From the NCBI GenBank assembly GCA_002189035.1, contig NEEC01000026.1, forward strand, positions 62,001 through 126,000: a stretch of DNA of 64,000 nucleotides, given 5' to 3'. Of the stretch, positions 1 to 64,000 are shown one piece after another; within the stretch, counting starts at the first letter, position 1; every line of letters begins with the position of its first letter. The notes under the pieces were generated by a model. That model saw only the letters and a list, made by a program, of their open reading frames with translations. It made no database searches and was not told the DNA's origin. Source of the stretch: Utricularia gibba (lineage: Eukaryota > Streptophyta > Magnoliopsida > Lamiales > Lentibulariaceae). A program made the position numbers and the translations under genes.

Positions 1-3000
1 GGGTTAATCACAGTTATGATGCGGGAATGCCGGTGGATCCAACCTCGGCAAGTTCCCTCTCTATGGATGTCTGCTTTATCTATTATGCCTAAGTGCTAGC
101 TCATCAATGCTAGAGTGACCTTCCAGGAACTGCGTTTTTTTTTCTGATGCTTTTCTTATTCTACATATATGTTCATTCAATGGCATTCCCATGCTCTCAT
201 ATTGCGTTTGATTTTTTCAGGTCATGTACAGGCCTGTTTTAGATTTGAATGGTATCCAAGGGGCCAGATCTTTGGTTATTTGCTTGACTGGATATATCCG
301 ACATGACCGAGATGATATCATGGTTCTTACATTATGCTGCTTCCTCTCTATCCAAGCGATGACTTTGTTTTCTATCCTGCTAGTTTTCTGATGTTGCATT
401 GACAATCCCCCTAACAAAATTCAATTTCTTTTCCAGACCATGGTTTCCTTGATGGGTGCAGCATTTTCAAAACCCTAGTCGCAAATAAGGTTACTCATCT
501 CATATGCTACAAATTTGAGGGTACGTTTTCATCTATCTCATTTCCTAATAGTCCTCTTGATTATAATTTGATGCACGTTTCATTTTGTTTTTAAGGCTTT
601 CTTTTGCATGGATTTATAATTAAAAAATTTGATAACAAAAAACGTGTATTCTTGAGCAGGGGAAAAGTATGAGCTTGCCAAGAAAGTGAAGACAATAAAA
701 CTAGTGAACCATCGCTGGTTGCAGGACAGGTATTTATAAACTATGCAATGCCACTATATTTCGAATTGCTGCTTGAGTGCCAATTGTCCTGTATGTTTTC
801 TGAATGTCCTTTTTTGGTATATTTAACCTATATTTTTCTTTTTCTCTATTAGTTTGGAGGCTTGGAAGCTGCTTCCGGAAGTTGACTATTGTAAGAGGTC
901 AGAAAAAGGACGATATGTGAAATGATGGCCTGAGAAATGCCTTTGGATTTCATCTTTGTCATAATTTTCTAGTTTATCCATATCAAGTCCTAACGATGTC
1001 AAGATTCCAAACATACTAAAATTCATTTTTTACTGCAGTGGGTATGAGTTGAGTATAGAGGTTGAAGCTAAAGATTCTGAAGACGACACAGAAACTGCAC
1101 CAGAAAATTTGGATGTCAGAAGGGAGAATATTGTCTGTCGTCAAAATATACCCACGGAGAATAATATCATCTCTCAGCCACCAGTTAAGCAGGAAGTATC
1201 AAGAAATACTTCTTTGAATGCATCCGAAACTTTGCTATATGCTGGTGGCAACCATAAGATTCATGAAAGTTCTGGAAAGGAAATTTCCTCAGTGGAAACC
1301 TTGAGTGCACCGAAAGGTTGTGATAAAAATCTTGGAACAGTGAGATCAGATGATTTAAACCTGCCTGGGGAGTTTTCTCTTAAAGTGCCATTGCCGAATC
1401 ATGGTACCGTGGTTTCTGAAAAGGATAGAGCCCTGTCGCCAATGCTGGAAAATGTGCACGTATCTCCTGCGGGTGTGCCCAAATCAAGAAAAAAGCAAAT
1501 ATCTCGAGCAAGTCCTGCTGTTCTTCTCAGATTAGAAAAAATGGAAAGTAATTCAGGCAGTCTAGCATCATCAATGCTGAATGAGCATGACGTTAGTGGT
1601 CTTGATATGGCCTTGGAGGATCTGTCTAATGGAGTCCGTCCTCATACATTTGCAGCAACTCTGGAGGAAGCCCCATTAGATGATAACATTGAGCTAGAAG
1701 TTTCAGTGTCAACTAAAAGGAAAAGGAGCACATCTCACGGTGGTTCGAAATCATCAATATCAAGCGGTAAGCAGGTTGCGTCAGTGGAAAGGGGGGTAGG
1801 AAAAAAGATTCTTAAAGTTTCAGCTTCTGGATCCTCAGTTAATAGCTCCAGCGTGTTGGGAGATGATTGTCTTGTAGCACTTTTCGATGGTTGTTCAGGG
1901 AAAGACAGTGAAGTTGCTGACATTACTATCTCATTAGAGAGGAAACAAGAACATGATGAAGAAATACTTCAACGCTCTAGTGAAACATCGAGAAAGAAGA
2001 CCTTTTCCAATTCAGATTTGATGGGTTTGTTATCAGGTCAAACTACCAGTGTTTCAGGGGAAGTTGAGATGCATAAAGATGAGTCACATGTAATTGAACC
2101 TGTATCCTGCGGAACTAGTTTTGGTTCAGAAAACATGGATCTTGCGACGTTTCCAACATGTCGCAACTCTGCTGCCCACACAAAACCCGTTAGTAGAAAG
2201 ATGTTTGTTACAAAATCTTTGTGTTCCAGACCAGCTATAGGGAAAGAGAGAACGATTAGGCATAAAATGTCTCTCAACCTGAAAAAAGACGACCTCTCGG
2301 ATGAACACAGAGTTGGACATGGTGAAGAAGCGCCAAAGAAAAAGTCAGGCGATTCATTTGTCTTTGAGAAAGGTGTGCTGCCATCTGGGGTTACTGATGA
2401 GGATAGTGGTATGCAATGTCTTTCAGGCAGTGAAACTAAAAGCCCCGTGTCTGATGAATTTAGCATTCCACGTATAGGAGGTGACATCATTCCTAGAACA
2501 AAGTTGAACGGCACTGGCACCATATGTACGGAGGAGCAGTCTACAGGAATTCTGAAGAGCAATACTGCTGCCGTAGGCAATCAAGGCGAGGAAAACAAAG
2601 CGAAAAAAATGAACACCATAAGTGGTGGGGCGAGGAAAAGATTAACGAAGGGTAATAAGCGTGCTTTGGCTAAGGCTGAGCCAAGTGCGCCGTTTAGTTT
2701 TAGTGATGAACTGAAGAGTGCAGATCGCGATAAAGTGGTGGATGAGATGGCCCTTTTAGATCATAATGAAGCTTCTGTGTTGGTTCGTCATACAAGAAAT
2801 GGGGCGTCCAGGAAGTTGAAAGGCCGCAGGAAAATGGAGAAGGAAAACAAACCAAGTGATAGTTTGCATAAGAGTATCAACATTGGTGCTGGTGAAGAAG
2901 TTTGTAGTTTGACTCCTAAACTTGCAAAAAAGCCTCATAATGATTTTTTGAAGTCCAGCAAACCAATCCCAGATTCAGAGAAAAGGACTATTATCCATGA

Positions 3001-4097
3001 GGATAAAGCTGGCCCTGCCTGTTTTATACTGAGCGGACATAGACTGCAGAGAAAGGAGTTTCAAAGTGTGATAAAGAAACTGAAAGGAAGAGTCTGCAGG
3101 GATTCACACCACTGGTCATATCAGGCTACGAATTTCGTTGTTCCTGATCCTGTAAAACGAACTGAAAAGTTTTTCGCGGCTGCAGCATCTGGAAGGTATT
3201 TATATTGGCCATCATAATTTCCGTGTTTTGAGTGATTGCTTGATTATGTGTTGCTTATCTCGGTTTGATTTGTGCAGTTGGATTCTAAAGACAGAATATT
3301 TAACTGCTTGCAACGAGGCTGGCAAGTTTCTGCCCGAACAACCATATGAATGGCATACGAAATGCTTGACTGAAGATGGTGCAATCAACTTGGAGGCTCC
3401 AAGAAAATGGCGGCTCCTCAAGGAATCAACTGGCCATGGGGCATTCTATGGAATGAAAATCATCATATATGGAGAATGCATTGCACCTCCATTGGTAACG
3501 TTTTGCTTCCTCTTGTGGTTTGATTTCTTCCCATTCACACGTTTGTGATGGTAATACATGGATGATCTAAACCAGGAAACACTAAAGCGTGTGGTGAAGG
3601 CTGGCGGCGGGACAATTGTTGCAACATCACCTCCTTACACGCGCATCCTCCAGTCAAAAATTGATTTCGCTGTAGTAAGTCCCGGCATGCCACGTGTGGA
3701 CATGTGGGTCCAAGAATTCCTCGCACACGAGGTGCCCTGTGTTTTAGCTGATTACTTGGTTGAGTTTGTGTGCAAGCCTGGTTACTCTCTAGAAAAGCAC
3801 GTTCAATACAACACATATTCTTGGGCCAAGAGATCACTTGATGATCACGTGAGGCGGATCGAGGAGGTTGAGGATCCGAGAACACCAGTTGATGATAGCA
3901 ATGTGGATGAGGACGTGTCATGCAAAGCATGCGGACGTGCAGATGGAGGGGATGAAATGCTGATATGTGGAGATGAAAGTGGCAGCCGTGGGTGTGGTGT
4001 TGGCATGCACATCTTCTGCCTTGATCCTCCACTGGAATGTGTTCCAAAGGATGACTGGTTATGCGTTGCCTGCTCTAACGCACTTGCCCTACTGTGA
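1..4097 (+). CDS. BRCT-repeat protein with C-terminal PHD finger (5' end outside window)
   Basis: Homologue of the plant BRCT protein At4g02110, a probable nuclear DNA-repair or chromatin factor. Exons read as <1-47, 221-322, 437-520, 660-729, 853-897, 1039-3195, 3278-3494, 3576-4097. The first exons give an N-terminal BRCT region (HSYDAGMPVDPTS, then VICLTGY, then VTHLICYKFEG and NHRWLQDS). The large exon encodes a low-complexity Ser/Lys/Glu-rich linker of about 650 residues. A second BRCT region follows (WILKTEYLTACNEAGKF; PPYTRIL; PCVLADYLVEFVCKPGY). The end is a C4HC3 PHD finger at about 3920-4075 (CKACG, MLICGDE, GMHIFC, DDWLCVAC). The first intron has a GC donor. Exon 437-520 is out of frame by one missing base: FSKP is followed by TAG at 476-478, while LVANKV continues in the next frame. 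I read this as a lost C in the CCC at 473-475. The start codon lies upstream of the window. Confidence 0.9.
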
Positions 4098-4972
4098 AGT
4101 GTAAACCAGCCGCAAACATGGATGGAAATTGGAATGCATGCATATCATCAAAGCCTTGGTAGATGATTTAAGTGTGCAAATGTTGACCGGAATAAAGACA
4201 AGTTTATGCAGGTTGTGGGTCGGGAGGCAGAGTAGATAAGATTATACGATTGTTTGGCGTTTGCTTCTACTTACAAAAAAACTGTACTGTCTGCTGCAAA
4301 TGCTTCGCCGCAGACGCCGTCTTTAATAGCCATGGAAGAGAAGAGGCAGAAAAAGGAGAAGAATCCTATGCGCGGTGCGGTGCACACATCTCATTAAAGA
4401 CTATGCACAAGATGACTTGAAGGGATGACGACTTCCGATGTAGAGACTGGCACAAGAAAGCGTATGATTGTGACAATAAAAAAGGGATGGTGTTGGTTTC
4501 CACATATTTCTATTATTATTTATTCAAATAAAATATATAATTCCAATTATTGTAAAGTAATCATCAAAATTCTAAATTAAATTCCATATTTAAGGAGTCG
4601 GCAAATTATTTTTGTGCATTCCATAGCATTTTTTATTAGTTAAATAAAATTCTCCAAATCATCATTATTTTTTACTATTCAATTTATTTTTAATTTTCAT
4701 ATCAATTTTATTAATGTAAATTAATATTTATTGTTAATACAAAAATCTTAATTCATTTGAAATTTAATAATTAATTTATATAAAAATTTTAAATATTTTT
4801 ATAGTAAAAATTAAAAAAATGTTACATTCAAGTACATTTCATAAACATTAATTAAAATAGATTTATCAAAAAATTCAAGTAACTACACATTTAATCACTT
4901 AAAACCCCATAAGAGATACAATTGTTCATCGTTCACTTGGATGCCTTAAATCACATGAACCTCCTATTCCTC
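4098..4972. other. 3' UTR then AT-rich intergenic DNA
   Basis: The first 400 bases are presumably the 3' UTR of the BRCT gene, with an AATAAA-like signal near 4475. From about 4500 the sequence is strongly AT-rich and low in complexity, with no gene visible up to the copia insertion. Confidence 0.6.
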
Positions 4973-4977
4973 AAAAT

Positions 4978-5297
4978 AGAACGTGTTTATGTAGTAGTTT
5001 GGAATAACATAGCAGCTTGTGCTTTGCATAAAAATTCAAAATACCATAATCAGTTTACAACAGGTTTGGGAGATATTTAAAGCATTACAAGGGTCGTAGT
5101 TGACCGTTGATACATCTGGTAGTGGGTCTGAGTGATTTACTTTGGTCTGGGCTTTCCCATCGCTGGTGTGGACCTTGTTGTTTAACTGGCCCGGCAACTA
5201 TCCTTGTCCACAGTTGTTCTATCATCGACAGTCGCTGATGTGCAGAGACGACGACAAAACCCTTCCTATTCGATAGCATAAGCAGCAGTCTTCAACA
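4978..5297 (-). repeat. 3' LTR of the copia element
   Basis: Direct copy of 9277-9596. The terminal base at 4978 differs from its partner at 9277 (A versus T on the plus strand), so the canonical TG...CA end is intact only in the 5' LTR. Confidence 0.9.
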
Positions 5298-5307
5298 CAC
5301 TCCCTTG

Positions 5308-8300
5308 CTACGTAGTCTTGGGTTCTTCTGAGGGGCATTCCTTCATTCCAATTTTCTCTCTAGAGTAGGTGAATCGTTTGGGCAATAAGAATTTGGTAAG
5401 TAGGTCTACAACTTGTTCTTCACACCGAACATGCTGGAGATTAATTTCTCCATTTGCTACAAATTCTCTAATGGCATGATACCGCACTCTAATGTGTTTA
5501 CTTCTTCCGAATTGGGTTGGATTTTCCCCTAGGGCAATAGTTGGCTTGTTGTCTATCCACAATGTAGTAGCCGTGTCAATTGTTACGTCCAGGTCTTCTA
5601 GGATTTTCCTCAGCCAGATTGCATGTTTTGTAGCTTCTACACTGGCAATGTATTCTGCTTCTGTGGATGATAATGCGATGATGTCTTGCTTTCTTGAGGC
5701 CCAACTGAATGATGGTGATCCAAACGAGAACAGGTATCCGCTTGTGCTCCTTGAGTCTTCGATACTTCCTGCATAGTCAGCGTCAGTGAAACCAGTTAAA
5801 TGCATACTTGTGCCCCTTTTGAAGGCGAGACCATAGTTATGTGTTGAGTTGAGATATTTGATGATCTACGTTGCTTCTTCCATGTGAATTTTGTGAGGTT
5901 TCTAGAGATATCTGGAGAGATAGCTCACAGAAAAACAGATATCATGTCTGGTGGCTGACAAGTATATAAGTGAGCCTATTATGCTGTTGAAAATTTTCAC
6001 ATCAGCTAGTTCTCCTTCATTTTTTCGATCAGGTTTTATTGCTAGTACACCGGTAGGCCTTGCATTACTCATATTATATTTCTTAATGATATCAGCTGTG
6101 TATTTTCTTTAGCTCAAGAAAATATAGTCAGATGAGTGTCTGATTTCTGACCCTAAGAAATAGCTCATCATCCCTAGGTCGGTCTTTTCAAATGTGAGCA
6201 TGAGTTGCTCCTTTTCTTGTGCAAGTAGATGGTGATTGTTTCCAGTAAGGAGTATGTCATCAATGTAGAGAGACACAATAAGGTATGTTGTTTTTTTCTT
6301 TACTGTATAAAGTATAGTATCATTTGTGCTTCTTCGAAAACTTCCGGACTGAAAATATGAGTCGATCCTAGTGTACCAAGCTTGTGGCGCTTGTTTTAGA
6401 CCATATAGGGCTTTGTGAATTAATAATACTTTGGTCTCTTCTCCTTGCTTGACAAAACCAGGGGGTTGCTACAAATAATACTTCTTCATGTAGATGCCCA
6501 TTTAGGAATGCGCTCTTGACATTAAGGTGGAAAATATCCCAATTGTGACAACCAGCCAACGTAATAAGAAGTTTAATAGTATCCAGACGTGCAACGTACG
6601 CAAACATCTTGCTGAAATCTATGCCAAGTACTTGAGAATATCCTTGTGCAACAAGGTGTGCTTTTAGCTTATTTATAATCTCATTCGCATTCAATTTGGT
6701 TCAAAAGATCCATTTCACGTCTAGTATTCTTCTATTGGGTGGCTTGGTGACTAGTTCCCATATCTTATTTCGTTCAATGGATAGGATTTCAGATTCCATA
6801 GCTGCTTTCCACCTGGGGTCTTGGTAGGCAATGTCCCAAGCAGTAGGTTCCTGAACTACTAAGCATCGGGCATATATTTAACTTATGTCTCGGTAACCTT
6901 GTACATGGACCTCTCCATCATCAACAAGCGAATCAGAAACAACAGTCTGATCAGATGAGGGTTCATCAATGGGTGAGGAGGCCAGCTGTTCCTCCGGTGT
7001 CGGAAGATCATTAGCACTAGGAAAGGGCTCATAGAAGAGATCATTCCATGAGTAGAAGGGAGGTATGTTATCTAGTGTCCATTCCCAGCATTTCGATTCA
7101 TCTACCAATACATCCCGACTGACCACTATTCTCTGCATGGCTAAGTTTAATGCTCTATATGCCTTTGAAACGTCACTATAACCTAGGAATATGTTAGTAC
7201 CTGCTAACTTATCCAATTTGCCGCTCCGCCTCTTTTGGGGGACATCAATAAAGCATAGGCTCACAAAGATCCTCAAATGATGGACCCGAGGGATTTCACC
7301 ATGCCAAGCTTCATATGGGGTTTTATTCGGTAAGGAAGAGGTAGCACATTGATTCAATAGATACATTGAGGTATTTACAGCTTCACCCCAAAAATAGCTT
7401 GGTAGATTTTTTTGAAATAGCAAGCATCTGCTCATATTCATGAGGGTCCGGTTTTTTCGTTCAGAGGTCCCGTTTTGCTGGGGTGTATATGGAGTTGAAA
7501 ATTCGTGCTTGATACCGTGAGTGTTGCATATTTCAATCAGTTCTACTGGGGAGTATTCACCATCATTGTCAGTGCGTAGCTTAAGTATTTTCTCCTTAGC
7601 TTCATATTCCACTACAGCTTTAAAGAGTTTGAAGTAGTAGAGCACTTGCAATCTATGTTTCAGAAGAAATATCCAGCCATATTTGGTGAAGTCGTCGATG
7701 AACAGTAGAAAATACCGATTCCCACTTGGTGTCATGCAGCTCATAGGTCCACACACATCCGAGTGGACCAATTCCAACTTTCGACTGCTTTTCCAGGTGC
7801 GTGAGGCAAAAGGGAATCTGCTCATTTTTCCTTGTTGACAAATGAAGCATACTTCGGTTGACTGTTTTAATTCTCATAGTCCTTCAATTAGATGATGTTG
7901 CTGCATATGAATAAGTGTTCTTTGATAGAAGCACTCAAACCGCTGATGCCAGGTATGCTCCTTCATTAGGATGCTCATACAATAGGAGTAATGGAGGTAT
8001 TGTCATGAGTGTAGAGAATGTCTTGATCTTGTAGTTGACCATAACTGATCAAATTGTGATGAGCTATATGCACATAGTACACATCCCTTCAGGAATTAAT
8101 TTTTCTTGTCCTACTACTTGCAAGATTTTTGTTTCTGGAAGAGGTTTCAGTGTTTTGAAGCATGTAATGTCATATGTCAGATGATTGCTACACCCGCTGT
8201 CAAGGTACCAGTGTTTATCCTTTGAGAGTGTTCTTTTTCATTAGTAGATAGTTCGGTATGAGTATCAGTAACTGCCAGCACCATGTCCCTCATATTTTGT

Positions 8301-9095
8301 GACATTTCTAAGATTATAGCAGCAGCTAACAGCTCTTTAGCTTTTCGTTTTTAAAGGCAAACACGCTCAATATGGCCTGTATTTGAGCAGTGTGAGCATT
8401 TGTTTGAGGGATCCCACAAGCAGTCTTTACTCAAATGATTTTTTTCTTTGCAGAATTGATAAGGGGGATGGGGTCCCTTCTTTTCCTTTCATGTCCCTTG
8501 GTTTTGACTTGATTTGCAAGACATATAGGCAGCTTGTAGGATTTTCTCTTGAGGTTTTTCTTGTTCTTCAAGTATGTTGATTCTTTGTTCTTCTCCTCTG
8601 AGCGTGTTCAACAATTCTGATGGTGAGAGATTTGTTAAGCTTCTGGTTGCAATGAGCGCACTCACAACAAGGCTGAACTTGGAGGGCATGCTGGCACATA
8701 TCTTGTTTATAACTCACTCATCTTCTACGGTTCCTCCTAGTAGCTTAATCTTACTTATAGGCTTGTTCATCTTATCCGCAAACGATTGAATGGTGTTCGA
8801 GTTTGAGATTTTTACCAGGTCAAACTCTCTCCACAGGTTCAATCTTTCTGCTTGTCTTGAGTTTTCAGTTCCTGAAAAATTCCACTTCAAGTATTCTCTA
8901 GGCCTCTCTTGCAGTTTCACAATTTACTATCATCAATAAGATCTCATCAATGAGAGACCCGTGAATAACTACCATTGTCTGTGAGTTTGTCATAGTTTCT
9001 TCTTTTGTAAGTTCTCTGGTTTTTCCTTCTTTTTCTGTTGGCGGGTTCTTGGTCACTATGACCCATAAACCCAAGGCTTGCATGTAGCACTTCAT
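5308..9095 (-). pseudogene. Copia gag-pol polyprotein, broken by stops and frameshifts
   Basis: Read right to left on the minus strand. Gag fragments lie at about 8490-9095. A CCHC zinc knuckle (CSHCSNTGHIERVC) lies near 8350-8400. The integrase core at 6878-7825 keeps a D-D-E set (HSDVCG, RTDNDGEY, SERKNRT) and the PYTPQQNG motif. The reverse transcriptase at 6200-6700 has LVAQGYSQ, and LYIDDILL near 6240-6270. RNase H at 5308-5805 is an intact 165-residue frame (TDADYAG, SSTEAEY, DNKPTIAL, RSKHI). In the RT the usual DVKSAFLNG reads NVKSAFLNG, so the first catalytic Asp is replaced by Asn; with the frame breaks this means no active enzyme. Confidence 0.9.
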
Positions 9096-9276
9096 TTTTG
9101 CTGCCTAGATGAGATAGTTTTTTCCATCGAATTGTGGAGGTTGTAATGGTATAAAATTGTTGGATTTGTTGCTCATTTCTTCCTGAATGGTTAGTAAAGA
9201 TACTGGTGTATATAGAAGTATGTAGTACGATATGATTTATACCTGAATCAGTGCTTGAAACCCTGCTCTGATACCA

Positions 9277-9596
9277 TGAACGTGTTTATGTAGTAGTTTG
9301 GAGTAACATAGCATCTTTTGCTTCGCATAGGAATTCAAAATACCATAGCTAGTTTACAACAGGTTTGAGAGATATTTAAAGCATTACAAGGGCCGTAGTC
9401 GACCGTTGAGACATCTGGTAGTGGGCCTGAGTGATTTACTTCGGTCTGGGCTTTCCCATTGCTGGTGTGGACCTTGCTATTTAATTGGCCCGGTAACTAT
9501 CCTTGTCCACAGTTGTTCTATCACCGATAGCTACTGATGTGCGGAGACGACGACAGAACCCTTCCTATTCGACAGCATAAGCAGCAATCTTCAACA
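9277..9596 (-). repeat. 5' LTR of the copia element
   Basis: Partner of 4978-5297. On the minus strand it ends CACGTTCA directly before the tRNA-Met primer-binding site. TSD AAAAT follows at 9597-9601. Confidence 0.9.
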
Positions 9597-9601
9597 AAAA
9601 T

Positions 9602-12195
9602 AACAAGGGCGGCCCATCTTGAATAGGAACTCGAAGTTTATTGGATATTGAGAAATTTAAAATCTATCTCATATCATTAATGCTAATGGTAAAAACTGGC
9701 TTGGGAAGCCCCTTGGATATACCTCTCTATGTAGAACAATGCCCTTAGTACCGCAATCAATCTATTACATCAAAAAATTCATCCTCTCATCATCTCATGA
9801 ATTCATGCATTATTTCTAAAAGCTCACCATTGTTTTCCACATAGATTTTTCACTAGAGTGAGTCATCAAGTAATCCGGATCTTTTGAATTGTAAGCTTTG
9901 TAGTGGAAATAACTCAATATAGCATCTCCCTTCAAATCCGATGAGCTATTAAGTTATGTTCTGTACATCTATTGATCAATGGCACTTAAAGCTAAATAAT
10001 TCCATTTAAGAAGGCTAAGGAGGTGACAACACCTTCATCACTTGCGAAGCCCAACTAATCTATATAGCAATAAAATTTGAATTTCAAGTCAACAACAGTG
10101 TGTTCCATTATGAGGTATTTATCATATGAATTAAATTGACCATTAAGCATCACATCACATGCATCAAGATCTTTTCAGACTCAGTGGTTAATCAATCCAC
10201 TAGAGACTCTCCCTGATCAAATAGCACTTTGTTGAAAATAAATTAATTGAATATCATGAGTTTGAAAATCATTTGCAAGGAGTATTTTTATAAATTATTT
10301 TTTTATTAATATATTATATCTAACAAATATAAAATTAACTTTGATGGTGCTGAAAACTGGTATGCAATATAGAGAAAGCAAAGAGACAAAATAGGATTCA
10401 AAGTCACATAACTTTGAAGGAAAATCTGAAGAACTTGAATGAACAATAAATCAGCAACTTAAGCGGATGGAAGGAGCTTTTAGGAAATCAGTTACATACA
10501 GTAAATTGAGCGATAATGCCCAAATTTGCTAAATAGAGCAGAGATAACAAACCAACTTATAAACAATGAATCAGCACAATAGTATTTTGTAAATTGGTTA
10601 CGATCATGAAGGGAATAGAAAAGAGATACTATTAGTCTACAACTATTGAAAACAATCTAAAAAGTCATCGACCAATAGCAATTTAGAACAAGAGGCAATT
10701 ATCTATCGATAAAACCACAAGCAAGATCAAACCAATCTCGTTAGGCTTAGAAAGTAGTTGATTTTCTCAACAATCAATTGACCAAGGCTCCCCTATAATT
10801 AGGAGTCTAATTCAGAAGAAATTCATTTTTCATCTATTATAGTCTTTGTAATTCTTTTTACCTTCGACTAGTGAAACATCTTTTTTCCTATGAGCCCCTC
10901 CAACTCTATGGTTTTTTGTCATGATGCTTTCCACATAAAAATCTTCGTCTCCATTTTTCGTTTTCAAGATAATCAAATTCCTAACTTAATCCTAGGCTGA
11001 TTATCAATTTAACCTCATAAATCAACAAATCATCCTCTATAAATAATATTTATTTTAGAATAATACTAATTATAATTCTATATTAATACATGATGATAAT
11101 AGTAAATTTATTTTTCAAAAACAATTCTTAAAAAATCATTCTATATTAGAGTTGATCTATAGAATTGAATCATTTTATAAATTATCAAATTAATTCTCAT
11201 GTAAGAAAATGAGGTGTACATTTGAAATATAGAATCAATTCTGCAATAATACAATTGATTTTAGTAAAATAGAATTGATTTCAAAACACATATTTAGTTT
11301 TGTATTCTAATGGTCGGCTCCTCTCCCTTGTTCATTTTGTACCTACCATGTGGAGTCTTGAGTGGGTTGTGTGTTTTGTACAATGTAGGTTCATCACATC
11401 CAGTGTTGGTTGGGTGTGCGGGCAGGGGCAGGGGCAGCACTCCCAGTCCCAGTACAATAACACACTGAAACTGAAAGCCATGCCATGGGGGAGGGAGGGA
11501 AGCTTCCTTTGGTTTGGCGGCCAGGCCAGGGCAGCTATTTTGTGAGCGAGCAGTTGGCATCCCATCCACCAGGCTTTGGGCTTTTGGATGAAGAAGCAAT
11601 TCCACCCTTGGCATACCGCCTATTGGAATATAAGTCCAGGCGAGTTTTCAAACTAAAATACCTGCGATACACACACACAGTCATCTGGCGCCCCGCCAAT
11701 TCCAAACTAAAATAAAACGAGCTGAGCTGCTGCTACTGTTGCATTGGCGCCATCCCAAGGTCCGATGGTCTCTCTGTCCCGGGCTGAGGTGCCGCCACCC
11801 CATTTGCCAGTCGCCTCTGCTCCTTTTTTCCCTTCCCTTCATTCATTGCAGCTGCGGCAACCCATGGCATTTAATTCCATCCCCTCGGCCTCGATCTGCT
11901 GCCCATGGACTCGACCACCCATCTTTTTTTTAAGGCCGCCTGTGTCAAATTGTCCCCCCTTGACGCACTTGGTTGCCCATTGATGGATTTCATTAAACAC
12001 TCCACCCTCGTTTTGCAGGCATGGCTTCGCGCTCTGCCCCTCTCTCTCTCTCTCGACGACAACATTAGCGAGTGTAGCTGGAAGCTTGTTTGTCAACAGA
12101 CGAATTCTGTAAACCATAGGAAGGAAGAGGTTTCAAACAAAAGGATATATGTACAACAGAACAGCCGAACGCGTGCAACATTAACTTAACCATCA
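9602..12195. other. Intergenic, AT-rich, then GC-richer 3' flank of the TPR gene
   Basis: 9602-11290 is AT-rich with no recognisable coding domain. Around 11150-11290 the words AATTGATT and AATCAATT recur in both orientations, which could be a worn short inverted-repeat element, but no clean ends were found. 11290-12195 is GC-richer; the short overlapping frames there show no family signature and are probably non-coding or TPR-gene 3' UTR. Confidence 0.5.
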
Positions 12196-14017
12196 TCAGC
12201 TCGATGAGGCTTCGTATTTCAATGGAATTGAGCGGCTCATCCCGGCCTGGGACAGCAGACTCTCCACCGCGGGAAGATCACGGCAGAACATACCTTGAAA
12301 CACTGGAGGGGCCGGTGATATGCTGGTTTTGCGGCCAATCAAATCCGTGTCATCACCCTGGCGAGCTGCAGGCCTCCCACTCTGTTTCTGGTTCGGATCC
12401 CGGTCCACAATTCCCGTCAACACGTTTGTGTAGCCCTTCTGAATCAATCTATGCAGCAAATGTGCCGAAAGCCTGGCACGATCTCTAACGGAATCCGCCT
12501 CATTCGCGTTGGAGAACTCGCAACGCTCGACGAAAGCGGATGATCGATCGGGCTTGTGCTTCAGGGAGAGGAGCAAATGGGACCGCTCAAGCTCCGATCT
12601 TGAACAGTCTCTCTTCAGTCCCAACAAGGAGTAGAAATCCGCATTCCCAGTTTCGCCTTCTGCCACCCTTTGTTTTAACTGTTGGATCTTGGAAGCTAGT
12701 GAGCATAATTTCCCCGGAATTTCTCTATACTGAAGGGTTGGCAATTTCCAGACATGAACTGCCAGTTTTTTCTCTTTGAGAATGGAGTTGTAGACAAGTT
12801 TCAGATGCTCTAAATCGTGTAGGCTGTCGGGAAAACATCTGATTGTTTCGAATAAGCTGGCTCTCACAGTGAGAGCTTGTATCGACGACGTGTCCAATGC
12901 GAGAGCCTTGTTACAGTCGGCGATTGCGTCCGCGATTCTCCCGGCGGACTGGTAGGCCGACGCACGGTGAACGTAGCACTGGGCTAAAAACGCTTGAGGA
13001 GCGCTGCGGCGACCATCGAGGATTTTGGAAAAATGCCTGATGGCTTCCGAGTACAGACCTGCGTCGAGGGCGGCGATCGCCGCTGTCTTACGGCGGACGA
13101 GGAGTTTGATGCGGCAGAGTAGATGGGCAATGCTCTCCGACTCCATCTTTTGCGGGGTCTGAAGTGGGATGCCGTTGAAATTTTCACTGGACAGAGGGAA
13201 CTTGTGGGTGGAGAAAAAGTCATCCGACAGTGAAACGCTTTCGCGGCGGAATGCATCTGACGCGAGGCGTTTTCCTGTCTGGAGGAGCACCATGGCATCT
13301 TCCAGTAACCCGAGATGGCAACAAGCTTGACCCAGAACCAAATACCTGTTTGAGTAAATGTATCAGATCGGCAAAATAATCAAGAAACTGAAGATCTGAG
13401 GGTTGAGAAACTACCTCCATGGACCCTCTTCCTCGGCGTTCTTCCCCAGACCAGCCATCACCTTCCTCTTTAAATCCGCCACGGAGAAACACTTGAACTC
13501 GGATCCGCCATCAATGCCGCCGGAGGAATTCAGCTTAAACCTCTTTCTAATCAACAGCGTCGACGAACTCTCAGACGAGGAGGACCCGGAGGACGAGGAT
13601 TCGTCGGAAATCGCGATCTTGAAGCTGGGAATACTGTCATGCAGCATATCCGCCACCTCCTTAAAGCGGCGGAGAGTCAATAAACACTTGGCCTTCATCT
13701 CCAAGAGCGCATCCATCCGCGGGGCCACAAGCAGCGCTGCCTCCAGCAGAGCCAACGCCGCTGTGACATCCCCCTTCTCCTGGTTGGCCATGAGAATCTT
13801 CGCCTCCCTCAAGCATTTGCCCACCACCTACCACAGGGCAGTCATTTAAACTCCACCTTCCCACCCCATAGAAGAGAAAGAAGAGCACAAAATTGGGAAG
13901 GGGAGGGCAGGCATTGCCTGTTACCTTCTTGTTGGTCATCCAGCAAAGCCTCCTGTCGCCGGCAGCCGGTGGCACAGTCCCAGTAGTCGGCATGACCGGT
14001 TGTACGAAATCAACCAT
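12196..14017 (-). CDS. TPR protein with C-terminal J-like domain
   Basis: Three exons on the minus strand, 13925-14017, 13415-13827 and 12196-13345, join to a 551-residue frame without lesions. The start MVDFVQPV is the first Met. Tetratricopeptide-type helices cover most of the protein (for example AALALLEAALLVAPR, LGQACCHLGLLEDAMVLL, YSEAIRHFSKILDGR, ADAIADCNKALALD). An acidic, Ser-rich insert sits in exon 2. Near the end, NADFYSLLGLKRDCSR through SLKHKPDR is a J-domain fold in which HPD reads KPD. Without that His it is unlikely to stimulate Hsp70 in the usual way, so a TPR-based co-chaperone role is inferred. It resembles Arabidopsis proteins of the At4g02100/At2g47440 type (from memory). 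Divergent to SAR1, with 2 kb between the start codons. Confidence 0.88.
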
Positions 14018-16029
14018 GTGAGCCCGAGGTTTTTAGTGAAGGAACGTATTCTGGAATTCCGTCGTCCGGTGATGCATTTGAAGGGAACGAGCATCTGAGA
14101 GAGAGAGGGGGGTGTGAATACAAAGAAGCCTTAAAGAGAGGATGCCAGCTTTGAGCTGAGAGAAAGGCGAGTCGCCCTGCTCATCACTCTCCATCTCGCT
14201 GGCAGGCACCAGTCTAGGCTGTGGCTACGGGCAGGAGCAGCCCGGCCTACGCAACCCAACCCATCCCACAGTTTTAATCCCAGACGACTCTTTACTATTG
14301 TAGTAGTAGGAATACGCAACAAAGCAGCGCAGAGCAGCCTCGTTTGGTTTCCGTAATACAAAACAAAGATCAAGTCTTCCTTGGCTAAGTTTTGTGGGGG
14401 TTTTTTAGCAAAACAAACAGCAAAGAAGGGTATATTTAGAAGTCGAGGATATGAATTGGATCCAACGATGGTTTTGATGTAAAACCCTAGAAGCCCGTAG
14501 CGAAATTGTGGAAATTCAAGGTGCATGGCGTAACATTGGTTTCCAGGAACCCCCTCAGGATTAGCCGCAAGCACTGCGTGAGTTTGATTGATTTGGGATG
14601 TGCATTGCTTTGCATACACGTGCGACTACACATACCTCCTTCCTGAAAAGGATATCCGTGCTGTGGGAAGGTCGGGGGGCAGTAGCAGAAGCAGTAGCAG
14701 CCAGCCTTCCATGAAAATAGTACTACTCATCTGAGAATGTGAATGAAACATTTTATGGAATGCACCCACACAATCTAGTACCAAGTAACGGAAATTGCAA
14801 GGCGCAATGAGGTACAACATAAACAAACTCACCTCTAACCACGAAGAAAAACGACCACTTCTTCACTTGTCTACAACACAAATTGCTTCAAATCTTTGTG
14901 ATTGCATACACAATCGTGGCATTTTCACTACAAAATTACGCATAATGTAAACTATTTTCATAGAGTACGGAGCTCCTAATCATGAGTGAGCACAACTGAG
15001 AAGCATTGACTGTCGGATTTTCAACCCGGGTACAATATTTTACAATAGGATTGGATCGGTTGTAGTATTCAATCCACTCCCACCTTCGTGTACCGCATTA
15101 AAGAGAAAGAGACAGAAAGCGAGGGGCGCGATCTGATAAAGGATGGAAGAATGAGGAGGAGGGGCACAAGATGAGTCAGGACGATGCTGACTGGATTGGG
15201 CGGGCGGGGTGCCCTCTCCTCTCCTCTCCTCTAGTCCTCTACAAGTCCTTCACTCGTCGCACTCTCATCCCATGTCTATTTATGCCCGAGGTGACGTAAC
15301 TAGAAGAGTTGGGTTTTTTAATAAGAAAGAATGAATATTATTCCATGGCATGCCTTGAATAATTGTCATAATGCAATAATCCATTGGCTTGTCCGTTTCT
15401 TCTACCTTGCTCCTGGTGCCATGGTAGCGCTGTATTTCATAGAGGCTGCATGCGGGCGGGCGGCTTCTACTACTCCAACCAGATGCCCGCAACAGAGTTG
15501 CCCTTTCGGCTTTCTGGATCGAGAGACGAGGATTCCGAATCCGATCAGTAGTAGGGTCTGATGAATTCACCGGAACGGCAACTGTCTGTCTATCTATCAG
15601 TTATCACGGGTCCGCCCCAACCTCATAAAAGCTGATCTCATCTGCCCGCGCCTTCATTTCTTGTGAACTCTCAAGTGAAATAATGGCCCTGCCGGCCCAT
15701 CATGCACCACAATCTCCTTCCCCAAATCCAATAATGTAAGTTTCAGTTTCACTTAACACAGTATGTGCCAGGCTGGCCTTGTTCATCAGTCCATGTGATC
15801 GGGCGGCGTTGGGCTTGATGAGATGGTCCATATGGTTTGTTATGGGCCGGACCAACGGCAATCCTCGACCAACTCTGTCTCCAGTTCCGTACTAGAAATA
15901 ATACTTGGATAATCCCATTCCCGGCGCCCAACTCCATCTCTCTCTCTCTCCCTCCCCCCACAATAGCACAACAGCATTTCGGCGACCCCAGATCCGTCGG
16001 CGTTCCCAGGCGGATTCGACCCGAGCAAG
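14018..16029. other. Divergent intergenic region between TPR gene and SAR1
   Basis: Contains the two promoters. Simple repeats: GA/CT tract near 14097-14113, CTCCT repeats near 15216-15234, and CT microsatellite plus polypyrimidine at about 15935-15958 just before the SAR1 start, typical of a plant Y-patch or 5' UTR. Open frames here (for example 14131-14619 minus) show no domain and look spurious. Confidence 0.5.
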
Positions 16030-16959
16030 ATGTTTCTATTAGATTGGTTCTACGGCGTTTTGGCATCGCTCGGATTGTGGCAGAAAGAGGCTAAGATCCT
16101 CTTTCTAGGTCTCGATAATGCCGGAAAAACCACGCTGCTGCATATGCTCAAGGACGAGGTTCATTCTTCTTCACCTTTGTGGATGTCTTGATTTTGGGAT
16201 CTCCAGCTGATTGGGCTTTGGTTTTGATGCAGAGATTGGTGCAGCATCAGCCGACGCAGTACCCCACGTCGGAGGAGCTAAGTATCGGAAAGATCAAGTT
16301 TAAGACGTTCGATTTGGGAGGGCATCAAATCGCACGCAGGGTTTGGAAAGATTACTATGCTAAGGTTCGCTTCATCTAGTGTATAGTCTCGCATTCGCAT
16401 TGCCCTCCATTCATAGACATACAACCTTTAGCGGATTCTTGAGGCTTTTTTGGAGGGGCATAGGCGTTTTTTTCCTTCGGATAACGTGCCTGCTGATTGT
16501 GACGGAGAAAAAGCAAGTATGCTTTAGGGAACAGCCAGGGAGTATGCTGTTAGCCGTTAGCCGTTAGAAGCGCCTTCCTTCATGTTCTATCTTCAACATT
16601 TGATGGCGCCTTCTGCCGTCTCACCGGTCTTGTTTCAGGTGGATGCCGTTGTGTACCTTGTGGATGCGTTCGACAGGGAACGGTTTGCAGAATCCAAGAA
16701 GGAGTTGGATGCTCTGCTCTCAGATGAGGCCCTTGCTAGCGTCCCTTTTCTAATTCTGGGGAACAAGATCGACATCCCATACGCGGCATCAGAAGACGAG
16801 CTGCGCCATCAGCTTGGCCTGAATGGAGCAACAACTGGAAAAGGCAAGGTGAGCGTCTCGGATTCTAACGTGCGCCCACTCGAGGTTTTCATGTGCAGCA
16901 TCGTGCGCAAGATGGGCTACGGCGACGGCTTCAAATGGATGTCTCAGTACATCAAGTGA
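16030..16959 (+). CDS. SAR1: SAR1 small GTPase (COPII vesicle budding)
   Basis: Three exons, 16030-16158, 16233-16364 and 16639-16959, give exactly 193 residues, the normal SAR1 length. Visible motifs: N-terminal amphipathic [18 protein letters not shown]-loop GLDNAGKTT, switch region [21 protein letters not shown], and the C-terminal [18 protein letters not shown]1 is recruited to the ER by Sec12 and in its GTP form inserts the N-terminal helix and recruits Sec23/24. Frame is intact and all introns are GT-AG. The second intron contains a short GTTAGCC tandem at about 16548-16567. The next gene, a RING-CH protein on the same strand, begins 398 bp after the stop. Confidence 0.97.
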
Positions 16960-17357
16960 TGCCTGCCTGCCTGCGTTTGTGTTGGAATGGGGTGCTAGTT
17001 TCTATAATCCTGAACCCACCTCCTTTACGCTTGTCTCAAATAAAAGAAAGTAGTTATTTGGAAGTGAATTAGTAGCTGCAGAGCAGGGTGAGGATCTGGA
17101 AGATGATTCTCCCGAAATCAGCGCCGCGCAGAAAGTCGTCATCTTCTTCCTCCAACCTCTGCACCCTATCACTCACTCACAGGCTGTCGAGAACCGCGCT
17201 CTTCTGTATGTCGTGGAAACACGGGAATGCAGGCAGGGGGTCCGGTAAACGGTTTGACTTTTTGACCTAGGGGCAATTCTGGGATTGGTAGGCGCCCCCC
17301 CCCCCCCTTCTGTCGATATAAAACCGAGGCGTGCGTGAGCGCGTCCAGGAAAAGAAC

Positions 17358-19034
17358 ATGAGCGAAGTGGTGATAGACGTCATCGATCCTCCTCTGGTTT
17401 TATCAGTCTGTAGAATTTGCCTCGGCAGCAACGGCGGCGCCCTCGAGTCTCCGTGTTCCTGCTCAGGAACCATCAAGGCAAGCAGCATCAGCTACTCCGA
17501 ATTCACTGTTTTCTTTTTTTATTTTCCTTGTTTTGTCTCGAGGAGACAGACGCCGCTTGTTTTTCTTCCAGTTCGCGCACAGAGAGTGTGTGCAGAGATG
17601 GTGCGACGAGAAGGGGGATACTACATGCGAAATCTGCTTGCAGGTTTATCTCTCTCCCTCGATTACCCACTTCTTCTTCTTCTTCTTCTTCTTCTTCGTT
17701 CTCGCCTCCGATTGGAGAGGTTTCTTTATTTCTTCCTCCTCCTCCTCCCGCGTTGGCCAAATTAATTAGCAAACCTCCGTCTGTGTTGTGTGGCGTGCCT
17801 GAGAAACAGGGGATGTCTTTCCTGGTAGAAAGATAGCTGGTTCTCTGAAGCACGGCACCTCAGGCTCCCTTCCTTGATCAGGTGGCTAAAACAAACACAA
17901 AACAAGGCACTCACTGCTTCCGTATTTTATTATTTTTTTTATTGAAAAAAGAAAAAAAAAAGACTTGGAGGCCCCTTCTCCCTCGCTGCTTATCCGTTAC
18001 ACGTATTATCTCATCTCCATCCCCTCTTATCCGTCACTTTCGTATCTCCGCATTCGAACCCGTAAGTCAGCTTCAGGAAGATGCCACCTTTTTTCTAGAA
18101 CCCTCCCTCCTAAAAAAGCAATTCACTCACCAAAAAAATGACTTTTTTCTTTTTCAGAAGTTTGAACCGGGGTACACGTGCCCACCGAAGAAGGCCGTGA
18201 GTGCAAGGTAACCCAGCCCCGAGTTTGCCCACCTTCATAATTCGGTCGTTAAAAGATTGATTCATTTCAACCAGGGAACCCACAACAAGACACGCGAATG
18301 CAGGAGAAGGAGACGCGGATGCAGTGGAGGCGGAGCCGGTGATCGAACATTCTCACTCCTCCGGAGGCACCGCCGCTTCCTGCTCCCGGAATCTGGCCAT
18401 AATCGTAACTTCCCCAACTCACACAAACGTTTTCCTTATCGTGCATTTACCTATTTGTTAACTCACAGGTCAACGTTCTGTTGCTGATTCTCAACATGTC
18501 TGCTGTTTTCGACTCTCCTTCTCCCACTTGTTCGCTTCCCGTGGTCGCCGTAAGTTAATTTCTACGGCGGCTCAATGAATGCTGTGTAATTCTCTTGGGT
18601 TGCCACCTGCCAACAACCTTCCTTTAAACCTTTTTACTCTGCAGGTGCTGGCTGCTAGGGCCTTTGGGATCATCCTACCGATGTACGTGCTGTTCAAGTT
18701 CGCCTCCAGAATAGAGAACAGCATAAGGCAGTGCTGTGAGGTAGTTCCTGGTCTTCGTCTCATCATCCTTTCCCGTCTCACGCACATTTCAACTAACCCT
18801 GGTAGGCTCAGAACGCCCAAGATGACGAGGAAAGCCAGCAGCATCCCCTCAACACTCAACTGCACAGACACTAGACAAAGACACAGAGGAGCAAGCACAC
18901 AGCGTGTTTCCACCCCCCATATAATGTTACATCACATTCTATCCCCACAGGTCACACCACCAGAACACAAGCATGCTCTGGAGTTGTATACTGTACAAAA
19001 CACCCAATGCGAATACAAATCTACATACTCATGA
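17358..19034 (+). CDS. RING-CH (RINGv/MARCH-type) E3 ubiquitin ligase, membrane protein
   Basis: Probable exons 17358-17477, 17572-17643, 18158-18207, 18275-18404, 18469-18549, 18645-18740 and 18951-19034, giving 210 residues. The RINGv finger spans exons 1-2: [15 protein letters not shown], then [11 protein letters not shown] and CEICLQ (C4HC3). Two hydrophobic stretches follow ([24 protein letters not shown]), as in plant PIT1-type membrane E3s (At4g02075 family). Intron 1 uses a GC donor (AAG/GCAAGC), and no GT alternative lies nearby. Intron 2 holds a long CTT microsatellite (about 17672-17699). The last intron (18741-18950, 210 nt) is open and in frame, so a 280-residue retained form is equally possible. 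A run of C lies at about 17297-17307 in the 5' UTR. The stop overlaps the stop of the POT1-like gene on the other strand. Confidence 0.82.
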
Positions 19035-21604
19035 TCCCAAGTTAAGTTTCGTGTCGACGATCATGTATAACCCCCTGGTCTGGAAAGCATCCGGAGAATA
19101 GGCAAGCAAGCAACATTCGATCCATGGAGGTTTTCTGACGCCGTCATCTCCAACTCCAAGCAGGCAGTTGCATTTCTTCGTAAGCATCTCGTTTCCTCCA
19201 AAAAACTTGTCCTGTGATTGGCGAGTATGCATGTATGGTGACACAGTGGCCCCAAATTGATTCAACAAGGATGCGGGTAAGTGCCCTACCCCGTACTCTC
19301 CCGCAGCGAAGGCATGTTTTCTTGCAGTGGGATCTTCCAGGGTCAGCCGCACTCTCAACAACCCAGAATCAGTTCGGAAGTCCTTGGTCGCGCTGGGAAA
19401 CATGGCCACAACGCGTACCACGCATCTATATTTACCCAATACCTGCAAAGTCTATGGCGAGAGCTGAATTGGATGAATGCCTCAAAGATGTCAATGATAC
19501 TGATCATTCTTCTCATGTCTAAGTACAACCATTTTTCCCTACTAATAAGGCCCTGTCCACCTGTCCCTGGTCTCACGAAAACCGTTGATGATCAAACATA
19601 GTTGGAGTCTGTTGCCATCTTTACGCTGCACTCAACCTCTAATTTCATGTTGTTAGTTATGAAGTGTTTTTGTTGTCTATTTATGACAGTGCTGCTGCAC
19701 TGATGTATTGGTAGTTCTTTCGTTCAATAACACTCAACCTTTGCTTTACAATTCAGTCCTACATTCAACAGCAAAGCCTGAGAGTTACGCCTTCAAATTT
19801 AACAAAAGATGCAACAGTATAGTGAGAAAAGGCAGGCAGGCAGGCAGTCACCTGTCAAGGATACGTAAGGGCATTCATCAGAGTGACAAAGGGAACGTTC
19901 TTGTGGTCAGTCTCTGATAAATAAAACAATGAAACTGTAACAGCTACGATGATCAAGTCTTGAAATGCAAATCAAGCTCTCTTTTGCAGTAGAACCTGTT
20001 ACAGGTGAAGGGCAAGGAAACCATGCCATGGGCATGCTACCCCATTTTGCGTTGACGCGCTCTTCGTAACACCGGAATTCGTACATAAATTTACAGTGTG
20101 TCATGTAATGTAATGGGGGCATCAATCACATTCTTGATGGTTCATCAAATGCGAATTACCTTTGCCTTGCTGCCACAGACTTGTCATCATCAGCCAGATG
20201 GAAAAGCCTAGAGAAGGGCATCAGCGCAGCACACCACAAAGTCGTGCGAACTTGTAATTTTACATTGATAAGTTTCACCCATCTTTCCGTCTTCAAGAAC
20301 TTGATGCCATCCTTGCTAAGATGAACAAACACTCTTAGGACTGTTCCAACGCATGGAAACGTACACAAAATGTCCCTTGAGAGAGGAGGGTCTTCCAACT
20401 GTAGAGGAAGTGGATCCACCATCTCATTTTCTAGCCTGAAAGAGTACATCAATGCACACGCTTGACATTGAGTACCCAGTTACAGTTGCAGATCCATCTT
20501 ATTATTGGAGGCATGAATACAAACAACAAAAAGAACTGGCACGGTGGAAATTTGAAATGTACTCACTCAGGTTCAATAGGAAGAGGCGGCATATCTGTTC
20601 CATCCCAAATATAAATTATCCATTCACCCTCCATGACTTCACAGATATGCAAAATCTAGGACCCATGTTGCAATGATTTATGAATGATGGGACAAACGAA
20701 AGAAATAGCAGGTTCTTTTGTTTGTCAGGGTTTTTTATTCCAGAAGGTCCACCACCCATATCAAAAGAATAATCTCCAAAGTCGGTACAAAAATCAACTT
20801 ACCTTGCAGTGTAAATTGCAGAGCTCACCTTCCTTAATTACCTTCAATGGCTTCAAGTCCTTCAAGCACGACCATCAAGCAATAAATGCAAATCTAAAAG
20901 GGAGCACGTTATATCCAAGGAGGCGGCTCATTAGTTGGAAACACTCACTCAGATGACCCTTTATATCAATGTAACTGCCTACCTTCAACTGCATGCTCGA
21001 TGGATCATTTCTTTAACCTTGCAATGGTCTTCATGCAATTTCTATCCAGATGTGTATTTACATTCTGGGATGATGTCTGGTAAGGCTCAAAACTTTCCTT
21101 AACACTGTTGTCTCTTCCCCTGAACAAGGCAAAATATGAGATAATCTTCTTGTACATAGCATAAACATCCGACTCCCAACCTTTCACCTACACATCCAAG
21201 ATAACGGGAAGGGATGTAAAAATGGAAGGCACTACTTAGTGGATGAAACAACACGTTTTTTACACCAACCACAACATGCGAAACCATGATTATGTCACTA
21301 TGAGTGTCGACATGGGGGAGGTTCCCAATAGTCCGAGTGAAGAAATGCAGGAAAAACCCAACATTTGGGCGTGATTGGACGATGATCTTCACCGAGCAGA
21401 AGACATCTGGGAAATGCGCCAAAAAAGTGAAGGCACGCAATCAGAGTCTTCAGAAGCAAGAGAAAAAAGAATCCAGGGAAACTACACCACAATGCTACCT
21501 GTGCCCTTGGTAATTCTGGGTAAACCAGTGTCCGTAACAACACCTAGAAAATTCACGGGTCGATTAAGCCAAGACTTGGTGTCATTCAACTCCACAAATC
21601 TCAT
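19029..21604 (-). CDS. POT1: POT1-like telomere end-binding protein, structure possibly defective
   Basis: Read on the minus strand the exons match plant POT1 in order. OB fold 1: 21499-21604 (RPVNFLGVVTDTG) and 21270-21406 (VFCSVKII; NLPHVDTHSDIIMVSHVV), then 21187 to about 21010 (YFALFRGRD). Next comes about 20860-20803 (VIKEGELCNLHCK), and 20567-20655 (ILHICEV; IYIWDGTDMPP). Then 20160-20435 (FPCVGTVLRVFV; RWVKLINVKLQV), about 20080-19996 (YEERVNAKWG; FPCPSPVT), 19852-19913 (NVPFVTLMNALTYP), 19290-19442 (GKYRCVVRVVA; LTLEDPTA) and 19029-19211 (PPWIECCLLAYSPD; TRGLYMIVDTKL). POT1 binds single-stranded telomeric DNA or, in plants, acts with telomerase. Problems: the 20160/20080 junction has no usable AG; a TGA (19857-19855) stands one codon before a donor; the exon 3/4 phase does not close. 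It may be a recent pseudogene or use unusual splicing. The true N-terminus may start further upstream. Confidence 0.75.
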
Positions 21605-21808
21605 TTCCAACCCTGAGAAGATTCGCACGCCTTATAACATACTCACTGCAGCAAATGGCTGTTTCCTCGACACGTGTCTACTTCTGGCCACTCAAAAACT
21701 TTATTGAGCGGGTTTGGCTCAACATACGTTTCATGGAACGGTTGTCCATCTGTCGGTCCTGTGAATGAATGAAGATCATACACGGAGTGCCACCCACAAA
21801 CCAAATGT

Positions 21809-21828
21809 TATATATATATATATATATA
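21809..21828. repeat. (TA)n microsatellite
   Basis: Perfect TA dinucleotide tract of about 20 bp, upstream of the POT1-like gene. Confidence 0.9.
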
Positions 21829-22319
21829 ATGTTGTTGCCACGGTGCTCACATTCAACAACCCTCTATTTCAAATGAAAAAACAGCAGACCTGTGTACTTG
21901 AATGTAAATCTATACTTCTGTGCATGTAACCAAATAGACATGTAGTATTTAGTCAGGTAAACCCAAGTGAGAACCTCATGGGCTCAGGATTTTCTTTGGA
22001 GCAACAAAAATTCACTATGAAAATCAGATATAACAAATTAGTGTTTAGTATTGATACCTAGCACTCACACGAACACTCTCCAATTTTGCAATCTTATTAG
22101 ATAGAATTTCCACTCTCTCTCCACCACCAAACCACTTTTCCATATTGGCTTATTTATTCCTCCTCCCCCATCCTTGAGGATCGTGGCCCTTATTGCAGGA
22201 CATGGGGATCACCTTCGTGTCTCATCATCAAGTGGTGATGGTCTCTTCACTTTCAACTTGTGTCATACACGTGATTGTATTCCTTTAGTAGATAACTATG
22301 AGCCCTGCCTTCTACACTA

Positions 22320-23960
22320 ATATATGGTGCTAAGAGGACCCCCAAGTCCCTAGTCATAAGATCAGGTGTGTTTTCTTCAGTCTTGACTTTTACAAATTCA
22401 ATTTTTCCTTGTTGCACCACTTCTCTTTCAAGCGGTATCGCACATCCATATGCTTCATTCTAGAGTGGAAGAGCGCATTTTTGCTTAGTGCTATACCACT
22501 TTGGCTGTTACATAGGACTTGAATTGTCTACCAATATGGTAGTCCTAGTTCTTCAAGTAGCCTCATGAGCCACACTACTTCTTTTTCAGCCTCTATTGAG
22601 CAACAAGCGAGAGTACTTTTTGATAATCGATGCATGCTATTTGGCTAAAGACTTTCATCACAATGCACACCTTATACCTAATTGAGCCGTCAGGATTATT
22701 TTTCAGTTTAAAAATCTATTTGTTTTCCAATGCAATTCTATTAGTAGATAGTTGTGTCAGCTCTTAGATCCTATTCTTCCACAAGGATTTCATCTTTTCC
22801 TTCATTGCTCCCAATCATAGCTCTCAATCTATAGAATTCATGATCTCATTGATTGACTCAAGTTCTCCTTCCTTTGTAATCAGAATGAATTCATCGGGAG
22901 TACATTGAGTATTAGAGACTGCTCTCATGCTAGTTCTTATCAATTGTGGAAGTATTTCAACTTCAGGTGTTGAATCTTCAATAGATGTCTCTACTGTCTC
23001 CTCTTGTGTTGAAACTTGAGAAGCCTCCTTAGGATCATCCCGTAGAGTTTTAGTATTAATCCTCATCTCCTAGTTTGATGTGTTACATTGTTGATGCAAT
23101 TGTTGAACTTCTAGGAACACTACATCCCCAGAAAGGATTACCTTGGCCCCTTGTGGATCTCAAAATGTGCATCCCATTTCAGGTTTGCCATATCCTAAGA
23201 AGATGCACAATTTTGAATGGTTATCCTTTTTTTTTTTTTTGCACTGCTAACCTGGAAGTAGAACCATTTCTTTACATTTAAAAACACACAAATGTGCAAG
23301 ACTTACAATGTGGCTAGACTAGTGTTCTTCGAAGGCCATACTATAGATCCTTCTTAGGACTTATATTGGACAAATAGCAAAATGTTTTAATGGCTTCTTT
23401 CTAGAACCATCATGATAAACTAGAAGCCTTTAACATACATCTAACTTTGTCAAACAAGATTTGATTGAAGCATTTTGTGATAGGATTATGATGTGGAGTT
23501 CTAGGCCCAATAGCAATCTTTTTAATGTAAAGATCTAAACAATATTTCTTGAATTTCTCACTTCAAAATTCCTATCCATTTTCTATCCACATACATTTTA
23601 ATTTATCCCTTGTTTCCCATTCTAGTATTTGCTGAAATGCTTTGAAGCATGCAAATACCTTAGACTTGTGAGTTGTGTGCTACTAAGTACATCCATGACT
23701 TATGTGTGGTGCTATCCACAAAATTCAAGTAATGCTTCAACCTTCCAGTTGTAGGAATATTTACAAGTCCATCAATATCAGAAAAAACCACATCCAACAA
23801 ATTCTCACTTTTATGTGATTATGCTAGGAAGGCCACTCTATGTTGCTGACAGTAGAGGTAACTTTCAGAGATTGTTGAGGACTTGCCTGGAGATATCATA
23901 GGTGTATCATAGAGCACTGACTTTGTGTTGCTTTCTAACTTTCACGTAAGTGTTAAGTGT
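22320..23960 (-). mobile_element. Degenerate Ty1/copia remnant with internal RT deletion
   Basis: Minus-strand translation shows copia pieces in order. Integrase at about 23500-23660 (FKAFQQILEWETRDKLKC; GPRTPHHN, worn from the usual PQQN). RT start at about 22640-22810 (MKSLWKN; ALENK; FKLKNNPDGSIRYK). RNase H at about 22430-22620 (SIEAEKEVVWLMRLLEELG; HSRMKHMDVRY). The RT core that should lie between the last two is missing. Many stops. No LTRs or target duplication were found. The 80-residue open frame at 22824-23066 is the RT linker region of this relic. Confidence 0.8.
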
Positions 23961-24499
23961 CATTTTGATACCATCTATTATGTCATTTTCTATGTCTAAA
24001 TATAATTAAAATGATCTAATTGTGGTTTATAATATAAGTTTTAGGTTTTATTTAGATTACCAAAATTGTCTTAATTAATGTATTTTATCCAATGTTTTAA
24101 GTTTAGTTTTTTCTAAGTATTGTTAGAGGTGAAAATGTGGAAGTGGAGAAAGAAAGCAGCAAAAAGCAACAACTTAAATCTTTCCAAAGAGACATCCCCT
24201 TTGAATTCATGAAGACCACAAACATATAATGATGAGCCTTGAGGTGCAGAACACGAGAACTTCTGATAGAAGAAATCATTTGTGTGGTGGTTTCAAAGTA
24301 AGAAGTCCCTTGTGAGTCACTCAAGACCACAATAAGATTATAGATACATAAAATTCAAATGGTGAGAGAATTTTTAGACTTGGGAATCCTAGTTTTCAGT
24401 TAGACTTTATTTATCTCTTTAGAGGATTTTCCTTTGACTTTTCTCTACAGTACTCTCTATGGTGCACAAGATAGTACTGTGCAACATAAATTATAGTGT

Positions 24500-25045
24500 C
24501 TTCAACAATATAGTATCATAAGGGAATGTGAGAGAATTTTGGATTGGTCTCAAACATCTAAAGAGAAAGGGTTCAATTAGAATTGTTAGTAAGACACACA
24601 AGGCCTAATACATTTGCGAAAATGTGAGCCATTGGGGTTATGATTGAATGTGGACAAAATATGAATTATCATAGGAGGCAAAATGACTCTGGAGATGTGT
24701 TTGATTGAATAATCACTTAAAACAAGCGGCGGTGTTTTAACTATTAAATGATTTTGTGTCATTTCATAATAGGTTTTTTCATTATTCTTAAGTGTTGTTG
24801 TATCTACATTACACTCCATTTTCTCATTATTTTTAATTAATTTTAAATATTTTATATTAATTTGATTTTTTTTTGAAGAAAAAGTATATTTTATGAATTT
24901 TCAAAACATTATTCGGCTCTATTTGAAGACAAATCAAGACATAACTTTTCAGGGCACGAATCTTAGACCAAGATTCAATCAAAAATTGAAAATTTGGTCC
25001 AAGATTCTTGAATGAGATAATGATTTGAAGATGTACACTCTTCAT
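24500..25045 (+). repeat. Dispersed repeat, copy A (related to 57533-58400)
   Basis: 24510-24745 is similar to 58165-58400 (shared words GAGAGAAT, TTAGTAAGACACA, GGTTAT). 24749-25040 is similar to 57540-57800 (CTCCATTTTCTCATT; GAAATCAAGA; CACGAATCT). The two blocks occur in the opposite order at the other locus, as expected if one copy is internal region plus 3' LTR and the other is 5' LTR plus internal region of a small LTR-type element. No transposase or polymerase is encoded. Confidence 0.55.
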
Positions 25046-25079
25046 CTTGTGTCATTAATGTTTTATTGAGTCCTAGCAG

Positions 25080-28000
25080 CAAGATTAGAAATAAATCGAA
25101 TTGAAAACACACACATCAAGTCAGAAGGGCACACCATCTTTAGAGGGATAAAAAACACTATCTTTGTATGTAGATTCTAGTTCAATATAGTATGATGACA
25201 TAAACTATGCTTGTATTGGAAAAGGAAAAGAAGAGAGAGGATATTTTTTGAAAAAAGGAAGTTTTAGAACGATAAGAGGGAAGAAAAAAATGAAACAGAA
25301 GGAGGATTAGAGAAGAATACTTCCAACTTGAAGAACAACCACCGGAAACCTAGTGCAGTATTATTATGAGTTGTGAACTATGGTAGATGGAAAAAACATA
25401 AACTAATTTTATTTTATTTTAGTTTGCAAAATATTTTGCTCCTACTATAGTTCCTCTTACAATGTTTATGATATTTTTTTTAGTTTATGTTTGTGAAATT
25501 ATACTTTTGTGATCAAATATGAGTGGCTAGATTTTAGGAATATCTTAAGGTTTTTTAAAGTGATGTAGTTTAAGGTTTACTAAATAATCTACAATTGCAT
25601 CCATTGGTTATTCATTTTTCACATTTATCGAGTGTACCTAAGGGGAGGAGTGTCAGACATTACAACTCAAAGGTAGAATAATAAATCAAGATAGATAATA
25701 AATAATAATCTCACGTAAAACCCATAGAAATTGATAGAACTAATTCAATATATTACTCATGAGTAGATGTAAGTGTGAAATGTGTAAGGATATTAAAGAC
25801 CATCTTAGCCAAAAATATGAGGAATAACATGGATAGATGTAGGTTGTTTCAAGTTGTTTATGTATAAAATTATAGATTAAATTAATAATTCGAGTACTAT
25901 CACCTAGACTATCTTTAGGCATCATAATGTTATTTGGTGTAAAAACTAATTTTTATTACCTTTTGTGTTATGATATAATTTCAATTAGTGGACTTATGCA
26001 CCATTTTTAGTTTAACCTAGAACTACAAAGAAAATTATTCTGAAATTTTGCATTCCAAAAATACATTACAAGCACTAGTTATTTGTCATCAACCCTGAAA
26101 TTTATTGTGCAATTTGTGATGAACTTGTATTTTGTAAAGATTGGAGATTATATATTTATTTTCTTTACAACGATAGTCAATTTTCGTATATCACCTACTC
26201 TCCAAAATGACTACAACTACCCACTCTCTCATTGTATGATATTGTTTGCTTCGAACATCCAATCCTCATGATTTTATGTTCCCTCCTTCTAAGAAAAAGG
26301 TCTTATACAAGATTAGAGAAAATCCCTCTATATAAGCTCTCTCTCTCTAACTCGTCCGTAACTAATGTGAGATTTGTTTAAAATCCTTACACCTTTTATT
26401 AAGCGAAGTCCTTCCTCAATCAAGGCCCAAATCCATATCTTTCTGGATTCAAGCCTTGACACCATGATTATAAGAAGAAGTATAAGGCCATGATACCCTA
26501 TTACCTTATACAAAATCCAAATATGAGCTTAAGGCTTCAAATTCACGATCATAAATTGGATAAACAAATTAATTACTCTAAATCCATGAAACATCAAGTT
26601 AAATATAAAAAATGAACATAAGTTACAACAAAACATGATTTAGTTTTTCCTACATAACCCTACACGTAGCTATCTAAGTTGGCTATCACACAGCAAAAAT
26701 ATAGATGCATGACATCACTTTTGAAACGAACACCAATGCCATCTACACTTCTAAGCACATGTATGGAAGATATAGAAAATAGATGATCTCACAACTTCTT
26801 ACCTTAAGACTTAGATCACAACTTCTAGTCCTCCCCCTCTGTTGGTCACCTGAAATGATTTTTAGCGATCAAGCCATTGAAACACATTCAAGTAATAAGA
26901 GAAGTATGTAGAACAATCAATATCATTCCCATAGAAAAACCATATAGGAAAGAGATCACATAAAACATGAAACATTTAGCACATATGAGTTCATTAGCTA
27001 TATGACTATTTACGTGATGGTTGCGCTCTCTTATTCTCACTAACCTTGATTTGGAAACCTTAGAAACTGAAGATAAGAGGTTTATTTAGCCATAACCTCA
27101 TCAAATCAGCAAAAGGTAGATACTTCCTTCACCAACCCCACTAGATTTTAACCCCTCAAATATTTCCTTTCATTTCCTCAATCTTGAATTGTCTAGTGTT
27201 CCCTAAGGAGTTGCCTCAAAACATGCTAGAAATATAGAAATATGCATTCATAGTTTCTCTAAAGCCTTCTAAATCAGTCATAGCATTTTATAACATAAAT
27301 CACTCAAAAAATAGCAAGATAGTTATGTAAAAAAAACTCAATTTTGGAAGTCTGTTCCTTGTTCAAAAATTAAGAAAATATCATTGGAAAGCTAAGGTCA
27401 AGGCTTTCTAGAAGACCAAGTAGCATTGAAACCCAACCATCCAATCATAAGTTATGAATTGTTAAAATGGACTCAGAAAATAATTCCTAAATAGACTGAA
27501 CTTTCAAGCAATTTGTATAGAAACACCATGACTTTCTACTCTGAGATCCAAGATGAGCAAACCTTTTCAAATAAGAAATCTAACTTAAGGATTTACAACA
27601 TTCATGTTCATCACATGATGAAATTTATGATACATAAGTCCAGAAAAGCGATAGAACATAAAGACAGTCATACAATTACATAATTAATCAAAAAATACAT
27701 AACAAAATCTAAGAACTCCATCATCCTGCTTACACTTGAAAAAATTCGATAGTTCCAAAGCCAAAACCTTCCACTATATCTCTACTTTTATCCTGAAAAA
27801 AATTAGAATTTGAGAACACTCAATCAGCTGAACAAAAATTTATTTCCAGAACCGTGCAAACTACGCACCCTTTTTTTCCAACTTGTTGTTCAAGAGTTTT
27901 CTTCGGTTTTTGGGCCTTACAAGAGCTTCAAAGCTTAATTTATTTCCTTATACCATCTTGAACATACTATTTGCCCAAAAGATGGCTACCACATTGCAGT

Positions 28001-28300
28001 AATAATTAGCATATATTTACATTTCCTTATTCCCTTATTCCTTATCTAAATTTCAGACGAAATGTTGGTATCTCACAATGACAAAATGTTGGTGTCTCAT
28101 ATGACATTGACACCCTCTAAGTCATAAGGAAATACATCATTAGATGTATTAGCATATGAAAAATTCATATATTGACCCATGATATTCAGAATGATGGGAT
28201 AATTCGAATGAACCGAAGATGCATCAACATGCTCCTCAACCTTTTTTATGAATTTTCTCTGCTTGCTCACCCCTACAATGCTAATGGAATTGTCTTTAAT
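25080..28300. other. AT-rich intergenic region without recognisable gene
   Basis: Repeated searching by eye on both strands found no protein domain, RNA gene or clean terminal repeat. A CT run is at about 26337-26347. The sequence looks like decayed repeat DNA. A longer open frame at 28097-28849 (minus, 250 residues) is unassigned and overlaps the LTR-like stretch that follows. Confidence 0.5.
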
Positions 28301-29280
28301 AGTATGATTGTTGCGTGTCGTTTCCTCAACAAATTTTAAATATATAAAGCGTAAAACACAAAAGAGCGTAGTACGAGTATCGATCTCAGGGAGTTGTTTT
28401 TCGTGAAAAGTGTTTTGTAAGAAACTTCTACAAAATGTCACGGTTTTGTAAAAAGGGGTTTGTGAAATGCAGAAATAAAAGTTACAACCTAAGTGATGGG
28501 TCTTGACTATGGGGCGTAGTTCCTGGGAATGAAATTCCATCTCATTTTTTTGTCTATCCTTGCATCGGTTTTCACTATTGTCTTTCGAATAGCTGGTTAT
28601 AGGAGTAAGTAATAGTCTACTTTTCCTTACACTCTGATTGATAAGGAGGCACGAGAACAACCTCATGTGATTGCAGTCGATTGCCTTCAAAACAGAATTG
28701 CGCGCATGTGCCCAACTGTTGCCAATGGCCAGTGGTAGGCTCGAGGTCACAACCTGTCCAGTATCGCGGTACTTAGGCCACAAACAATCCGATACTTCCC
28801 TCGAACCGGTAGGGTTGGAGTTGGTGCTCTTCACCTTGATCTTCACCAAAATCTGCGAGGAGTAGCTTGCTACTTATGGACCTTGACTAGGAGTCGTTAC
28901 AGAAAGACTGCAATAAGACGCGTTGAAGTATGCAAAATCCAAAATGAATTCAGTGAAGAATCGAGTGTATTGCTCAAGACTTGGAAGAAAACTTCATCTA
29001 CTCCCAAAAACTAAAGAGTTTTAGCCACAAAGAGTCATGAAAACAGAAAATGAAATTGGAAACGAAGTGGGAGGAAGAACTCAAAAGTTCTAAGTACAAA
29101 GACTAAGTGTGAAAAGGTTCAAAAGCTCCTAAACAAGTGTTCCAAGTCGCGTACAAGGTACGAAAAGTCAGAGTTTGACCTCTTGCAATACTCTTGTAAC
29201 ACTCCACGACTGTCTCTGACATGTCTCAATCAAAGTGTGTGAAAAAGACAGAAAACATAGAAAATAGAAAAATAGGATTT
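28300..29280. repeat. Possible old LTR (Ty3/gypsy-like in style)
   Basis: The stretch has the texture of the long LTRs at 29961 and 58894: a CGAGTATCGATCTCAGGGAG-type block shortly after the presumed start, and a long non-coding run ending with words such as CAAAAGTTC. I could not find matching ends or a target duplication, so it is only a suggestion. A homopolymer of C (about 29452-29465) lies just beyond. Confidence 0.3.
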
Positions 29281-29960
29281 TTTTTAGGAAAATCAATTAC
29301 TTATCAATATAATTCTTAATTGGGCACCTAATATATAATTAACACATAATAATACTTAATAAATAACTAGAAAATGACACTGAATAGTGATTCTTTCCAA
29401 AGATGTCCCTCCACTCCACATAATACGGCCACCATTTGTATCATAGTCCCCCTCCCCCCCCCCCTCCCTCCCCCAGCCTTGGTACATCCTATAATAACCC
29501 CACAATCAGAACCAGCCAAACAAATTCAATTATAACAAATGTGTATCTATTCAATCTCCTTTCATACTTTTTCTAGAATCTATAATCAAGGTTACCTTGT
29601 TGAAACTTGTGCCTCATTTGACTAAAAAATACATAAGAAGGTAATAGTTTTTTTTTTTCATATATGCACCTTACTTGATATTTACGAATGTGCATCAACA
29701 TCTATTCTTGGGTGAAGCTTCAAGAATGCTAATTGTAGCGTTTGGTGATACCTATTCTTAAAACTGTTCTCAATCTTTCAACCCTCTACCACTATTTATT
29801 TCAAAGTGCCTAAAAGATACGTCTCCTTAGGCTTTCAATTTCTTTTGGCTTTTTTGTTACATTTTTCGATAGCCATTGGGAAGCATCTCTACTGATTTAC
29901 AAGAAGGAAACTAAGCAAGAAGAAGTGATTTAGGGATCAGTAACATACAACATAGTAATC

Positions 29961-31122
29961 TGATAAACGAAAAATTCACACGTCGTAAATGTAAATCTTT
30001 CTATCAAATAAATTTATAATCTAATACACATTCAAGTATAAAACAATTATAAGCATAGTGATTATGGTCGAACACAAAGAGCAAGTGCTTGCTATGTGAA
30101 AGTTAATGCATGAAATCAGTGTCACGTTGGTAGAATTGATCTTAACTAGGACTAAGACAGAATTACAACGAAATACATTAAGTAAAAGTAATAAGCCTTG
30201 GAGCTCGGTTGTTTGTGGAATGAGATGGGTGATGCCTTGGGACTCCTAGGGAATGCATGTTTATCATTAAACAAGCTCATACAAACCACAAATCATACAA
30301 CTAACTCACAAGGTCTAGGTCTACCTGAACTCTTGTTTTCCCCCATAATCTTTGGTCTATCTCCAGTTAGGGTTGTTAAGATAGGTTTCACCACTTCCCT
30401 CTCTTGGATCTATCCTTATTTTTTTAAGGAAGTGGCATGATTTATGGTTGATTAGGTCTAAGGATGGATTAGCATAATTCTCCCATTTTCACCCCAAGGC
30501 ACCCCCTAAGTGCTTAGCCACTCATGCTTAAGACAAACAAAATAGAAAAGAAAACATCATCTATAATGCACTCATGTCTCAGTCGACTACCAGAAAGTAA
30601 ACAAGCAGGAAACTTAAAAATTCAACAGAAAGTTGGAAATGTCACTAGCTAATCTTAGCTAAGAGTAATAATCTTTGGAAAGCAGAAAATATTCTTCAAA
30701 CATTAGCTTAGTTCCTGTTCGTCTTCCTCCTTCCTCCCCAGAAAACTTTCTCCAGAAAATGTGTCGTTAGTCTCCAATGGGGAGATCTGCTTTCTCTCTC
30801 CATCTTTCCCCCCTTTTGTCCAAAATCCCAATTTTCATCTCCTTGGATTTTGTGTGTACTACTTTTCAGACTTCTGCCACCTTTTTTGCCACTACACTGT
30901 TCATATTCGGCTCATTGGGATTTGTGTTGCGACGTGTGCTGCATTGCTCGAAGGAAACTATTAGAAGATTGGGACTAAATCTGATTTAGTCCTAACTAAG
31001 ACTAAACTAACATAACTACAGTACTTTGTGCAAAAATATAGAACTAATCAGTAAAATCTGATTTTTGTAGCACAATATGAGTAATTTCTATACATTCCAT
31101 CACTCAAAAATATGTGTTATCA
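29961..31122. repeat. Solo LTR, 1162 bp, copy 1
   Basis: Begins TGATAAAC and ends GTGTTATCA, with a perfect 5-bp target duplication TAATC at 29956-29960 and 31123-31127. It is collinear along its full length with 58894-60057 (for example GGTCGAACA, CTTGTTTTCCCC, CTAAGTGCTTAGC). No internal retrotransposon region is present, so it is a solo LTR left by recombination between two LTRs. Short open frames inside (for example 30198-30440) are not genes. Confidence 0.9.
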
Positions 31123-31127
31123 TAATC

Positions 31128-32218
31128 CTACAATGCACAGTTTGAAACTCAAATCAATCGAAGTCCAATCCATTTTCTAAAGATATTTTTATCTTAAATT
31201 CAAATAAATTATGCTTATAAATCAAATATGAATTATCTTTTGAACACACAAAATACATTTATCTATATTCAAATAAATTAAATCAAATTTAACATACTAC
31301 ACACCAATGAAACGTCAAGTTATAGGTAGGCTCATCAACGTACATAGTAGCCCAGCGTGTGGAATGTAGAAAAAGGTGTTGACTGCGTCAACGATGAGGC
31401 CAGAAGTATCCGGTGAGTAAAAAATCGATTGAAGATCCCGCATTGGCTTCGCCGTGTCATCCATGGGAGCACCTTGATACACCTCCATTGTCACCTCACC
31501 AGTAAAGTCTCTCGCTTCCAAGCTTCAGTCTCTTTCCTCTTTCTTCTCAGAACTCAGGAAGAGACAAATCCTGAAAAATTGAGAATCGACCCGCTTGCGG
31601 GAATTCCAGTGGGGCTGCGTTTGGACACATAGAAGGCACAAATGCAGGAAGAAAACAAGAGGGTGAGGGGAATGATAGATGTTGAAGCATATCTCTATAT
31701 CAACTATGCATCGGAGAACAACATTGCCTCTCAGATGAGTTGGGTGGCCGTCGATATCCCGGATGCCCTTCTTGAGCTGCGGCAGCTCACTGCACTGGGC
31801 AACCAATTCCTGCTTCAGCAAACATTTCCATTTGATGAACGGTGCGCAATTGCCACTGGCCGTATGATCTTGATATTGCTTACTTTGACGTGGATCCAGG
31901 AGCCCTCCCTGTTAACCAATATTTCCTTACGTACTGTACTAGCTCCGGGCCCGGACGTCCGTTATGGCCCAAGGGAGCTCATACGTCATACACCCACAAG
32001 TCACAAATACAATCTTTGATGCCATCGGATATAACAAGCTGTAGTAAGCAAGCCAATTCTCCGTAAAATTTGCATATACAAACAGTTGAGGAAAGCGAGG
32101 CAAACACTCAGGACAACGGAGACATAAAGACACTGCTGGTTGGGATGATGGGATAAGACAAGTGGAACTGGAACATCTATGCAGCAGCCACAGGGGAACT
32201 AGAATTTATTCCTCCAAT
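31128..32218. other. Intergenic, 3' flank of the GSK3 gene
   Basis: 31128-31300 is AT-rich. From 31315 to about 32130 base composition becomes gene-like, and overlapping frames exist on both strands (68 residues minus at 31315-31521, 125 residues plus at 31642-32019), but none matches a family I recognise. It could be an unannotated short gene, GSK3 3' UTR or a gene fragment. The last part is presumably the GSK3 3' UTR. Confidence 0.4.
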
Positions 32219-34422
<2,204 letters not shown>

Positions 34423-35298
34423 TCTCTCTTAACACCCAGTGCAAGGATAAATATTTCAGAAGAATCTGAAACGAAACAAGATTTTTTAAAAAAAGTGGCA
34501 AAAATGACGATATACCCAACCAAAATCAGGAAAACCCACTAGGCGTAAATTTTGTTCCAAGTGGCCGGCAGCCTAAAAAAAACTTCCAGGAATTTTGAAA
34601 ATCACAGCAACGAAAAAAATTTCCACCGGCGACAACTAGATCTGAAGCGTAAACAACAAGAACCTATCGGTCATGCTCATCCAAACGCAAAGAAATCACA
34701 ATCGCGGCCCTAGATACAAACCTGAACTACGGCCAAACCTCAACCCAAAAGAGAATTACCTATCTGTCCAGGAATCCACAACAGCTCCAAAAAGAAGAAC
34801 AAAAGAAGAGGAATTCCTCCAAATACAGCGGCAAATTGGGTCAACAAAAGGATTAATGTTGCAGTGCAATCCGTTGGGGTGCCACTGCCAACCGCTACCT
34901 GCGCCTGTTAACTTTCTCTCGGTGTTTCTGCTTTTGACCAGTCAACGCGGTGTCGGGTCCTCACGAATCACTTTAGAAAATCCAATCGCGTCGTACCATC
35001 TCAACTTGCCAATCACAACCTTTTCCAAAAAGTAATTCACTCCTTTTACACCTTTTTTTTAATAAAAAAAAGCTTCGTGAACCCATAATTACGAGCCCTC
35101 CTCCTCCTCCACCGCACTTGGGTTGGTAACTGAGTGCGCCCCATAGGAAAGGGCGGCCCGGCCCGGCCCATCAATACACTCGCCCATCCCCATTGCATTC
35201 TAACTTTCTTTCCACATTTACAGAAGTTGAGTTGCAGACAGATGATATTCATCAAGAAATTGCAAGGAACGGAAAGAGTCCCTGAGGTGTGTGATGTG
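34423..35298. other. GSK3 promoter/5' UTR and 3' flank of the cyclase gene
   Basis: No coding domain seen. Frames at 34673-35035 (plus) and 35046-35345 (minus) have no family signature; the latter overlaps the 3' UTR of the START-like gene. Confidence 0.5.
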
Positions 35299-36512
35299 TT
35301 ACTTTGCTGTAGATTTGGTGTAGCGGCCCTTCGCAAACTCTGCAAAGCGCTCCAGACCCTGCATCAGCAAGCTTTCCAGGAAGGGAGCCAGGGCCTGAGT
35401 CAATGAGCACGGCCACGCTGTGAGACAAGAGTCTGTTGAAAAAGTGTGGAAAAGAAATAAACACTTACAGAGGCCACCGGCGCCAGCAGTTGAGGAACTT
35501 CGTACGAAATGGTAAGCTGGAAGGCAAGAAACCCAACTTTCAGATTGCCATACTAAAATTCTGTTAGTAACACACAATTCTGGGGAAAATAGCCTACTTC
35601 CACAACACAAGCGGTAGCTCCTTTGGGGAAAAACCTTACAGCTCCCCTGCGGAAAGTAACAGAGAACTGATGCATGCCATCTTCAAGGCAAGAAATAGCA
35701 TAAATTGTGGGATAAATGAAGGCCTTGAGCTAAAATAGCAAGAGGTTTTCGTAGATACAACAGAAGGTTGCACATCGGATCACCTGTTAGGAAGCCCCTC
35801 CAGAGATGTCCAGTGAATTTTCTGATTCGGAATCGGCTGCGAGGTGCGACACATAACAACGATCAGGCCAACAAGACAGGTGATGAAACAGGATGCACCA
35901 GCTGTCTGTTACCTGCATATTTCTGGCAAGCCAAGCGAACTCGATATCACGGCCGAAAGCTTCGTACTTGAGCGACCAGCGTGAAAGATCAGGCTTGTCT
36001 TCCAAAACCTAGAACAGCCCCGTCACTTTATTCCCCAAATAACTCAACCAACGCACTCGGGCAAGATTTGGGATATCAATCCAACATTAGGTTCTAATGC
36101 AAGCCCTAACTCACCTTAACCGACGAAATGAATGGCATCCACTGTGCAATTGCTTCACGATCGGAGTAGCATCTGTAAGCAACCGACGTGGGCACGTCGA
36201 TCTCCTTCCTTACCCTGAAGGCGGCCATTCAGAAAGGAGGACAACGGTGACAATAACAGGAGACAAAATACAGAGGGAGGCTACGATTTACGTGCAATCC
36301 TGCCACTGCATAGCTGGGGAGAAGGCTTGTCGGAGTTTGTCGGGAAAAAGGAAGTAAATCGACGCGGTGCTCTCGGAAACATAATATCCGGGGAAACTCC
36401 GCCGGCGCTTATTCTGCGACGGAGAGAGTTGGAGGGAAGGAATACCTGCGCTCCGTAGCGCAATTGAAGTCAACCTGAAACGCATTCCAGCAGCGGATGA
36501 TATCGACATCAT
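35299..36512 (-). CDS. Plastid-type polyketide cyclase/dehydrase (START-like, SRPBCC) protein
   Basis: Seven exons on the minus strand, 36292-36512, 36115-36214, 35913-36008, 35784-35836, 35598-35646, 35469-35516 and 35299-35394, give 220 residues with no lesion. The first 60-70 residues are Ser/Arg-rich with few acids, fitting a chloroplast transit peptide. The SRPBCC core follows: VRKEIDVPTSVAYRCYSDRE, WMPFISSVKVLEDKPD, RWSLKYEAFGRDIEFAW, IHWTSLEGLPNRGAVRFF, VVELTISYEVPQLLAPVA, LLMQGLERFAEFAKG. Closest relatives I recall are At4g01650/At1g02475, uncharacterised lipid- or quinone-binding proteins. Function is inferred only as ligand binding. Start chosen at the first Met; a second Met follows directly. 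The GSK3 gene follows on the same strand, about 0.9 kb further on. Confidence 0.9.
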
Positions 36513-38538
36513 TTCGCCCTCGGCAGCTAACCTTCCTGCCCGATCTGTCTATTTTCTCTCCACAAGCATATGTATTTAAAGGAACTCAATTCCAATGACC
36601 CCGCTGAGAGAAGACTGACGCACGAGCGCCTAGTAACGTATTGGGCCTCCTCCTTCCCTCATTTAGCTAAGCGCTAAATATCATTTTCTCAGTATCAGTG
36701 TCCATCTTTTCTTCTCTGCTCATCAGGAGTTCGCCGGTGCGATGATGCCGAAGGGGCAGGGGGACTAATTCTCCGGAAGGAAGTTAAACGACTTATGTAT
36801 TGGAGTCTCTTTTGGAATTCCTGGAGTTACAAATAGGTCGCACCCAAAATCTATTGGGGCACATCGTGGCTCGTTTGGACACTCTCGGCACCACTAACAC
36901 GGGGAAACTTGGAGGAACCCCAAGTAAGCAGTACTAATCTTCTTCTATTGATTCTTTCCCAGAAGAAGATAGTCAGAGTTACCAGGGGTATTGGCCGGTG
37001 ATCGGACTACAAGCGAGGCGATTTTCTTCTCTTCTCCATTCCCGGGAGGTCAGATTTTGAGTACTTCTCGGCAACCCCTGCAGAAGTTGATGGAGCAAGG
37101 TTAAACAAGAGACGTACACACACATTTTAAGGTTACACGGACGTTAGCATATCAATCTCTTCAAAACCAAATGAAAAGATTCATCATTTCCCACAACACG
37201 AGTACCCGTTTGAGGGTGATTAGAAATATGACCATCATCCTGTTATGTATGTGTTGATAGGAGTTACTGATTTTTCGTTGTTTTCTGTGGGATCTTCAAT
37301 AATATTAATGACTCACCCGTGGATTTCGAAAAAGCAAACATGGAAACGATGATCCAAAAAAAAAATGGAAAATCGAAAGTGCTATATTCATCGAGGAGGA
37401 TAGCACTGAAAACGTGTTAGGTTTGACAAGGATTTAGATCGGGAAGCTCTTAAATCTAACAGGGAAAGCTAGTCTTATTGGAAAATAACCAGGAGGGTTT
37501 GATTGGAAGGGTTCTTTCTTCCTTCGCTCTTCCCTCCTCGGTTCCCCTATTCCTCCTCCCGATAGTCCCCTACTTATTATATGATAACACAGGTCGTATC
37601 TTTGCATTATATGATGGGGTAGTGAGTTTTCCTTCATTTTCAGAAAAAAAAAGACCATTCTATGCTGATCTAAATCTATAAAGATGCCAAAGAGGAGAGG
37701 CACACACTCTCTGGAGCCTCATGAGGAGTTTATGATATGGGACAATGAGCATGTCCCATCAGACAAGATGGGGGCATCTCGCTTGACTTCATCGGGTGAA
37801 TCTGTATGCCCATCACCATGTCAGTAGTTTCCTATTTTCAGAGGTTCCTTGAACTGGATCTTTCAACCTTCTTCTTCCCTTTTGACATAACTTAGTAAGA
37901 TAATCGTTCCCTCGCAACATTAGCCCCTTAAACTCGAGTCTTTTCATGTTAGGCCGATGATGAGGCCACTGATCACTGGGGTGAGAGTTACACTACATGT
38001 TAGTAGGTGCAGAGTCCATCCCTTGTGTTTTATGGAGGAGGTTTGTTTATAGCATGTGACATTCCAAGTTTGGATCACTAGCTTTCCTGATGCTTTCCAC
38101 TCTTTGTAGTCTTCTTCTGCTTCCCTCATGAGAGTCAAAAGAAATAAAGTAGGGGGTGCTCATTGGCATTCCTTCTTTGCTTGGCTTTTTCGATGCATCG
38201 ACATCTTCGGCAACTGACATGAGAAGTGGTAGTAGCAGTAGGATGGCCTGGGCTCTCTGGTAGCATTTAGTGTGGTATTTTAGAAAAAAATCCAATGTGT
38301 TTTGGCTGTATTAGAAATCCATACTCCTTTATATATATTTTTTTGTGCATGATGCGTGTGAAAGAAATGAACAGTAAGTAAATTTCAAATACACCTGATT
38401 AGGAGCCCAACATACAAGTAGGCCCTGGTTTAGCACCAAAAGTGTTCGTCCAACTTCTCTTCAAGATACCATTTGTAGTTTTTTCACATTTGTTGAGTGT
38501 GCTAAAAGATAAGGGGTTTATTTAGAGATTTGTTTGTT
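36513..38538. other. Promoter of cyclase gene and gene-poor flank
   Basis: 36513-36700 is the likely 5' UTR/promoter. Near 37684-37826 a short open stretch on the plus strand (MPKRRGTHSLEPHEEF...) looks like a fragment of a coding exon but ends at once and has no partner exons. The rest shows nothing recognisable. Confidence 0.4.
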
Positions 38539-38605
38539 CCAATAGGTAACAAGTGTATGGTGCCTCTAGCCCTCCCCTCACAAGGTTACCCCAATAGGTA
38601 ACAAG

Positions 38606-38629
<24 letters not shown>
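38539..38629. repeat. 16-bp direct repeat followed by 24-nt poly(T)
   Basis: CCAATAGGTAACAAGT occurs at 38539-38554 and 38591-38606; the second copy runs into 24 T residues (38606-38629). On the minus strand this is poly(A) next to a direct repeat, as left by retroposition (SINE- or LINE-type), but no body is recognisable. Confidence 0.5.
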
Positions 38630-38636
<7 letters not shown>

Positions 38637-39065
38637 ATCAGATTGATATATGTTTAGTGATTGTTTGTTTGTTTGAAAAATAAATTATTTGTTGTTGTAA
38701 TTCTTAGTTTATGTATGTTTGTTTGATTTGATTTGCTATTGAGACCTTACCAAAGCATGAGAAGCAATGAAATAAAAAAAAAATTTCCAGCACATGGGAT
38801 GTCGCCTATCCCAAAAAGCCAATTCATATAGCAATAAAAAAAATACCAAGTGGAATTTGTTATGTTCCATTGTAATGATTAACCAAGTAGAAATAAAGTA
38901 AGTTATATAACATCATTTAATAACCAATCACATCATGATGCAAACTCATCAACATTTTACTTGTAATAAAATTTTTAACAACAATAAAATCTTCAACAAA
39001 CAATAGACAACAACGTTTAAATGAAAAACAAAATACATAATCACTAGCTAAGTATTTTCATAATG

Positions 39066-40366
39066 CTAACTATACCCTTTTAGGATGCTTGATATTAATT
39101 CAAGTTTTTCAAAATCTGTCATTACTAGAAAACTTTGCAGCTTTTCAAGGTTATTAATTATAACCTCTGAAATATTCATAAACTCAATTGAAGACATATG
39201 AAGAGGCATGCTTAGTATCATTGTAGTTGCTTGGCGTTGGCAATCACTTTCATTAGTTAGCTTAGATGATATTTGCAGCAACATAGCATTGGTTTCTTGA
39301 GTCATCTTCCGAAGCTCCGTAATAAAATCTTGGTCATCATATGCTATTCTCTTTCGTTTTCCTCTCTTGTTTGACCTTTCTTGTTTGCTACATGCGGATA
39401 CATCCTCAAAAAACGAACTTGACTCATCATTAGAGTGTTGGCTTTTCAGATTAGAATAAACACCCTGTGTACCATTTTCATTTGGTGGGTCTTCCTCTAG
39501 CCCTATAGTTGCACCTTTGATGTCATTTATTGGTTCATCATCGATGGATATTGCTCCCTCACCAGTCGCACGATCATTTCCAAAAATTTCAACCCATTCT
39601 TTATAGAATGAAAATATTTTGAATCGGATGGCCTTGTAAGTTTGAGGTGAATGTTGAACACATACAAAAATAATTAAATTTTTCTAGAAATCAAAAATAA
39701 ATTTATGAGAAATATGTTGTCACAAACCTTTTGCAATTCCAATCAAAATTCATCAGTTCTTTCAACCATCTTAGTAGTGGAATTAAAGCCTGTAATATTC
39801 TCATTTCCAAGTTTTTACCTTAGACTCAATATGAGGGTTCGCCTTCAAACTAATAGTTGGAAGATGTTGTCTAATGAATGATTCCAAAGCACCATGAAAT
39901 CTAGGCTTAAATCTATTCTCGCTTCTCCATCCGTTAGCTACTAGTGTCAATAAACCATTGAGAAGCATGCGTTCTTCTTTTGAAATCCATCCTTGTTTTG
40001 TTTTCTTCACTTCACACTCCCTAAAATAAATGCAAGAAACAAGTTTTAGAGAAGAAAAATATTAGAATCGAAGTTAAGAGGACACATCTCTTCATTGACC
40101 ACACAGGTCTCTCCTTATCTGGCCGCATGGTTGCAAGACAACATGAGAGGATTTTTGGTTCCCAAAATATAAACCCTAATTGGAAGGTTAAAATGGTAAA
40201 TTAACATATTACAATGCCATTATTTCCCAATCCTATTAACTAAACATGGTATAAAACACAATTCTAATCCTACTAACTAAACATTACATAAATCCATACC
40301 ACCTTTATATAAACCCAAGTAAGTTAAACCTATTTTATCCTAACCCTGTAACCAAACACTCCCTAA
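39066..40366 (-). pseudogene. PIF/Harbinger-type MYB/SANT-like ORF, relic
   Basis: Minus strand. 39801-40010 encodes a MYB/SANT-like (Myb_DNA-bind_3) domain: WISKEERMLLNGLLTLVANG, FIRQHLPTISLKANPHIESK. 39066 to about 39650 continues with the C-terminal half typical of these proteins (HSPQTYKAIRFKIFSFYKEW, IFGNDRATGEGA, then a basic SNKRGKRKR stretch). The middle is interrupted by stops. On the right edge the minus strand reads TAGGGAGTGTTTGGTTACAG with TAA at 40364-40366, matching Harbinger-type GGGAGTGTTTGG termini and their 3-bp TAA/TTA target site. The matching left end and the DDE transposase were not found, so this is a truncated copy. A domesticated gene is less likely. Confidence 0.6.
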
Positions 40367-41484
40367 GTGGCATTGATTGTGTTATTTTTAGGGATTCAAG
40401 TTGGGATCTAATGAGGTATCCATTAACAAGTCCGATATGGATATCATTTTTAGTAAGCCTCTAAGATTCGATGCACTATTGATTTAAAATTGTCATTTTG
40501 TATGTTTTTGTTTATTTTCAAGCTATTTTTTAAAAATTAAACAATCAATTTCTTGTGAATACAATGTTTTACTTATTATTTAAATGGTTTATATGCATTC
40601 TCATTATTAACATTTAACACCAATAAATGACACAATTTTTGTACCAAAAAAAAGTTTTCTATAAGTTAACAAAAAAATGTAATTTAAAAGTTTATTACTT
40701 ATATTGGTTTGAATTTTTAATTTTTAAAAAATATTCATTAAGAAGAAACTCGTGATATCAAGAAATTGCATAAGAATAATTTTAATTATAAGAGTGGATA
40801 GTGTGTTTGTTTATAACGTGAGAAATTCTGAAAATCCAAGTTTTGTTTGCATTAGATATTTTCTTAAATTTTAGGAAACAGAATGTCTCTTTATTGTTGA
40901 AAATTGGATGATTAATAAATCTTTTGAGCGGTTTTTAAAGCGCACATGTTGATTGATTTTTTTAAAAGGAATAGTGTCAGACTATGAGTTAGGTTTCCTT
41001 CCTTTCCAAGAAGAGGAGGTTTGTAGGCTAAGGTAGGGTGACGAGATGACTGACTTGGGGAGCCGATCCGTGACGCCCACGCATTGGGCCGTTGCCCCTC
41101 CGCTCCGTTCCGTTACATCATCCGTTTGTGTCTGTGATGTGAGGGGTCGCAGCCAGCCAGCCAACCAGCAGAATCAAATGTTACAACATCTTCTAGAGAA
41201 GTTGACACCCTTTTGGTCAACGGAACGGAAGAGAATTCCATGGAACCCACTGCCGCCGTTCCTTAACGGCGTCATTCCAATATACTGCTTTCTCCCCAAG
41301 CAACGGCCCCATTAAAATCCCAGACGCTGCAGTCAACCACCATCTTGATAGGGAGGCGCAACTTTCGCCTTCCGCCCTGCTTTCAGCGGATACGTCCATT
41401 CCTGCTCTCCGCATCGAAGCGTTGACTTTCTTCCTTGGGAACCAACGGCAGGGGCGTTTTCATTTCATCGGAGGCGAGTAAGTA
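40367..41484. other. AT-rich flank then ABCB promoter/5' UTR
   Basis: 40367-40980 is AT-rich without genes. 40980-41484 is GC-richer and presumably carries the promoter and 5' UTR of the ABCB gene. Confidence 0.5.
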
Positions 41485-44400
41485 ATGTCAACGCCGGACG
41501 CGTCGTTGACAAATGGCCCAGGGGGCCATGCCGGAGACGGCAAGAAGAAGAAGGAAGCCCCCAACACAGTGCCCTACTATAGGCTATTTGCATTTGCTGA
41601 TTCCACGGACAAGCTACTGATGTTTCTTGGCACCGTCGGTGCCATAGGGAATGGTTTAGGATTCCCTCTTATGGCTGTTCTTTTTGGGAACTTGGCAGAT
41701 GCCTTTGGTCGAAACTCCAGCGACGATGTCCTTTCCGCTGTCGCAAAGGTAAGCAAACGAGGTCCTTCAATTTCCAAAACTGTGCTGGGGCTCCCGTCTG
41801 ATGATTTTCTGATCAATTTGTTAGGTATCCCTGAATTTTGTGTACGTCGCAATAGGGACTGGTGTAGCTGCCTATCTTCGTGAGTTTTTCAAGCCACATG
41901 AATCGTATCATGGGCCTATGATCTGATTCACACTTGCATTGCTTGCAGAGGTTGCTTGTTGGATGATAACTGGGGAAAGGCAGGCTGCAAATATCAGGAG
42001 CCTTTACTTGGAGACCATTTTGCGACAAGATGTAGCCTTCTTTGACAAGGAGACGAATACTGGGGAAGTAGTCGGAAGAATGTCAGGAGACACAGTGCTG
42101 ATCCAGGACGCCATGGGTGAGAAGGTACTGCTCCTCTATAAACATTTCTCTGCACCAAACCAAGGCTCTCACCTAATCAAAATCTAACGTTGCAGGTTGG
42201 GAAGTTTCTACAGTTGGTCACCACCTTTGTGGGTGGATTTGTGATCGCCTTCATTCGAGGATGGCTTCTGTCTCTAGTCCTGGTATCCTGCATCCCTGTG
42301 CTCGTGATATCCGGGGGGATCTTGGCGTATGTTTTCTCCAAAATCGCCTCTCAAGGCCAAACTGCATATGCTAAAGCTGCTTCGGTGGTCGAACAGACAA
42401 TTGGCTCCATCAGAACAGTAAGCAGCTAACACTGTAATCTCCCTAAGAAAGATGTGGTCTACCTACTATCTTTCTCCTTGTTTCTCTGCAGGTTGCATCA
42501 TATACTGGGGAAAAGAGAGCTGTGGCAGAGTATGAAAAGTCCCTTACACAAGCTTACAAATCAGGAGTAAAAGAAGGGTGGGTAAGTGGACTAGGTTTTG
42601 GACTTTTAATGTTCTTTGCATTCTGCACATATGCCCTAGCTATTTGGTTTGGATCGAAAATGATCATCGAGAGAGGTTACACGGGTGGTCAAGTACTCAA
42701 TGTGATAATAGCTGTCATAATCGGTTCCATGTAAGTAGGCTCCAACTCCATGTTCATTAAAGAGTTCTCCTTTCCCGAATCTGCTGTCTAACAGAACAAC
42801 TTGAATCAGGTCCTTGGGACAAGCATCTCCATCCCTGACTGCTTTTGCAGCGGGGCAAGCAGCAGCTTACAAGATGTTCGAAGCAATAAAGAGGAAGCCC
42901 AGTATAGATGCATATGATACCAGTGGCAAGATCCTAGAGGATATCTGTGGAGATGTAGAACTAAGAGATGTCTATTTCAGTTATCCAGCAAGACCAGCTG
43001 AGGAAATATTCAGAGCCTTTTCTCTGTTTATACGCAATGGCACAACAGCAGCTTTGGTTGGGCAGAGTGGGAGTGGAAAATCAACTGTCGTAAATTTGAT
43101 AGAGAGATTCTATGATCCTCAGGCAGGTGAAGTATTGATTGATGGCATCAATCTTAAGGACTTTCAGCTTAAGTGGGTCAGATCGAAAATCGGGCTTGTA
43201 AGCCAAGAACCTGTGCTTTTCACTACTAGTATTCGCGAGAACATATCATATGGTAAGGATGGCGCAACTATAGAGGAAATCAGAGCGGCAGCAGAACTAG
43301 CAAATGCCGCTAAGTTCATCGATAACCTTCCTCAGGTATGATACCTTCTCTTTTTTTGTGGTCTTATTTATTTCTACCCGCTTCATAAACTTGGGAGTCT
43401 GTGCAGGGACTAGATACCATGGTTGGTGAGCATGGAACTCATCTTTCAGGAGGGCAAAAACAGAGAATTGCGATAGCCAGGGCAATTCTCAAGGACCCCA
43501 GAATTCTACTTCTTGACGAGGCTACAAGTGCATTGGATACCGAATCTGAGAGAATAGTGCAAGAGGCATTAGACAGAATAATGATAGGCAGGACAACCAT
43601 CGTTGTAGCACATCGTTTGACCACTGTCAGAAATGCTAATATGATTGCTGTCATTCATCAAGGAAAAGTGGTTGAACAAGGTACATGCTAGATCTTAGTC
43701 TCAATGCCGCGTTCCTGACCCCTGATAATAATATGATTCATTCTTCTGCCTGCAGGAACACATGATGGGCTACTTGAGGATCCTGAAGGTCCATATTCAC
43801 AGCTCATACGCTTGCAAGAAGTGAAAGAACTCTCTGAAGAAAATGAAAAATCAGAGATCACCACAGAGGCTAGCCGAAGTATGTCGATTATGCGATCCAT
43901 CAGTAACACGTCCTCTGACATAGGAAACTCAAGTCGTCACCATTCATTATCCGCATCATTAGGTCTCCCTGGAATGACTGTCAGGGTACCTGATCCTCCA
44001 TTGGAAAAAGAAGATATAAGCTCCCCTGAAATCTCTGAAAAGGTTCCAAAGGTGCCTCTTATGCGACTTGCTAAGCTAAACAAGGCTGAAACACCCATCC
44101 TCCTCTTGGGAATGTTAGCTGCAATATTAAATGGTGCAATAATGCCTCTTTACGGATTGATGATCTCATTCGTAATCAGAATATTCTATGAAAGCCATCA
44201 TGTACTTCGACGGGAATCCAGGTTCTGGTCTCTCATGTTTTTGGTCCTTGGGCTGCTTCACTTGTTGCATACCCTGCAAGAACATACTTCTTTGGTTTGG
44301 CGGGGAACAAGCTAATCAAGAGAGTCAGACTGATGTGCTTTGAGAAAGTAGTGAACATGGAAATTGGTTGGTTCGATGAGCCTGAGCACACAAGTGGTGT

Positions 44401-46102
44401 GATTGGATCGAGGCTATCAGTGGATGCAGCCAGCATCCGTGCATTGGTTGGTGATTCAATCAGCCAAATGGTTCAGGATGTATCCTCAATCACCGTTGGC
44501 TTGGCCATAGCTTTTGCAGCTACTTGGCAACTGTCGCTGATCATACTCGCTATGGTACCCTTTATAGGTCTCAGTGGATACGCGCAGATTAAGTTCATGA
44601 AAGGATTCAGTGCAGATGCGAAGGTTTGAGTCAAGAGCTTAATGTGCTGCAATGTAAAAAGTTCAAGAGACTAACCAGATTCATTGTTCCTGTCGCAGGT
44701 CATGTACGAGAGAGCAAGCCAAGTTGCAACAGATGCTGTGGGAAGCATAAGAACGGTGGCCTCATTCTGTGCCGAAGGTAGGGTAATGGAGATGTACAGG
44801 GAACTCTGCAAAGGGCCGATGAGAAAAGGAATCCGCCAAGGAATGATAAGTGGCGCAGGGTTTGCCTCATCCTTCTCGGTTCTCTTCCTGGTCTACGCCG
44901 CTAGCTTCTACTTTGGCGCTCGGCTCGTCCAGGACGGGCGCATCACCTTCGAAGACGTTTTCCGAGTAAGAGTCGCATGCAGTATCCGGAATCGAATACC
45001 ATCACCTTTGCAATAATTATGTATTCCCTCTATTTACAGGCATTTTTTGGTCTAACAATGGCGGCCATGGCTGTCTCCCAATCGAGTTCTTTGGCTCCAG
45101 ATTCAACCAAGGCGAAGACCGCTGCTGCTTCTGTATTCGCAATTCTAGACAGGAAATCGAGGATCGATCCCAGTGACGAGTCTGGCTTGAAGCTGGACAA
45201 CGTGAAGGGTGATATCGAGCTGAGACACGTCAGTTTCCGGTATCCGACCAGGCCCGAAGTTGAGATTTTCCGAGACCTTTCCTTGACAATACGCTCCGGG
45301 AAGGTGAGAACTAGAAGCATTCCTCTTGCCCAGTGGACTGAACCGACCAGTTTATTCATCACTCTTTTTTTGCTTCAGACCGTTGCTCTTGTTGGGGAAA
45401 GCGGAAGTGGAAAATCCACGGTGATTCAACTGCTGCAAAGATTCTACAATCCAGAATCAGGTCAAATAACGCTGGACGGAACTGAGATCCACAAATTCGA
45501 GTTGAAATGGCTGAGACAGCAGATGGGACTTGTTAGCCAAGAACCTGTTCTCTTCAACGACACAATCCGCGCCAACATCGCCTACGGTAAAGGAGGGGTC
45601 GCCACCGAAACTGAAATCGTCGCCGCCTCGGAGCTCGCCAATGCTCACAACTTCATCAGTGGACTAGCACAGGCAAGAGCAACGAAACACCATTAACGAA
45701 CAAAATAAAATGTGGGTCAGAAAAGTTGACTGGCGTCTTTCGGTGCAGGGATACGATGCGGTGGTCGGAGAGCGAGGTGCGCAATTATCCGGCGGACAGA
45801 AACAGCGAGTGGCGATTGCAAGGGCCATCATCAAAAGCCCAAAGATTCTGCTGTTGGATGAGGCCACTAGTGCACTGGACGCCGAATCTGAGAGGGTAGT
45901 ACAAGATGCGCTGGATCGAGTGATGGTAAACAGAACAACGGTGGTTGTGGCACACAGGCTATCAACGATCAAAGGAGCTGACCTCATCGCCGTCGTGAAA
46001 AACGGAGTCATCGTCGAGAAAGGGAAGCACGATGCTCTGATCAACATCGATGGTGGCTTCTACGCATCCCTCGTCGCCCTTCACAGCACCAAAACCACGT
46101 AA
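41485..46102 (+). CDS. ABC transporter B family (MDR/PGP-type), full-length
   Basis: Twelve exons: 41485-41748, 41825-41879, 41949-42124, 42196-42417, 42492-42730, 42810-43335, 43407-43680, 43756-44623, 44699-44965, 45040-45303, 45379-45672, 45749-46102. About 1267 residues in TMD-NBD-TMD-NBD order. NBD1: [39 protein letters not shown]2: [36 protein letters not shown]. Both catalytic Glu residues are present. Relatives such as ABCB4/ABCB21 move auxin across the plasma membrane; this substrate is unknown. In exon 8 the frame breaks at GGG 44250-44252: [12 protein letters not shown] continues as [14 protein letters not shown] only after adding one base, and the exon length is one short of the phase required. 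The last intron has a GC donor (CAG/GCAAGA). The SECA1 start lies 319 bp after the stop. Confidence 0.95.
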
Positions 46103-46420
46103 TTCCTCTGCAAGGTTTTAGGTGTGATTGTATTTATCTTTACCGCGATTGCAAACGTATGATGTATCTACCCCGCCATTAAACTCATGCAATGAGCGGG
46201 ATTTTTCTGTCGGAGAAAAATCGCCGGCGGGTATATAGGTGACTGGCTTACCGGTTGAAGCCCGCTGCAGAAAGTAGATTTCGGCATCTGGGTGCCATAA
46301 AACGACACCGTTGTAATGTGGATAAAGCATATAAGAGAAATAAACATATATCTTCTCGCCTGAGTTGGCCGTTTCCTTACAGCCACTCAATACGGAAGCG
46401 TTTTCGGCTACAGTGGGCGC

Positions 46421-49400
46421 ATGGAAGTGGCTATCCACTCTCCGTCACCGCGCGGTGCCGTTGCCGTCGCGCTTTATCCCAAATTTCCCCTCTCATGGAG
46501 CGGCAATGTCATCGGGGCCAGTTCATCGGTCAGAGCAAACAAACTGAAGGGTCTCCGTGGCGGTGCTGGAAGCCGATCACGTCGGAGATTGCGCAAAACC
46601 GCCGGTCCCGTAGCAGCGTTGGGTGGATTGCTTGGTGGGATTTTCGGGGCGGGAACTGATAATGGGGAGTCCACTAGACAGCTCTATTCGTCAACCGTGG
46701 CGCTCATCAATAAGATGGAGGCTGAGATTTCCTCGCTATCGGATGCTCAATTGAGGGAAAGGACTTCTGTCCTGCAAGAACGCGCAAGACGTGGTGATTC
46801 CCTGGACTCCCTTTTACCTGTATGTCATCTCTTGCTCGCCAATTCCATCATTTGATTCAGGGGCTTAAATTTCGTTAAAAGTTCTGATACCGATATTTCA
46901 GGAGTTTCTTCCCTGGCATTTTCATGTCTTTTTGGTACTCTCATCTCTGTTGCAGCTTATATTGATATGAGAAGAAGATAAAAAGCGTATTAGATTAGAA
47001 CATCTATAGTGATGAAGTTTATGTTCCTTGCTTTTATATAGATAAAATGGTGCTTACTCATCTAATCTGGATTTTTATTACAGGAAGCATTTTCGGTTGT
47101 GCGTGAGGCTTCCAAGAGAGTCCTTGGCCTTCGCCCATTTGATGTTCAATTGATTGGTGGGTAGTTCTCATTGGCATCATTATAAACCGTGACTTCATTC
47201 CGTATGCTTTCTAATGTGAGCTGGAGTGTTTTTATTTTACCTTCTTGTTACTACTTTGATATGACTTGTTTTTTTGTTTTTTTGTTATGCTTCTGTTGTT
47301 AGGTGGGATGGTTCTCCATAAGGGAGAAATAGCTGAAATGAAAACTGGAGAAGGAAAGACACTAGTTGCTATATTGCCTGCTTTTCTGAATGCGTTGACT
47401 GGAAATGGGGTACATATTGTTACTGTGAATGATTATCTGGCTAGACGAGATTGTGAATGGGTTGGTCAAATTCCACGCTTTCTTGGAATGAAGGTGGGCT
47501 TAATTCAGCGTACGCTCCGACCTCTTTCATGATGCAAAAAACTACCGCCTTGCTGTGCCCCTAATGCACTTTGTATTCCAATTTTCTCATCCTCCATTTT
47601 CCCTTTGTTTTTTCATTCAAATTTTTTGATGCATCTGGCTTATAACCTTCAGCTAATTATTTCAGAGAATATGGCGAGCCAACAAAGGAGAGAAAATTAC
47701 CTGTGTGACATCACTTATGTTACCAACAGTGAGCTGGGATTTGATTACTTAAGGGATAATCTTGCCATGGTAGCCTTTCTGTCGTGGACTCATTTTGTCA
47801 CTTGAACTATTCACACCTTTTGCTGTTTCAACAAATGAGTCCTGCATTTACAGAGCACTGATGAGCTAGTCTTGAGACGTTTCAACTACTGTGTAATTGA
47901 TGAGGTTGATTCTATTCTCATTGATGAAGCAAGGACGCCTCTAATCATATCAGGACCTGTGGAAAAACCAAGTGATCGTTACTTTAAGGCTGCTAAAATT
48001 GCCATGGCTTTTGAGAGAGATATACACTACACTGTATTAAATTCAACTCGAAGCATTATTTTACTGATGATAATTTGTTTCTTCTAAAGCGGAGTATATA
48101 ATTCTGATTGATTTATGTAATGTTTCTCCCAACATTTTCATTCACCAGGATTATGCAATGTTTGCAGGTTGATGAAAAACAGAAAACAATTTTACTTACT
48201 GAACAGGGGTATGCCGATGCTGAGGAAATTCTGGATGTGAAGGATTTATATGATCCGAGAGAGCAATGGGCGTCATTTCTACTTAATGCAATAAAAGCAA
48301 AAGAACTTTTTCTTAGAGATGTGAATTACATAATCAGAGGCAAAGAGATTCTTATAGTGGATGAGTTTACTGGACGAGTGATGCAGGTGCTGAAGCCTTT
48401 GGAGTTTCTATCTTTATTTTTAGATCTTAAGACACAAATGCAAATATCCTTTTTAACATCGTGATATACCTAAATTTCTGAGGACTTCCTGGCACATGAA
48501 AATGTGTACATTCATGTATTGTCTGCGAATTCTCGTGTACTTTACTTATTTATTGGTTGAAAATTTGTCTTAAAAATTCATTTATTCCATTCTAATCCAT
48601 AGCTCTCCCTTAGTTACAGGGTCGCAGGTTCTGGGATTCAGATTCAATATTTGAATTCTTTTTCATTGGCCTATCTTGATGCTAACTGCCTTAATCACTT
48701 TTATTTATTAGGGTAGACGCTGGAGCGATGGACTTCACCAGGCTGTTGAAGCAAAAGAGAGATTGCCTGTGCAAAATGAAACTATTACTTTAGCCTCAAT
48801 TAGCTATCAAAACTTCTTCCTTCAGGTTTATGCCCCTTGAAATTATTCTTTGCACGCAGCTGTGTTCTGATGTTTGGTATCTTGAATAAATGTAGTTTCC
48901 AAAACTTTGTGGAATGACTGGAACAGCTGCTACTGAAAGTGCTGAGTTCGAGAGTATATATAAACTTAAAGTTGCTACTGTTCCTACTAATAAGGCCATG
49001 ATAAGAAGGGTATGTTATTTACTCAGACTTAGCCTCACGGATATTATTTGAATATATGTTTATTGATGGACATTTTCAACTGGTTTAGACTTATTCCACC
49101 TGTAGGACTCCTGATAACATCTATTCCTTTTGCCTGTAGGATGAGTCAGATGTTGTATTCAGGACAACCACTGGAAAATGGCGTGCAGTTGTTGTTGAGA
49201 TAGCTCGAATGAATAAGACAGGTCGTCCAGTTCTTGTTGGTACAACAAGTGTTGAGCAGAGCGATGCACTGTCCGATCAGCTAAAGGAAGCTGGGATTTT
49301 ACATGAGGTTTCCATGAAATTAGTTCTATTTATTTAGAATGATTTTCTTGGAATACAGAAATTTCTCATGGATTCCATCTCATCACATTAATGTATTTTA

Positions 49401-52108
49401 AGGTTCTCAATGCAAAACCAGAAAATGTGGAAAGGGAAGCTGAAATTGTTGCTCAAAGTGGTCGTCTTGGGCAGTTACAATTGCAACAAACATGGCTGGT
49501 CGGGGTACTGACATAATCCTCGGTGGTAATGCTGAATATATGGCAAGATTGAAACTAAGGGAGCTGCTGATGCCAAGGTTTCATTTGAGGATTTAGTATT
49601 TTTTAAAGCTCATGAGAGTTCCATATATTACTTTTTTTTTCTTAATTGTGTATTTTGAATATTCAAATATATTTGCGTTGGGTTAAATTTAAGATTTTGT
49701 ATGGTAAAATGGAGTTGAATGTTTTGTGAAGGTTACCTAGGTTTTAGATCTTTTATTCCAAGTATATGCTGCAAATCAAGTTAATATCTTTTAAGTTCAG
49801 GGCCGTTGAGAAAACAATAACTAGTTTTTCTCATAAAACCGATGCAGAGTGGTGAGACCACCTGAAGATACCTATATTTCTGTGAAGAAGCCTCCCCTGA
49901 AGAGAACATGGGAGGTTGGAATTTTTAAAAATGCTTCCTGTTTGTTTTCTATAAATTTTTACAGTGGCTGATCGTGGATCAGGTTAGTGAGAAGTTATTC
50001 CCATGTACATTATCAAAAGAGAAAACTAAATTGGCTGAAGAAGCGGTAGAGTTGGCTACAAAAGAATGGGGTTTGAGATCATTGACTGAGCTTGAAGCAG
50101 AAGAGCGCCTTTCATATTCTTGTGAAAAGGTGAGATTTATTTGTAACCTCATCAGATGAGCTACGATATGATAAAAGAGGAAGGTGAAATTCTGGCATAC
50201 TATGTTGATGATAAATGTACTGAACTGTGTAGGGACCTGTTCAAGATGAAGTCATATCAAGGTTACGGAGTGCATTTCTGGACATCGTGAATGAATACAA
50301 GGCTTACACAGAGGTTGAGAAAGAGAAGGTAATCAATGCAACAATAGAAAAATTTCCTAGATAACTTTCTTGTTCCATTAAATTTTTTAAGCTGCTCATC
50401 TTGATTCAAAAAGTGTATAAAACAAAATTCTCAGAGTGGAAAGCATAAGGTGGTCAAGATATGACAGTGAGATGATGAAGCCAAAGAAAAAATGATATTT
50501 GTTGCCAAAAAAAGGGAAAAATTTTCAATGCATTTTGTAAACGTGATCCGTGAATTCCTTTTTCACCGAATCAGGTTGTTTCGGCTGGTGGACTTCATGT
50601 TGTTGGAACTGAGCGTCATGAGTCACGAAGAATTGACAATCAGGTGTTCCCTTGACTTCCGAGTGCTAATTATATTTTGTTCATCTTCGAGTTTCCCATC
50701 TTATTCTGTATCTATATACAGCTACGCGGCCGTAGTGGCAGACAGGGGGACCCTGGAAGTTCCCGTTTTTTCCTTAGTCTTGAAGATAGTATTTTTCGGA
50801 TATTCGGTGGTGATCGAATTCAGGTTCTCCTTTTGTACAAGCATTTTAATGCCAGTAGTGGTCTACAAAGTTTTCTACTCCTTTGACATGAGAATGTAAA
50901 GTATAGGGGTTGATGAGAGTGTTTAGAGTTGAAGACCTGCCAATAGAATCCAAGATGCTGACAAAGGCACTAGATGAAGCACAAAGAAAAGTGGAAAACT
51001 ACTTCTTTGACATGAGAAAGCAGCTATTTGAGTATGACGAGGTCTTGAACAGTCAGAGAGATCGGGTGTACACAGAAAGGAGACGAGCTTTGGAATCTGG
51101 TGATCTCCAGGCCCAGGTTATTGAATATGCTGAGTTGACTATGGACGATATCTTAGAGGTAACATAATTGTTCTTGTGTTTTGGCTTCTGCTATTACCTT
51201 TCCTATACAGATAAGTGTAATCCGTTCTTTCCTCTTGTTGATGGCGAAGGCAAATATAGATGCCAGTGCACCTAGAGAAAACTGGGACCTTGAGAAACTA
51301 ATAGCCAAACTTCAACAGTAAGCTAGAATCCTTCTCTTCATCGTAGTGATCATGTCATTTTGCTGGTTAATTTCGGCCTTTTTGTCAGTGCGGCTGATTG
51401 TACACTCATCATGGGCTTCGTTTATAGGTACTGCTATCTTTTGAATGACTTGACCCCAGATCTCCTGAACAGCAAAAGCAGCACTTACGATGAACTCAGA
51501 GATTACCTCCGGTTTCGAGGGCGTGAAGCATATCTGCAGAAGCGGGTAAGTGTTTTTGATCACTTTTCCTGATCGGAAGGGCAAGCTACTTCAGTTTCGG
51601 CGATCCCATACATGTTATCCGATGCCAGGAAACGGTAGAGAAAGAAGTACCCGGAATGATGAAAGAAGCGGAAAAGTTCCTCATATTAACGAACATTGAC
51701 AGATTATGGAAGGAGCATCTGCAAGCTATAAAATTTATGCAGCAAGCCGTTGGCTTGCGGGGTTATGCACAGAGGGATCCTCTGATAGAGTACAAACTTG
51801 AGGGATACAATCTCTTTGTGGACATGATGGCGCGTGTTAGAAGGAATGTCATATATGCTATCTATCAGGTACTCCTCATTCATTCATTCTTTCTTTCTTT
51901 CCCATGAAGGAAGTTTCTCTTTCAGCTTTTTCCTCCAAAGGTCTTGAGTTCCTTCTTCAATTCCTATCAGCTCCAACCTGTGATGGTCAAGGAAGCGACC
52001 AAAACAGCAGACAGCAAGAGAGACGGGAAGAGGAGTAACAACGGCAATGAAGCTGTCGCTGATAAAACGCCTACTTCAGCTGCTGCTGCGCGCAAGCCAG
52101 TAACTTAG
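46421..52108 (+). CDS. SECA1: Chloroplast SecA preprotein translocase ATPase
   Basis: Twenty exons, 46421-46819, 47084-47156, 47303-47509, 47666-47769, 47854-48033, 48168-48386, 48712-48825, 48896-49009, 49140-49307, 49403-49577, 49848-49914, 49983-50129, 50233-50328, 50575-50643, 50722-50823, 50907-51158, 51250-51317, 51428-51545, 51629-51868, 51971-52108, about 1016 residues. An Arg/Ser-rich transit peptide of about 60 residues precedes [18 protein letters not shown] motor: MKTGEGKT (Walker A), [74 protein letters not shown]1 drives proteins into thylakoids through SecYE. Exon 10 is one base short: after SGRLG the frame is recovered (VTIATNMAG) by one G in GGG 49469-49471. The last exon could also start at 51926, adding 15 residues; 51971 matches the family better. 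Confidence 0.97.
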
Positions 52109-52385
52109 CTACTGGTCTGCATCACCAACAGAACCCAAACGGAGGGACTAACAGTTGACATGAAGAGCAGAAATTGGAGAATTTTTCCCCGAAAACAGAT
52201 AATAATACATTATTATTACATTGGGCTTTTTAGACGCGAACACGTGTACATACATTTGACCCATCGTTTTGGGCGGCCGGTATCTCCCTGCCGCCGCATT
52301 TAAGCGGGAGGAGTAAGATTGGATCCCAACCCCTGAAGTTTCAACAAGTTATGCATGTGTTTGCTGGTGAAGGAGAAGACGAGAG

Positions 52386-55300
52386 ATGGTATCTTTGAAG
52401 GACCTACAGCGACTGGCGAATGGCTTCTCGCTTGTGGCGAAGGAGGGCCTCACCCGTTTCCCTAATCGTGGAACAGAGGATATCCTGAAAGCCGTCGTCT
52501 TATCCGCATCTGATGTTGCCGGATTAACCAAAGGGAAGACACGCAGCCTTGAAAAGCCGGCGACCCAGGCTTATGGCAAAGGAGATGCAAATCCGAAGAG
52601 GGATAGTGTTGTCTACTTTACGAATGATCCTCCTAGCCAAGCCTCCACACCAATATTCGAGGATCATCTCAAGGGGGAATCATCCAGTCACGGTTCTGAA
52701 CCGAAATTGGAGACTCGTCCAAAGGAGTTGCCTTGTGGCGTTTCGGACTCCATTTCCCATGATCAATCATTGCCCATTGCAGATTTTCCGCCTCCTGAGA
52801 TGGGCGCTAAACCAGTGGTGCCATCGGATGGAAGCCTATCCCACGGCCAGCCAGTGCCCCCTGTGTACTCCCCGCCTTCTAAGATGGATGTTAATCCGGT
52901 AGTAGCATCGAGTGTTTCAACTACGGCGAAGAGGAGGATACGTGAGCGTAGAGTTCCCTCTACTTCTTTCTCCAGAGCAATTGGGTTGGATTTCAGTTTT
53001 CTACTCGAGCGAATTTTCGGTTTTATGATTGATTGCCAAAATAAATGAAGCTTGTTGAGTTGTTTCTAAAATGTGGAATCTACTGCACTCTTCTGGTTAA
53101 TGAAGGTTTGCTGGTCTTGGAGCTGACATTGCTTGGGGGACTCTGCAGGAGTCAGCAAGGAGGATCATGTTTGGTCGACCTAGCTCAGAGCAGCATTCTC
53201 TTTCGCCATTCTTATCTGAGAGGAATGCGGAACGTTTAGCTTTGGCTCTATGCAGAATGCGTGGAGCAGCATTAAAAATAGGCCAGATGTTGAGTATCCA
53301 AGATGAATCCCTTTTACCTGCTCCTGTACGTGAAGCCTTTTTCTGTCTTGATTGAAGCTATATATATTTCCATTCATATTCGTAAGACAAGTTCATGATA
53401 TTATCCCGTTAACCTGTGGCTGCTATCTTAGATCTTGGCAGCTTTGGAAATGGTTCGACAGGGTGCAGATAAGATGCCTAGGAGTCAGCTAAATCAGGTT
53501 TTGGATGCTGAATTGGGTCCCAAATGGTCAACAAAGTTAAGGAGTTTTGATTATGAGCCAATGGCTGCAGCAAGCATTGGGCAGGTGATTTGTTAAGCAT
53601 GGTAGTATCACTGCTTGCTACAATTTGGTTTACCGTGGGCAAGGGAAAAAAAAACTGATTTCTCACATGAAAAAATGTATCCTGTTTCAAATGCTGCCTC
53701 AGGACACATTGACAACCATCCACTTTGTTACAGGTCCATCGGGTTGTCATGAAAGATGGCTTGCAGGTTGCCATGAAAATTCAGTATCCTGGAGTTGCAG
53801 ACAGCATTGAGAGTGACATTGAAAATGTCAAATTGTTATTGAAGTATACGAATTTGATACCTGAAAAGTTGTTTCTTGACAATGCAATGAAGGTAAATGT
53901 CACCTTCATTGTAAGCGTGAATTCTATGTGGCTCATACAAAATCATGGACTAGAAAAATTCATGATTATTCGAGTAACGGAAGACTATCATTTGTTTTCT
54001 CTTACTGGACATTACTTGAGTACTAGATAATATTTATTTCCATTATGCCTGGAGAGATCTGAAATGCATCTACCTATTATGTGTGAGCTTTACACTGCCT
54101 AACCTTTGGCAGGTTGCAAAAGAGGAACTTTCTCGTGAGTGTGATTATGAATTGGAAGCACAAAATCAGAAAAGGTTTCGTAGCCTGTTGAAAAATACTG
54201 AAGGTTTCTATGTTCCATTTGTGGTGGATGATTTATCAAGTAAAAGAGTTCTTACCACGGAACTGGTTCCTGGTATGTGCGCTCTTTCCACATTGCAGTT
54301 CTGTGTTGTATGAAATTATGTGTTTTGGAGATTTTGTCCTGCTCAGGTGCTTTCCTTGATGAGGTGAGAAGAAGGGTATTCAATAATTTAACAACCGTCA
54401 TATTAATGATCCAATTAGAATGTTTTGATATGTTTGGTGCAGATAGTTTATGATTTACAATATCTGTGAAACTTTGCTTCTTATCATTATTTTGATGCTG
54501 CGGTAATGTTTTCTTCTTCTTTTTTTTTTTTGAAATCCTAGGGATTCCTATTGATCAGGTGGCATTGTTGGTCCAAGATACTCGAAATTATGTTGGGCGA
54601 AAGTTGCTTGAGCTTACTCTAATTGAATTATTTGTCTTCCGGTTTATGCAGGTTACCCCATTAGTTTTTTTCTTTCTGGTTTAATTATTCTGATTTTGCA
54701 GTGTTTTCATGCTTAAGTTATTCCCTAGTCTGTAAAGAACTCGACTAGCATTTATCATCTGCAAAAAAGGACCATATCGGGAATCCTGCATTGGTGTATT
54801 CGTGTTTGACTTTTCTGCACGGGGCACTTCTATTCTTCCAAACTGTGGTTTTCTCATTTTGTATGCTTATTTGTCTGTCCTTGGTGTTCCCAATGATGCA
54901 GACTGATCCAAATTGGAGCAACTTTTTGTATGATGAATCAGAAAAGTCTATCAATCTTATTGATTTCGGAGCAGCTAGAGACTACCCAAAACACTTTGTT
55001 GACGATTACTTGAGGATGGTTAATTTCTCTCCCTTACAAAGAATGCCTTAACTATTCCTTCACCTTTTGAGCTTATGGTACATTAGAAGTGAGTTTTACT
55101 GGTGAATCACTTTTTCCAACTCTCTAGTGCTGATCATGGAGTACGATTGGAGTTTATATGGATACATATTTGACAACATCATGCCTTCTGAATAGCTAGA
55201 TAAATGCCAGTATAGATATTGGCCTATGCATGCCTTAATCTTGAATCCAGTGGCCCTTTGGAAATTTGGAGCTGAGGCATTTTTTTACACAGGACATGTT

Positions 55301-55741
55301 GAAATACCCAGTTGGGGTGCTAATGATTCCTATGAAATTGTTTGATCAGGTTCTTGCTTGTGCAAATCGTGATAGAGATTCAGTGATAGAGATGTCAAGG
55401 AGGCTCGGGTTTCTTACGGGAGAGGAAACAGACGTGATGCTAGACGCCCATGTCCAGGCAGGCTTTGTTGTTGGGATCCCGTTTTTCCATGCTGGTGGCT
55501 ATGCTTTTGGAACAAGCAACATAACTCAGAGCATTTCAAGTCTGGGGGAACAATGCTGAGGCACAGGCTGACTCCTCCACCCGAGGAGGCATACAGTCTG
55601 CACCGCAAGCTCTCCGGGGCATTCCTCGCTTGCATCAAGCTCAAGGCCGTTGTTCCATGCCGGGATCTTCTACTTGAAGTTTACAAAAACCATGAATTTG
55701 GTGAAGAGAGTGATAAAATGCTGTCGGGGAGTTGGGTCTGA
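52386..55741 (+). CDS. ABC1/COQ8-type atypical kinase (mitochondrial ubiquinone synthesis)
   Basis: Eight exons: 52386-52984, 53106-53325, 53432-53584, 53734-53892, 54113-54272, 54542-54651, 54902-55018, 55350-55741; about 636 residues. A long N-terminal region, poorly conserved and Pro/Ser-rich, precedes the ABC1 core. Core motifs: [10 protein letters not shown] (KxGQ), [10 protein letters not shown] (Ala-rich loop), VAMKIQYPG (Lys), [11 protein letters not shown] (ExD type), NWSNFLYD and IDFGAARDY (DFG), then GYAFGTSNI and [17 protein letters not shown]. Best match in memory is At4g01660, the plant COQ8 homologue that supports coenzyme Q synthesis on the mitochondrial inner membrane. The frame breaks in the last exon at GGGGG 55544-55548: SISSLG is followed by a stop in the written frame, and [18 protein letters not shown] continues with one more G. 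Exon length confirms one missing base. It starts 278 bp after the SECA1 stop. Confidence 0.94.
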
Positions 55742-55885
55742 TGGGTCACGTGAATTATTATTCTTTCCTGAAATAATGGCCCTCGGAGAAGAATCCAAAG
55801 GCCGGGCAACGTAGTTCAAAGCATTTTCATTGTGCATTGAGGCTGGAAAGTAGTATGCCGGAGTCGGTGAAATATCTGTAAGAAT

Positions 55886-56541
55886 CTACGGAGACAACAA
55901 TTTGATTTGCATCTTTCTCCTTACAAAATAATTGGCGGAAACAGCCCGCCCCTCAGCTACGTCATCTGGCCTTTGGTTTCTTCCTTTGCACCTCTCAGAA
56001 ATGGTCTCCAGCTTCGGTGACCACAACCGATTTCTACAACCCACGACTTCATCGTAGCGCTTCTGCAGCTCCGGCGTGTTACACAGCCGTCTCGCCGCGG
56101 GAGGATCGGGTCCTTGTCCCAAGTGATCAAACTCGCGATGGATTCCTTGTCCACCTTGATCACGCCCCTGCCGTCGGATCCCTTGAGATACTGGAACTTG
56201 CAATCGTGGAGCCTCAAGGGCAGCGCGCCCTTGTTTCTGGACGCCAGCGCCACCAGGGAAGACACCGAGAAAATACCGTTGTTGAAGCAGTCGACGGGAA
56301 GTAGAAAATACGTTTCGCCGGGTCTGAGGCGATCGTCGAGGGAGATCGCCGGAACCCGGCTGCCGAGGATGAAGGAGTCCGCGTGGCAGACGAGCCCGTT
56401 TGGAAGGAATTGCGACAGCACCTGGCCGCCCAAGTGTTTCCCGCCGTAGAGAACCCTCGTGGCGCCGCCGTGTGATACGATCTTTATGCCGGTGGGAGAC
56501 GGGGGCGCGACGCAGGGAACAGAGAAAGGTGCATTGCCCAT
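55886..56541 (-). CDS. PADRE (DUF4228) protein, putative N-myristoylated
   Basis: Single-exon gene on the minus strand. Start chosen at 56541, giving MGNAPFSVPC, a myristoylation-type N-terminus usual in this family; an upstream in-frame Met (56715) is unlikely. Core features: IKIVSHGGATRVLYGGK, HADSFILGSRVPAISLDD, LRPGETYFLLPVD. The C-terminal conserved block LCNTPELQKRYDEVV...WSPKLETISE lies in another frame; adding one base near CCC 56118-56120 (GGG on the minus strand) joins them, giving about 218 residues. PADRE proteins are often induced by pathogens; biochemical function unknown. Convergent with the ABC1K gene, with 145 bp between stops, so the 3' UTRs probably overlap. Confidence 0.85.
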
Positions 56542-56934
56542 GCGCGGGAGTCTGTTTGTTTCACACAAATGGGAGATGCTCGGCCTGATAATTAGTAAAT
56601 ATATGCGGAGAGGGAGAGAGAGACACGCGCGTTGAAATTCAGTGTCAAAGTCCCCGCGGTTCAAACGTGGGGCGGCGGTCGCAGTCAGCCCTCTCCCACA
56701 CCCCCAGCCGCCCAAGACTGGGCTGCACGCCAGCCTCTTGATGTTCTCGATAACACACGGAACGTAAGTTAGGAAAAGAAGACTCTGGTGGTGCGGTCAA
56801 GTCGACCATTTTGACTTGGAATCTTGTTCCATTCCGCACGTGTCGCCGGATGGCTCGATGAACGTTCAACCATAAAAACAGCTACACGCACTCCCCATCT
56901 CACGAGTTTTGAATGTCATCATCCTTCCACTTAA
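56542..56934. other. PADRE gene promoter/5' flank
   Basis: No coding domain beyond the upstream extension of the PADRE frame. Contains an AGAG tract near 56611-56622. Confidence 0.4.
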
Positions 56935-57295
56935 TCACTGCTGCATAAGCCGGGCGAGTGCTCCTGCAATACCACCTGCTACAAGCCCAACAGCTGCTAC
57001 TGCGATCCCGATGCCCATCACTCCATCTACAGGAGCAAAACAACGCTGATTCCATTGCTAAAGCCGAGATACAAAACACATTTCCAGCAGCAGGGGCGAG
57101 CAACCTTTTGTGATACTATGTTCTATCGTCTTCTTCAGAGAAATAACCGATTTCACCTTCGAACATGGAAATTCCACGGTGCACATCATCCTGTCGTCTG
57201 GAATGGACAAGGGCCCGAGCCAAGCGCATGATGCACTCACTCTTCACTTTCTCAGAAGACCCATTCTCAGCTTCGGCATTCTCACGCTCACAACC
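56935..57295 (-). pseudogene. FIS1: FIS1 (mitochondrial/peroxisomal fission protein) relic with internal deletion
   Basis: Minus strand. 57157-57295 matches FIS1 exon 2 (GCEREN...SECIMRLARALVHSRRQ, DDVHRGISMFE) with an intact acceptor and GT donor. Directly after it, about 57110-57155, comes the piece SVISLKKTIEHSITK, which in FIS1 lies about 50 residues further on. 56935-57026 is the last exon: DGVMGIGIAVAAVGLVAGG followed by IAGALARLMQQ, the C-terminal membrane anchor. The central TPR exon and its introns are missing, the frames do not join, and no N-terminal exon is visible upstream. So it is a gene fragment, not a processed copy, because intron boundaries survive. Confidence 0.75.
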
Positions 57296-57532
57296 CTGCA
57301 CACATGGATACTCGCTCTTAACCTTATAATCATCAACCAGGAGTTGCACGCATGAATTGGCTTCGACACTACTAGTGAGGCATCTCGATCATGAGGAACG
57401 CGTATCCAGAAAAAATAAGAAGCGGAGGAAAAACATACGATGTGCGAAAGTGCAAGCATGTCAATCAATCAAAAAAATTGCCATTGCTGACTTCTACCAT
57501 ATTAGAAAGTTTGCACATGAATACAAACATAT

Positions 57533-58400
57533 TAATGATAAGTGATTTTGTATCGTTTCAAAACATATTTTTACATTACTCTTAAATATTATTTTTACTT
57601 ATCTTATACTCCATTTTCTCATTATTTTCAATTGATTTTGTATCTTTCATATTACTTTGATCTTTTTGGATAGAAAGTGTATTTTGTGGATTTTTTTTGG
57701 ATCAATTTGAGGAGAAATCAAGATACACCAAATTATGGACTTGATGGGCCACGAATCTCAACCCAAGACTTGGTCACATGATGAAGATTTGATCCAAGAT
57801 TCGTGGATAAGATAGAGATATGAAAATGATCTTCGAAAATTTGAATAGAAGATCTTATCCAAGTCCATCAACACAAGTCCAATATGAAGACTTGGATCTA
57901 ATCTCCTATAGATACCCCACTCTCTCAACCATTAAAGACGTCTTTGACTACTTTTCCGTTGTATCTTTCATATTTTCGTGTCTATTTTCATATTAGGATA
58001 TAGTATGTGCGTATAGGCGCTTACGACTGAGGATCTGTGGTGAAGCCTTGTATGCACAAGTCCTGCGTGTGTGACTGTTTTACTATGTTTTTCGACATTT
58101 AAATTGAAGTTTGATTTTGTTTTTCGTAATGTTTTCTTTACCTACGTGCTCTTTAGTATCACATAATCCAAAAGGAGTATGAGAGAATCAAAGGTTGGCC
58201 TCAAGCACCTAAGGAGAAGAGCTCAATCGGACATCGTTAGTAAGACACATTCTGTCTAATCTGTCTACGAGGTGTAAGGTGTAGGGGTTAGATTTGGGTG
58301 TGGGGAAAACATGGGTTATCACAAGAGGTGAAAATGGCTCTGGTGGCGTGGTTGATTCCATAATCCCACAAAACGAGGGACGGTGCTAAAACGGTCACCG
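57533..58400 (+). repeat. Dispersed repeat, copy B (related to 24500-25045)
   Basis: 57540-57800 matches 24749-25040, and 58165-58400 matches 24510-24745; the block order is inverted relative to copy A. Between them, a TATA-like CTATAGATA near 57915 and a TAGTATCACA word near 58153-58162 (compare primer-binding TGGTATCAGA) fit an LTR followed by its internal start. Interpretation as a small LTR-type element is tentative. Confidence 0.5.
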
Positions 58401-58888
58401 AGTAGCATTACTTTAGAATAACACTCCAAGAGCTTGTGCAAGCAGGTCAGTCTTCAAGGTTTGCACACGTGCAAGGAACGAGTTTTGAGCAAGGTGTATC
58501 TTCGATCCAAGACCACTTTTCTTATTGTTTTTAAACCCAAATCTTTCTTGTGTTTTTGGTCTTTTTAAGTCTTTGTTTAAAAAGAAAATTCCAATAACAA
58601 TTCTCTATGAATACGATCTTATTTTATTACTTCGACGGTTTCTGTGTACTTGCGGAGTCACCATCAATTAATTCACAGAGCAATGTGGACATTGCCATGA
58701 ATGTTGATAACAACTTTAAATGTATATATATTTGTCCAAGTATACACGTTAGAAAGTTTGTACTGTATTTGATTAATTTTAATTTTTTTCATAAAATCTT
58801 AATTTTCATATGCATGCTAAAGCAAGAAAAGATGTTTTCTAGTAAAATCAATGACTTTTAATTTATGCAAACAGCACCCAAGCAATGC
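58401..58888. other. AT-rich intergenic, nothing recognised
   Basis: No domain, RNA gene or clean repeat seen. The 84-residue frame at 58607-58861 has no signature. Confidence 0.5.
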
Positions 58889-58893
58889 ATGTG

Positions 58894-60057
58894 TGATAAA
58901 CAAAAAATTTACAATGTCGTTAAATATGTAAATTCACGTATCAAATAAATTTTATAAACCTAATTCACATCTATTCATACAACAAATATTAGCATAGTGG
59001 ATTAGGGTCGAACAAAAGAGCTGATACTTGTTACGTGAAAATCAGTGCATTCAATAAATGACACAATTGAAAGATTTAGTTTAAATTATGACTAATAGTT
59101 TCACAATAATACATAGAAAGACAGCTAAAGGGTAAAAGCAGTTCTTTTTCTAAACTTAATCAAGGTGATTTTTTGGGAATTACAAGGACTACATGCTTAT
59201 CACTAAATTAATCTCATCTAAATCACAAATTATACATATAACAAGCAAAAGTATAGATTTACCCAAACTTTTGTTTTCCCCTAGTTTTTAGTCTACCTCT
59301 AATTAGAGTTTTTTAAGATTATTGTCACTACTTTCTCCTCCTGAATCTATCCTGGTTTTTTAAATAGTGTGATTTATAGCTAACAAGATCAAAAAAATGA
59401 TTTGCACACTATCCCCTCATTTTGGTCCCAAGTCATCCCTAAGTGCTTAGCTACTTATACTAAGAGAAAATAAAATACTTTTATAATATAACATGAAAAC
59501 CATCTTTGTTTCACAACTTAAAAGCAAGTAAAGAAACAATAAAATAAGTAATAATTGAAATCATAAATAGTTGCATGAAAAAGTTAAAACTATTTTGAGC
59601 TAAGAGTTCTTCATAAGCGAAAGAAGTCTTTAAAAGAGGGCTTGATTTTTTATTTGTGTTCTTTGTTTTTCCCGTAAGTTTTCTAGATCTCCTCCCATAA
59701 GTCTGTGGTGTGTTATTCTACGCTCTCGAGATATTTTCTCCCTCTCATGATGTCCAAAATCCATCTTTTTATCTTTTTGGATTTTGGTGTATTTCCTTTT
59801 AGTTTTTGCCCATATCTTTTGCAATTTTACTATTCTCTTTCAGCTCTTTAGAATTTGGGTTTTTGACATATGTTGGCTCAAGAAAACAATTAAAGCTAAG
59901 ATGGGAACTAAATCTACGATTTAGTCTCAACTAGAAATAAATGATACAAATGGTGGTGTTAATAACAAAAACATAGAAATATACAATAAAATCTGAATTT
60001 AATACTAAAATATAAGTCATTTTCTTATTATTAAACACTAAAAAATACGTGTTATCA
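58894..60057. repeat. Solo LTR, 1164 bp, copy 2
   Basis: Begins TGATAAAC, ends GTGTTATCA, with perfect 5-bp target duplication ATGTG at 58889-58893 and 60058-60062. Same family, orientation and length as 29961-31122. The sequences have diverged clearly, so the insertions are old. Confidence 0.9.
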
Positions 60058-60307
60058 ATGTGACAATAAAATTACTTAGTGCTACACCCTAGGCCTGAAT
60101 AAAAGTATTTTCTTTGTGTCATACATATTTACATGAAGTGAAAGCAAACACAATTGACCTTGGTTTTTAAAACAAGTGGGTGTTGATATGAGCATCTTGA
60201 AAAAGAATGAGAATATGTTGTATCATCTCATATCATGAAAATGGATTTCTTCCAGCATTGCTGCATGTATTTCTATACAGCCAAATATATCCCTTTTTGG
60301 TAAATAC

Positions 60308-60592
60308 TAGGGATGGGGAGGGGTGGGTTTGTTGGGTTTTTTTTTGAAAAAATCCATTTAGTTAAATGTAAGTAAATTTGGATTTTATTTTATTTTATTT
60401 CAAATATTATATACTAATATAATTTGATGTATAAATATTATTTCACTACATCATCTATTTTAATATTATATATTAATAGGATTATAATACAAACTTTTAC
60501 AATGAAAAAACTTAATTAATTTTGGGTCTTTTTTAAGAAAAACCCAAAACCCATTTTCGATTTTTGAAAAAATTGGGTTTTTTCCACTTCTA
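60308..60592. mobile_element. Putative hAT-type MITE, 285 bp
   Basis: Left end TAGGGATGGGGAGG, right end (reverse complement) TAGAAGTGGAAAAAACCC. The flanking 8-mers GTAAATAC (60300-60307) and ATAAATGC (60593-60600) match at 6 of 8 sites, differing by two transitions, as a decayed 8-bp target duplication would. Internally it carries opposed GGGTTTTTT/AAAAAACCC tracts. No coding capacity. Confidence 0.5.
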
Positions 60593-60851
60593 ATAAATGC
60601 CGGATTCACAAAGTGTCGATGTATATCACATCGACACATTCTTTTATTGTAGACTAGACATTATTTTCCTCACCTCATTAATGATGTGGTTTGAGCCACA
60701 CATCTAAAGGCACTAATTGAGAATGTCATGCGAAAAGCCAAAAAATACAAATTGGACGTGAACTTTTATCATTGGATGGATGTATTAAAGAAGACCTCAA
60801 TGAAGGCGTGAGAGATTATGTGAAAAGTCAATTTGAGTATATAGTCTACGA

Positions 60852-63587
60852 TAGAGGTGGGGACGAGTCCGACTCGTACAAGTTCGAGTCGAATAAGATG
60901 AGTCAAAGTCGAGCCAATTGACTTGATAAGTCCAACCCATCACGAGTTGACCCTTGACTTGACTCGTGTACGAGTGATCAAGCAATAATTCCACAAGTAT
61001 GCAATGAAAAATTAACTAAACATAACCATACTAGTAGTATAATGCGCAAGAAGATAGAAGACAAATTTGTTACTTGCGCTTTCCTCAATAGTTCCACAAG
61101 CATATAATTCAAGAATAATGAACCTTACTATAACAGATAAACATGTTGTTAAAAAAAACTTATAATCTATAGAAATGTAATCAGTTGCAATTCAAAGAAA
61201 AAAAATACCATAATATATATTAATCAACAACTTCTTTCTCTTCATCCACTTCTTCATCATCCTCATCACATGTTATCAAGTTTTGTAACTTTTATTCAGC
61301 TTGCAACCAATCCTTTAAGCATACACAAGCCTCCAAAGTTTTTGGTGCTAAACATGATCTCTTCTCTGTAAGAGCTCTTCCACTAGCACTAAAAGTGCTC
61401 TCAGAAGCAACTGTCGAAGCTGGAGGTGTGAGAATATTCTTGGCAACCTGTGACAAAATAGGATAATAGGAGAACTGGTTTTTCCACCAATCAAGTATAT
61501 AAAGTTATCCCCCTTGTTGCCATGTAGTTGATGCATTGCATTATACAATGCAACCTCACTAGCTCTTGTTCCTGCACTAGAACAAGTAGAAACCTACATC
61601 ATAGACCAATAATCATCTGTGGTTGAAACCATGACATTGTCATTCTTAGCCTCTGATTGGCCAAATTTCACAGCATCTGCATTAAGATCATATAACTCAT
61701 ATAAGTGATCTAAAGTTGAAAGAGTAGTCTCATGCATATTTTTAGCACTCAAATTCACACCAATCATGTGAAGAGAATTATAAAATGCACAATACACATT
61801 CAAACCAACAAGTAAGCCTAATCCTTTAACTCGAGAATCAATCATGTTGGCCACTAGCAATAAAGAAGGAATAGGATCATAATATTTCATAAACTTTGGA
61901 ATCATTTTTTTAATAACATAGCCAAGAAAATCATCATTATAATATTTTTGAAATAAGAAAGTAATGCTAATCAAAGCTGGTAGTACCAAGTGAGTAGTAG
62001 GATAATACACACCATTAAATAACAATGTATAATGATGGATAACAGAAAGGAAATCAACAAAAACCTCAAACTTATCAAAATCTGCATCTTCAACTTTACA
62101 ATATAAGTCATCATGCATATCTATAAATGTTTCAATAACTTATGTATATGGAAGAAAAGATCAAAGCATATCAAAAGTAGAATTCCATCTAGTGGGTAAA
62201 TTATGCTTTAAAGTTTTAAATGAAATATTATTAACCTCACACAAACGTTTAAAAGCTGCTTTTTTAATACTAGAAATCTTTAACACATTAACTAACTTGC
62301 GCACAGAACTAAGTAAAGTATTAATTTCAGGAATTTACAAATCATCTTGAACACACAAATTTAGAATGTGACATGCACATCTAGAATGAAATAAGGCACC
62401 AGCCAACATAGGATTCATGGAATTTTTCAGAGATTTGATAGCACTTCAATTATTAGATGCATTATCAAGAGTAATAGAGAAAATGCGATCAAGTATAGCA
62501 TATTCACGACATATATCAGTAATTAAAACAGCAATACGTGCACCAGTGTTAGAATGATCCCAAGGTCAAAACCCAAGAATTCTCTTTTCAATGACCCAAT
62601 CAGAATTAATCCAACAAGCAGTAACAACAATATAGTTTTCACCATTTATACCACGCCAACTATCACTTGTCAAACAAAACTTGCATTTAATTGATTGAAA
62701 TAGAGAGATCAAAAGTGCTTTTCGCTCATGGAATTGTTCTAAACAAATTCTAACAGCTTTTCTTTTAGAAAAAGGAACAAATTGAGGCTGCATTCTGTTT
62801 GTAAAAAAAATTCATAATAAATGGATTCTCAACTTCCAAAAAAGGTTTTTCACTAGCAATTAAAGCAATCACATAATCAACTTGAGCCATATTTGAATCA
62901 AATGTAAATTTGGAACTAATACTACCATTGACAACATGTAATTTTGATTGTCTAAGATTTGAAGTATCTCTATCAAGATATTTGTTCTTAATATGACGTA
63001 AAAAATTGGAAGTAGCACCACCTTACCATGCTTATACGAAATTGAAAAATACTTATAGATTACCTTATGTTTCTTCGTATCATGCACAAAGAGGTCATGC
63101 CAATCCAACGAAGATGATTTGCGCTTGTTCGAGGTCGAAAAAGCTCCTCCGACATCTCCGACACATTCATCCTCCATTTCCACAACATTGATGTCAATGT
63201 TTTCATCGTGCGGCCGTGGGACAGAAGGGTTCGATGATTCAACTATATCCAAAGATTATGCAGAAACAAACTAGCGAAAGCAATTGGCTTGAAAATCGCA
63301 CTAAAAATGTGTAGAAAATGATACAATTGAACTTTTTCAAACCTTAGATTTGAGATGCTCTCTTTTATTGATTAGACTTGGGCGTAATAATTGGGTTCAA
63401 GAAAAAGAAAAGTAATCAATTATTAGAGTATTCCAAAATATTTTTTACTTTAAAAAAATTGAATTAAATCGACGAGTCGACTCGTACTCATGCACGTGGA
63501 CTCGACTCATACTCATTTCCACACGAGTACGAGTCACGAGTTAACTCGCCGGGTCGACGAGTTAACTCGTACTCATGCCCACCTCTA
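60852..63587 (-). mobile_element. hAT transposon with intact ends, degenerate transposase
   Basis: The element of 2736 bp is bounded by a perfect 8-bp target duplication GTCTACGA (60844-60851 and 63588-63595), the length used by hAT elements. Terminal inverted repeats start TAGAGGTGGG on both ends. Many copies of ACTCG/CGAGT crowd the first and last 120 bp, the usual style of hAT subterminal transposase-binding repeats. The minus strand carries the transposase relic. Confidence 0.93.
61292..63252 (-). pseudogene. hAT transposase, broken
   Basis: Minus strand. N-terminal BED-type finger at about 63040-63130 (SNKRKSSSLDWHDLF then ISYKHGKVV); the Cys ligands appear changed (YKYF instead of CKYC). 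Catalytic region at 62566-62793 (CKFCLTSDSWRGINGENYIV, WVIEKRILGF) and 61594-62118 (FLSVIHHYTLLFNGVYYPT, ISITFLFQKYY). The hAT C-terminal dimerisation domain at 61292-61490 reads QFSYYPILSQVAKNILTPPA, then TVASESTFSASGRALTEKR and ACVCLKDWLQAE before a stop. Stops and frame changes separate these blocks, so the protein is not made in full. Confidence 0.9.
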
Positions 63588-63595
63588 GTCTACGA

Positions 63596-64000
63596 CATAT
63601 TTCGATGCTGAATTAAAGTGTGAAATGTTACTACACAACAATGTCAAATCATTCATTTCTACATTAAAGAATGCATATAATTTTCCACTCTTTACGATGT
63701 TCATTAGTGTAAAATGTTATTTTGCAACTCCATTTTCCCATAAATGAGATGAAGCCACCAAGTTTTTGATGTGTATGTGTCCAAATATTGTAAAAGTAGT
63801 CAATTTGCATTCAATGAAGGCAACATGAGCATTGATAATCCAATACAGTGATGATCAGTGTTGTTGTTTTGTTGACTTCAATTGGTTGTAGTTTGTGGAT
63901 ACCTATTTTTGGAGTGATCATTTTCATGTTTTCTATCAACATTTCATCATTTGATGACTAAGTGATAATTCATTTAAAAATGAAGATATATTGTGGAATT
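63596..64000. other. AT-rich flank, nothing recognised
   Basis: Non-coding sequence to the window edge; no domain or repeat end seen. Confidence 0.5.

Follow-up and report, generated by a model that had tools for sequence, protein, structure and literature searches.

The DNA analysed here, referred to as the window, is a stretch of 64,000 nucleotides of plant DNA (G000:C507:62001-126000), its contig being one of 516 in an assembly of 100 Mb. Within the window, a SAR1/Arf-like GTPase gene (positions 16030 to 16959, plus strand) is intact, with open exons and a match to the Arf profile that reaches the profile's end without a change of frame, and an intact TPR-DnaJ gene (12196 to 13827, minus strand) has its TPR and DnaJ matches within an open frame. 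The examined exons of a GSK3/shaggy-like kinase gene (32383 to 34422, minus strand), which has a Pkinase match, are likewise intact and open. The stretch at 4979 to 9577 is a copia-like retrotransposon, whose 300-base terminal repeats are 91% alike and whose reading frames are broken, and a 181-aa open frame on the minus strand at 61594 to 62139 appears to resemble part of a hAT-type transposase.

Five further genes in the window, BRCT, ABCB, SECA1, ABC1K and PADRE, are interrupted. The first-pass annotation had claimed that each of them is one base short in or near a G/C run, and this was borne out, as in all five the family matches run on past the site with a frame shift of -1. In the BRCT gene, the shift lies at CCC 473-475 in an exon of 84 bases (437 to 520, plus strand). 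The PTCB-BRCT profile is matched at 1-29 upstream and at 32-63 downstream in differing frames, and the frame of the next exon requires a length of 1 mod 3. The ABCB transporter exon (43756 to 44626, plus strand) is shifted at GGG 44250-44252: residues 584-742 of Arabidopsis ABCB19 are matched in the upstream frame and residues 743-861 in the downstream frame, the two frames share a 1-base overlap in the DNA, and the downstream frame matches the ABC_membrane profile with an E value of 1.7e-27. A search for a second copy found this region to be single copy in the assembly, so that no haplotype comparison is possible there. The SECA1 exon (49403 to 49577, plus strand) is shifted at GGG 49469-49471, where the P-loop_SecA profile is matched at 62-85 in the upstream and at 83-112 in the downstream frame, and the latter also matches SecA structures. 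In the last exon of ABC1K (55350 to 55738, plus strand), with the shift at GGGGG 55544-55548, the match to COQ8B is divided between two frames, residues 360-423 upstream and 426-473 downstream. The PADRE gene (55960 to 56541, minus strand) matches the PF14009 profile at 1-135 and then, in a second frame, at 145-184. As this gap from 135 to 145 leaves the exact base undecided, the lesion can be narrowed only to about 56080-56166, with CCC 56118-56120 as the simplest site, in agreement with the earlier view that this site is the least certain of the five. Some of the broken genes are essential or highly conserved, and all are otherwise open and family-like; decay of the pseudogene type, with mixed stops, substitutions and indels, was not observed in the affected genes of the window.

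The same lesion occurred on other contigs in HSP70, HSP90 and GRAS genes, which were chosen for their conservation and long exons, ignoring damage. Together, these families yielded another 21 sites at which one base seems to be lost and none with a net gain: five -1 breaks in four HSP70 genes, one of the breaks being present on two near-identical contigs, three in two HSP90 genes, and thirteen in eleven GRAS genes as against about 25 intact full-length GRAS genes. All abutting coding splits examined in the three families were -1, and the lone +1-like distance that was neither an intron nor part of a pseudogene consisted of two -1 losses. Three GRAS copies with many lesions (on C414, at C244:2105 kb and on C3) were left out as pseudogene-like, and one GRAS split, on C416, lay outside the examined set. 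The GRAS copies L072, L075 and L081 carry several lesions each, probably because they are genuine pseudogenes or because the consensus is badly damaged there. One apparent GRAS indel, on C4, was rejected, the split being a real intron. Six GRAS splits at profile position 136-141 were also considered as a conserved frameshift, which was rejected; one of them is the C4 intron, and the remaining ones are separate losses in local G/C-rich codons. Histones showed no lesion in 33 matches covering roughly 9 kb, where about 2.8 would be expected (P 0.06).

The rate of these losses was nearly constant, with one per 3.15 kb in the window, 3.47 kb in HSP70 and 3.10 kb in GRAS genes, or near 0.03% of bases. 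At such a steady rate, five hit genes in the window are as predicted. The first-pass annotation had read the breaks as uncorrected errors of a long-read assembly, and the fact that unrelated conserved genes on many other contigs show -1 breaks of this kind, equally often, strongly supports this proposal.

The losses were strongly concentrated at runs of G or C. As a null expectation, intact coding DNA was taken and each possible deletion of a single base simulated; 3.4% of the simulated deletions resemble a loss from a G/C run of at least 3 and 7.6% one from an A/T run. When a wobble base is lost from between two identical bases, as in Gly GGN and Pro CCN codons, the result can mimic the loss from a run, and such cases are included in the simulation. 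Against this expectation, 21 of the 26 lesions lay at an observed G/C run of at least 3 (P about 1e-26) and none at an A/T run; for the window sites, where all five lie at such runs, the chance is about 5e-8. The other five of the 26 lie outside such runs or have no assignable base: three, two of them in GRAS and one in HSP70 genes, fall where only one or two G/C bases stand together, and for one GRAS and one HSP90 loss no single base could be assigned. On C255, the codon at the second HSP90 loss is likewise compatible with more than one lost base. For runs of 4 or more bases in the fully counted coding DNA, which comprises the window and HSP70, 9 of 108 were short among G/C runs and 0 of 310 among A/T runs (Fisher P 4e-6). 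By true length, the short G/C runs amounted to 6/91 for runs of 4, 0/12 for runs of 5 and 3/5 for runs of 6. A/T runs outnumber G/C runs and are often longer, yet they were untouched, including all of those of 5-7. The earlier interpretation as homopolymer errors thus stands for G/C runs but does not extend to homopolymers in general. In the window, a C run more than 10 long is kept at 17295-17307, so that even a long G/C run may escape collapse.

We are therefore highly confident that all five frameshifts arose as errors in the assembly consensus and that the plant itself is not mutated at these sites, with the reads presumably carrying the missing base. During the merging of error-prone long reads, the consensus would drop one base within a G or C run, and with too little polishing by accurate reads the omission would persist and leave the frame shifted. 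Omission at G/C runs is an already published signature, and it is almost certainly not a real feature of the plant. When the genome of Streptomyces leeuwenhoekii assembled from PacBio reads was compared with Illumina data, most discrepancies were C or G residues omitted in runs of at least 3, resulting in frameshifts, and the correction inserted 2,934 bases in 7.9 Mb (PMC4487206). The PacBio consensus 'tends to miss a G or C', according to a review on the sequencing of actinobacteria (PMC4849082), and C-rich six-mers are under-represented in raw PacBio reads (PMC7671305). The S. leeuwenhoekii assembly (PMC4487206) and the present one have in common the single C/G omission in runs of at least 3, the coding frameshifts and a frequency of about 0.03-0.04% of bases. 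However, S. leeuwenhoekii is a high-GC bacterium in which the errors were proved by Illumina contigs, whereas the present data are the consensus sequence alone of a plant assembly with about 40% GC.

Given an artefact, the platform was probably PacBio non-HiFi, as judged from the kind of omission: bases are lost and not gained, at G/C runs of at least 3, and genome-wide at a steady rate. The asymmetry between G/C and A/T runs also fits a PacBio non-HiFi consensus better than a nanopore one. Nanopore sequencing as the source of the artefact appears unlikely, although homopolymer deletions occur in nanopore assemblies too, with C/G homopolymers being read worse than A/T with growing length (PMC8486125), and although underestimated run length leading to frameshifts is common to both cases (PMC8486125, PMC7671305). 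Nanopore sequencing estimates runs of up to about 5 well, its errors falling mainly in runs of more than 5 (PMC8486125), whereas most of the losses counted here are in runs of 4. In one comparison, its trouble lay chiefly in A and T runs (PMC7671305), but the A/T runs here, long ones included, were spared throughout (0/310 of at least 4).

Real frameshift mutations, in pseudogenes or in one defective haplotype, are very improbable, even though the bases are indeed missing in the assembly and near-identical BiP copies on C241 and C304 have one lesion in common, as would be the case for an inherited deletion. The shared lesion is equally expected if the two are overlapping contigs from the same reads. 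An independent haplotype pair was considered for them and rejected; they are identical over about 3.2 kb save for one T-run and then diverge, a pattern which suggests that C241 (31 kb) may be an unresolved duplicate of C304. Tandem BiP-like HSP70 genes occur at C304:2235549-2246278 and C241:11334-19737. Real mutation would moreover kill about 30% of the GRAS genes and several HSP70 and HSP90 genes, each of them by a -1 at a G/C run with no other damage. True decay looks different, as had been argued from the outset: in psaA on C515, stops and substitutions occur together with shifts in either direction, while the five genes are otherwise open. On this 267.5-kb contig (C515:70100-74549, L078), an intact psaB lies beside the psaA copy with its several stops and shifts, a pattern as would be seen in plastid DNA moved to another genome.

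It is hardly credible that some of the breaks are misread exon boundaries instead of indels; the C4 intron indicates that splits alone may mislead, but the five window sites lie inside exons whose frames overlap or abut, leaving no space for an intron, and for these sites this reading is already refuted, though less firmly so for PADRE. That the runs are truly this short in the plant, with the reading frame recovered across the genome in its RNA or through slippage on G/C stretches, is so improbable as to be negligible.

Consensus errors at a density of about 0.31 per kb of coding DNA would leave roughly 37% of 1.5-kb coding sequences with a false frameshift. Before polishing, gene counts, pseudogene calls and claims of family loss drawn from this assembly are not to be trusted. 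The finding is a matter of data quality, and its biological importance is probably none.
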